Below are positions 1-64,000 of a stretch of DNA of 64,000 bases, piece after piece. The DNA comes from Begonia masoniana. Lineage: Eukaryota; Streptophyta; Magnoliopsida; Cucurbitales; Begoniaceae. A program made the position numbers and the translations under genes. Numbering within the stretch: position 1 is the stretch's first letter; every line of letters begins with the position of its first letter. The notes under the pieces were generated by a model that worked only from the letters and a program-made list of their open reading frames with translations, searched no databases and was not told where the DNA came from. The stretch spans positions 24,123,653 to 24,187,652 of the forward strand of contig CM039511.1 in NCBI GenBank assembly GCA_022432975.1. Reading direction: 5' to 3'.

Positions 1-15
1 ATAGCAGAAAATATC

Positions 16-540
16 TTACTGGGAAAACGGGTCGTTACAAAAATCTACCGCTCTCGACCTGCAATTGATTGTAGCATAGTGCTCAAATAACCAATCCATG
101 CCTAAAATTACATTATACCCCTCCATGCCTATGATAACCAAGTTTGCATACATCTCCTGACCACCAATAGATATCACATCCCCTTGTATCGCCTTGTCTG
201 AGTGTAAAAGCTCCCCGGAGGGCAACATAACGCTATAACTACGGTCGACCAGAACAAACTCTAAATTCCACTTAACTACATAGTCCTGTGCTATAAATGA
301 ATGGGTTGTTCCCGCATCAATCAAAACGCACGCCGCTACATTACAAACCAGAATAATACCTGAAACGACTGATGACTGAGCAGCTTCCTCGTCATCAATC
401 AGGGTGAAAATCCTCGAAGGACCGGCCGAAAGCCTCTTGTTTTGCCCTGGACAATCCCTGGCCCTATGACCCATCTTATCACATCGAAAACACCGGCCAG
501 AATGCAACATGTACTCCCCGAAGTGATTTTTTTGGCACAT
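16..540 (-). pseudogene. Retrotransposon gag zinc knuckle and start of aspartic protease
   Basis: The 174-residue frame encodes the C-terminal part of Gag and the retropepsin-like protease of gypsy-0. Near the N-terminus is a CCHC zinc knuckle (CFRC...GH...DC), which binds RNA during packaging. About 50 residues on is the protease active-site segment reading LIDAGTTHSF. Gypsy-1 has DTGA at this point, so the catalytic DTG is altered to DAG and the enzyme is probably inactive. The conserved ILGMDWL motif follows. The frame stops near the window start, and a stop also separates it from the gag frame upstream, so this is a decayed copy. Confidence 0.8.
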
Positions 541-702
541 AGAGCATAAAGGAGCTTGTGGGGCCCCTTGCAGTCGCTTGCCCCTGTTCTGATCAGTCTG
601 TGCTTCATTGGGCCTTTTGATGCCCTGTTGTTGTGGTTGCCAACCTCTGTTTTGCTGTGGCTGAACCTCTCTGAAAAACTTCTTCGGCGCTTCCCTTTTC
701 CG

Positions 703-1197
703 TTAAAGCTTCATCTCGATATTATCTAGCTCAAGGGCCTTGGCCACGACCCTGTGATATGGCATGTCTTCGACGCCCGCAGTTCTTACCCCTTTCAAAA
801 TTTCTAACTTCAAACCTTGCACAAATTGGTATACCTTATCCTCTTCTTCGCTAACCAAAAGACTTGCATAACGGGATAGCGACTCAAACCGTCGTACATA
901 CTCGGCCACTGACCCCGTTTGGCATAGCTGGGAAAACTCTGCCCTTTTGTTGGCTCGGAGGGTGCGACTAAAATACTTGTTGTAGAACACCGTCTTGAAT
1001 CGTTCCCACGTCATAACCTCTGTGTTCATAGTGGCCATAACTGTATCCCACCAGAAAATAGCATCCTTCTCCAAGTTGAATACCACACGCGTCACTTTGT
1101 TAGCTTCCTCCACCTTTGCGTAAGCAAACTTGCTCTTGATCTTGCGGATCCACTCCTCAGCGCAAGTTGGATCCGAAGATTGTCCGTCGATTGTCAA
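703..1197 (-). pseudogene. Retrotransposon Gag capsid domain (gypsy-0)
   Basis: 164 residues of the Retrotrans_gag family, recognised by the AEEWIRKIK, FWWDTVMA, MTWERFKTVFYNKYF and CQTGSVAEYVRRFE segments, which align with gypsy-1 Gag. Gag forms the cytoplasmic virus-like particle of the element. The frame ends in a TAA after EMKL, before the linker and zinc knuckle, where gypsy-1 reads through. That in-frame stop separates capsid from protease. The start shown is only the first Met in the open frame. Homology continues upstream toward the PBS, so the true start is probably a little further right. Confidence 0.8.
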
Positions 1198-1367
1198 AGG
1201 CCTAACTGCCTAAATTTTTCCCCACTTTGGTCCTATGGGGTGTTACCTTGTCCATTCCCCTCTCGGTTCAGTAAAATTCCTAATTGCTCTAACTGTTGGT
1301 TCACTACGTCCATAAGTTGGCTATAGGGATCCGGGGTTGTCTAGGTGCTCTCGGCATTTTCTTATTC

Positions 1368-1435
1368 CTAAACACATTATAAAACACAAGACAATATAAA
1401 TATCTAGAAATCATTATTTAAACTTAAACACTTAC
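1368..1435 (-). other. Intron-like leader segment of gypsy-0
   Basis: In element sense this 68-nt segment starts GTAAGTGTTT after CAACT and ends TGTGTTTAG before GAATAAG. It lies between the PBS and gag. The same arrangement is found in gypsy-1 (17747-17808) and gypsy-2 (28181-28241), with the donor GTAAGT and acceptor TTTAG conserved while the middle diverges. Inferred to be a short GT-AG intron; no transcript evidence is available here. Confidence 0.5.
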
Positions 1436-1507
1436 AGTTGATGGAGAGTCCTTGTGCGGCAGTTTGTGTTGGCAGGCAGTCTACAGAATCACTTTTAAAA
1501 CCCGGGT

Positions 1508-1519
1508 GCTCTGATACCA
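1508..1519 (-). promoter_or_regulatory. Primer-binding site, initiator-Met tRNA (gypsy-0)
   Basis: Minus strand reads TGGTATCAGAGC, complementary to the 3' end of plant initiator Met-tRNA, four bases inside the LTR end at 1524. It marks where minus-strand cDNA synthesis starts. Confidence 0.9.
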
Positions 1520-2334
1520 TAGTTGTAGTCACCACAATCTCGTTAGGGCTGCCACGGGACTTGCCGTGACATACTCTTAACTCAATCACCGTTCGTTGAC
1601 ATAAAATTTTTTGTTTTTCTCCTTAACACTTTAAAGAACGGACTTTGACAATCGATCCCCCTCTATCAACATTTAAAGCTAAACTTAAAACGTTCGTAAA
1701 ACAACTCGTTTTGGGTCGGAAAACATCACTTGAAACTTGGGACCCAAAATAACATGGAGGGCTTGTGCATGGGGCGCGCCTAACCTTCAGCGCGCGCGCC
1801 CCTCGTGCGCCCTGAACGCTAGCCTCGCGCGCACTGCCGAATGATCAGCGGGCGCTCTGTTTTGCACCCAAAAATCCTATATTCCAGCCGATTGATTGGC
1901 ACCAAGAGCCGATCGATCGGCTGAGAAGGGCAGTGCGCCCTGCTCGCCCCTTCTGGACGCTCTGTGCGCGCCAGTTGCGCGCCTTGCGCGCCCAGCTGCA
2001 CGACCAACGCGCCCCTTCCTTTCTTTTCTCCTTTCCTTTGCCATTTTTCCAACTTTTCTCTACCAACATCAAATATAAACATCCTTAAATCATCCACTTA
2101 ATTTACCTATAAACTCAATCATAAAATATCCTTAATTCATCCATAAACATCTCTACCTAAAATACACATCTTTACTCACAATCATCCATACTCTAATCAT
2201 CAAATCAATCCAACACCTATATCCATTTTATCCATACCAAAACGCATAGCGAAAAGACACATAAAAACCATTATTCATACGTTGACCCTATACGTTGACA
2301 TATGGAGGAGATTCCTCATCTTCGACTTCGTCAC

Positions 2335-2930
2335 CTACATCATACGAATTAAACAATATGTTTAATGCTTAGTAAGGAGTGCACTAAACATAACATATAC
2401 GTGAATGCATGACTTTCGTAAAACATGTTCATTTCATTTCTTTAACGTTACATAACGTTGGAACAAGGGGGATTTACATAATGAGAAGGCACAGACATTA
2501 CCGTCTATCTCGTAGGCCACATACTTGCCCTGTGAGAACACATGACTTGGCCCGTGAGAACACATGACTTGCCTCGTGAGAACACATAACTTGCCATGTG
2601 AGAACACATAACTTGCCCTGTGAGAACACATAACTTGCCTTGTGCTCTACTCATAAACTACCCACGCTTCACCATTACATCGATTACATATTCTTTACTT
2701 GAAACATGCAAGTAAAAAAATTTCGTATGCCATTGAAGAAAACATGATGCATGAGGAAATTACACATAAAACGATCATCAAAGACAATTCAGAAACATAC
2801 ATAATTTTCTTCGAACACGACACATAACAAGTAACAAACATCCTAGGCTACCCACAATCAACAAAACTCAATCAACCTAGCATCGTCATGATGTAGGGCC
2901 TTAAGGGCCGAAAACCTAACACACACTTAC
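2335..2930 (-). other. Conserved intron-2-like structured domain (gypsy-0 LTR)
   Basis: Element sense: donor CTAG|GTAAGT, acceptor GATGTAG|GTGA. The arms, plus strand CCTACATCAT (2334-2343) and ATGATGTAGG (2888-2897), form a perfect 10-bp helix about 40 nt from the donor and at the acceptor. Hairpin 2 is GGCC-TTAAG-GGCC (2897-2909). Hairpin 1 is degenerate here (2357-2371). The following third donor-like site is ATGAGG instead of GTGAGG. Confidence 0.6.
2520..2640. repeat. Short tandem repeat inside gypsy-0 LTR
   Basis: About five copies of a 21-22 bp unit with core TGTGAGAACACATRACTTG, slightly diverged. It lies inside the intron-2-like domain. No function is evident. Confidence 0.8.
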
Positions 2931-3741
2931 CTAGCGTACTTAGCAATTCTGAGCACCTCACTTATAGCTTCGTTACCTAAGACATTTCACAATTCATCGT
3001 TAGAATCGACTCTTACAACCGAATTCCAAACTAATCGAAATCCTAGCTAAGGCAGTTTCCTAAAAACTTTGGATTACCTCTTTCGAGCATTTTAACGAGC
3101 CTCACGCTCACAATCTCAATAACAAACCATTAATGGCATTTAACTCTTCAACCACCCAAAAATCTGACCAATATACATTCTATCTCCTTAACTACCATCA
3201 ATACTCATTAATATAACAAAACTATCAATTTCTAGCATAAACCTAAAATTTCCAAACACTAAATCGATAAACCCTAATTATTATCAACCCTAAAATTGAA
3301 AACTAAACGTCTAGAATACTCGAATCTTACCTAAAGCTTGGTTGTGGAAGAAAATGGAAGTGAACGACGAAGGAGAAGTGAATGTCGTCGGCCGAATGGA
3401 GGAATGCGAAGAGGGGGGAGAAAATCGCAGAATGGGAGGGAGGAGCTCTCTGGTGTTCGTGGAGGAAGAAAGAAATTGAGGGGGGGGGGGGGGGGGGGGG
3501 CGTTTAGTTTGTTTTTGTAAAATTAACCTTCCTAATTACCATTTTACCCCTCCTTTTAATCCTTTACCTATTTGGGTATTTAACCTATCGATTTGGATTC
3601 TCCACAATTTCCTTATTAAACTAAATATCTCAATTAATTCCTAGGGTTCTAACAAAACTTTCCGCTCATGAAACTGCCTTAAATTGCCCCATTTACGAGC
3701 ATAACACTAAAGAGCGAAAAATCGAAAACCCGGGCGTTACA

Positions 3742-4602
3742 TAGGGTTTCATTTCCTTTTCCATCTTTACCTTATTGTTATGTTGTTCACGTTACACTCA
3801 CTACCACTCATCATCTTATCTTAATTTTGTGGTTCATTTCCATTACATTGTTCTCGATTTTCACTGACATTCACTCGTGCACATTCTTCATTTTTTGTGG
3901 GTTTAACACAGGTACATTCTAGATCCGGAATGTGTCACAAATTCCCTCTTCAAGGATCCATTCTAAGGTAAAAGAAGCATTTTACCTACAAAACTCACAA
4001 ACCCAATAGTAGAAAAATAGTGAAAATTCATACATTGGTTCATGCTTGATGGTTCAGGATCGTAGGTACATCACCTTTTACCGTGTCAATCTCTCTCTAC
4101 AGTCGCTTCAAAACTAACGGCTCTTGAATAGTAAACACTTTCTGCTCCATGCTTGATTGATTCTTTTTTTCTTTAAACGAGTGGGCAGACAATTTGATCA
4201 ACTCTAACTTTAGCAACTGGGATTTAGAAGCAACACTTTCTTTGGTCATTTGCATTTCGACAGACTTTGCAACAATCATGAGATGAGGCTCCTCATGAGC
4301 ACAACTGATGTCATTCCTCAGTTGGACGTCTAAACAACTAACATCCACCACTTCATTGTCACCCACATGAATCTTCTATAGTTGATATTTCCTCTTATAA
4401 AGATATTTCAAGAGTGTCTTCAATTATTTCCTCCCTTCCTAAATATGATTCGTGTACTATGATTTTAGATCTTCAAGCATATAATGTACCATTCTTTGCC
4501 TCTTTATCAAAATGATTTTTTCTCTTAATAGAATTACCTTTCAAAAGTGATGTGGGTATTAACATACGTGATAAGAAATATCTTGGAGCAAATCTTTTTA
4601 TC
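3742..4602. other. Unassigned sequence between two retroelements
   Basis: AT-rich DNA without a convincing gene. One 89-residue open frame on the minus strand (4097-4366) has no motif I recognise; it might be a remnant of an older retroelement gag or pol, but that is a guess. The stretch continues on the far side of the solo-LTR nest (7777-7841), which shows that it predates those insertions. Confidence 0.5.
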
Positions 4603-5171
4603 ATGACTGTAACGACCCATACGTCGTCACAAAACTTGACATAAACGTTTTCTTTGTTTAAGACATTTTCGAAGTAAAATTTTTTGAAATTTAAAATAAC
4701 CGAACTTAAACTTTTAAACTCCTTTAAATCATTTTAAAATAAGTGGGAAACATTTATAAAATAAGTTTGGAAGAATTCATTTGAAGTTGGTTTAGGTTTT
4801 AAAAAAAATCTCAAAGGCATCACATGTGGCGCGCTGCTCCTTGCGCGCACCTGGCGAGCCACCGCCCACCCAGCTCTTGCCTTTCCTCCTTTTTCTCATT
4901 TTCTTCTTTTTCTTCATTTAAAACCTACAAACACTTCATCAACACTTCCCCGACTTCATCCAACTCTTCATACCCTATAAACATCATCCAAAATTCCTTA
5001 AACATAACACATTCATTTACAAATCTTTTCCAGTAAAACATAAACCATTAGGGACGTATCGAAAATCTTTAGAAAAACCTAAGCAGTTCTAGTATTTACA
5101 AAACATAAAAATCTTTTCAAAATACAACTTAAAACTAATCAAGACTTATACCAAAAGCTTTAGGGGTTCAC

Positions 5172-6878
5172 TGTAGCGACCCGTGACTCAGCCGTTACTA
5201 ACTTGACCTAATTGTGAAAATACTTACAACTGGCCCACAGGTAAAAATCGCCCTAACAGCTTCGAGCACACCCCATGGATGTCATCCACCAACTGCTCTA
5301 TTACTCATCTTTAGGATTAACGTCCTCACCTGTATCAATATCACCTACACCACAAGGTAAACTGATGAGCCTAATGCTCAGTAAATGATGTACGGAAAGA
5401 AGAATGCATGCATGCTCATAAATATGCTATGCTGCTCATAAAACATGCACTGGATCTGTTCATTATTTTCTTGCATGACATGAGTCATTGGGGTCTTGAT
5501 TCTAGAGGAGAGATGGTCTTACTGAATGTCCACCTGGCGGGACGACCAACTCGCTCTAGGGGAAGTGGAATGACACACTTGACGGTCCCTCTGACGGAAC
5601 GGCCAAACTCAGTTCCCTATCCACAATGACTATTTACGTATTTTACGGTATTGTGTTCTTTTGCTCTTGTTTACATGAAAACATATGCTTAAAACTGTTT
5701 TCTATGCGTTGAAAAAAAAAACATGATGCATGGATGCATGTCACATACACATATCCTCGAATGTTGTAAGCGTATAATAAACTAGTAAACAGATCATCAA
5801 TTAAATAAGCAACTAGCATGGATAAACTCACTCACAACCTAAAATTTCTACCCAAATCATAACTCACAAATTAACATCTCCAAAATCCACATTCTAGCCA
5901 TCAACCTCCTAACTCTTTGTGGTGTAGGCCAATCGGCCAAGCACATGCAAACATGCACTTACCTCTCGTCCTGTGTTCAGTCTCGGCAATGTGCTCAATT
6001 TCCTTTTTGAATTGTAAACCTAAAATGTAGAAATTAACCATTACATATGACCTATACAGCTTTCAGAATTCCTAACAAATAGCCAAACTTCAAAAATTCA
6101 CATCTTTTTCTACACGTATCCGAATTCGATAATTCCAATGGCTATGGACTCCTTAAAGAGTCTATTTTAGCATGCTTAACTCAACTTACCAAATAGAACC
6201 AATTCAGTGAACCGAAATTAAAAACCTCTAAACTGTCCTGTAAATCCTCCTTTTTACTATTCATGCACAATTTGATTCATTTCATCAGTTCCATTTCATA
6301 AAATCCATTATATCTCATTTAACATCAATTATGCCAAGAGAATGAAGAAGGGAACTCACTACGTGCATTCTCTCTTAGGGTTCATCAAGCATAATTTAAA
6401 ACTCCACCAAACTACCATTCCTAAACATAAAACTCATCATAATCATCAACCATAATAGAATATCCACCTTACCTCTGAAAGAGTATAGAGAACTTTTGGG
6501 GAATGAATTACTCAGGTTTATGAAGAAGCTATTGTGGGTTTGCTTCAAATGAAGTTTTTCTCTCCATAAAACTATTTCTCACTTTTCTGTCTTTAATGGA
6601 TAAGATCAAGAAATCTACTAAGTGTGTGTGGTTATCACGTGGGAGAGTTGAGTCCACATCTCCTTTCTTTCTCTCCAAGGTAGAAAAGTAAAACTTCTTT
6701 TCTTTTTCTCTTATTTCTTTTTCTTTTTCCAACATGATTCATACCTTTTAAAATTGAAAATTAGACTTTTCTTCTTCACACTTCAACTTTCCTATTTAGC
6801 CCTAACATCCCATAAAAGTAGCATAATTTGGTAAATGCGGGAAAAAACTAAAGTGTATGGAAATTTTCGGATGTTACA
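5172..6878 (-). mobile_element. Inner gypsy solo LTR (1707 bp)
   Basis: Begins TGTAGCGACC, ends GATGTTACA, and is flanked by TTCAC on both sides (5167-5171 and 6879-6883), a clear target-site duplication. It inserted into the outer solo LTR. In element sense it keeps the leader architecture: intron-1-like segment (6472 to 6020), a candidate micro-exon of 57 nt (6019 to 5963) and an intron-2-like segment (5962 to 5345). Confidence 0.92.
5345..5962 (-). other. Conserved intron-2-like structured domain (inner solo LTR)
   Basis: Element sense donor GAGAG|GTAAGT, acceptor GGTGTAG|GTGA. The arms CCTACACCACAA (5344-5355) and TTGTGGTGTAGG (5917-5928) are perfectly complementary over 12 bp. Hairpin 1 is TGAGC-CTAAT-GCTCA (5366-5380). 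Hairpin 2 is GGCC-AATC-GGCC (5927-5938). Fifteen nt past the acceptor comes ACAG|GTGAGGA, another donor-like site. Confidence 0.65.
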
Positions 6879-7530
6879 TTCACCCACGGGTCAAAATTAC
6901 CTAGACAGTCCCAAACCCTTCCACCATGTGCTAATCCTTGATTCAACTATTTCGTAACCTATTGTACATGTATATACCAAATCCAAATTGGATGTCCACA
7001 ACATAGCGTATTTAAACACAATGCAACCAATTTATCCATCATTTGATTTTAAACCCGAATTAGACCCATAATAGCCTAAGCTTCAAAATCCCGTATCTTA
7101 GGCTACACTTAACCGAATTCAATAATTCCAACGCCTATGGGTCACTTATATAGCCTACTTTAACATGCCACAGCCAATCATCAAATAAAATTCTATCGAT
7201 TAAGCCCAGAAATTCAGAATCCAAAATATTCAGTCAACACTATTTTGAGCATTTATGACATTTATGACATCTATCTACCAATCCATCCAAAAGTTCATAA
7301 TAACCAACGTTTCATCACATTAACTCCATAATTTCGTAACCCTAATTCCATAAGTAACTCATACCGTAAATCTTAAGAGGAATGGAGGATGCTGCGAGAA
7401 AGAGGGAGAGAATGGTCGGCTGAACGGAGAGGAAAATTGCTGCTCGCGTGGAAGGAGAATTCGTGAGAGGGAAAAGAGAGAAAAATCGTGGGGGAAGGGG
7501 GGGGATCATTGGGAGCTAGGGTTCTGTCGT

Positions 7531-7534
7531 GAGA

Positions 7535-7598
<64 letters not shown>
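7531..7598. repeat. (GA)n microsatellite in the outer solo LTR
   Basis: About 68 bp of GA repeat with one interruption near its left end, inside the outer solo LTR. Confidence 0.95.
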
Positions 7599-7600
<2 letters not shown>

Positions 7601-7841
7601 AAAGATTTTAATGGCCTTTTTAAGGTTTTTATCTTTTTACCCCCTTCAACTTTAATTTTAATCCATTCCAAAATATTCCCCCCCCCCCCCCCCCAACAAA
7701 TATTCAAATAGTATTCCAGCATAATTATTAAATATTGAAATTAACTTATAAAGTATATTCTGGGTATTACAATGACTTATGTGTCTATAACTCCATCTCT
7801 TTTCCTCTCACTATTAAGGTTTCTCCCTCCTCTATTATTAG

Positions 7842-8044
7842 AGATAATTGGTTACTATTTCTTTCTAGTTTAATTATTGTCATATCACTCATTTATTACC
7901 TCCTTCATGTATACAAGCACCACACACACTTGGCATAATACAATTGTACAGAACACTCAATTGCAATACGGGTTTTACGTTTTCTTCTTCCTGGTTTTCT
8001 TTCTCCACTATCAGAGAGATCTCTCCGGGGTTCAAATCCTTACA
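7842..8044 (+). repeat. 5' LTR of copia C
   Basis: About 203 bp, starting near AGATAATTGG and ending CAAATCCTTACA. It matches 39996-40194 with scattered substitutions. The usual 5' TG is not evident, so the left boundary is uncertain by a few bases. Confidence 0.85.
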
Positions 8045-8057
8045 TGGTATCAGAGCC
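8045..8057 (+). promoter_or_regulatory. Primer-binding site of copia C
   Basis: TGGTATCAGAGCC, complementary to initiator Met-tRNA, directly after the LTR. Confidence 0.92.
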
Positions 8058-8062
8058 TAAGG

Positions 8063-8392
8063 ATGGCCTCCTCTAGCTCAACCGTCTTCCTAAACTCCAC
8101 TCCCTCCTCCAACGTCAATCCCCCTCCTCTCCCTCCCCTTCCTCCTGTTAACCAGATGCTCACCGTAAAATTAAACAGTACAAACTACCTCGTATGGAAG
8201 GCTCAGCTCCTTCACGTTGTAACGGCGAACGACATTCAACATATGCTTGATAGCACCTCAGCTACACCTCCTCAGTTTTTGGATTCCACCGAAACTCAGA
8301 CCAACCCGGACTTTTCAACATGGCAATGCTACAACAGCCTTTTCATAAGCTGGATCTTCGACTTTGACATGAACCGACTCTTCAACAACTAG
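8063..8392 (+). pseudogene. Copia Gag N-terminus, truncated (copia C)
   Basis: Starts at ATG 8063, 18 nt after the LTR end. The protein begins MASSSSTVFLN, then a proline-rich stretch and the copia Gag signature with LNSTNYLVWKAQLL. Gag would build the element's particle. The copia C homology fades around codon 95. The last codons (about 8350-8392) come from opposite-strand copia A sequence fused here, so the natural C-terminus is missing. Confidence 0.8.
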
Positions 8393-8398
8393 AGTTCT
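8350..8398 (-). mobile_element. Leftmost remnant of SIRE-like copia A
   Basis: About 40-50 bp that aligns, with about ten mismatches, to copia B around 8400 in element terms (window 58400-58440), ending at CTAGAGTTCT. The same pol segment resumes right of gypsy-1 at 20445. It shows that copia A once extended leftwards. Its reverse transcriptase, RNase H, envelope-like ORF and 3' LTR are gone. Confidence 0.65.
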
Positions 8399-8729
8399 TG
8401 TAACGACCCGGGGAGGATCGCCACGAAATTCGTGACTTGTCTTAAAACTTTAATTCATATTTGAACTCTTTTCTCCTTCTCTGTTTTTTTTTTTCATAAC
8501 AGTATACCTAACAGGCTTAAGGACTTCAACTTAACAGATGGAAAATCAGTCCCTCGTACGTGACTTCTTCATGAAATTATTTACTTAATCATTCACAGAC
8601 ATGAGCGACCATACACGGTCATTGATTCTATGACAAAATCGGGCGGTGGAGGATTGCCCTCGGGTCGCCCTACGTTATTCTATCTGAATTGCATGGGTCT
8701 GCATGCATCGGCGGATGAAGCGCATATTA

Positions 8730-8925
8730 ACCGACCTATCACGTGCATATCATGTGACTCTCTCATCGACATTCAGTAGAAAACATCTACCGATGAGCAC
8801 GTGCGTCTCTCGTGAACGTCTAAAACATCATCCGGTAGTTGACATCTACCGGTAGACACGTGCAGCTCTCGTGATCATTAAAACATCTACCGATAGACAT
8901 GTGAAATTCACGTGTTCCTCTAAGA
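8730..8925. promoter_or_regulatory. G-box and CTACCGRT repeat cluster in gypsy-1 LTR
   Basis: Several CACGTG or near-CACGTG hexamers (8742, 8799, 8859, 8913 area) each follow a CATCTACCGRT-type motif and are often followed by CTCTCGTGA. G-boxes are binding sites for plant bZIP and bHLH regulators. The block repeats in the other LTR at 18240-18420. A regulatory role is an inference. Confidence 0.5.
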
Positions 8926-8959
8926 CATCTTTCGATAGCTTACAAGCTCTATATCATCC

Positions 8960-9165
8960 GATCACTAAACACTCTACTTCTGCCGATCGCTAGACGACAA
9001 AATAGCACTTTCATCATCCGATGGCTAAACACTCTACATCTGCCGATCGCTAGACGAAAAAATTTATACTTACATCATCCGAAGGCTAAACACTCTACAT
9101 CTGCCGATCGCTAGACGATAAAATTTATACTTACATCATCCGAAGGCTAAACACTCTACATCTGC
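8960..9165. repeat. 61-bp tandem repeat in gypsy-1 3' LTR
   Basis: Units contain CATCATCCGAAGGCTAAA and CTGCCGATCGCTAGACGA. The 5' LTR of the same element carries one unit fewer (18500-18610), so the copy number changed after, or during, the last transposition. Confidence 0.8.
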
Positions 9166-9685
9166 TGATGAAGAAACATACTACATCTTTCGGTGACGTC
9201 ATCCAGAAGACTCAATCGTTCGATTCCTATCATTTGACATCTGCCGATGACGTCAGCCGGATGAATGCCTCATCCAGCTTCTATCTTACGGCAGTAAAAC
9301 ACTATAATCATCAAACAACCTCATCCAACAGAAAATACTACAACTCACCCAAATCTTAACTTGGAAATTATAAACCCTAATGAGTAAAAACCATATCCCA
9401 TTCAAGATACGCATAGCGGAAGGCTTAAGCAAAACAGACCATTCAATAATCCTTAAAATCGTTAACAGACTCTGAAGTCAAACCATTCAAATCCGAATCT
9501 CATTGTTATAAGAAAATTCTATTCTACTTAGTCATCTGTTTATCATAAACTTCTCTTACTTACTATGAGCATAACCAGGGAACTTAATCGCCTATCCAAC
9601 CTTGCACTGTCACACCGGGCATCCTCCGGCAACCAGCTTTAAACCTCATCTCTGGACTGAAATTCCTCACCTGCTAACTCTTCAC

Positions 9686-10301
9686 CTACATCATAAGGTT
9701 TAACTATAAGCCTAATGCTTAGTAAGGAATGCAACAATAACATGAATGCAAGAATGCATAATTCGGAGAAATACATGGTCATTAGCCTTTTCTTGTTCAT
9801 AATCATCATCCATAGTCATGAATCATATTCATCATTCGTAATCATTGTTCATAATCATTGTTCATATTCATCATTTAAGTTGTGTGGAATGAGAGAGGAT
9901 TTGTGCCGGTAAAGGGGGTTCGACAGTGATTTTGATCATGGTCCCTACTGCGGGTCGTATACATATGTCCTTCTTTGGACTGTGACATACGTTGAACCGC
10001 CCCCAACCCTCACTCAACCATGTTGCAGGGATTTTATCATCTTATCTTGTTCATGAGAAAACATGCTTTTAAAACATTTTCATATGCATAAAATAGTCAT
10101 GATGCATGTACTTGGAAATTCTTAAATCATCAAGCTGCAGAACAGAATACCATTCGACATGAAGCCTTATCATTGAGCTAATCATCGGCATAAACTTTAG
10201 ACAGTAACACAAGGGGATCTTCTAATCATCATGTGAGTTTCTACCTAGCATCCTTTGATGTAGGGTCCTAATGACCGAGAAACTTACACATTCACTTACC
10301 T
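9686..10301 (-). other. Conserved intron-2-like structured domain (gypsy-1 3' LTR)
   Basis: Element sense donor CCAG|GTAAGT, acceptor GATGTAG|GTGA, with a TACTAAG branch-site-like motif about 40 nt upstream. The arms CCTACATCA (9685-9693) and TGATGTAGG (10258-10266) pair over 9 bp. Hairpin 1 is TAAGC-CTAAT-GCTTA (9707-9721). Hairpin 2 is GGTC-CTAAT-GACC (10266-10278). CAG|GTGAGGA follows 15 nt after the acceptor. Confidence 0.65.
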
Positions 10302-11045
10302 GGTCTCCTTAGCACTTTGAGTTCCTTCCTCTTCAAACTTCTTCACCTAGAACATTTACCTTGCAGTAGTTAAAACAAAATCCTAATAGTTCTAATCTCA
10401 AGTTATCCTAAGATCTAATAGCTAGGAGTCATTCCCGAGTTCTTAGTTTAATACTCAATGTAACCCGAAATCCGAAAATCAAAACAGACGGATTCGATAA
10501 ATGATAACTCAGGGTTGGTTGTTTTAAATGTCCAGAATCGATTCGGAATGACATTACCAATCTCGGGTTTCAAAATGTTCTTATCAATACTCGGCCATTG
10601 AAGAATCCAAAACTTCAATACAGAGCTGAAAACAGAGCTAATAAACTAACAGATAGCCACATTGTCTAATGCATACCTCAGGCGCAGAGTAGTCAAGTGG
10701 TGGCGGAGTAAACCGGCCGTCGAGGAGAGTTTGCTGATAGCAAAGAGTAAGAACTTGCGAGAGAAGAAATCACCGGAAAGGAAGGTGTCGGCTACCGTGG
10801 TTTAAATGAGGTTTGAATCCTTTCCTTTTTCTTTAAATACTGGCCTCAATCCTCCAATATTACAACTTTGTCACTCAACCTAGTTTAGATCCACATGTAA
10901 TTAATTAAGCTTGGCATAAAATCCTAAACTGCGAAGATTAAAGATTTATGACCGTTAAAACAATTAGGAAAAAAAATCACCTGGCCGTTATCTCGGGTGT
11001 TACATCCACCCCTCCTTAAACAAAATTTTCGTCCCCGAAAATTGA

Positions 11046-11576
11046 TCAAACAAACAACTCTGGATACTTGTCTAACATGTCCTGTCGTCGCTCCCACGTG
11101 GCTTCTTCAATGCCATGATTCTTCCATAAAACTTTGACTAACGGAATCTCTTTATTCCTCAGAGTCTTAACTACGGATTCCAATATCTGCACTGGTCTCT
11201 CTTCATAGATTAATGATGGTTCAATCTTAATATCCATTGGCTTAACAACTTGCATCAGATCTCGTATGCATTTCCTTAACATTGACATGTGAAAGACATT
11301 ATGAACTTTATCCAATGATGGAGGCAACTGCAGTCTGTAAGCTGTACTACCGATTCTAGCCAAAACAGGGAATGGTCCAATAAATCGTGGATTAAGCTTT
11401 CCCCTCCTGCCAAATCTTAGTACTCCTTTAAATGGTGAAACCTTCAGGAAAACCTCATCTCCAACAGCAAATTCAAGATCTCTCCTCCTTTGGTCTGCAT
11501 AACTTTTCTGTCGGCTTTGTGCAGTAATCATTCTCCTTTTAATATTGGCAATCTTCTCTGACATCTGCTGCAACAT
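11046..11576 (-). pseudogene. Integrase C-terminus with chromodomain-like tail (gypsy-1)
   Basis: 176 residues following the integrase core. The first half has the conserved C-terminal integrase region (KSYADQRRRDLEF, VGDEVFLKVSP, GPFPVLARIG, VHNVFHMSMLRK). The last 50 residues, with LVKVLWKNHGIEEATWER, match the chromodomain tail of plant chromoviruses, which tethers integration to certain chromatin. The open frame ends in the natural stop just before the polypurine tract. A TGA at 11622-11624 separates it from the core domain in the same frame, so it is a piece of a broken polyprotein. Confidence 0.88.
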
Positions 11577-11624
11577 CTCGGGACCTAGGAGTTTTGCTTC
11601 ACCGACCTCATCCCAATACAGAGG

Positions 11625-12419
11625 TCACCTACACTTCCTGCCATACAGTGCCTCATAAGGTGCCATGCCAATGGTAGACTGGTAGCTGTTGTTGTAGGAG
11701 AACTCAACCAGAGGTAAGTATCGACTCCAGGATGACTGGAAATCTAGTACACACGCCCTCAGCATGTCTTCAAGTATCTGAATAGTCCTTTCAGATTGAC
11801 CATCTGTCTGTGTGTGGAAGGCAGTACTAAATGTTAACTTTGTACCTAATGCGTCTTGTAAACTTTTCCAAAATCGGGAGGTAAACCTGGGGTCACGATC
11901 GGATACAATAGATACAGGGATTTCATGCAACCTAATAACTTCTTGTACATAAAGATCAGCCAGCTGGTCCATCGAGTAGGTTGTCCTTACTGGTAAGAAA
12001 TGGGCTGATTTCATCAATCTATCAATCACAACCCAAATACTATCATGTCCTTTAATTGTCTTAGGTAATCCTACAACGAAATCCATAGCTATGTGTTCCC
12101 ACTTCCACTCGGGAATAGGTAAAGGCTGAAGGGTACCCCCTGGACATTGGTGCTCGGCTTTAACCTGTTGGCAAACCAAACATGACTCTACATACTTAGC
12201 AACATCTCTCTTTAAGTTTGGCCACCAATAGAGTAACTTCAGGTCTCGATACATCTTGGTGCTGTCAGGATGTATAGAAAAGGGAGACGAGTGCGCCTCA
12301 GCCAAGATTATCTTACGTAATTCTTCATCATTAGGGACGTACCATCTATTTCTAAACCTCAGAATCCCATCCTTGGAAAGACTAAACTCAGAGGTGGTGT
12401 CCTTCGCTTTGTTCATCAT
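11625..12419 (-). pseudogene. Integrase zinc-binding and catalytic core (gypsy-1)
   Basis: 264 residues. The HHCC zinc finger uses His43, His50, Cys80 and Cys83. The catalytic triad is Asp113, Asp174 and Glu210, with 35 residues between the last two (D,D35E), so the active site looks intact. Integrase inserts the cDNA and makes the 5-bp target duplications seen around these elements. The frame is bounded by in-frame stops, TGA on the C-terminal side and TAG on the RNase H side, and is therefore not made as a normal polyprotein. Confidence 0.92.
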
Positions 12420-12531
12420 ACTATTATTCTCCTCAGAGTCCTTCTATTGTGCTTCTTTGATCTTTTCCAGAACCATCGGTTGAATGGTCAAATTTGTGAG
12501 CAAAGCTGACAACTCCGGAACTATTTCCAAC

Positions 12532-13363
12532 TCAAATTTCTGAACCTCCATCCTTAGAAGTATAGACATGGCTGACACCACGGGTTGCATTGTTGTTGAC
12601 ATTCTTCCTTAAAACATCGGCTACAGCATTAGCCTTGCCCGGATGATACTTGATTTCAAAGTCGTAATCCTTAACAAATTCCAACCAACGCCTCTGCCTC
12701 ATGTTCAATTTCTTTTGTGTAAAGAGGTACTTCAGACTTTTATGGTCAGAAAACACCTCGCACTGTTGCCCATACAAATAGTGTCTCCATATTTTCAAGG
12801 CAAAAACAACAGCGGCTAATTCTAAGTCATGGGTGGGATAGTTCTGTTCATAACTCTTTAACTGCCTAGAGGCATACGCTACAACTTTACCCTCTTGCAT
12901 CAAAACACAGCCCAAACCAACTTTAGATGCATCACAATATACGCTAAACTTTCCTTCATCGGTTGGGAGAGTCAATACTGGGGCTGTTGTTAACTTCACT
13001 TTCAATGCCTGGAAGCTATCCTCACAAGCTTCGGTCCAAGAATACTTATTGTCCTTCTTTGTCAAATTCGTCAGGGGCTTAGCTATCATAGAAAATCCTT
13101 TGATGAACTTTCTGTAATAGTCTGCCAATCCAAGGAAACTGCGGACTTCACTGGCATTCTTTGGTTGTGGCCAATCCTCTATTGCTCGAATTTTGGTCGG
13201 GTCCACTGATATGCCATTAGCAGAAACTACATGGCCAAGAAAATTAACCTTGTCCAACCAAAATTCACACTTGGATAATTTGGCATAGAGCTGGTGCTCC
13301 TTCAATGTTGTCAAAACTACTCTTAAATGCTCTGCATGGTCAGCTTCAGTCCGTGACTATATC
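12532..13363 (-). pseudogene. RT thumb and RNase H of gypsy-1
   Basis: In element sense the segment starts at the solo-LTR insertion point. It covers the end of reverse transcriptase ([28 protein letters not shown]) and the RNase H domain ([42 protein letters not shown]). RNase H degrades the RNA strand during cDNA synthesis. Just inside the insertion point the frame has TAG at 13357-13359, where related proteins carry Tyr after the catalytic FIDDILI. In the expected DALSRK-like motif the sequence reads DVLRKN. Confidence 0.9.
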
Positions 13364-13644
13364 TGTAACGCCCCGAGTTATCTGAACCCGGTTCGCTACT
13401 CATTACTTGATCATAACTAAGAAATTTCGAATAAATTTAAAACTTCATTCGACATTCAAAATTTGACATTTTCTAAACGTTCAAAACATTTGAAAACTTT
13501 GCAGCGGAAAATTATTTAAAACTACAATGGGGATTTAACTAGCTGTGAAAATATTGTTGGAAAGATTAATGGAAATGTTTAAAGTATTCGGTCAAGAGAA
13601 AATAAGGTTTTAAATGATGGACTACTCAAGGAATTACAAAAGTC

Positions 13645-14210
13645 GAATTCATCTGCCGACGACAAAGTCAACGGAAGGAAACGGAACGAGGTTCCTGCCG
13701 ATGACGTCACGAGTTGAACTCGTCTGCCGACGACTAGTCAACGGAAGGAGCAGAAGCAGAAAACCAAAGGCTTCTGCCGATGACGTCTACACAACTTCAC
13801 CCACAACTTCATCTGCCGATGAAATCATGGTAACTTCACACACCACTTCATCTGCCGATGAAGTTAACATAACTTCATCTGCCGATGAAGTCAGCGCAAT
13901 TTCATCTCTCAATAGACAAACACACGTCATCTTCCGATAACAACAATATGACTCCACGCCTTCCGATTCGCTAAACGACAAACGGGTTACTCTACACCTT
14001 CCGATTCGCTAAACGACAAACGGGTTTCTCCCTCTTCCGATGGAATGGACTACATCTGCCGACACGTGCTACTCACGTAACTCCTTAAAGCATCTACTGA
14101 TAGACTTTAAAATTTACATCTTCCGATGGCTTTTCTGAAGACATCTTCCGATAGAATTTAAAATTTACTCAACATCTACCAACAGATATCATCTGTCGAT
14201 AGAGAGCAAA
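13645..14210. repeat. CATCTGCCGATG motif cluster in solo LTR
   Basis: A dispersed, degenerate short-motif repeat: TCTGCCGATGAMGT, CATCTTCCGAT, CTACCAACAGA and GATTCGCTAAACGACAAAC, the last duplicated around 13960 and 14000. The same vocabulary occurs in gypsy-1, gypsy-4 and the SIRE-like LTR minisatellites. Confidence 0.75.
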
Positions 14211-14619
14211 ACAACAACTCTAATCGCTTCACTTGCAAATCCAGTAATAAACCAACAGAATACTAAATTCAGAGAAAGCTAAGAATACTTTTGAAAACTT
14301 CAAGTAACTCATTCTTGCTAAAACTAACCAGAGACAATCCAAACCTTTATGTCACTAGAAACTCATAAGTACTATCTTGAAATCCCAACAGAATATCGTT
14401 ATCAGAAAAGAAACTCAAAAGCAAATTCCAAAACATTAAAATTTCTACTGTCATGAAAGCTCAGTATAATAAATTTGAAATACTGTCAATTAATCTTTGT
14501 TAGTCAATGACACCAGTCAAACCGCCCCATCAGATGCCTGACCGTTGCACAGCCGTGCTCCACCAACCTCATCTACTCGGTTATGCTCTCAGGGAAATCA
14601 CCTGCTGTATCCTCAACAC

Positions 14620-15106
14620 CTACATCACAAAACTCATCTATTAGCCTAATGCTAAGCAAGTAAAGCATTAATGAAATGTATGCTGAAACATAAACCCTGA
14701 TTATGCAGTTTCTAATTTTCTCAACTCAGTTGTGCATCGTTCATAAACTGGTCTGATCCCTAAGTTCCCTTGGGAGTGGGATCGGTTCTCCCAATGTAAT
14801 AAATCCTCTACTCAGTTAAGGGGCGGATTACTTCCCTTAACAGCTAATACAGATCCCTTAATTCCCTTGGGAGTGGGATCGGTTCTCCCAATGTAATAAA
14901 TCCTCTACTCAGTTAAGGGGCGGATTACTTCCCTTAACAGCTACTCTGTTTCATTCAATTCATACTCATCATAACCTTGCACATAAATTCATTTTCGTAA
15001 TTCTTCAAAAACTTAATGCATGACATAAAGAAAAGAAACACTCAAACATGCATAAACCTACTATTTTGTGATGTAGGCCCGAAGGCTCACACATTACTTT
15101 ACTTAC
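14620..15106 (-). other. Conserved intron-2-like structured domain (solo LTR in gypsy-1)
   Basis: Element sense donor CCAG|GTAAGT, acceptor GATGTAG|GTGT. The arms CCTACATCACAAAA (14619-14632) and TTTTGTGATGTAGG (15064-15077) are perfectly complementary over 14 bp, the longest in the window. Hairpin 1 is TTAGC-CTAAT-GCTAA (14641-14655). Hairpin 2 is weaker: GCC-CGAA-GGC (15077-15086). Confidence 0.65.
14755..14944. repeat. 97-bp tandem duplication
   Basis: Two nearly identical units (14755-14851 and 14852-14944), each starting GATCCCTWA and containing GGGAGTGGGATCGGTTCTCC, inside the intron-2-like domain of the solo LTR. Confidence 0.9.
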
Positions 15107-15627
15107 CTGGCTCCTGGAAATCGCTCGGCTATATGCTACTCCAAAAATCTGCTCACCTAAAACCATTGACAGATTATGGATTAGATCTCCACTAAACTTT
15201 ATCTAACTACTGAAGTCTAAGGAAGCCAGTTTGGGGCTCTACTGATTAAGCGTTCCCGATACATCACTAAACCCCAAAACCCAAATCTCTCACCCGCAGC
15301 TTATCGAAGATACATACATTGCAATCCTTCAGCTACCCTAGCACTAGAACGGCAAGTAGTTGATTCAAAACTCACCTTGGTTGGGGAAAACCGGAGGAGA
15401 AATCGCCCAGAGGTAGTCTGCTTGAGCTGAGAGGTAAGAGTAATAAAACAGTGGCGGCTAAACCTCACTAAACCTTTCCTTAAATACCTTATCCACAATA
15501 TAAATTTGCAATTACCATCTTGCCCCTGCCTAGTCATTTACAACCTAATCAACATTTCACTAAATTTTAACCATAAAAATTATATACCACCGTTTAATAA
15601 CTTATTTTGATTTATTGAAACCGGGTG

Positions 15628-15870
15628 CTACAATATCAAGATATCATCTATGAATACAATGACAAATTTGTCCAAATACTCACGAATTACTCGATTCATT
15701 AAGTCCATAAAGGCTGCAGGTGCATTGGTCAGTCCAAACGACATGACCAAGAATTCATAGTGTCCATAACGGGTTCTGAAGGCTGTCTTTGGTATATCTC
15801 CTTCCTTAACCTTCAGTTGGTAATAGCCCGAACGTAAATCGACTTTTGAAAACACCTTAGCTCCTTGCAA
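15628..15870 (-). pseudogene. Reverse transcriptase palm (gypsy-1)
   Basis: 80 residues with [42 protein letters not shown] and the catalytic FIDDILI box, so the polymerase active-site aspartates are present. The domain is cut by the solo LTR, so the last few codons of the frame run into LTR sequence. Upstream a TAA at 15871-15873 replaces the residue expected after DLFD, consistent with a CAA-to-TAA change. Confidence 0.92.
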
Positions 15871-16182
15871 TTAGTCAAACAAATCGTCAATCCGAGGTAA
15901 GGGGTACTTATTCTTAATTGTCAACTTATTTAGCTCCCTATAGTCTATGCGCATTCTAAGGGAACCATCTTTCTTCTTAACGAATAAGACAGGTGCACCC
16001 CAAGGAGAGCTGCTAGGGCGTATAAATCCCTTATCAACTAATTCTTGTAATTGGACTTTTAATTTCTTCAACTCAATAGGTGCCATGCGGTATGGATTCT
16101 TAGATACAGGTGATGCTTCGGGATAGGTATCAATCACAAACTCTATTTCTCTATCAGGTGGTAATCCAGGCAAATCATCCAA
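15871..16182 (-). pseudogene. Protease-RT linker and RT fingers (gypsy-1)
   Basis: 103 residues beginning in the linker after protease ([14 protein letters not shown]) and running through the RT N-terminus ([51 protein letters not shown]). It lies in the same frame as gag-protease upstream and RT downstream but is separated from both by TAA stops (16219-16221 and 15871-15873). The first Met shown is not a natural start; this is part of one gag-pol polyprotein. Confidence 0.9.
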
Positions 16183-16218
16183 GAATGCCTTAGGGAACTC
16201 TCTGACTATGGGGATGTC

Positions 16219-17637
16219 TTATAACTCTATTTTATTCTTCTCCCGAACATCCATTATGGTAGCTAAGTAACTCTCACAACAATTTTTCAATAACCGATAA
16301 ATCTCTAGTGAGGATATGATTGGTATTTTACTTATCTTAGGGATAGCTTGGAAGGAATAATGATCACCGTTTGGGGGTCGAAAATCAACCATTCCAGATC
16401 TACAACTTATTGTGGCATAATGCCTGAATAACCAATCCATTCCTAATATCACCTCATATCCTTTCATGTCAATTACAATCAGTTCTACGTATAGTTTCTT
16501 ACTTCCTAAGGATACAATGTCACCTTTAACAATCTGCTCTGAATGTAGGGACTTCCCTGATGGTAACATAACGCTAAATGACTTTTCGGCTGGTAGGAGT
16601 TCTAAGTTGTGATTGCATACAAACAAGGTTAATATAAACGAGTGTGTGGCTCCCGTGTCTATAAGTGTGTAAGCCGTAAAACCACAGATCATAATGGTAC
16701 CTGTTATGACTGTGTGCGGCACCGTGTCCTCATCTTCCATCATAGAAAAAACTCTAGGTGCTATCCTTGCACGGTTCGGATCTGGCGGCATGGGGCAGTC
16801 TCTGACTATGTGTCCAACCTTATCACATCTGAAACAGCGGCCAGAACGCAACTTGCATTCGCCAGGGTGATTCTTCTGACAGATGGGGCATAAGGGTGCC
16901 AAAGGCCTCTTTCCCTTTCCTTGGTCATCATTCTGGTTGTATGGCCTCTTTACACCTTTCTGCTGCTGTGGTCCCCTGTTCTGCTGTGGCTGCCAGCCCT
17001 TGTTCGGTCGTGGTGGCTGTTGGACATCCTTGGTAGTCTTCTTTGTCTGATCACGCTGCTCATACACTGTTATTTCAGCCTCCTCCATTTCCAAGGCCTT
17101 AGCTGTGACCTCGGTATACGACACATTGTAGACACCAGCAATTTTCACTTTCATATACAAGCTTGGCTTCAGTCCTTGAACAAACTGATAGATCTTATCC
17201 TCCTCGTCTTCCACCAAACGAGATGCAAACCGAGATAAAGCCTCAAATCTACATATGTAATCCGTCACTGAACCAGTCTGTCGAAGGTTCATAAACTCCT
17301 TCTTATTGGCCCGAACAGTCCGGTTGAAATACTTGTCAAAGAAGGCCATCTTGAACCTTACCCAGGTCATAGCTTCTGCGTCAGTCGTGCTCTGGACCGA
17401 GTTCCACCAATGCCTCGCATCCAGTTCCAAGTGATAGACAGCACATGTGACTTTATCTCCTTCTTCCACCTTTGCATACTTGAACATGTCCTCCATCTTT
17501 TGAATCCATTCCTCAGCATAAATTGGATCTGAAACTTGACCATTGAAAGTCGGGGGTCGAAGTCGGTGAAAACGCTCATCCCCATGTTCTCGGGCAATAT
17601 TCGTACTCGAATTCCCTTGTTCTTCCCTGGCGGTCAT
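16219..17637 (-). pseudogene. Gag and aspartic protease of gypsy-1
   Basis: 472 residues. Residues about 25-195 are the capsid-like Gag domain (EEWIQKMEDMFKYAKVEE, RHWWNSV). A Gln/Pro/Lys-rich linker follows to about residue 245. The CCHC zinc knuckle uses Cys268, Cys271, His276 and Cys281, preceded by a second Cys/His cluster at 253-261. Protease has the intact DTGA catalytic motif at 327-330 and the GMDWL motif further on. The ATG at 17637 is a plausible natural start, about 110 nt past the leader intron-like acceptor. The frame ends at a premature TAA in the protease-RT linker; otherwise gag and protease look functional. Confidence 0.92.
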
Positions 17638-17746
17638 GAGCTACTCACTTGGCGGGATTGGCGAATACTAGCTCAGTCAGCTGAGCAATGGTGTGACTAT
17701 CCACATTGTCATCTCGCTGTTGACCTCTCCTCACATCTTGGGATTC

Positions 17747-17808
17747 CTAAACAATTAGTCATAAACACATCTTAACTTAATGACATTGCTAGAATCATAA
17801 ACACTTAC
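17747..17808 (-). other. Intron-like leader segment of gypsy-1
   Basis: 62 nt in element sense: CAACT|GTAAGTGTTT at the donor, a TGACTAAT branch-like motif, and TTGTTTAG|GAATCC at the acceptor. It lies between PBS and gag, matching 1368-1435 and 28181-28241. It is inferred as a short intron from conserved ends only. Confidence 0.5.
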
Positions 17809-17882
17809 AGTTGCTGGAGAGTGCTCATGTGACAGTCAGTGCTGGAAGGCAGTCTGCAGAATCGGTTTTAGAACCCGGTTTC

Positions 17883-17894
17883 GCTCTGATACCA
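17883..17894 (-). promoter_or_regulatory. Primer-binding site of gypsy-1
   Basis: Minus strand TGGTATCAGAGC, initiator-Met tRNA type, four bases from the LTR end at 17899. Confidence 0.93.
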
Positions 17895-17898
17895 TAAC

Positions 17899-20444
17899 TG
17901 TAACGACCCGGGGAGGATCGCCACGAAATTCGTGACTTGTCATAAAACTTTAATTCATATTTGAACTCTTTTCTCCTTCTCTGTTTTTTTTTTATATAAC
18001 AGTATACCTAACAGGCTTAAGGACTTCAACTTAACAGGTGGAAAATCAGTCCCTCGTACGTGACTTCTTCATGACATTATTTACTTAATCATTCACAGAC
18101 ATGAGCGACCATACACGGTCATAGATTCTATGACGAAATCGGGCGGTGGAGGATTGCCCTCAGGTCGCCCTACGTTATTCTACCCGAATTGCATGGGTCT
18201 GCATGCATCGGCCGATGAAGCGCATATTATCCGACCTATCACGTGCATATCATGTGACTCTCTCATCAACGTTCAGTAGAAAATATCTACCGATGAGCAC
18301 GTGCGTCTCTCGTGAACGTCTAAAATATCATCCGGTAGTGGACATCTACCGGTAGACACGTGCAGCTCTCGTGATCATTAAAACATCTACCGATAGACAT
18401 GTGAAATTCACAGTGTTCCTCTAAGACATCTTCCGATAGCTTACAAGCTCTATATCATCCGATCACTAAACACTCTACTTCTGTCGATCGCTAGACGACA
18501 AAATAGCACTTTCATCATCCGATGGCTAAACACTCTACATCTGCCGATCGCTAGACGACAAAATTTATACTTACATCATCCGAAGGCTAAACACTTTACA
18601 TCTGCCGATGAAGAAACATACTACATCTTTCGGTGACGTCATCCGGAAGACTCAATCGTTCGATTCCTATCATTTGACATCTGCCGATGACGTCAGCCGG
18701 ATGAATGCCTCATCCAGCTTCTATCTTACGGCAGTAAAACACTATAATCATCAAACAACCTCATCCAACAGAAAATACTACAACTCACCCAAATCTTAAC
18801 TTGGAAATTATAAACCCTATTGAGTAAAAACCATATCCCATTCAAGATACGCATAGCGGAAGGCTTAAGCAAAACAGACCATTCAATAATCCTTAAAATC
18901 GTTAACAGACTCTGAAGTCAAACCATTCAAATCCGAATCTCATTGTTATAAGAAAATTCTATTCTACTTAGTCATCTGTTTATCATAAACTTCTCTGACT
19001 TACTATGAGCATAACCAAGGAACTTAATCGCCTATCCAACCTTGCACTGTCACACCGGACATCCTCCGGCAACCAGCTTTAAACCTCATCTCTGGACGGA
19101 AATTCCTCACCTGCTAACTCTTCACCTACATCATAAGGTTTAACTATAAGCCTAATGCTTAGTAAGGAATGCAACAATAACATGAATGCATGAATGGATA
19201 ATTCGGAGAAATACATGGTCATTAGCCTTTTCATGTTCATAATCATCATCCATAGTCATGAATCATATTCATCATTCGTAATCATTGTTCATAATCATTG
19301 TTCATATTCATCATTTAAGTTGTGTGGAATGAGAGAGGATTTGTGCCGGTAAAGGGGGTTCGACAGTGATTTTGATCATGGTCCCTACTGCGGGTCGTAT
19401 ACATATGTCCTTCTTTGGACTGTGACATACGTCGAACCGCCCCCAACCCTCACTCAACCACGTTGCAGGGATTTTATCATCTTATCTTGTTCATGAGAAA
19501 ACATGCTTTTAAAACATTTTCATATGCATAAAATAGTCATGATGCATGTACTTGGAAATTCTTAAATCATCAAGCTGCAGAACAGAATACCATTCGACAT
19601 GAAGCCTTATCATTGAGCTAGTCATCGGCATAAACTTTAGACAGTAACACAAGGGGAACTTCTAATCATCATGTGAGTTTCTACCTAGCATCATTTGATG
19701 TAGGGTCCTAATGACCGAGAAACCTACACATTCACTTACCTGGTCTCCTTAGCACTTTGAGTGTCTTCCTCTTCAAACTTCTTCACCTAGAACATTTACA
19801 TTGCAGTAGTTAAAACAAAATCCTAATAGTTCTAATCTCAAGTTATCCTAAGATCTAATAGCTAAGAGTCATTCTCGAGTTCTTAGTTTAATACTCAATG
19901 TAACCCGAAATCCCAAAATCAAAACAGACGGATTCGATAAATGATAACTCTGGGTTGGTTGTTTTAAATGTCCAGAATCGATTCGGAATGACATTACCAA
20001 TCTCGGGTTTCAAAATGTTCTTATCAATACTCGGCCATTGAAGAATCCAAAACTTCAATACAGAGCTGAAAACAGAGCTCATAAACTAACAGATAGCCAT
20101 ATTTTCTAATGCATACCTCAGGCGCAGAGTAGTCGAGTGGTGGCGGAGTAAACCGGCCTTCGAGGAGAGTTTGCTGATAGCAGAGAGTAAGAACTTGCGA
20201 GAGAAGAAATCGTCGGAAAGGAAGGTGTCGGCTACCGTGGTTTAAATGAGTTTTGAATCCTTTCCTTTTTCTTTAAATACTGGCCTCAATCCTCCAATAT
20301 TACAACTTTGCCACTTAACCTAGTTTAGATCTACATGTAATTAATTAAGCTTGACATAAAATCATAAACTGTGAAGATTAAATATTTATGACTGTTAAAA
20401 CAATTAGGAAAAAAAATCACCTGGCCGTTATCTTGGGTGTTACA
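17899..20444 (-). repeat. 5' LTR of gypsy-1 (2546 bp)
   Basis: TG at 17899, CA at 20444. Near-identical to 8399-11004 except for scattered substitutions and one missing 61-bp unit. It contains the G-box cluster at 18240-18420 and the leader architecture, with intron 2 at 19739 to 19126 and the 45-nt exon at 19784 to 19740. Confidence 0.93.
19126..19739 (-). other. Conserved intron-2-like structured domain (gypsy-1 5' LTR)
   Basis: Same as the 3' LTR copy: arms at 19125-19133 and 19696-19704 (9 bp), hairpin 1 at 19147-19161, GTAAGT donor, and GATGTAG|GTGA acceptor with an upstream TACTAAG motif. Confidence 0.65.
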
Positions 20445-21235
20445 GTTCTTTTATTGAAAACCCTATATGCTTTACTAGTTAGAGAATAACCAAGAAAAAT
20501 TCCAAGATCAGATTTGAAATTGAATTTTCCTAAGTTATCCTTAGTATTAAGAATGAAGCATTTACTACCAAAGGCTCTAAAGTACTTAACAGAAGGGGTT
20601 TTGCCATTCCAAAGCTCATAGGGAGTTTTCTCAAGAATAGGTTTTATGGAGACCCGATTGAGTACATAGTAAGCTGTTGAAACAGCTTCAGCCCAGAAGT
20701 ACTTAGGAAGAGAATTCTCATTAAGCATAGTCCTAGCAAGCTCTTGGAGAGATCTATTCTTCCTCTCAACAACACCATTTTGCTGAGGGGTCCTAGGAGA
20801 GGAGAAGTTGAGCTCAATTCCATGTTTGAGACACAAGAGTTCAAATCTTTCATTTTCAAATTCTCCTCCATGATCACTACGAATAGCAATAATGGTGAGC
20901 TCCTTTTCATTTTGAACTCTTTTCCTATAGCTAGAAAAGATATCAAAAGTCTCATCCTTAGATTTCAGAAAATATACCCAAGTGAATCTAAAGAAGTCAT
21001 CTACAATAACAAAGGCATAGAGTTTGCCTCCTAAGCTGACTATATTGGAGGGACCGAAGAGGTCCATATGAAGGAGTTGGAGAGGCTTTGAAGTAGAAAT
21101 TGCATTATTAGATGCAAAGGAACTTTTGATCTGCTTTCTCATTTGGCAGGCTTCACAGACCTTATCCTTCTCAAAGGATATCTTAGGAATTCCTCTAACT
21201 AAATTCTCCTTAGTAATCTTAACTAAGGTATTCAT
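20417..21235 (-). pseudogene. Integrase of SIRE-like copia A, interrupted
   Basis: 272 residues. The zinc-finger end (VCEACQ), then the integrase core with Asp58, Asp121 and Glu157 (35 residues between the last two), so the D,D35E site is intact, then the copia GSKCFILN and GIFLGYS motifs. Integrase inserts element cDNA. The C-terminal nine residues (20417-20444) are gypsy-1 LTR sequence: gypsy-1 inserted here, removing RT and RNase H from the frame. Upstream, gypsy-2 separates this piece from protease. The closest relative in the window is copia B at 57854-59056. Confidence 0.9.
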
Positions 21236-21347
21236 CCCTATGTGACCTAATCTCCTATGCCAAGTCTAGCAGTCATTAGAAGAATTCACAGCAAAGCATT
21301 TTTCATCAGACACAACAATATCATCTAAGTCAATAATATAAATATTT
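21236..21347 (-). pseudogene. Pre-integrase zinc-finger remnant of copia A
   Basis: Continuation upstream of the integrase frame, matching the copia B segment with the HRRLGH-type motif. It contains a stop (TAG) in the pre-integrase domain and ends at the gypsy-2 insertion, TSD TATTT at 21343-21347. Confidence 0.7.
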
Positions 21348-23645
21348 TGTAACACCCCTAATACTGTACCCATTTTTACCCGTATAAATTTTTCATTTTC
21401 TTTTATACTTAGCGTTTATGCGGAAAACATTTTTGAAATCAAACTAAATAAAACTTTTAAAACAATTTTAAACATTTAATTTAAAACTATAAACAATTAA
21501 AACTATTTAAAACATTAAACAAATTGCAGAGGGGCAAAACCGGGAAAAACAGGCACTGCACAATGTAGCGCCCGATCGCTGCACTTGCAGCGACCAGTTT
21601 CCTTTATTTCTCTCTGGAATCCGAGATTCCAGAGAGCAATCCAACATGCATTTTCCTACAATTCAAGCGATCCCTCATTCCATTTTCATTCATTCCCTCT
21701 CGGTTAAACTACCTACACTCACACAATACTTTCGTAAAAACAAACCGCGTGGATATGTTTAAAAATCGACAATCCTTCCTGTTTTCAATTTACCACGCAG
21801 TTCCAAAATAGATTTTTCCAAACAATTATAAAACAGTTCCAAAAACGTTTAAAAACATTAAACCTATCTAATATCAGATTCCAAACATCCTAATATGTTC
21901 TAACATTATACATATTTCCTCAAAATAACCCAGTACCCTTAAAATCTATACATACATCCCCCACGGGTCGGTAAGGCATCGACTGTACAGCACACCACCG
22001 CAAGCATCATCCATCAACCGAGTCATGTCTCAGGTGGAGGGATCTCATCCTCACCTGGCTCGATGTCACCTAAGACGTCACCTACACCATAATACACGCT
22101 ATGAGATAAAAATCTCAGTAAGTCCTACATAAATGCAAATGCGTGGTCATGCATGCTCAATGCTATGAAAACAGTCCATGTCAGTTCATATATCAGTACG
22201 TGTCAGTCTATGGTTATCGGAAACGCTCGACAGATAGATAGGGCACGTCCAGCGGTTAGACAGCCCACACCATCTGAAGGGAGGGAAACCCGTTCACCAC
22301 AGAACGCCAGGTCTGAACCTCATCCCCGATAACCCCATGCCATGGTTGTTTACTGTGATACTTTACTTGCCTTTACGATGCATGTTCTTTTCATGAAATC
22401 CGTGCATAAATCCATTTTCATGTCGTTTTTAAAACCATGATGCATGAACAGTTCAATATAAACGTAAAGTAAACAATCAACATATATACCATCAAAGACT
22501 ACAAAAGCATAACCTATAACCTGTAAAAGACTAAACCTAACTACCCATCAAAACAATTTAAAACAAACAATCCATTTAGATCCTCGACGTGACATCGAAT
22601 TACGGTGTAGGCCAATCGGCCAAGTAAGTCACGAGAACTTACCTTGAGCGCACAGATTCTCGAGCTTCGTCCAAGAGAGTCGTTCACCTAAGCAATTCGA
22701 AGCACTTATCGTTAAAACAAATTTAAACTTCTAAACGTCCAACTTCAACGAAACCTTAACTAAGGAATTCCTTAAAACTTCTAGCTCATCAAATCGAGAT
22801 ACTTAAACGACTAATTCATGCTCGATGGTTCGAAATTACAATTAACGAACTTTTCCAAAAATTCCTAATTTTTTAACCTTTTTACGATTTGATTTAACTT
22901 CGTCCAATAACGTCAAATACGTCCAATATATACTTAATCATGGCTAACCTATTAATTATGAACCCTAAATCTCATTTTTTTAACGAAAATCCATCGAAAC
23001 CCTAATTAACTAAATCTCCGTAAAACTCGAAATAAACGCTCAAAGACCGAAGCTGCATACCTAGGGTAGCGAGAGGAGGAGAAACCGTGAAGAAATCGGA
23101 ACGAACGGAGGTCGGACGGAGGTCGGAATGTTGATCGGTGTCGGCGGCCGAGAGAGGAGGGAACTCTCTGTCGTGCGACCCAGAGAAGAAAAGAGAGAAA
23201 GTGAGGGAGAGAAAGAATTTGTGATGTTTAAATAAAAATTGATTTTCAAATTACCATTTTGCCCTTCTCACTTAATTCAATTCGTTTCGTCGTTCGTTTC
23301 GTTAATCGTCCAACGATTCGGATTCTCGAAAATTTCATATTTTGCCAATAACTCATATTTATCACCAGGGCTTTATTAAAACTGTCTATTCGCAATTTGG
23401 ACTTCATTTACTATTTTTACTAAAACGTCCTTTAAGTTTCGAGAAACACAATTACTCGAAATATAGCGTTTAAACTCCAAAAATTCTCGTAATTTCCTTA
23501 AAATTCCAATTATTCGTTAGGATCATCATGACGTTTTCCATTTGCTAAACTTACCTGATTTGACATATTTACCAAAAATGCTATTATATAATAATATATT
23601 GAATAATATATTAAATCCAAAAACTTGTACAGGCCGGATATTACA
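21348..23645 (-). repeat. 3' LTR of gypsy-2 (2298 bp)
   Basis: TG at 21348, CA at 23645. It contains a perfect 12-bp inverted repeat CTCTCTGGAATC / GATTCCAGAGAG (21610-21636), intron-1-like segment (23060 to 22688), 45-nt exon (22687 to 22643), intron 2 (22642 to 22082) and TATTTAAA near 23230 on the element strand. Confidence 0.93.
22082..22642 (-). other. Conserved intron-2-like structured domain (gypsy-2 3' LTR)
   Basis: Donor AAG|GTAAGT, acceptor GGTGTAG|GTGA. The arms at 22081-22093 and 22599-22611 pair over 13 positions with one A.C on the plus strand, which is a G.U pair in element-sense RNA. Hairpin 1 is TGAGAT-AAAA-ATCTCA (22102-22117). Hairpin 2 is GGCC-AATC-GGCC (22610-22621). Confidence 0.65.
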
Positions 23646-28170
<4,525 letters not shown>

Positions 28171-28180
28171 TATAAAGCTC

Positions 28181-28241
28181 CTAAATTTTAAAACAAATAA
28201 TACTAAGAAACAAAATCAAACAAAGCTATAAACAGACTTAC
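28181..28241 (-). other. Intron-like leader segment of gypsy-2
   Basis: 61 nt in element sense: CAACT|GTAAGTCTGTTT at the donor, AAAATTTAG|GAGC at the acceptor, located between PBS and gag. Ends conserved with 1368-1435 and 17747-17808. Confidence 0.5.
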
Positions 28242-28312
28242 AGTTGATGAAGGACGTCCGCGTAGTGGCTGTGTAGTCGAGCAGTCTACAGAATCGATTT
28301 TAAAACTCGGGG

Positions 28313-28324
28313 GCTCTGATACCA
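28313..28324 (-). promoter_or_regulatory. Primer-binding site of gypsy-2
   Basis: Minus strand TGGTATCAGAGC four bases from the 5' LTR. Confidence 0.93.
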
Positions 28325-28328
28325 TAAA

Positions 28329-30646
28329 TGTAACACCCCTAATACTGTACCCATTTTTACCCGTATAAATTTTTCATTTTCTTTTATACTTAGCGTTTAT
28401 GCGGAAAACATTTTTGAAATCAAACTAAATAAAACTTTTAAAACAATTTTAAACATTTAATTTAAAACTATAAACAATTAAAACTATTTAAAACATTAAA
28501 CAAATTGCAGAGGGGCAAAACCGGAAAAACAGGCGCTGCATTGTGCAGCGACCAGTCGCTGCACTTTGCAGCGACCAGTCGCTACACTTGCAGCGACCAG
28601 TTTCCTTTATTTCTCTCTGGAATCCAAGATTCCAGAGAGCAATCCAACATGCATTTTCCTACAATTCAAGCGATCCCTCATTCCATTTTCATTCATTCCC
28701 TCTCGGTTAAACTACCTAAACTCACACAATACTTTCGTAAAAACAAACCGCGTGGATATGTTTAAAAGTCGACAATCCTTCCTGTTTTCAATTTACCACG
28801 CAGTTCCAAAATAGATTTTTCCAAACAATTATAAAACAGTTCCAAAAACGTTTAAAAACATTAAACCTATCTAATATCAGATTCCAAACATCCTAGTATG
28901 TTCTAACATTATACATATTTCCTCAAAATAACCCAGTACCCTTAAAATCTATACATACATCCCCCACGGGTCGGTAAGGCATCGACTGTACAGCACACCA
29001 CCGCAAGCATCATCCATCAACCGAGTCATGTCTCAGGTGGAGGGATCTCATCCTCACCTGGCTCGATGTCACCTAAGACGTCACCTACACCATAATACAC
29101 GCTATGAGATAAAAATCTCAGTAAGTCCTACGTAAATGCAAATGCGTGGTCATGCATGCTCAATGCTATGAAAACAGTCCATGTCAGTTCATATATCAGT
29201 ACGTGTCAGTCTATGGTTATCGGAAACGCTCGACAGATAGATAGGGCACGTCCAGCGGTTAGACAGCCCACACCATCTGAAGGGAGGGAAACCCGCTCAC
29301 CACAGAACGCCAGGTCTGAACCTCATCCCCGATAACCCCATGCCATGGTTGTTTACTGTGATACTTTACTTGCCTTTACGATGCATGTTCTTTTCATGAA
29401 ATCCGTGCATAAATCCATTTTCATGTCGTTTTTAAAACCATGATGCATGAACAGTTCAATATAAACGTAAAGTAAACAATCAACATATATACCATCAAAG
29501 ACTACAAAAGCATAACCTATAACCTGTAAAAGACTAAACCTAACTACCCATCAAAACAATTTAAAACAAACAATCCATTTAGATCCTCGACGCGACATCG
29601 AATTACGGTGTAGGCCAATCGGCCAAGTAAGTCACGAGAACTTACCTTGAACGCACAGATTCTCGAGCTTCGTCCAAGAGAGTCGTTCACCTAAGCAATT
29701 CAAAGCACTTATCGTTAAAACAAATTTAAACTTCTAAACGTCCAACTTCAACGAAACCTTAACTAAGGAATTCCTTAAAACTTCTAGCTCATTAAATCGA
29801 GATACTTAAACGACTAATTCATGCTCGATGGTTAGAAATTACAATTAACGAACTTTTCCAAAAATTCCTAATTTTTTAACCTTTTTACGATTTGATTTAA
29901 CTTCGTCCAATAACGTCAAATACGTCCAATATATACTTAATCATGGCTAACCTATTAATTATGAACCCTAAATCTCATTTTTTAACGAAAATAGATCGAA
30001 ACCCTAATTAACTAAATCTCCGTAAAACTCGAAATAAACGCTCAAAGACCGAAGCTGCATACCTAAGGTAGCGAGAGGAGGAGAAACCGTGAAGAAATCG
30101 AAACGAACGGAGGTCGGACGGAGGTCGGAATGTTGATCGGTGTCGGCGGCCGAGAGAGGAGGGAGCTCTCTGTCGTGCGATCCAGAGAAGAAAAGAGAGA
30201 AAGTGAGGGAGAGAAAGAATTTGTGATGTTTAAATAAAAATTGATTTTCAAATTACCATTTTGCCCTCTCACTTAATTCAATTCGTTTCGTCGTTCGTTT
30301 CGTTAATCGTCTAACGATTCAGATTCTCGAAAATTTCATATTTTGCCAATAACTCATATTTATCACCAGGGCTTTATTAAAACTGTCCGTTCGCAATTTG
30401 GACTTCATTTACTATTTTTACTAAAACGTCCTTTAAGTTTCGAGAAACACAATTACTCGAAATATAGCGTTTAAACTCCGAAAATTCTCGTAATTTTCTT
30501 AAAATTCCAATTATTCGTTAGGATCATCATGACGCTTTCCGTTTGCTAAACTTACCTGATTTGATATATTTACCAAAAATGCTATTATATAATAATATAT
30601 TGAATAATATATTAAATCCAAAAACTTGTACAGGCCGGATATTACA
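28329..30646 (-). repeat. 5' LTR of gypsy-2 (2318 bp)
   Basis: Near-identical to the 3' LTR. The main difference is at 28540-28600, where a roughly 23-bp unit containing TGCAGCGACCAGTCGCT is present in one more copy. The perfect 12-bp inverted repeat recurs at about 28613-28639. Confidence 0.93.
29085..29645 (-). other. Conserved intron-2-like structured domain (gypsy-2 5' LTR)
   Basis: Arms at 29084-29096 and 29602-29614, 13 positions with one G.U in element-sense RNA. Hairpin 1 at 29105-29120. Donor GTAAGT at 29645, acceptor at 29085, 45-nt exon at 29646-29690. Confidence 0.65.
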
Positions 30647-31004
30647 TATTTTCTTTCCTATAGCCATAAAATAGAATTTTTCCATTTGGAGCATCTTTAA
30701 TTATGCAAGAATTTGACTTAAAAATCACTTCATATCCTTTATCACATAACTGGCTAATACTGAGTAAATTATGCTTTAATCCATCAACTAATAAAACATT
30801 CTCAACAATAGGATTAATGTTGTTACCTATGTTGCCGATGCCAACAATTTTCCCTTTTTGGTTTCCACCAAAAGTAACACTTGCTTTTTTCTTGTTGACA
30901 ACTGCAAACTTGGTTGAGTCTCCTGTCATATGCCTCGAGCATCTACTGTCGAGGTACCATTGATTTTTCCCAGGATAACAGTCAACCTGCAAAACAGAAA
31001 TCAA
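30647..31004 (-). pseudogene. Protease region of copia A
   Basis: About 119 residues including WYLDSRCSRHMTGD, where copia B has the catalytic DSGC, so Gly is replaced by Arg beside the catalytic Asp. The VTFGGNQKGKIVGIG and NLLSISQLCDKGY motifs of copia protease and pre-integrase follow. The frame is cut by gypsy-2 at 30647. Confidence 0.85.
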
Positions 31005-31551
31005 TTGGTCTTCTTAGGTACCCAAATCTTTTGGGTCCTAGTGTTAGGCCTGGCCCCTTAGGAACCCATTGTAGTTTACTGCCAGATTTGACATTGTTTA
31101 CTTTTAAAGGACATACAAAAGATTTATGCCCTACTTCATTATAAACATGGCAGGTTGTGGATTTTACAAAGTAATTCTTGTAAACTTTCTTTTTACTTGA
31201 TTTATCATAACTTATTTCTGCCCTGTCAAAATTTACTCTCTGTTTACCTAATAACATCTTATATAACTTGTTGCCATTAGTAAATTTCAAGACAATATTA
31301 TTTAAATCCTCATTTCTACTTTTAAGTTCAATTATTTCCTTTTTCTGCATATTACTCTCCTTAGCATGCAAGTCAACTTCTTTTGCATGCTTTTCTACTA
31401 CTCCTACATTATCCTTTTTCAACAGATTGTATTTAGTTTTAAGCATCCCAAATTGCTTGACTAAATCATTAAATGCGTCAATTAGCTCACCATCATCATT
31501 GTCACTCTCACTGTCACTTAAAGAAATACTAACCTCATTATCGTGTGCCAT
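30982..31551 (-). pseudogene. Gag C-terminal region of copia A
   Basis: 189 residues: acidic Ser/Asp-rich start, a Lys/Glu-rich probable coiled coil (about residues 30-85), then a second zinc-knuckle-like segment, CHVYNEVGHKSFVC, in which the second Cys of the copia B motif (CHTCNEVGHKSFIC) is Tyr. The frame is shifted relative to copia B near its end. A TGA just upstream separates it from the main gag frame. Confidence 0.82.
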
Positions 31552-31611
31552 GAAGCATAGGTTGGCTACTTCCTCATCTTCAGAAGAAGAAGTGTCGCCT
31601 TCACTGTTATC

Positions 31612-32589
31612 TCAAGTAGCCTTCATAGCCTTCTTTTTAAACTTCTTGGGATTCTTCTTCGCTTGTGGACAGTCTGCCTTCATATGACCTGACTTTCCAC
31701 ACCCGAAGCATGTGATTTCCTTCTCCTTTTGAAATTTCTCAACCTTTGGAAATCTCCTTCTTTGCATTCTTTTTCTCTGGAGAAATTTACTGAACCTCCT
31801 TGTAATGAGGGCAATATCCTCATCATCTTCTTCTTCTTCTTCCTCAGATACTTCATGTTTACTGGAGGAGGCTTTCAGAGCAATATCCTTTCTTTTATTG
31901 ATCTCCTTTTCTTTGAGATCTTCCTTATCATTGACCCTCATTGTTATCTCATGAGTCATCAGAGAGCCAATGAGCTCTTCAAGCTTGAGCACCTTTAGAT
32001 CCCGAGCCTCTTGTATTGCTGTCACCTTTGGTTGCCAGGCTCTAGGTAGGTATCTCAAAATTTTTCTTACCTGTTCCTCACCTGAATATATCTTACCGAG
32101 AGCTTTTAAACCATTAGTAATGTTAGTAAACCGAGTAAACATAGATGAAATAGACTCATCCTTTGACATAGTAAACATCTCATACTCGTGTACTAACATG
32201 TTCAGTTTGCTCTCCTTCACCTGATTTGTGCCCTCGTGTTTGACTTCTAATAAGCGCCAAATCTCTTGGGCACTCTCACACTCTTGTACTCTATTGAATT
32301 CGTCTCTATTCAGAGCACAGTACAGGGTGTTTATAGCCTTGGCATTTAAGCTCAAGTTCTTTTTATCTGTATCATTTAGTTCGTGTGAAGCTTTGGGGAT
32401 TTTCACACCATTCTCTGTTTTGACAGCAATGTAAGGACCATTTTCTATGTTATTCCATAATTCATAGTCCACAGCTTGAACGAATATTCTCATTCTAGAC
32501 TTCCAGTAGACATAATCACTACCATCAAAGAAGGGAGGTCTATTTGTAGCTTGACCTTCTACTTGTGTGGAGTTAGTGTTGAATGTCAT
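31612..32589 (-). pseudogene. Gag of SIRE-like copia A
   Basis: 325 residues from ATG 32589, 56 nt after the PBS. It has the copia Gag signature with RPPFFDGSDYVYWKSRM near the N-terminus, the QEIWRLLEVKHEGTNQVKE and MLVHEYEMFTM helices, an acidic EEEEEDD stretch and a CCHC zinc knuckle, CFGCGKSGHMKADC. Gag forms the element's particle and binds its RNA. A TGA at 31612-31614 replaces the Trp codon present in copia B, ending the frame early. It is otherwise the best preserved SIRE-type gag here. Confidence 0.9.
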
Positions 32590-32645
32590 TGTAAATATAT
32601 ATATAACACAGAGTGTTTAAACACAGCTTAGACAATGATAACCTC

Positions 32646-32657
32646 GCTCTGATACCA
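32646..32657 (-). promoter_or_regulatory. Primer-binding site of copia A
   Basis: Minus strand TGGTATCAGAGC beside the LTR end at 32660. Confidence 0.92.
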
Positions 32658-33115
32658 ATTGTAGGATCGAGGTTGTCTAAGAGGGGGTGAATTAGACCTT
32701 TTTAATTTTTCTTAAGCTATAGGCAGACAAACACAATAATAAAAATAATAGAGAGAGAGAAAAACCAACACAAGAGTTTTTATGTGGTTCGGTCAAAACC
32801 TGCCTACATCCACGCTTCAAGGTTTCTCCCTTGAAGATCCTTAACCTTCTCCTTACGAGAATAAACAGATCGGAATTCCGGGCTCCGATCAACTGCCTTT
32901 CACAGATCTGGATTGTTCTTCACGGGCGACAATCCAATGCCTTATACAGATATTTGAGTTTGTAAAATTCAAGCTCAGACTACACTCTCAAAGATTAAAA
33001 TTTCAAGTTATCGAATCGAGAGGTGTAGAAGAGTAATACAGAGTATGCTTAATCTCGCAGGTTAGGGCTCAAAAATAAAATTAGCAAAAGTTGTTTCTTC
33101 GTGCTCTAACCTCGG

Positions 33116-33123
33116 CTTAAATA
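33116..33123 (-). promoter_or_regulatory. TATA-like box in copia A LTR
   Basis: TATTTAAG in the conserved context ACAGAGTATTTAAG, present at the same place in both copia B LTRs (49642-49635, 62722-62715). It is probably the element's core promoter. Confidence 0.55.
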
Positions 33124-33501
33124 CTCTGTCTGATTTCTGCTTCACAGAATTGAATGCTTCATTCTTCAAATGGAAAAATGTTACCGTTGGGAAGCATCTG
33201 TACTGAAGCAGATATCCGTTGCATCTGAAATTGCTATTCGTCGTCGCCATTAAAGTTCTGGAGTTAATGCTGAAAACGACGTCACTGTAGCTTCGCGGTT
33301 ATAATCAAATTTGGCGGAAGATTACCGGTGGAAGCAGCTTTAAAAAATCAGAACGTCATCGGTGGATGCAACTTGAAAAGCCATCGGATAATGCAACACT
33401 TCAACGCTTGAACCGGTATTGGCAGGAGTAATATTTTAAGCGCTGAACCGCCATCGGTAGGAGTAGCTTCAAATGTCATCGGCAGAAGCAATCTTGAAAA
33501 A

Positions 33502-35536
33502 GCCATCGGCAGAAGCAGCTTGAAAACGCCATCGGCAGATGCAGCTTGAAAACGCCATCGGCAGATGTATCTTCAAACGTCATCGGCAGATGCAGCTTGA
33601 AAACGCCATCGGCAGATGTATCTTCAAACGCCATCGGCAGATGCAGCTTGAAAACGCCATCGGCAGATGCAGCTTGAAAACGCCATCGGCAGATGCAGCT
33701 TGAAAACGCCATCGGCAGATGCAGCTTGAAAACGCCATCGGCAGATGCAGCTTGAAAACGCCATCGGCAGATGCAGCTTGAAAACGCCATCGGCAGATGC
33801 AGCTTGAAAACGCCATCGGCAGATGCAGCTTGAAAACGCCATCGGCAGATGCAGCTTGAAAACGCCATCGGCAGATGCAGCTTGAAAACGCCATCGGCAG
33901 ATGCAGCTTGAAAACGCCATCGGCAGATGCAGCTTGAAAACGCCATCGGCAGATGCAGCTTGAAAACGCCATCGGCAGATGCAGCTTGAAAACGCCATCG
34001 GCAGATGCAGCTTGAAAACGCCATCGGCAGATGCAGCTTGAAAACGCCATCGGCAGATGCAGCTTGAAAACGCCATCGGCAGATGCAGCTTGAAAACGCC
34101 ATCGGCAGATGCAGCTTGAAAACGCCATCGGCAGATGCAGCTTGAAAACGCCATCGGCAGATGCAGCTTGAAAACGCCATCGGCAGATGCAGCTTGAAAA
34201 CGCCATCGGCAGATGCAGCTTGAAAACGCCATCGGCAGATGCAGCTTGAAAACGCCATCGGCAGATGCAGCTTGAAAACGCCATCGGCAGATGCAGCTTG
34301 AAAACGCCATCGGCAGATGCAGCTTGAAAACGCCATCGGCAGATGCAGCTTGAAAACGCCATCGGCAGATGCAGCTTGAAAACGCCATCGGCAGATGCAG
34401 CTTGAAAACGCCATCGGCAGATGCAGCTTGAAAACGCCATCGGCAGATGCAGCTTGAAAACGCCATCGGCAGATGCAGCTTGAAAACGCCATCGGCAGAT
34501 GCAGCTTGAAAACGCCATCGGCAGATGCAGCTTGAAAACGCCATCGGCAGATGCAGCTTCAAACGCCATCGGCAGATGCAGCTTGAAAACGCCATCGGCA
34601 GATGCAGCTTGAAAACGCCATCGGCAGATGCAGCTTGAAAACGCCATCGGCAGATGCAGCTTGAAAACGCCATCGGCAGATGCAGCTTGAAAACGCCATC
34701 GGCAGATGTATCTTCAAACGCCATCGGCAGATGCAGCTTGAAAACGCCATCGGCAGATGCAGCTTGAAAACGCCATCGGCAGATGCAGCTTGAAAACGCC
34801 ATCGGCAGATGTATCTTCAAACGCCATCGGCAGATGCAGCTTGAAAACGCCATCGGCAGATGCAGCTTGAAAACGCCATCGGCAGATGCAGCTTGAAAAC
34901 GCCATCGGCAGATGCAGCTTGAAAACGCCATCGGCAGATGCAGCTTGAAAACGCCATCGGCAGATGCAGCTTGAAAACGCCATCGGCAGATGCAGCTTGA
35001 AAACGCCATCGGCAGATGCAGCTTGAAAACGCCATCGGCAGATGTATCTTCAAACGCCATCGGCAGATGCAGCTTGAAAACGCCATCGGCAGATGTATCT
35101 TCAAACGCCATCGGCAGATGCAGCTTGAAAACGCCATCGGCAGATGCAGCTTGAAAACGCCATCGGCAGATGCAGCTTGAAAACGCCATCGGCAGATGCA
35201 GCTTGAAAACGCCATCGGCAGATGCAGCTTGAAAACGCCATCGGCAGATGCAGCTTGAAAACGCCATCGGCAGATGCAGCTTGAAAACGCCATCGGCAGA
35301 TGCAGCTTGAAAACGCCATCGGCAGATGCAGCTTGAAAACGCCATCGGCAGATGCAGCTTGAAAACGCCATCGGCAGATGCAGCTTGAAAACGCCATCGG
35401 CAGATGCAGCTTGAAAACGCCATCGGCAGATGTATCTTCAAACGCCATCGGCAGATGCAGCTTGAAAACGCCATCGGCAGATGCAGCTTGAAAACGCCAT
35501 CGGCAGATGCAGCTTGAAAACGCCATCGGCAGATGC
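33502..35536. repeat. 26-bp minisatellite, about 78 copies, in copia A U3
   Basis: Unit GCCATCGGCAGATGCAGC plus TTGAAAAC, nearly invariant. About seven 25-bp variant units read GATGTATCTTCAAAC instead of GATGCAGCTTGAAAAC, at about 33561, 33613, 34705, 34808, 35042, 35093 and 35430. The element strand has no stop codon in any frame across the array, which creates apparent frames of up to 616 residues; these are not genes. Confidence 0.95.
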
Positions 35537-35649
35537 TTTTGTCATTACCTATCGGTGGATGCCATTCTTTTCTTCAACCGGTGGATGTCTTCTTTGTCTT
35601 TTAGCTATCGGTTAATGTGAACATTTTATACAATTTCAGCCCTGTACAC

Positions 35650-37426
35650 TTATCTAAGCATCCTAATATGTTCAATCTATACAATTTCTCCTACCATCTA
35701 ACTATTGTGTCTCCAAAATACTTACATACATCTCCACGGGTCAAAAAGGTGCCTCGACTGCCCAGCACACTCCCGCGGGCCATCCTCCTTCAACTGCATC
35801 ATTCCTCACGTGGAGGGATCTGGTCCTCACCTATGTCAAGATCACCTACACCATACAGACAATCTATGAGCTAAAGGCTCAGCAAGTTTCGTAAATGTAA
35901 ATGCATGCTGTGCAAATGAGTTTCAGAAATCATGCAACATTTTATTATCTTTACATAGGTTGTCACCGAGATCTCAACCCGCTATATGGAGAGGGCACAT
36001 TCTGCGGTTGGACAACCCTTTCCACCTAGCAGAGGGGGGTACATGCTTGCAACACGCACAGCCATGCCTGAGTCCCACCTCGCATGACCATAAACATACA
36101 TGGGTTCTTATTAGATGCGGTATTGTGACCGACCCTTCTCAGCCTTCACAATAGGTCAATAGCCCCCTTTCAAACCACATCGCCATTTTCATTAAAACAT
36201 AGTGCAAAAATTCATTTTCTATGCATAATTGAAAACCGTGATGCATGGACAATTACGTGCTTAAAGTAAACATACATCATACGTACCATCAAGACAATAA
36301 AAGCAATTAAAAGCATACCCTATAAAAGAACTAATCCTAACTATCCAACCAAAGCATTTAAACAAACAATTCCACAATAACCCTCGACGCAACTTTGAAA
36401 TACGGTGTAAGCCTATCGGCCAGAGTAAGTCACGAGAACTTACCTCGTGCGCGTTGAACTTCTAGCTCTGTCCACGAGCATCGTTTACCTAAGGCAAATT
36501 CACAATATTTGTCGTTAAAACAAGTCTAAACCAATAAACGTCTAAACTTACGAAACTCTTAACTAATGAAATTTTCCTAAAACTCTAATTTAACTCATTG
36601 AGGTATTTTTATCGTGCGATTCACGCTCGACACCTCAAAACCTCCATTAACGGAGTTTTTCAAATCTCGAAATTTTGACAAACCTTAATATTCCACAATG
36701 GATAGACCAACCTTCGTCCAATACGCCCAATATGTCCATTATATTCATAACTACGGTAACTCTATCGATTTCCAACTCTAAATCACGTTTTTCATAAAAC
36801 CCTAAACGAAAACCCTAATGTTAAACAACCCAAAAACTACGAATAAACTTTCCAAAACCATAGAACCTTACCTAGAATCGAGTTTGGGGAAGAAAACGTG
36901 AAGAACGGAGGTCAACCGGGGGAAGAACGGATGTCGGAGAGGAGAGAACCGTGAGTGGCGATGAGAAAATTGCCTGGAGAAAACTTCACAGAGAGCTTCG
37001 CATGAAAATGGTGAAGGAAGACGAAAGAGTTATGTTATTAATTAAAATTTTACTTAGCAAATTATCATTTTGCCCTTCCTTTGATTTTCTATTTGTTTCG
37101 TTAATTATCTAACGATTCTGTTTCTCCAAACTTCCTCATTTCGCCAATAAATCCAACTTATTACTAGGGTTCCATTAAAACTGTCCGTTCGCAAATCGGA
37201 CCTCGTTTACTATTTTTACCAAAGTATCCTTTATATTATGATAAACGTAATTCTCGTAAAATTAGCGTTAAACTCCTAAAATTTTCAAAATTTTCTTAAA
37301 ATCTATATTAATTATTAGGATCGTAATGATGCTTTCTTTTCACGAAACCAACTTAATTCGACATAATTACAAAAATATCATTATTCACATATGTTACAAA
37401 AATCCCATAAAGAATCGGGTGTTACA
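35650..37426 (-). repeat. Truncated gypsy LTR
   Basis: Right-hand part of a gypsy LTR ending GGGTGTTACA at 37426, joined to truncated copia A at about 35650. It keeps intron 2 (36443 to 35846), the 45-nt exon (36488 to 36444) and intron 1 (36871 to 36489). The following GAAGT may be one target-site copy; its partner is lost. Confidence 0.8.
35846..36443 (-). other. Conserved intron-2-like structured domain (truncated LTR)
   Basis: Donor GAG|GTAAGT, acceptor GGTGTAG|GTGA. The arms at 35845-35855 and 36401-36411 pair over 11 positions with two A.C pairs on the plus strand; both are G.U in element-sense RNA. Hairpin 1 is TGAGC-TAAAG-GCTCA (35867-35881). ATAG|GTGAGGA follows 15 nt after the acceptor. 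Confidence 0.65.
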
Positions 37427-39435
37427 GAAGTAACCCCCATCAGTACGCTTAACCTTACTTAGGCTGAATCGTCCACAACATCAGCCGATCGATCGCTACG
37501 GTAGGCGATCGATCGGCAAGCTCTCTGGATTTTAATTCTAGAGAGCAGCCTCCTTCTTAACTACCCTGCACACCACACACATCACAATTTAATAAACATC
37601 CTCAAAATATCCATCCTTAACCCAAACTTCTAAATTATGAAATCATCATACCGACCTAAAACAGCACATTTGTCTCAAAACAATAACCTGACTATAAATC
37701 ATCCAAATTCCACATAATAGCATTATCATCGAATTCATTTCATCTCTATACATTCAGTTTCCATAAAAATCCAAATAAAAGGCTTAGCAAAACATTTTAT
37801 AAATTGAGTTTACCAAAACATCAATTTATCTACTATCCAGATACCAAACATCCTAAAATGAAAGTCTATACATTTTTCCTAACTAACACTCTTCAGCCCG
37901 AACACATCCCAAAATACCCAAAATACTTATCCTTGGCTCCCACGGGTCAAAATGGCACCGACTGCACAGCGCACTCCCACGAGCACACCTCTTCAACCAG
38001 CTTATACGTCGGGATCGAGTGGAGGAATCTCATCCTCACCTGTATCGAAGTCACCTACACCATAGAAAATAAACTATGAGCTAAAAAGCTCAGCAAGTCT
38101 CGTAAATGAAGATGAGTGCTATGCATGCGGGGTCTGTAAAAACATGCATTCCTTTTTTATTATTTAGTTACATAGCGGGAGGTGTCACCGGGGGTTGGCT
38201 CACCAGATAGAGAGGGCACATCTCGCGGTTAGATAGCCCTTTCCATCTGCAGGGGGGAAGACATGCTCCTCCTCTCAGGACAGCCATGTCTGAATCCCAC
38301 CCCGACGTGACCGGGATTACGTGCATTTCATATCATTTCGTTAGGCGTTTCTTTTCATGAAAACATATGTGGAAATTCATTTTTCGTGCTGGCTCATAAA
38401 ACATGATGCATGAACATGGATTTGAGCATAAACGTAAGGAAAAACACAAACAATACATAGAACCTAATGAAAAAAAATGTTCTAACATACAATTATCCTA
38501 ACTACTCTTCAAACCTACACTAAACAAGAATTTCTCCAATTATCCTCGATCAACAAAGCGCATCCATGGTGTAGGCCAAATCGGCCAAACAAGTCACAAA
38601 GACTTACCTCGCGTCCGTAGCACACCGAGCTCTACTCTCGAGCGTTGTTCACCTATGACAATTCACAACAATCGTCATTAAGAGCCGATCTTAGGAAATC
38701 AAATTCTAAAAGGCTAACGAAGTCCCTAGCTAAAGAGTATTTCCTAAAACCATTGAGGCATTTTATCGAGCAATTCGTGCTCGTAAATCCCTAACCTCCA
38801 TTAATGGAGTTTCTAAGTTCTCCAATGACCAAAAACTCCATATTCTTCAATAAATCGACTAACTATGCCAAATAACCACCAATACGTCAATTAGAGGCAT
38901 AGTCACACTAAACCCATCGATTTCTAACCTTAGTCCACAGTTTTTAACAAAAATCCTAAACGAAATCCTACCATTTTAAACCCTAGAAATCGAGAATAAA
39001 CCATCCAAGAGCATAGATTCTTACCTAGAACGTTGTTTGGAGGAGGAAACATGAAGAAAATCGAGCGATTGGAGGAGAAATCGTTGAAGAGGGAGGGAGA
39101 ACCGCCGTGGAGGAGAGAGTCGCCAGAGAGAGAGAGAGAAAACCTCTGGAAAACGTTAAATATGGAGAAGAAGGAAGGGATTTGGCATTTTAATATAATT
39201 TGACTTGTCAAATTACTGTTTTGCCATTCCTTTGATTTTATATTAGTTTCATCATTTGTTTCGTTATTTAGCTAACGGTTCAGTTTCTCCAAATTTTCTT
39301 ATTTCACCATTAATTCCAACTTATTGTTAGGGCTCTATTAAAACTTTCCGTTCGCAAAACGGACTTAATCTGACATATTTACAAAAATGCCACTATATAT
39401 TTGAATATTATAATTCCGTAAAATCGGGTGTTACA
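37427..39435 (-). repeat. Second truncated gypsy LTR
   Basis: Lacks roughly the first 200 bp of the PBS-side end and finishes GGGTGTTACA at 39435, next to copia C sequence. Intron 2 is 38607 to 38055, the 45-nt exon 38652 to 38608 and intron 1 39024 to 38653. Near 37490-37521 is a perfect 12-bp inverted repeat CCGATCGATCGC / GCGATCGATCGG. Confidence 0.8.
38055..38607 (-). other. Conserved intron-2-like structured domain (second truncated LTR)
   Basis: Donor GAG|GTAAGT, acceptor GGTGTAG|GTGA. The arms CCTACACCAT (38054-38063) and ATGGTGTAGG (38566-38575) are perfectly paired over 10 bp. Hairpin 1 is TGAGCT-AAAA-AGCTCA (38077-38092). Hairpin 2 is GGCC-AAATC-GGCC (38574-38586). ACAG|GTGAGGA follows 15 nt after the acceptor. 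Confidence 0.65.
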
Positions 39436-39982
39436 AGCAGTCAAGAGGATTCTACGTTATCTCAAAGGAACGCCCTCTCTCGACATCTCTTTCACTCCGT
39501 CTGACGCTCTTGACTTGACTTGCTATACGAATGCTGACTGGGCCTCCTGCCCAGATGACTGCAAAAGCACTAGTGGTTTATGTGTTTTTCTCGGCCCTAG
39601 CCTCATCTCTTGGTCCTCCACCAAGCAAAAAATGGTCTCTCGCTCCAGCACAGAATCAGAGTATCGCAGCGTGACAAATGAAGCTACTGAAATTCTATGG
39701 CTTCAATCTCTGCTCAGCGAACTAGGTATTCTTTCTCCCGCAACACCCCTCATTCTCTGTGATAACCTCAGTGCAACCTATCTAGCTTCCAATCAAGTTT
39801 TGCACTCAAAATCAAAGCACGTGGAGATTGACTTTCATTTCGTCTGGAAAAAAGTTTTCCAAAAGAAATTTTTGGTCAAATTCACTCTGTCCGATAACCA
39901 ACTTGCGGATGCACTGACTAAGCCTCTCCCACCGGCGGCTTTCCACCTCTTCTTATCCAAGATCTTTGGTCTACGCCCGTGA
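39436..39982 (+). pseudogene. RNase H end of copia C pol
   Basis: About 180 residues, open from the LTR junction to the natural TGA. It has AVKRILRYLKGT, CYTNADWASCPDD (usually Asp where this copy has Asn), KSTSGLCVFLG, RSSTESEYRS and the tail QLADALTKPLP. It is the C-terminal RNase H of a Ty1/copia polyprotein. Everything N-terminal (protease, integrase, RT) is missing, so the piece is not expressed as a functional enzyme. Confidence 0.9.
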
Positions 39983-39995
39983 TCTTGAGGGGGGA

Positions 39996-40179
39996 AGATA
40001 ATTGGTTACTATTTCCTTCTACTTTAGTTACTTGTCCTAGTTACTGTTTTATCCTTGATGTATACAAGGACCACACACAGTTGGATAATACAATTGTACA
40101 GAACACTCGATTGCAATACAGGTTTTTCGTTTTCTTCTTCCTGGTTTTCTTTCTCCTCTATCAGAGAGATCTCTCCAGG

Positions 40180-40194
<15 letters not shown>
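39996..40194 (+). repeat. 3' LTR of copia C
   Basis: Preceded by the polypurine tract GAGGGGGGAAG; matches 7842-8044 and ends CAAATCCTTACA. It lies about 860-990 bp upstream of the TVP38-type gene and in the same orientation, so it could act as a promoter for it. Confidence 0.88.
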
Positions 40195-40941
<747 letters not shown>

Positions 40942-41182
40942 ATATCTTATCTGTCTCCTCCATAGGAAGGAGATATCCGTTTCTTATTCCCAATTTCATT
41001 CTTATATATAAAGGAAGCTGCATTCCTAAATTCTGGTCCTTAAAGAGTGAGCAATTGTGGCGAACATAGACGGGTTAAGAGCCAGATCTTTGCTCAGGGA
41101 TGGAGCTGGGATTGAGGACGGACCTGACTACCACGACGACGAAGAAGTCAAATTGGTGGGGCTTTTTTCCCCCCTCCGCTTT

Positions 41183-44100
41183 ATGGCCCTGCCCTGGTCG
41201 CCTCCTGCCTTCAGGATCTGCCTCCTTCTCCTCCTCATTGCTGCCATTGCCACCGCCTGCTTTTTCCTTCCTGTCGACAAGGTGTACCTTCGAAATGTGC
41301 ACCATTTCTAGTTTCCATTTTTTTTCTTTTTGATACTTCGTAGTTGCAATGAGCATGCGTCGTTAAGCCTATAGTTTGTTTATAAGTTCGTTGTAAAGTT
41401 GGAGGGGAATGAGATCTGCAACGTTGGCAATCCGTAGAATTGGTTCCTTAAGATGATGTTATGAGAAGCGAATGAATGTGCCATTACTTGTATTTCTCGT
41501 TTGAGAAGTTGTGGATGTTTGAACATGTATATTTATGGCTTGAATTTTTACCAAGCAAAGATGAAAACTGTTTGCATGACTTTTCTTGATGATATTATTG
41601 ATGTTGATTTAGCATCATCTTCTACAAAAATGCACCAACCAAGACATATGGAGCAACCGTCGATGCATTGATAATATATGTACAGAATCTTTCAACTCTG
41701 GTTCTTTTTTACAGTTAATGAATGTTTCTCAAAAATTGATTTTCATCTTCCCACTTTACTGAAGATTGAATAGTTCAAAATTATTAGGTAATCAATAATC
41801 AAATGGAGTTTCATGGATAGAAAGTACTAAGTTTTATTCATAACTTCTTATTCGAGCAGTATATGCATTTCAAAAGGCAGATTTGTACTAACTTTAGTAT
41901 GAGGACGCTAACGCTTCACTGATTTACGTTGTGCTTTGTTGTTGGTTTTCATAATAGAGATAGAAGATACAAGTAGGTTTGATTTTTTGAACTTTTCAGT
42001 ATATCTGTTTTGTGACATGTTTATTTTTCTAATATAATGTCTCTTACTGACCTGTGTTGTAACATAAATGAATCTGACAGATACTGGAAGCTTTTTTGTT
42101 ATGGGTGAAGCAGGATCTGGGTCCTTGGGGTCCATTTATTTTGTAAGTTATCTGTGCAACTAAAACACTTGTTGAAAATATTCTTTGTTATTATAAATAC
42201 TCACTATTTTACTTATACCTTGTGATAATGCGGATGCCTACCATCTAATCTCATAGAAAGCTTCTTTATTAATTTCCTCTCTACCGACACCTAATGTATA
42301 AATCAAAGTTTTCATTTCTTTTTTAATTGTGTATCTCTGTTCATTCTGCTGCAGTGGTATTAAATTCTTAAGGATAGTTCTTTAGACTTCCATTCCTGGC
42401 CTTTTTATTGTTGGTGGTGGTTGTCGGAATATTCCTTTTGTTCATATGAGTGTCGCTCTAATATTTCTTCGAATTGTTTATGATTTTCAGGGCCTTTTCA
42501 TATATTCCTCTTACCATCTTGGCAGTTCCAGCTTCATTGCTTACAGTAAGCTTTCATTACATTTGGTGATTTAAGATTGGTAATTAAATCGTATTGAGCT
42601 TGCCAGGCCTTACATCTTATCTATCCTATATTCCTTAGGAATAGAACATACAGTCCTTTTTCCAATCGAGTGAAATTTTCTTAAGAGTGCTTTTCTTATT
42701 GATGCTTATTGTTAATTCTAATGTTTTCATTTTTCAGTTTGGAGGTGGTTATCTTTTCGGTCTGCCAGTAGGATTTATTGCTGACTCCATTGGTGCTACA
42801 ATGGGTGCTACAGCTGCATTTGTTCTTGGGAGAACTGTGAGTCCCTTAAAGTATTGCTCTGAATTATTGTTTATTCTTTCATGAATGTTTATTTCGGTTA
42901 TCCTGTATCATCTCTTACAACGTCAAAGTAAACAATTTTCTAAAATTTGGAAATGCTCCAGCCTGTGTATCCATTGTCCAACAACATGTTTAATATCCAC
43001 TATTTTTATGATTTTGAAGCTGTAAGTTTAGAAAGACTTGTATATTTTTGGTGTCCTTATATTCTTATTTATTTTATGCAGATTGGAAGATCATATATTA
43101 TTGCTAAGCTGAAGGATTACCCTAAGTTTCAGTCTGTTGGAATTGCAATTCAGAGATCTGGTTTTAAGGTTAATTTTTTTTTTTACCATATTGGGAAATA
43201 ATCAAATTTTATTTACCTACGGATCAAGGAGGTTTGGATTCTATTATTTTTTTCTTTTGGCATGTGAGAATCTTGATGACCACTATTCGTAAAAGCTTTT
43301 GTCGTTCAGAAACTCTATTATGATGTATTTATTGTATTGAGAATTACAGAATCTATCCAATTGAGTCCCACGTGAGTGGGTTTGTACAGAACTTTGTGGT
43401 AATATTCTTTTGTCCCAGTTAGTTTGCAGCCAACTCCACCTCATGATGACTTTACTAATAATGAAGAAGTTTCTTTTTGTCCTTTACTGATATATATATT
43501 TTGTTTATTACCAAACAGATTGTTCTGCTGGTTCGGCTTGTTCCTTTACTTCCATTCAATATGATGAATTATCTTCTGTCTGTAACTCCTATTCCTATAG
43601 GAGAATATATTTTGGCCACGTGGGTGGGAATGATGGTATTTGCTTCTCACTCCTTTTGTCTGGATTTTCACTGCCAACCACCATTTTTATAAATTGATAA
43701 CATTTATATTTCTTTCCTGAAAAAAAGGAGTTGCCGTCACATTGTTACTGACTGTTGGCTTTGACATCGGTTGCTAACCTCAAACGTATAATTCTTATAA
43801 CAATTCAAACTTTTTTAATTAGTTTTAAATGTTCACTTGACAAATAACACGTGTAAAGTTTAGTGGCAAATAATTTTGTTCTATCACACCCTGATCTTCT
43901 TACTGTTATTTAATTTAGTTTAGACGCAGTATTTACCATATTTATCTGATTTGTGCTTGCTATTTTCAATTACAGCCAATTACATTTGCTTTAGTATATG
44001 TTGGAACAACTTTGAAGGATCTTTCGGATATCTCACACAGTTGGAATGAAGTTTCAACATCGAGATGGGTTAGTGCTAAACAACCTTTATTTTGTCTACC

Positions 44101-44910
44101 ATGTTTTTTGAGTATGTACAGTTGAAAAACTCTTTCCTTGCCTCGATCTTTTTCTTCGCTTGAAGTTTACAAGTGTTAGTCTTAATTACAAACGCTCAAG
44201 CTGCTTTAATATATGGAAAATTAATTGCAGTTTCACCTAGGTAAGTGTGATTAAATAATTACCTTCTTCTAGGCCTTATTGAAGAATGACTGTGCAAGAT
44301 TTTCCTGGAATGATTTCTTGATATGAAGATGATTGCTTTCACTACATGCTTTACTTGGTTTTCTTCGCTCTATGCCTGAGAAAAATATTGGAGTGCAAGG
44401 CTTTTGTTAGACCATACAGATGCCTCTGAGTGCTAATAGAAATTCAAATGCTTATGCTATATATAATAGGCTGGACTATAGTTTTAGTGCAGCTAAAATG
44501 TTACTGCTACTTATATTTCCTCCATGTTTTTCATGTATTCAACTTTTGTATCTGGCTGCAGGTTTTTGTTGCTCTGGGATTTGTGATATCAGGTGAGACC
44601 TCTTCTGCCAAACTCGCATTTAAATTATGACTTGAATTTATGGAATGGTCTTCATTTTATGATTAACACATTCAAACAACTCTCTAAAGACACGGATTCG
44701 AATAATCTTTTTTTTTTCTTATGAATATGTGGTACAGTGGTTTTGATCATCTGCATTACTAAAGTAGCAAAGGCATCTTTGGACAAAGCGCTGGCTGAAA
44801 ACGGAGGAATGCCAGCACTGACGATCCTCCCAATCGTAGCAGATGAAACCTCGGATTTTAATAGGCCTCTGTTGATCAAAATAGATCCACCAGGACAGAA
44901 CAAGAAATAA
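41183..44910 (+). CDS. TVP38/TMEM64 (VTT/DedA) family membrane protein, nine exons
   Basis: Exons 41183-41281, 42081-42142, 42491-42545, 42738-42836, 43082-43168, 43519-43635, 43976-44068, 44562-44592 and 44738-44910, all with GT-AG borders, join to 816 nt or 271 residues plus TAA. I see an N-terminal membrane segment (residues 12-29), the VTT domain with GGGYLFGLPVGF (74-85) and the hallmark RLVPLLPFNMMNY (140-152), further hydrophobic helices at 53-72 and 205-222, and a polar C-terminal tail. The family consists of multi-pass Golgi/endomembrane proteins; related VMP1/TMEM41 proteins move lipids between leaflets, and the exact substrate here is unknown. The ATG at 41183 was chosen because family homology starts there. 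The frame stays open for 42 more codons upstream to a GTG at 41057, and an out-of-frame ATG lies at 41100. Confidence 0.93.
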
Positions 44911-46941
44911 TGTTGTATGTGTATGTATGTATATATTATCTACACTTCAACGCGTCTTAATTGGCTGAGATTTGGTATTCAAATGAGGGGATAGAGCAAA
45001 AGGAATACCATTTTTGAACTTTTCTTTTTGTTTGTCAGAACTCATGTACAGAAAGATGCTTTCGACTCCATTTCTTGGACAAATTCTTTACTTCTTGTAT
45101 AATAGACGGACAGTATGATCCGGCGTATTTTTATTGATTTCAGAAGGAAATTGAATGTAGTTGACGAGAAAAGGAATATGATTGGACCGTGCAAGTGATA
45201 GACACATGGTCTGATGTTTTGCTGCAGCTGTTGAGTTGCCATCCCAGAAGTTCAAATGGTGGATTTCTAAACATCTGTAGAATCTCATCTTCATCAAAAG
45301 TGTGTCCAAGTAAGAAAGGATTTTATTTTCTGACGGACCGCTGGGGAAGTTGAAGGAAATCACGATAAGATCCTGTCCGTAGGCTACGCTCAGCACAGTG
45401 CATGTTGATGATCATTGGTTTTTGAATTTATTAGTTTCGGTGTAACATATATAAAGTAATGTCCTTGACTGTTATTTACTGAATGGAGTTACCGTTAAAC
45501 AGAAATATAAGTGTATGGGCAAACACTACCTCTCCTTGTTTGATTTTGATTCTGTTAAGTAAAAACGTTGGTGTTTTTGTATTATAGTAATAATAATAAC
45601 TCTAAACTCCATTTGATTTTAATCATCAGTTATTAGAGTCGTGATATTTGATACCTCAACTTTAAATTAATTTTGAACAAACTGAACTTCCAACTATTCA
45701 CATCGACAAACTGCCCATAATAGTCAAACTGTTCGATAAGAGGACCACTTGATGTTTACATTTGAGATATATAGGATCGTATCAGACAAAATATATTGTT
45801 TTGATAATTTTTGTTAGACATTGAACAATTAGGTCTTACATGTAGGATATTACTTCATTATATTTAACTTTATTATTTGATTTATTCGATAAAGCTTTGT
45901 ATAAGTGACTTCAAACACCTTTTATATTGTAACGGAATTGAAAAGAATAGATGAAAATGCTAGTATTGAAACAATGAAATTTATTTGTATAGATTATCTT
46001 GTTTGTTAGCCTAGAGATCGAATAACGAGCGTGCAATTCATGAATGAATTATTTAATTAAGAACTAATGGTAGTCAAGGATAAAAATGTTCTATAAGATC
46101 TTAGCTCTATTATGAAATAGAGGGTCAATACAAATATAATGACTATATTAATAGACACTTTGAGAAAATATTTTATGTAGTTTAAGAGTACAACTCTAAA
46201 TATTAAATGAAATTAATTTAAAATTCGTTAGTTAATTTAAAGATTTCATATTAATTAACAAAAATCATTAGAGTTTAAAACTATCTATCTTCATTGGAAT
46301 AATATAAATATAAACAAAAAAAAGTTAAATAATTAATTATGAGATAATTATTTAATACACCCAAATAAAAAGCCACTTGAACAAAAGTAGTCATTTTTTA
46401 AAGTTATTAAATTTGTTACACGTCATGAGATGACTTATTGAATAATTAATTATTCAATATAAAATTATTCATTAAATTTCAATATGTGAAATCTGCGTTT
46501 GAGTCGTAGCTTGGAGGATTTAAGGCAGAGGCTAAGGCTAAAATTTTAGTTCAAGCCGCAGCTCAAAATGATTAAACCGCCGCTCATACTGGATTTATAT
46601 TGTAACATTTTTCACTTTATTTTCTAGAAACCATTGCGAAAATCTTTTTAATGGATGAGTTATGACCTCATCATTGATAAAAAGGAAGTTTTGATTGCCA
46701 TCCGTATCGGTTTTAGATAATCTTTCTCTACAATCAAAAGATTAGCTTGTGTGTTTGTTGAGTACATGATCTTATATTGAGTTTGATTTTGTTATTTTTC
46801 TTGCCCACTAGGGGTGGACACGATTCGGTTCGACCTAGTTCCACCCAGAAACCATGACCCACATTTTCATGGTATCGGAACTGTGGGGTTGCAGAATCGG
46901 AATATGAACTTAACCGTAAAATACGGTTTGGTCACGGTTCG
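44911..46941. other. 3' UTR and AT-rich intergenic DNA
   Basis: The first few hundred bases are probably the 3' UTR of the TVP38-type gene. The rest is AT-rich with no gene I can support. At 46807-46941 is GGGTGGACACGATTCGGTTC with related ACGGTTYGG motifs, resembling a low-complexity dispersed element tail common in plants; it is not assigned. Confidence 0.6.
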
Positions 46942-48064
46942 TGTAACACCCGGTTTTACGGGATTTTAATATTTCGATATATAATGGCATTTTTGTAAAA
47001 ATGTCAAATTAAGTCTGTTTTGCGAAAGGAAAGCGTTATTAGAATCCTAATAATTAATATGGATTTTAGGAGAAATACGAGAATTTTTGGAGTCGTAACG
47101 CTAATTACGAGGATTTTCCGTTTCTCGTAATATAAAATGATGTTTTAGTAAAAATAGTAAATGAGTTCCGTTATACGAACAGATAGTTTTAATGGAACCA
47201 TAGTAATAAATTGGGATTCATGGTGAAATAAGAAAATTTGAAAAAACCGAATCGTTAGACAATTAACGAAACAATTGACGAATCAAATAGAAAATCAAAG
47301 GAAGGATGAGAAGGTAATTTGCCAAGCCAAATTTTAATTAAAATCACAATTTTCTCTCTTTCTCCCTCATTTTCTCTCTTCGTGAACCAGAAGCTCTCTC
47401 TTGGCATTCTCTCTCTCCCTCACGGCGATTTCTCCCCTTTCGACGACGTTTCGTCATCCGGCGACTCGGTTTTCTTCACGTTTTCTCCTCCGATCAACAT
47501 TCTAGGTAAGATTCTATAGTTTTTGGAGGTTAGATTTCGATTTCTAGAGTTTAAACAATTAGGGTTCGTTTAGGGTTTTTTTGTTAAAAACATTGTTTAG
47601 AGCTTGAAATCGATAGACCTAATGTATTTGTGAGTACAATGGACGTATTGGGCGTTGTTGGACAAAGTTAATTTGTTTATTGAGGAGTGTTAGGGTTTCG
47701 AAAAAATTGAAGCTTTGGAAAACTCCATTAATGGAGGTTTTGAGGTGTCGAGCGTAAATTGCTCGATAAAATGCCTCAATAAGTTAAATTAGAGTTTTAG
47801 GAAATTTCTTTAGTTAAGGGTTTCGTTAGTTTGGACGTTTAATGATTTAAACGCGTTTTTAACAATGTTTGTTGTGAAATTGCCTTAGGTGAACAACCCT
47901 CGTGGACGGAGCTAGAATTGCAACGGGCGCGAGGTAAGTTCTCGTGACTTACTATGGCCGATTGGCCTACACCGTACGTCGAAGTCGCGTCGAGGATCCT
48001 TTGTGGGGATTTCGTTTGTTTAATTCTTTGGTTTGGGTAGTTAGGATTAAGTTCTTTTATAGAT
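46942..48064 (+). repeat. Plus-strand gypsy LTR fragment
   Basis: Starts TGTAACACCCGG, the U3 end, in the opposite orientation to the other gypsy LTRs. It keeps exon 1, intron 1 (47506-47888: CTAG|GTAAGA to GCCTTAG|GTGAAC), a 45-nt exon (47889-47933), the GAG|GTAAGT donor, hairpin 2 (GGCC-GATT-GGCC, 47954-47965) and arm CCTACACC. It breaks off at the poly-T tract about 100 bp later, so the second arm is missing. Confidence 0.85.
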
Positions 48065-48076
48065 TATGTTTTTTTT

Positions 48077-49159
<1,083 letters not shown>

Positions 49160-49971
49160 TGTAGGATCGGTATTGTCTAAGAGGGGGGTGGAATAGACTT
49201 TTTTAATTTTAATACGAGTCACCCTAATTCTCCCTGATTAAATATTAGTTTAACACAAGTAATCAAATTATGTAAACAGAGAGAGAGAGAAATACGACAC
49301 CAGTATTTTTACGTGGTTCGGCCAAACTGCCTACGTCCACGCTCCAAGGCTCACTCCTTGAAGATCCTTACCCTTCTCCTCACGAGAAAACACAGATCGG
49401 GATTCCGGGCTCCGATCAACTGCCTTTACAGATCTGGATTGAACTTCACGGGCGTCAATCCACTGCCTTTACAAATGATTTGAGTTTGTAAAATTAAGTA
49501 CAGACTACACTCTCACAGTAATTGAATCTCCAGTAGGATTGAGAGATGTAGAGAAAATACAGAGTGTTATCACTTCGCAGCTTAGGGCTCAGTATTCAAA
49601 TTTGCAAAGTTGTTCCTTCGTGCTCTAAGCTCGACTTAAATACTCTGTCTTCAAATCGGCTTGGCTTCAATGCTCTTTATCCAATAATAGAAGTTTAGTT
49701 ACCGTTGGAGCAGTTTTCGTACAAGTTCAGGTAGCCGTTGCCGATTGTAGTTGTAAGTCGTCGTCGCCATAAATGTTCTGAAGTTAAAGCTTGAAAACGA
49801 CGTCACTGTAGCTTCGCGGTTTATTTGAATTCTGGCGGAAGACAAAGCTGAGTTAGTCTTGAGCCGCCATCGGATGATGAAGCTTTAAACGCTTGAACCG
49901 GCATCGGATGATGAAGCTTGAAACGCTTGAACCGGCATTGGATGATTAAATCTTAGACGTCTTCCGCCTTG

Positions 49972-50242
49972 TCGTTTAGTGGCCGGAAGAGTAATTTGGT
50001 TTACTCATCCGCCTTTGTCGTTTAGCGAGCGTAGGACTTCATCGTGTTAGCTCATCCGCCTTGTCGTTTAGTGGCCAGAAGAGTAATTTGGTTTACTCAT
50101 CCGCCTTTGTCGTTTAGCGAGTGTAGGACTTCATCGTGTTAGCTCATCCGCCTTGTCGTTTAGTGGCCGGAAGAGTAATTTGGTTTACTCATCCGCCTTG
50201 TCGTTTAGTGGCCGGAAGAGTAATTTGGTTTACTCATCCGCC
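49972..50242. repeat. Variant 45- and 47-bp units bordering the 47-bp array
   Basis: Alternating units TTGTCGTTTAGTGGCCGGAA... and TTTGTCGTTTAGCGAGCGTA..., each ending TCATCCGCC. They are diverged relatives of the main 47-bp unit and probably its founders. Confidence 0.85.
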
Positions 50243-53200
50243 TTGTCGTTTTGTGACCGGTGGATTGATTTTTGTAAACGACTCCGCTCTTGTCGTTTTG
50301 TGACCGGTGGATTGATTTTTGTAAACGACTCCGCTCTTGTCGTTTTGTGACCGGTGGATTGATTTTTGTAAACGACTCCGCTCTTGTCGTTTTGTGACCG
50401 GTGGATTGATTTTTGTAAACGACTCCGCTCTTGTCGTTTTGTGACCGGTGGATTGATTTTTGTAAACGACTCCGCTCTTGTCGTTTTGTGACCGGTGGAT
50501 TGATTTTTGTAAACGACTCCGCTCTTGTCGTTTTGTGACCGGTGGATTGATTTTTGTAAACGACTCCGCTCTTGTCGTTTTGTGACCGGTGGATTGATTT
50601 TTGTAAACGACTCCGCTCTTGTCGTTTTGTGACCGGTGGATTGATTTTTGTAAACGACTCCGCTCTTGTCGTTTTGTGACCGGTGGATTGATTTTTGTAA
50701 ACGACTCCGCTCTTGTCGTTTTGTGACCGGTGGATTGATTTTTGTAAACGACTCCGCTCTTGTCGTTTTGTGACCGGTGGATTGATTTTTGTAAACGACT
50801 CCGCTCTTGTCGTTTTGTGACCGGTGGATTGATTTTTGTAAACGACTCCGCTCTTGTCGTTTTGTGACCGGTGGATTGATTTTTGTAAACGACTCCGCTC
50901 TTGTCGTTTTGTGACCGGTGGATTGATTTTTGTAAACGACTCCGCTCTTGTCGTTTTGTGACCGGTGGATTGATTTTTGTAAACGACTCCGCTCTTGTCG
51001 TTTTGTGACCGGTGGATTGATTTTTGTAAACGACTCCGCTCTTGTCGTTTTGTGACCGGTGGATTGATTTTTGTAAACGACTCCGCTCTTGTCGTTTTGT
51101 GACCGGTGGATTGATTTTTGTAAACGACTCCGCTCTTGTCGTTTTGTGACCGGTGGATTGATTTTTGTAAACGACTCCGCTCTTGTCGTTTTGTGACCGG
51201 TGGATTGATTTTTGTAAACGACTCCGCTCTTGTCGTTTTGTGACCGGTGGATTGATTTTTGTAAACGACTCCGCTCTTGTCGTTTTGTGACCGGTGGATT
51301 GATTTTTGTAAACGACTCCGCTCTTGTCGTTTTGTGACCGGTGGATTGATTTTTGTAAACGACTCCGCTCTTGTCGTTTTGTGACCGGTGGATTGATTTT
51401 TGTAAACGACTCCGCTCTTGTCGTTTTGTGACCGGTGGATTGATTTTTGTAAACGACTCCGCTCTTGTCGTTTTGTGACCGGTGGATTGATTTTTGTAAA
51501 CGACTCCGCTCTTGTCGTTTTGTGACCGGTGGATTGATTTTTGTAAACGACTCCGCTCTTGTCGTTTTGTGACCGGTGGATTGATTTTTGTAAACGACTC
51601 CGCTCTTGTCGTTTTGTGACCGGTGGATTGATTTTTGTAAACGACTCCGCTCTTGTCGTTTTGTGACCGGTGGATTGATTTTTGTAAACGACTCCGCTCT
51701 TGTCGTTTTGTGACCGGTGGATTGATTTTTGTAAACGACTCCGCTCTTGTCGTTTTGTGACCGGTGGATTGATTTTTGTAAACGACTCCGCTCTTGTCGT
51801 TTTGTGACCGGTGGATTGATTTTTGTAAACGACTCCGCTCTTGTCGTTTTGTGACCGGTGGATTGATTTTTGTAAACGACTCCGCTCTTGTCGTTTTGTG
51901 ACCGGTGGATTGATTTTTGTAAACGACTCCGCTCTTGTCGTTTTGTGACCGGTGGATTGATTTTTGTAAACGACTCCGCTCTTGTCGTTTTGTGACCGGT
52001 GGATTGATTTTTGTAAACGACTCCGCTCTTGTCGTTTTGTGACCGGTGGATTGATTTTTGTAAACGACTCCGCTCTTGTCGTTTTGTGACCGGTGGATTG
52101 ATTTTTGTAAACGACTCCGCTCTTGTCGTTTTGTGACCGGTGGATTGATTTTTGTAAACGACTCCGCTCTTGTCGTTTTGTGACCGGTGGATTGATTTTT
52201 GTAAACGACTCCGCTCTTGTCGTTTTGTGACCGGTGGATTGATTTTTGTAAACGACTCCGCTCTTGTCGTTTTGTGACCGGTGGATTGATTTTTGTAAAC
52301 GACTCCGCTCTTGTCGTTTTGTGACCGGTGGATTGATTTTTGTAAACGACTCCGCTCTTGTCGTTTTGTGACCGGTGGATTGATTTTTGTAAACGACTCC
52401 GCTCTTGTCGTTTTGTGACCGGTGGATTGATTTTTGTAAACGACTCCGCTCTTGTCGTTTTGTGACCGGTGGATTGATTTTTGTAAACGACTCCGCTCTT
52501 GTCGTTTTGTGACCGGTGGATTGATTTTTGTAAACGACTCCGCTCTTGTCGTTTTGTGACCGGTGGATTGATTTTTGTAAACGACTCCGCTCTTGTCGTT
52601 TTGTGACCGGTGGATTGATTTTTGTAAACGACTCCGCTCTTGTCGTTTTGTGACCGGTGGATTGATTTTTGTAAACGACTCCGCTCTTGTCGTTTTGTGA
52701 CCGGTGGATTGATTTTTGTAAACGACTCCGCTCTTGTCGTTTTGTGACCGGTGGATTGATTTTTGTAAACGACTCCGCTCTTGTCGTTTTGTGACCGGTG
52801 GATTGATTTTTGTAAACGACTCCGCTCTTGTCGTTTTGTGACCGGTGGATTGATTTTTGTAAACGACTCCGCTCTTGTCGTTTTGTGACCGGTGGATTGA
52901 TTTTTGTAAACGACTCCGCTCTTGTCGTTTTGTGACCGGTGGATTGATTTTTGTAAACGACTCCGCTCTTGTCGTTTTGTGACCGGTGGATTGATTTTTG
53001 TAAACGACTCCGCTCTTGTCGTTTTGTGACCGGTGGATTGATTTTTGTAAACGACTCCGCTCTTGTCGTTTTGTGACCGGTGGATTGATTTTTGTAAACG
53101 ACTCCGCTCTTGTCGTTTTGTGACCGGTGGATTGATTTTTGTAAACGACTCCGCTCTTGTCGTTTTGTGACCGGTGGATTGATTTTTGTAAACGACTCCG

Positions 53201-54083
53201 CTCTTGTCGTTTTGTGACCGGTGGATTGATTTTTGTAAACGACTCCGCTCTTGTCGTTTTGTGACCGGTGGATTGATTTTTGTAAACGACTCCGCTCTTG
53301 TCGTTTTGTGACCGGTGGATTGATTTTTGTAAACGACTCCGCTCTTGTCGTTTTGTGACCGGTGGATTGATTTTTGTAAACGACTCCGCTCTTGTCGTTT
53401 TGTGACCGGTGGATTGATTTTTGTAAACGACTCCGCTCTTGTCGTTTTGTGACCGGTGGATTGATTTTTGTAAACGACTCCGCTCTTGTCGTTTTGTGAC
53501 CGGTGGATTGATTTTTGTAAACGACTCCGCTCTTGTCGTTTTGTGACCGGTGGATTGATTTTTGTAAACGACTCCGCTCTTGTCGTTTTGTGACCGGTGG
53601 ATTGATTTTTGTAAACGACTCCGCTCTTGTCGTTTTGTGACCGGTGGATTGATTTTTGTAAACGACTCCGCTCTTGTCGTTTTGTGACCGGTGGATTGAT
53701 TTTTGTAAACGACTCCGCTCTTGTCGTTTTGTGACCGGTGGATTGATTTTTGTAAACGACTCCGCTCTTGTCGTTTTGTGACCGGTGGATTGATTTTTGT
53801 AAACGACTCCGCTCTTGTCGTTTTGTGACCGGTGGATTGATTTTTGTAAACGACTCCGCTCTTGTCGTTTTGTGACCGGTGGATTGATTTTTGTAAACGA
53901 CTCCGCTCTTGTCGTTTTGTGACCGGTGGATTGATTTTTGTAAACGACTCCGCTCTTGTCGTTTTGTGACCGGTGGATTGATTTTTGTAAACGACTCCGC
54001 TCTTGTCGTTTTGTGACCGGTGGATTGATTTTTGTAAACGACTCCGCTCTTGTCGTTTTGTGACCGGTGGATTGATTTTTGTA
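50243..54083. repeat. 47-bp minisatellite, 81.7 identical copies
   Basis: Unit begins TTGTCGTTTTGTGACCGG and ends AACGACTCCGCTC. The length of 3841 bp is exactly 81 units plus 34 bases, so every unit is 47 bp. Each unit contains the inverted repeat AAACGAC / GTCGTTT with a 9-base loop. The element strand is open in all three frames, which gives an apparent 1494-residue frame; it is not a gene. Confidence 0.96.
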
Positions 54084-56434
54084 GGAGCAACAGGAGATGG
54101 AGGCACTTCCAGAGAAGCAATAGGAGATGTATCCATTGGACTGGAGGGCTCGAAGGATGGCTCCGGTACAGAAAGAGCAGCAGGGGTAGAGAATGCCAGT
54201 TCAGACTCCTGAAGATCCAAAGCATCACTCGAGAATCTGCAACAACCTCAGGTCGAAAAACGGGAGGGACAAAATCTGCATCACACGGCTCAGAGGAATG
54301 CTGAGGAGGTGGAGACCGGGCAGGTTGAAAAGCTGCAATTTGAGACTGAAGAGACTGGAGGGTCCGAGTAAAAAGTGTATGGTTGAGAGTCATGGTTTGA
54401 CCCAGTTTAGCTAATTCCACACCAACATCCAGTTTGAGCTGATTGATCTTCTCATCCATCGTGAGGCCCAAGTCCAATGCAAGCTGGGCTAGCTTACAAT
54501 CAATAGAAGTTTCAATCAGAGTGGGAAGGGAGCTAAAGGCTGTCCCGAGACTGTCAATGCCGGACTGCATAAGATTGAACTGCTCTTCAGTCATGACGAA
54601 GCGTCTCTGATATGTTTTTGGGGTGGCAGAAAGGGTTGGCGGAGTTGGAACAGATGGTTGGACGGGAGGAGACAAGGAGACGGTTTTGAGCAGGGGGAAT
54701 GACTTGAGACACATGTTGAACTGTGGGAGGTAGTAGAAGGTGCAGGAGGAGAAGAGTTATCAACAGGAGACAGAGGGGCGGAGGCAGGAAGTGGGAGCAG
54801 CAACAAAGAGGGTGAAATATCATGAGCTGAGATTGCAGGCTCATCTACATCATCCTGATCAGACTCCTCTGCCAGGATAAGTTTTCTTTTCCCCCTTTGA
54901 ATAACAGCGGCCTGAGCAGGTTCCATATTGGCTGCAGGCAGAGGATGCTCAAGTGAGGCAGGTGGAGACGGAGTTGGCAATGTGGATTGAACTGGAGGAC
55001 CATGTTTGATTATAGAGGAGATTGCTCGAAACACCGGAGAGATGGAGGAAGAGCAGGCTGAGAAGGCAGTAAGAGAGAAGGTGGAGGAGAAGTAGGAGAA
55101 GGATTGCTAGGTGCAGAGGGAGCAGAAATAGCCTCAAAGGGATTAGCTGAGGCTAAAGGAGCAGGTTGACTAGTCCTTGGAGGAGGGGCACGGCGTCTGG
55201 GCACTGGTGGAGGAAGTTTAGGCCGAGTGACCCGGGGACTAGGAGGGGAAATATCAAAGGCAGGGATCTCAGAATCACCACCACCTTCTTGAACAGATGA
55301 TTCTTCATCCAAACTCACGTCCTTTTTGCCTTTTCTGGCAGCTTTGACCTTAGCAGTCCTCTGCTTGGACTGATCCAAAACAAAAGTCCCTTGACGATTT
55401 CTCTTAATTCCCATCCTGGTCAAAGTGTCTTTGGAGTAATAGCTGGTTGTTTTCAGACAGGTGGGATCCTCATCCTCTGGAAATTCAACCTTATAATGCT
55501 GAAAGATCTTCATCAGAAAAAGGTTATATGGAAAAGAGGTAGATGGGCTTGAAGAAACGCTCTGAATCATTCGTCTCAAGATAATGTAACCAATGTCAAC
55601 AGGTTCCTTCATATAGATGGCATAAAGAATAACAAGCTCCATGCTGCTAATGTCATCATAATGACCACCCTTAGGAAGAACATTGTAGCAGATCATTTGA
55701 TGGAGAAGTCGAGCTCTAATTGTTAAATGTTTGCTCTTTAAAGGATTGGGAATATTGTGCGGATCAAGAGCAATTTCTTTTAAGAATTGTTGGCCATCAG
55801 GAAGTCTTAGAAGTGGAATTTCTTGCCCTATGGAATAAATTTTGGGGTGTTTATCCAAATGGGGATAGCCCAAAAGCTCATTGATGGATTGGGAAGTGAG
55901 TTCAATGGTTTTTCCATACACATAGCTTGAAATGAGAGAATGGTCAGAGGTATAGCTGAGATTAGCATAAAACATCCTAATGGCCGAGGGAAAAAAGAAC
56001 GACTCAACCTCAAACAGCCCTATTAATCCAATATCAGTCAAGGGTGCTATAATGTTTAAAGATACTAATTCGTCGGGGACCATACCACGACCTGGAATCA
56101 ACTTCTTGTCCTTAAAATCCCCGTGATACCTGATTTCAGCATCCTCATTTAGGAAGTAGAGTGACGGCCAACTATTTGCCCGAGGGAGCACCCGTGCCGG
56201 ACGAGGATTGGGTTTGGCTTTCTTTTGCGGTGGACCCGCATCACCTCGAGACGAAGAAGCGAGATGATCATGTTCGAAAAACTGGTCCATTGGAAAATTT
56301 TTGTGAAGATGACCTAGAGGAAGAAAGGGTTGCGACAGAGAGCTTACTGAAAAAGGGCGCGAAAGATGAAGCGTTGCGGAGAAGAAACCGAGTTTAAAAG
56401 AGAGAGAGAACCACGCCCGACATGATGAAAACAC
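54084..56434 (-). pseudogene. Envelope-like ORF of copia B, frameshifted and truncated
   Basis: Located after pol, as in SIRE-type elements. The first frame (56434-55010, 474 residues) probably starts at the Met encoded at 56290. It contains the conserved domain often annotated as a putative plant transposon protein (LNIIAPLTDIGLIGLFEVE, SSYVYGKTIELTSQSINELLGYP), then basic and Pro/Ser-rich segments. Two overlaps with other frames (near 55020 and 54650) mark frameshifts. The C-terminal piece has a probable coiled coil (54350-54600). The end is replaced at 54083 by LTR repeats. I see no clear signal peptide or membrane anchor after the likely start, so a true envelope role is unproven. Confidence 0.78.
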
Positions 56435-56581
56435 ACGTGTAATACAGATATTGTCCGATTGAAGACACGTGTCGGCAGATTAGAAAATATATCATCCGGT
56501 CTGTGGATGATCTACATCTTCCGGTGAATAGAAAAAGGACCGGAGGATGTGTATATTAAAGACAAAAAATAGAAGAGAAAC
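56435..56581 (-). promoter_or_regulatory. Pol-to-envelope spacer with G-box motifs
   Basis: About 147 bp between the pol stop and the envelope-like frame. It has two ACACGTGT elements (around 56434 and 56465) and the short motifs GTCGGCAGAT, CATCCGGT, CATCTTCCGGTG and CCGGAGGATG, which are also the building blocks of the LTR repeats. It could hold a promoter for the downstream ORF; this is inference. Confidence 0.4.
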
Positions 56582-57277
56582 TTAACTTTTCTCATACTTG
56601 AGAAGACCTAATCTTATTCTAATACTACAAAAGGTTTTCTCATCCAAAGGTTTTGTAAAAATATCTGCCAATTGATCTACAGAATTAACAAACTCTAAAG
56701 AAATATCACCTTTTTGAACATGATCTCTGATAAAGTGATATCTGACATCTATGTGTTTTGTTCTAGAGTGCTGAATTGGATTCTTGGAAATATTAATTGC
56801 ACTGGTGTTATCACACCGAATAGGAATCCTATCATAAAACAGATTGTAATCTTCCAAAGTCTGTTTCATCCAAAGCATTTGTGCACAACAACTGCCTGCA
56901 GCAATATATTCACTCTCAGCAGTTGACAATGCAACAGAGTTCTGTTTCTTAGAATACCAAGACACTAGAGATTCTCCTAAGAACTGACAAGTGCCACTTG
57001 TGCTTTTCCTATCAATTAGACTACCAGCATAGTCAGAATCAGAATATCCTACCAGATCGAAAGAAGTACCTTTAGGATACCATAATCCTAAGTTAGGAGT
57101 TCCACTTAAATATTTAAAAATTCTTTTGACAGCAGTTAAGTGAGATTCCTTAGGAGCAGCCTGGAATCTAGCACAGAGACAAACACTGAAGAGTATATCT
57201 GGTCTACTAGCAGTCAAGTATAACAGAGAACCAATCATACAACGATATTTCTTGATATCCACACTTACCATTTTCAT
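56582..57277 (-). pseudogene. RNase H of copia B
   Basis: 231 residues: [19 protein letters not shown], then RNase H with GYSDSDYAGSLIDRKSTSG, ALSTAESEYIAAGSC, RCDNTSAINISKNP and the tail DQLADIFTKPLDE. Catalytic acidic residues are present. RNase H removes the RNA template. It overlaps the RT frame by 71 nt because of a one-base shift near 57240-57270. It ends in TAA at 56582; unlike SIRE elements reported to use stop-codon readthrough, the envelope-like frame is separated by a spacer. Confidence 0.9.
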
Positions 57278-57833
57278 CCTTGTCCAATTTAGTAGTGGTA
57301 CTCATGGGAGTTTTGGAAGATTTGACAGTTTCTAATCCGAATTTCTTAAGGAGTTCCTTAATGTACTTTTCTTGACAGAAGAAAATTCCATCAGGAGACT
57401 GATTAATCTGGAATCCTAAGAAGAACTTTAACTCCCCCATCATACTCATTTCAAATTCACTTTGCATGAGGGAAGAAAACTCATTACACATGTTGACATT
57501 GGTTGATCCAAAAATAATGTCATCGACATATATTTGAACCAGCAGAATGTCCTTATCCTTTTGCCTGGTAAACAGAGTTGAGTCGGTGTTACCCTTTCTG
57601 AAATTCCTTTCCTCAAGGAAATTCCTCAATCTGTCATACCAAGCTCTAGGAGCCTGCTTAAGACCATAGAGAGCTTTCATAAGTCTATACACATGATTCG
57701 GTTTAGCAAAGTCTTCAAATCCTAGGGGCTGCTCTACATAAACTTCTTCCTGAATATAACCATTTAAGAAGGCACTCTTTACATCCATTTGAAAGAGTGT
57801 GAAGTTTTTGTAGCAAGCATAGGCTAAGAGCAT
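57207..57833 (-). pseudogene. Reverse transcriptase of copia B
   Basis: 208 residues: [36 protein letters not shown] and the catalytic YVDDIIFGS box, followed by [12 protein letters not shown]. The polymerase copies element RNA into DNA. It is frameshifted from integrase at about 57850 (EEGID...) and from RNase H near 57250. Without those shifts it would be part of a continuous pol. Confidence 0.92.
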
Positions 57834-57853
57834 CCTAATGGATTCTAATCTAG

Positions 57854-59056
57854 CTACTGGTGCAAAGGTTTCCTCAAATCTATTCCTTCTTCTTGATTGT
57901 AACCTTTAGCAACTAGCCTAGCCTTATTTCTGACTACGATCCCATTTTCATCCAATTTGTTCTTGTAAACCCATTTTGTTCCAATAATTGGATGATCCTT
58001 AGGCCGTGGAACAAGTTCCCATACCTTGCTCCTTTCAAATTGATTTAGCTCTTCTTGCATAGCTAAAATCCAATACTCATCATACTCGGCCTCTTCAAAC
58101 TTCTTAGGCTCTATTTGAGAGATAAATGCCACATTGGCACAGAGATTCCTAAGAGAGGATCTAGTCTTAACTCCTAAAGAAGGATCACCTAAGACCTCAT
58201 CTATTAGATGATTTCTGACATATTTCCAATCTCTAGGTAAAGTAGGATTTTCATCCTTGACAGGAATAATATCTAGAGAAGGTTCTAGAGATTTTTCTAC
58301 TTGAGCAGGATCACTAGGCTTTTCTAAAGAGAGGGAATCTAGTTGATTATCCAAAGAATCATCCTCATCCACATTGATTGTGGGTTGAGGAGACTCATCA
58401 AAGTTAACATGGACAGATTCCTCTACAACTAGAGTTCTCCTATTGAATACTCTATAAGCTTTACTGGACAGAGAATAGCCAAGAAAAATTCCAATATCAG
58501 ATTTGGAATCGAATTTTCCTAAGTTATCCTTAGTATTTAGAATGAAGCACTTACTACCAAAAGCTCTAAAATACTTGACAGAAGGAGTTTTGCCATTCCA
58601 AAGCTCATAGGGAGTTTTCTCAAGAATAGGTCTTATGGAGACCCGATTGAGAACATAGCAGGCTGTAGCAACAGCTTCAGCCCAGAAGTATTTAGGAAGG
58701 GAGTTTTCAATGAGCATAGTCCTAGCTAGCTCCTGGAGAGATCTATTCTTCCTCTCAACAACACCATTTTGCTGAGGAGTCCTAGGAGAAGAGAAATTGT
58801 GCTCAATTCCATTTTTGAGACACAAGAGTTCAAATCTCTCATTTTCAAATTCTCCACCATGATCACTACGAATAGCAACAATGGTGAGTCCCTTTTCATT
58901 TTGAACTCTTTTCCTAAAGCTAGAAAAGGTTTCAAAAGTCTCATCCTTAGACTTCAGAAAGTATACCCAGGTGAATCTAGAGAAGTCGTCAACAATGACA
59001 AAAGCATAGAATTTGCCACCTAGGCTGGCTATATTGGAAGGACCGAAAAGGTCCAT
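57854..59056 (-). pseudogene. Integrase of copia B
   Basis: 400 residues. The D,D35E triad is Asp2, Asp65 and Glu101. GKTPSVKYFRAFGSKC and the GIFLGYS motif follow, then a variable region and the RT start (KVWELVPRPKD, GTKWVYKNKLDENG). The frame ends at a shift after NQEEGID. Upstream it is separated from the zinc-binding domain by a one-base shift near 59050. Confidence 0.92.
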
Positions 59057-59688
59057 GTGAAGGAGTTGGAGGGCTTAGAAGTAGAAATAGAATTTTTAGA
59101 AGCAAAAGAACTTTTGATCTGCTTGCCCATTTGACAAGCTTCACAGACTCTATCCTTTTCAAAGGATATCTTAGGGATTCCCCTAACTAAATTCTCCCTA
59201 GTGATCTTAGCTAAAGTATCCATCCCTACATGACCTAATCTCCTATGCCAAATCCAAGAATCATGGGAAGAATTAACAGCAAAGCATTTTTCGTTCACAT
59301 GCTCAATAACATCCATGTCAATAATATAGATATTTTCTTTCCTATAGCCAGTGAACAGAGTTTTGTCATTAGATGCATCTTTAATTACACATGAGTTTGA
59401 TTTAAAGATCACCTCATAACCTTTATCACATAACTGGCTAATACTAAGGAGATTATGCTTTAAACCTTCAACTAATAGAACATTTTCAATAGTAGGATAA
59501 AAACTGTTACCTATATTGCCGATGCCAACAATTTTGCCCTTTTGGTTTCCACCAAAAGTGACACTCCCTTTCTTTTTGTTGACAGCAGCAAACATGGTTG
59601 AGTCTCCTGTCATATGCCTCGAACATCCACTGTCGAGGTACCACTGGTTCTTTCCAGGAGAGCACTCAACCTGCAAGACAGAATTCAA
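59029..59688 (-). pseudogene. Protease and pre-integrase domain of copia B
   Basis: 219 residues. Protease active-site segment WYLDSGCSRHMTGD, VTFGGNQKGKIVGIGN, then pre-integrase SWIWHRRLGHVGMDTL and CEACQMGKQ, giving the HHCC zinc site. Protease matures Gag-Pol. The frame follows the gag stop in a different phase, with the same gag-stop context AAGAAGACCAATTGA in copia A, which suggests a family-wide frameshift or splice strategy. Confidence 0.9.
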
Positions 59689-60869
59689 TTGGTCTTCTTA
59701 GGTACCCAAATCTTTTGGGTCCTAGTGTTAGTCTTGGTTCCTTTAGGAACCCACTGTAACTTGCTACCTAGTTTCATACTGTTTGTTTTTAAAGGACATA
59801 TGAAGGACTTATGTCCTACTTCATTACATGTATGGCAAGTAGCCGGTTTGACAAAGAAATTCTTAAAAACTTTTCTCTTATTGAACTTGTCATAGCCTAA
59901 ACCTGCTTTATCATGAGTAGCTCTATGATTCCCTATTAGTAAAGTTAAGTTCTTGCTACCATTTGAGAACCATAGAACAAGTTTATTCAAAGACTCATTT
60001 TTCTTTTTAAGTTCAATAATTTCCTTCTCATGCAGGTCTACTTCTTTAGCATGCTTTTCCAATAAATCTGTATTATCCTTTTTCAACAGATTGTATTTAG
60101 TTTTCAGCATCCCAAACTGTTTAACTAAGTCATTAAAAGCATCAATTAGTTCATCTTCTTCATTATCACTATCGTTATCACTTAAAATATTTGAAGAAGA
60201 AGTACTAACCTTTTCCTCGTGTGCCATGAAGCACAGATTTGCAACTTCCTCATCTTCTGAAGAGGAGGTGTCACCTTCACTGTCATCCCAAGTGGCCTTC
60301 ATAGCCTTCTTCTTGAACTTCTTGGGATACTTCTTTGTCTGTGGACAGTCTGCCTTCATATGGCCTGGCTTTCCACATCCAAAGCAGATGATTTCCTTGT
60401 CCTTTTGAGACTTCTCACCCTTTGAAAATCTTTTTCCCTGCATCCTTTTCCGTTGCAGGAATCTACTGAATCTCCTAGTGATGAGAGCTATATCCTCATC
60501 CTCTTCTTCTTCTTCTTCTTCCTCAGACAGATCTTGTTTACTTGAGGAGGCTTTCATTGCAATATCTTTTCTTTTTGAAGCCTCTCTCTCCTTGAGATCT
60601 TCCTTCTCGTTTGACCTCATCGTGATCTCATGAGTCATGAGAGATCCAAGGAGTTCCTCAAGTTTTAGAATCTTGAGATCCTTTGCTTCCTGTATGGCAG
60701 TCACCTTTGGCTGCCAGCTTCGTGGAAGACATCTAAGAATCTTCCTGACCTGTTCTTCACAAGAATATGATTTACCAAGAGCTTTTAAGCCATTGGTAAT
60801 GTTAGTAAACCTTGTAAACATAGAGGATATAGATTCATCTTTTTGGCATAGAAAATAACTCATACTCAT
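59685..60869 (-). pseudogene. Gag, main part, of copia B
   Basis: 394 residues: DESISSMFTRFTNITNGL, a helical region, acidic EEEEEEEDED, zinc knuckle 1 CFGCGKPGHMKADC, an acidic Ser-rich linker, a Lys/Glu coiled coil and zinc knuckle 2 CHTCNEVGHKSFIC. It lines the particle and binds RNA. The open frame begins after an indel at about 60850; homology to copia A Gag continues upstream to 61069, where the TTC array interrupts it. Confidence 0.88.
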
Positions 60870-61069
60870 GTACTAGCATATTCAATTTACTCTCTTTTAC
60901 CTGATTTGTTCCCTCGTGGGTAACCTCTAATAAGTGCCAAATTTCTTGGGCACTTTCACACCCTTGTACCCTATTAAATTCATCTCTATTTAAGGCACAA
61001 TACAGGGTGTTAATCGCCTTAGCATTAAGGCTCAGATTCTCTTATCTGACTCAGTTCGATCAGTGGAAA

Positions 61070-62069
61070 TCTTCTTCTTCTTCTTCTTCTTCTTCTTCTT
61101 CTTCTTCTTCTTCTTCTTCTTCTTCTTCTTCTTCTTCTTCTTCTTCTTCTTCTTCTTCTTCTTCTTCTTCTTCTTCTTCTTCTTCTTCTTCTTCTTCTTC
61201 TTCTTCTTCTTCTTCTTCTTCTTCTTCTTCTTCTTCTTCTTCTTCTTCTTCTTCTTCTTCTTCTTCTTCTTCTTCTTCTTCTTCTTCTTCTTCTTCTTCT
61301 TCTTCTTCTTCTTCTTCTTCTTCTTCTTCTTCTTCTTCTTCTTCTTCTTCTTCTTCTTCTTCTTCTTCTTCTTCTTCTTCTTCTTCTTCTTCTTCTTCTT
61401 CTTCTTCTTCTTCTTCTTCTTCTTCTTCTTCTTCTTCTTCTTCTTCTTCTTCTTCTTCTTCTTCTTCTTCTTCTTCTTCTTCTTCTTCTTCTTCTTCTTC
61501 TTCTTCTTCTTCTTCTTCTTCTTCTTCTTCTTCTTCTTCTTCTTCTTCTTCTTCTTCTTCTTCTTCTTCTTCTTCTTCTTCTTCTTCTTCTTCTTCTTCT
61601 TCTTCTTCTTCTTCTTCTTCTTCTTCTTCTTCTTCTTCTTCTTCTTCTTCTTCTTCTTCTTCTTCTTCTTCTTCTTCTTCTTCTTCTTCTTCTTCTTCTT
61701 CTTCTTCTTCTTCTTCTTCTTCTTCTTCTTCTTCTTCTTCTTCTTCTTCTTCTTCTTCTTCTTCTTCTTCTTCTTCTTCTTCTTCTTCTTCTTCTTCTTC
61801 TTCTTCTTCTTCTTCTTCTTCTTCTTCTTCTTCTTCTTCTTCTTCTTCTTCTTCTTCTTCTTCTTCTTCTTCTTCTTCTTCTTCTTCTTCTTCTTCTTCT
61901 TCTTCTTCTTCTTCTTCTTCTTCTTCTTCTTCTTCTTCTTCTTCTTCTTCTTCTTCTTCTTCTTCTTCTTCTTCTTCTTCTTCTTCTTCTTCTTCTTCTT
62001 CTTCTTCTTCTTCTTCTTCTTCTTCTTCTTCTTCTTCTTCTTCTTCTTCTTCTTCTTCTTCTTCTTCTT
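61070..62069. repeat. (TTC)n / (GAA)n array, 1000 bp, inside copia B gag
   Basis: About 333 pure triplets; on the element strand it reads GAA. It lies just after the codons for the GSDYVYWK motif, and the next recognisable gag codons come about 40 codons later in copia A, so roughly 120 bp of gag were lost. Apparent poly-Glu, poly-Ser and poly-Phe frames are artefacts of the repeat. Confidence 0.97.
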
Positions 62070-62170
62070 GCTTTCCAGTAAACATAATCACTCCCATCAA
62101 AGAAGGGAGGCCTATTTGTAGCTTGACCTTCTCCGTGTGTGGAGTAGTGTTGACTGTCATTGTCATTGTA
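62070..62170 (-). pseudogene. Gag N-terminus of copia B
   Basis: About 30 codons from the Met near 62160. They match copia A (MTFNTNS...RPPFFDGSDYVYWK) but carry a one-base deletion around the tenth codon, so the DGSDYVYWK part is read in another frame. The TTC array follows. Confidence 0.75.
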
Positions 62171-62217
62171 AATATATCACACAATGATTACAAGACAGCT
62201 TAGACAATGATAACCTC

Positions 62218-62229
62218 GCTCTGATACCA
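62218..62229 (-). promoter_or_regulatory. Primer-binding site of copia B
   Basis: Minus strand TGGTATCAGAGC two bases from the 5' LTR. Confidence 0.93.
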
Positions 62230-62231
62230 AT

Positions 62232-63731
62232 TGTAGGATCGGTATTGTCTAAGAGGGGGGTGAATTAGACTTTTAATTTTAATTACGAGTCACCTCTAAT
62301 TTCTCCCTTGATTAAACTATTAGTTTTAACACAAGTAATCAAATTATGTAAACAGAGAGAGAGAGAAATACGACACCAGTATTTTTACGTGGTTCGGCCA
62401 AACTGCCTACGTCCAAGCTCCAAGGCTCACTCCTTGAAGATCCTTACCCTTCTCCTCACGAGAAAACACAGATCGGGATTCCGGGCTCCGATCAACTGCC
62501 TTTACAGATCTGGATTGAACTTCACGGGCGTCAATCCACTGCCTTTTACAAATGATTTGAGTTTGTAAAATTAAGTATAGACTACACTCTCCAAGTTCAT
62601 GAATCTCCAGTTAGGATTGAGCGATGTAGAGAAAATACAGAGTGTTATCACTTTCGCAGCTTAGGGCTCAGTATTCAAATTTACAAAAGTTGTTCCTTCG
62701 TGCTCTAAGCTCGACTTAAATACTCTGTCTTCAAATCGGCTTGGCTTCAATGCTCCTTTTCCAATAATAGAAGTTTAGTTACCGTTGGAGCAGTTTTGTA
62801 CAAGTTCAGGTAGCCGTTGCCGATTGTAGTTGTAAGTCGTCGTCGCCATAAATGTTCTGACGTTAAAGCTTGAAACGACGTCACTGTAGCTTCGCGGTTT
62901 ATTTGAATTCTGGGGAAGACAAAGCTGAGTTAGTCTTGAGCCGCCATCGGATGATGAAGCTTTAAACGCTTGAACCGGCATCGGATGATGAAGCTTGAAA
63001 CGCTTGAACCGGCATCGGATGATGAAGCTTTAAACGCTTGAACCGGCATCGGATGATGAAGCTTTAAACGCTTGAACCGGCATCGGATGATGAAGCTTTA
63101 AACGCTTGAACCGGCATCGGATGATGAAGCTTTAAACGCTTGAACCGGCATCGGATGATGAAGCTTTAAACGCTTGAACCGGCATCGGATGATGAAGCTT
63201 TAAACGCTTGAACCGGCATCGGATGATGAAGCTTTAAACGCTTGAACCGGCATCGGATGATGAAGCTTTAAACGCTTGAACCGGCATCGGATGATGAAGC
63301 TTTAAACGCTTGAACCGGCATCGGATGATGAAGCTTTAAACGCTTGAACCGGCATCGGATGATGAAGCTTTAAACGCTTGAACCGGCATCGGATGATGAA
63401 GCTTTAAACGCTTGAACCGGCATCGGATGATGAAGCTTGAAAACGACTCCGCTCTTGTCGTTTTGTGACCGGTGGATTGATTTTTGTAAACGACTCCGCT
63501 CTTGTCGTTTTGTGACCGGTGGATTGCTTATATTGTTTAACACATTTCAGCCTTGTACACTTAATCACATGCATTAAAAACTAAAATACCCTTACCAAGG
63601 GCATTTCCAACATATTAAAATCATATGCATAATTTATAATTTTTATTCAATAAACATAATCAAAATACCAAGCTAATCATATAAACACATCATCAAAAAC
63701 AATTTAGACTTAAACATCATTTAAGTCAACA
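62232..63731 (-). repeat. 5' LTR of copia B (1500 bp)
   Basis: TG at 62232, CA at 63731 (element sense TGTTGACTTAAATG... start), followed by TSD CACTC. It has a TATA-like box at 62722-62715. U3 contains about 14.5 copies of a 34-bp unit (62944-63438) and about 1.9 copies of the 47-bp unit (63439-63526). It is the only intact SIRE-type LTR in the window. Confidence 0.92.
62944..63438. repeat. 34-bp minisatellite, about 14.5 copies, in copia B 5' U3
   Basis: Unit GCATCGGATGATGAAGCTTT plus AAACGCTTGAACCG. The 3' LTR of the same element has only 2.5 copies but 82 of the 47-bp unit, so the two LTRs expanded different repeats. Confidence 0.95.
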
Positions 63732-64000
63732 CACTCTACATCTACCGGTCACTGGACGATGAAATAACACTTATATCATCCGGTAACTTAAATACACTTC
63801 ATCTGCCGATCACTAGACGACAAAATAGCACTTTCATCATCCGATAGGCATAACCTTCACTGATTTCAACTTCAATGACATAACATTAATACTAATGAAA
63901 ATCAGTAACTCACCCAGTATTCATTATAGCGGAAGACTTCAGCAAACAACCGTTCAATACTCCTTAAAATTATTTCCAGATTCAGTGGTCAACAGACAAC
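63732..64000 (-). repeat. Gypsy-4 LTR, right part, to window end
   Basis: Continues the gypsy LTR interrupted at 49159: CATCTACCGGTCACTGGACGA, CATCTGCCGATCACTAGACGA, then sequence parallel to the gypsy-1 LTR (GCGGAAGACTTCAGCAAAC, CCTTAAAAT). It runs off the window. Confidence 0.82.

Follow-up and report, generated by a model that had tools for sequence, protein, structure and literature searches.

Retroviruses use RNA structure to control splicing, part of their genomic RNA being kept unspliced; an intron contained entirely within an LTR is, to our knowledge, unusual among them. A class of zebrafish introns termed (AC)m-(GU)n was reportedly described by Lin et al. 2016. Complementary stretches near both ends of these introns join the splice sites (PMC9024468, PMC9198270), and the sister stwintrons of Hypoxylon, nested fungal introns present in many copies, possess a terminal stem predicted to mask the branch site and to join the distal splice sites (PMC9024468). 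Plant LTR retrotransposons are described in a 2025 review as generally without introns, with Ogre and EVADE, the latter a Ty1/copia element, as notable exceptions (PMC12786077); BARE1 of barley is another intron-bearing exception (PMC3735527). According to the BARE1 report, the RNA of that element is partly spliced, only the unspliced RNA is replicated, amplification from the genome yielded no DNA copies of the spliced form, and the BARE RNA pools arise from two promoters, the replicated RNA having its own. No description of introns inside plant LTRs was found in the literature searched, where one lentiviral-vector paper matched LTR introns, and the excerpted text of the LORE1 paper describes no LTR intron.

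Here we analyze a putative intron situated within the LTRs of a Begonia retrotransposon, with a covarying helix that joins its two ends. Like BARE1, the host is a plant LTR element with partly spliced RNA, splicing in the present case being deduced from sequence; unlike the BARE1 intron, which measures 104 nt and lies at the end of gag, the Begonia intron belongs to the LTR leader and has the covarying end-to-end helix. Ogre and EVADE likewise have introns in plant LTR retrotransposons (PMC6317226, PMC12786077), but the Ogre intron lies between the protease and reverse transcriptase regions. In contrast to those of the zebrafish introns, the Begonia arms are family-specific and covary, one of them has its end right at the acceptor, and they belong to an LTR retrotransposon; AC/GU dinucleotide repeats at opposite intron ends are, by inspection, absent from them. 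The Hypoxylon stwintrons differ in being nested fungal introns; the Begonia intron lies in an LTR leader, and its covariation has been tested against a tree. For an intron within an LTR to persist through reverse transcription, some of the element's RNA must stay unspliced, and a covarying helix at both ends of such an intron would be a concrete, testable control element for the division of plant retroelement RNA between translation and replication.

The LTR copies and the ends of intron 2

The window, that is, the whole 64-kb stretch of DNA analyzed, contains nine complete LTR copies which, because the two LTRs of gypsy-1 and likewise those of gypsy-2 are not independent, represent seven families rather than nine. 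The host element is probably a plant Ty3/gypsy retrotransposon of the Tekay/Del-like chromovirus type. On the minus strand of gypsy-1, Pfam domains of gag, protease, RNase H and integrase follow each other in Ty3/gypsy order, in three separate pieces, and the reverse transcriptase is broken up by the insertion of a solo LTR. A chromodomain (PF00385) after the integrase scores 20.3 bits, under the 25.1 cut-off, and PF00385 is present in a few homologues among the 120 matches listed. The signature of the acceptor and adjoining exon has 19,558 exact matches in the same 795-Mb genome. Comparison of the window with Rfam, self-splicing introns included, yielded no match at gathering scores.

The LTRs appear to carry a 5' leader with two putative introns (Table 1). 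Intron 1, placed by eye in eight copies, is 219–453 nt long and is followed by an exon 2 of 45–57 nt; in exon 3 a short acidic frame can be seen by eye in several families. Intron 2, which gypsy-1 and gypsy-2 each carry in both of their LTRs, shows the sequence hallmarks of U2-type introns, namely a GTAAGT donor, an AG acceptor and a branch motif, and all nine window copies share an AG/GTAAGT donor and a TGTAG/G acceptor. Among the genome copies analyzed below, GTAAGT is found in 52 of 55, the parser having searched for the donor with one difference allowed. The first-pass annotation had placed one arm of a helix near the donor and the other at the acceptor, and this geometry is present on the minus strand, which is the element sense, in each of the nine copies. 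Arm 5 of this helix, P1, starts 29–35 nt after the donor G, and arm 3 ends exactly on the last base of an intron of 487–618 nt, with one extra possible pair involving the first exon base. A small hairpin, H1, adjoins P1, and a covarying hairpin, H2, lies over candidate branch sites located some 33 and 21 nt upstream of the acceptor.

Table 1. Positions in the window of the LTRs, putative introns, helix arms and hairpins
Feature	Position	Strand	Remarks
gypsy-1 first LTR	8399-11004		
gypsy-1 other LTR	17899-20444		
gypsy-2 first LTR	21348-23646		
gypsy-2 other LTR	28329-30647		
Intron 1 of leader, gypsy-2 example	29691..30062	-	placed by eye
Intron 2, g0 family LTR	2335..2930	-	donor G 2930, last G 2335; AG/GTAAGT ... 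TGTAG/G; 596 nt
P1 arm 5, g0	2888..2897	-	
P1 arm 3, g0	2334..2343	-	first exon base included; pair probability 0.93-1.00 at positions 2-10
H1 hairpin, g0	2897..2909	-	GGCC-CTTAA-GGCC; adjoins P1
Intron 2, inner LTR copy	5345..5962	-	618 nt
P1 arm 5, inner LTR	5917..5928	-	12 bp
P1 arm 3, inner LTR	5344..5355	-	
H1 hairpin, inner LTR	5928..5937	-	
H2 hairpin, inner LTR	5366..5380	-	TGAGC-ATTAG-GCTCA; over branch-site candidates
Intron 2, gypsy-1 first LTR	9686..10299	-	614 nt
P1 arm 5, gypsy-1 first LTR	10256..10264	-	P1 probability only 0.19
P1 arm 3, gypsy-1 first LTR	9685..9693	-	
Intron 2, solo LTR inserted in gypsy-1	14620..15106	-	487 nt
P1 arm 5, solo LTR	15064..15077	-	14 bp
P1 arm 3, solo LTR	14619..14632	-	
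H1 hairpin, solo LTR	15077..15086	-	GCC-TTCG-GGC
Intron 2, gypsy-1 other LTR	19126..19739	-	P1 probability 0, unconstrained fold
P1 arm 5, gypsy-1 other LTR	19696..19704	-	
P1 arm 3, gypsy-1 other LTR	19125..19133	-	
Intron 2, gypsy-2 first LTR	22082..22642	-	561 nt
P1 arm 5, gypsy-2 first LTR	22599..22611	-	13 positions, one G.U
P1 arm 3, gypsy-2 first LTR	22081..22093	-	
Intron 2, gypsy-2 other LTR	29085..29645	-	
P1 arm 5, gypsy-2 other LTR	29602..29614	-	
P1 arm 3, gypsy-2 other LTR	29084..29096	-	
Intron 2, 35.6-kb LTR	35846..36443	-	598 nt
P1 arm 5, 35.6-kb LTR	36400..36411	-	
P1 arm 3, 35.6-kb LTR	35845..35856	-	
Intron 2, 38-kb LTR	38055..38607	-	553 nt
P1 arm 5, 38-kb LTR	38563..38575	-	
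P1 arm 3, 38-kb LTR	38054..38066	-	
Truncated plus-sense copy, 5' part of intron 2	47934..48063	+	arm 5 from 47966; long poly-T run replaces 3' part

Pairing and covariation of the arms

The five arm pairs originally quoted are correct in sequence, and the three deviations reported as A.C on the plus strand, in gypsy-2 (position 9) and in the 35.6-kb LTR (positions 2 and 9), are indeed G.U in the element sense; four further G.U pairs occur at positions 11–12 of the g0, gypsy-1, 35.6-kb and 38-kb copies. Over P1 positions 2–12 of the seven families, the element-sense RNA forms 68 Watson-Crick and 7 G.U pairs, with no A.C and 2 other combinations. Each family's arms match each other, as had been proposed: by duplex energy the native arms rank first among 5040 permutations of families, and they again come first among the 144 permutations that stay within the T-type and C-type groups. 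The native count of standard pairs at positions 1–14 is reached by 3 of the 5040 assignments, the native one included, and the Watson-Crick count at positions 2–14 by 7 of the 144 within-group permutations. Out of 500 dinucleotide shuffles per family, the end-to-end duplex was reached by 7 for g0, 2 for gypsy-1, 1 for gypsy-2, 2 for the 38-kb copy and none for the inner and solo LTRs; taken singly, the 35.6-kb copy is weak, since 26 shuffles reached its duplex. Pair probability is at least 0.93 at P1 positions 3–10 in six of the seven families, P1 not being the preferred fold in gypsy-1 (probability 0.19 and 0 in its two LTRs), and RNAalifold recovers both P1 and H2 unaided. When arm 5 was left out of the fold model, the acceptor was still paired elsewhere in several families.

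In the alignment of the nine window copies, 98.6% of cells hold standard pairs and 12 are double-change cells, values that none of 500 shuffles attained, and sliding the arms by 1–3 columns gives a paired share of 25–54%; two of the five measures used were ordinary, namely pairs with a double change (57/500) and further pair types (451/500). P1 arms are present in 55 of 60 copies fetched from the genome, and these 55, once parsed, form with the window copies a set of 64. Tree-based nulls equalled the observed number of double-change cells in 0 of 5000 replicates for P1 and 1 of 5000 for H2 with nine copies, and in 0 of 2000 for either helix with 64. Double changes are individually unusual only at P1.7, P1.12, H2.2 and H2.5 in the larger set, and the inferred double-change events number only about six in P1 and about six in H2. 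Pairing was favoured in the lineages that kept multiplying: 12 P1 pairs were kept and 1 broken on inner branches, versus 14 kept and 15 broken on terminal branches (Fisher p 0.007). The double changes exceeding the tree nulls, the retention of P1 on inner but not terminal branches, and the occurrence of G.U rather than A.C make it well supported, at the level of sequence, that the element-sense transcript is under selection for RNA pairing, as the first-pass annotation had argued.

At position 8 of arm 3, 0 of 34 changed copies, variants shared by two copies included, were compensated (572 such copies were counted, 100 of them listed and 40 fetched, with five copies lacking the 5' end and one false arm-5 parse excluded). 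The broken pair is therefore tolerated or those copies are decaying, and the result counts against a strict necessity of P1 pairing. At P1 position 10, C.A is found in 13 of the 64 copies.

Searches for spliced copies and relatives

No joined exons were found in the window, the one loose match being the unspliced intron-1 acceptor of gypsy-2. A joined exon 2–exon 3 pattern, which covers 36 of 55 exon-2 ends, or about two thirds, matched six places in the whole genome, none of them a spliced copy, compared with the 19,558 matches to the unspliced signature: two are tandem duplications of the start of exon 3, three are preceded by an element end in TTACA, and one has unrelated AT-rich DNA before the site. 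The 60 nt before the six sites score 14–20 against any of 63 exon 2s, versus a median of 62 and a minimum of 18 among the exon 2s themselves.

In IMG/VR, the pattern of donor, H1 and arm had no matches and the exon-3 pattern had two, by pattern alone; the latter also matched 12 GTDB entries, all with bacterial or archaeal titles and, from titles alone, taken as chance. The single contig matched by the integrase fragment was judged chimeric by eye, and none of the eight stretches matching the reverse transcriptase fragment was confirmed. These searches led to no relative in any plant genome other than that of the window.

Possible roles of the fold

The pairing of the arms, mostly kept in the 64 copies, points to control of splicing by the element itself, and the functions originally envisaged for the helix, joining the splice sites or regulating the splicing of genomic RNA, are plausible on the basis of splice-site-like sequence. 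Our leading reading, to which we assign a probability of roughly 0.45, is that the P1/H1/H2 fold acts as a brake on intron-2 splicing, so that a share of the RNA stays unspliced and can be the template for replication. P1 would form between the last 8–13 bases of intron 2 and a stretch that lies some 32 nt into the intron from the donor, with H1 adjoining it and H2 covering the branch-site candidates; as this would mask both the branch region and the acceptor AG, only part of the transcripts would splice intron 2. The unspliced RNA would be the genome, while the spliced RNA, with its shorter leader, would serve mainly for translation. In favour of this reading, AUG occurs at 46/kb in the intron-2 stretches versus about 3/kb in exons 1 and 2, though composition accounts for the low count of exon 1. 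We infer that splicing of intron 2 takes place, that P1 reduces it, and that the spliced and unspliced RNAs divide the labour. BARE offers a precedent among plant LTR elements in which the unspliced RNA is the only form replicated, but that RNA comes from a different promoter, so a helix is not needed to separate such pools. It is rather doubtful that the intron ends constitute one RNA module which both brakes splicing and labels the unspliced RNA as genome, the label being erased by splicing; if true, the intron would be retained, by means of this module, in each LTR newly made as the element reached its many thousands of copies.

P1 might instead promote splicing by bringing donor and acceptor to within about 30 nt of each other across the 500–600-nt intron, as in the zebrafish (AC)m-(GU)n introns, the precedent described in PMC9024468 and PMC9198270. 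This reading, somewhat unlikely in our estimation, draws on the exact end of P1 at the acceptor and its start about 32 nt from the donor, and on the lack of a long pyrimidine run before the acceptor (longest 3–6 in seven copies). However, intron 1, examined as a control, has equally short runs (3–5) and yet no end-to-end helix in seven of eight copies (the exception being g0, z -2.75), and the AG and branch candidates are themselves covered by P1 and H2, an objection softened by the report that the zebrafish fold, too, can mask branch elements (PMC9024468). It is improbable that the fold serves chiefly in the packaging or dimerisation of unspliced RNA. Because of its position across the two ends of the intron, splicing would destroy it, and the genome search, within the exon-2 ends that it covers, found no spliced LTR copy; but that absence would also follow if intron 2 were never spliced, or if separate promoters operated as in BARE.

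The same absence fits a reading in which the stretch is not an intron and the inverted repeat acts at the level of DNA or of small RNAs. We hold this to be quite improbable in view of the full donor consensus in all nine window copies, the branch-like YTNAG that all 64 copies have at a nearly fixed 31–35 nt upstream of the acceptor, the adherence of the deviations to RNA pairing rules on one strand, and the small size of P1, only 9–14 pairs closing a loop of several hundred nt. Least credible, and already disfavoured, is the notion that the arms match by coincidence, as two copies of one motif, or as the leftover of a terminal inverted repeat without selection. P1 positions 1–6 and 8 do show little variation, in part an effect of a search in which arm 3 was fixed, and the mutual-information ranks among 97,903 column pairs, in a screen that the division into two groups confounds, are 33 for P1.7, 51 for H2.2, 2,530 for H2.5, 21,557 for P1.10 and 23,462 for P1.12. 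Against it, the family-specific pairing extends beyond the motif, no tree-based null with 9 or 64 copies reached the P1 double changes, and the arms are asymmetric, at about 32 nt from one intron end and 0 from the other.

The possibility of a leader-encoded protein was also considered. Stops occur in exon 2 of g0, gypsy-1 and the solo copy, and the exon 2 sequences of eight copies together hold one AUG, so we claim no protein.

Helix P1 in intron 2 of the window copies

In all nine complete LTR copies of the window, which represent seven families, the arms of a helix (P1) lie near both ends of intron 2, a putative intron within the LTR of these Ty3/gypsy elements, as the first-pass annotation had proposed: arm 5 starts 29-35 nt past the donor, with arm 3 terminating on the acceptor. 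Its proposal that deviations obey pairing rules in the element-sense RNA is borne out as well, since P1 positions 2-12 in the seven families comprise 68 Watson-Crick pairs, 7 G.U, 0 A.C and 2 other combinations. The native pairing of arms ranks best by energy among 5040 assignments, and also among the 144 restricted within two position-7 types; its Watson-Crick count is reached by 7 of the 144, native included. A register shift of 1-4 bases in the upstream direction leaves 22-43 standard pairs of 91, down from 82. Among the nine copies, paired cells, double-change cells and the covariation score were each reached by none of 500 shuffles; two other measures were ordinary, the number of double-changed pairs (57/500) and that of further pair types (451/500).

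Whole-intron folding assigns P1 positions 3-10 a probability of at least 0.93 in six of seven families, gypsy-1 being the exception (0.19 and 0), and RNAalifold on the nine introns predicts only three structures: P1, a hairpin designated H2, and a further small hairpin formed by a near-palindrome. H2 has 5 bp and covers two YTNA candidates, ~33 and ~21 nt upstream of the acceptor; its second pair varies among copies (G-C, A-U or U-A), and it is disturbed in one family, g0. Another small hairpin, H1, has a 3' strand that ends at arm 5 position 1, so that it could stack on P1; at least 3 bp form at its site in 57/64 copies (55 parsed from the genome plus the nine), compared with 31% at random intron places.

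Covariation across the genome

A search of the window's assembly (795,452,319 bases) with the acceptor/exon-3 signature gave 19,558 matches, the reversed control none. Sixty copies with differing signature sequences were taken from 100 matches listed, all on a single contig (C1), and the donor and arm 5 were found in 55 of them, arm 5 at 31-37 nt. Arm 3 is fixed by the signature at positions 1-8 (position 7 being G or A), and the parser accepts at most one mismatch in the donor and at most two in the core of arm 5, so that variation in these parts is under-represented. At P1 positions 2-12, 561 of 605 cells are paired, compared with a mean of 531 and a maximum of 545 when arm 3 was re-dealt 2000 times. 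The covariation claimed earlier was recovered against a tree null, in which an equal number of arm-3 changes was placed on a tree of the 55 genome and nine window copies: P1 (positions 2-13) has 53 double-change cells versus 9.6 (maximum 44; 0/2000) and H2 has 39 versus 4.4 (maximum 27; 0/2000). The observed number of paired cells was reached in 1/2000 trials for P1 and 0/2000 for H2. Double-change cells are not equal to events, of which we infer about six in P1 and six in H2. Taken singly, the pairs P1.7 (0 of 2000), P1.12 (21), H2.2 (0) and H2.5 (24) show unusual double changes in the 64 copies, and P1.10, P1.11 and P1.13 do not.

Changes on inner branches, that is, those passed through multiplying lineages, kept pairing at P1 positions 2-11 in 12 cases and broke it in one, as opposed to 14 and 15 on terminal branches (Fisher p 0.007); for H2 alone, the corresponding 4/1 and 8/5 do not differ significantly. 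The split into two main groups dominates a mutual-information screen of 97,903 column pairs, in which the ranks are 33 for P1.7 and 51 for H2.2, and low for H2.5 (2,530), P1.10 (21,557) and P1.12 (23,462). Arm-3 position 8, changed at 572 genome places, speaks against the assertion that the arms remain complementary as they diverge: compensation was found in 0/34 readable copies (40 fetched, chosen for this change). Four position-8 variants are each common to two fetched copies, so one mismatch is not always a bar to propagation. P1 position 10 is C.A in 13/64 copies.

Possible roles in splicing and packaging

We give most weight to the reading that P1 and H2, lying on the acceptor and the branch candidates, would brake splicing of intron 2, because they cover these sites, the donor is strong and the observed LTRs derive from unspliced RNA. 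In the fold model, removal of arm 5 costs 4.7-14.7 kcal/mol; in several families the acceptor then stays mostly paired with other segments, so P1 is not the sole cause of masking. A joined exon 2-exon 3 pattern covering 36/55 exon-2 ends matched six genome places, none a spliced copy, which suggests that intron 2 is either not spliced or that its spliced RNA is seldom, if ever, turned into new LTRs. The main rival to a brake is a bridging role, in which P1 would bring donor and acceptor together in the way that PMC9024468 describes for introns of zebrafish. The boldest alternative is that P1, H1 and H2 may form a packaging structure lost on splicing. According to PMC3735527, spliced and replicated RNAs of barley BARE arise from different promoters, and there too spliced copies were not amplified from the genome; this supports separate RNA pools but shows that they can exist without a helix.

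Plant LTR retrotransposons are generally without introns, Ogre and EVADE being notable exceptions (PMC12786077); the position of the Ogre intron is given in PMC6317226. Nothing matching introns within LTRs of the present kind was found in listings of open-licence papers.

Leader layout and neighboring elements

Placed by eye in eight copies (donor and acceptor of the earlier intron 1, exon 2 and the intron 2 donor), intron 1 measures 219-453 nt and exon 2 45-57 nt. The introns of the leader are T-rich. AUG occurs in them at 24/kb (intron 1) and 46/kb (intron-2 stretches), and in the exons at 3.4/kb (exon 1, final 150 nt) and 2.7/kb (exon 2). Shuffles attribute the scarcity in exon 1 to its CT-rich composition (4 seen, 4.1 expected); the deficit in exon 2 is weak (1 versus 3.0; 63/500 shuffles). 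Exon 3 opens with GTGA-N9-AGGTGAGGA in 4/7 window families and at the 19,558 genome places. As CAG|GTGAGG at this opening resembles an additional donor, a microexon of 18 nt is conceivable for exon 3, or else recursive splicing at the acceptor. By eye, a short acidic frame is readable in exon 3 of several families; in L105 and L106, two of the six joined-pattern places, the opening is tandemly duplicated (~15 nt). Within intron 2, a motif around CATGCATCATG is conserved 178-231 nt after the donor (six window families measured), with a loosely conserved AT-rich tail and with variants CATGCATTAAG in the solo copy inserted in gypsy-1 and CATGCATCACG in the 35.6-kb copy.

Nested LTR elements are abundant in the window, which is plant DNA, and the Ty3/gypsy copies studied are in minus sense; the exception, at 46.9 kb, is a truncated copy in plus sense. 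Three gypsy-1 pieces match gag/protease, RNase H and integrase models in Ty3 order, and among 120 integrase homologues listed of 7922, those with an organism name come from plants. As the chromodomain match scores under its cut-off, Tekay/Del is a probable and not a proven assignment.

Coordinates of LTR pairs, motifs and repeats in the window
Feature	Position	Strand	Remark
gypsy-1 LTR pair	8399-11004 + 17899-20444	(-)	94.7% alike
gypsy-2 LTR pair	21348-23646 + 28329-30647	(-)	97.4% alike
Intron-2 inner motif, span of copies	2335-38607		
Exon 3 opening, example	38054-38025		
Fragments resembling gypsy-1 LTR 3' part (8950-9141)	48889-49078 + 63731-63849		outside gypsy-1
Poly-T run breaking the 46.9-kb LTR copy	about 48070-48580	(+)	~500 nt
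Large tandem array within an open frame	50101-54300		47-nt unit
Simple array	26.7-27.8 kb		AT
Simple arrays	33.4-35.5, 40.2-40.9, 61.1-62.1 kb		

An IMG/VR contig (L001) opens with a Ty3/gypsy integrase fragment (1-240) followed by GC-rich sequence, phage-like by eye, and is probably an assembly chimera.
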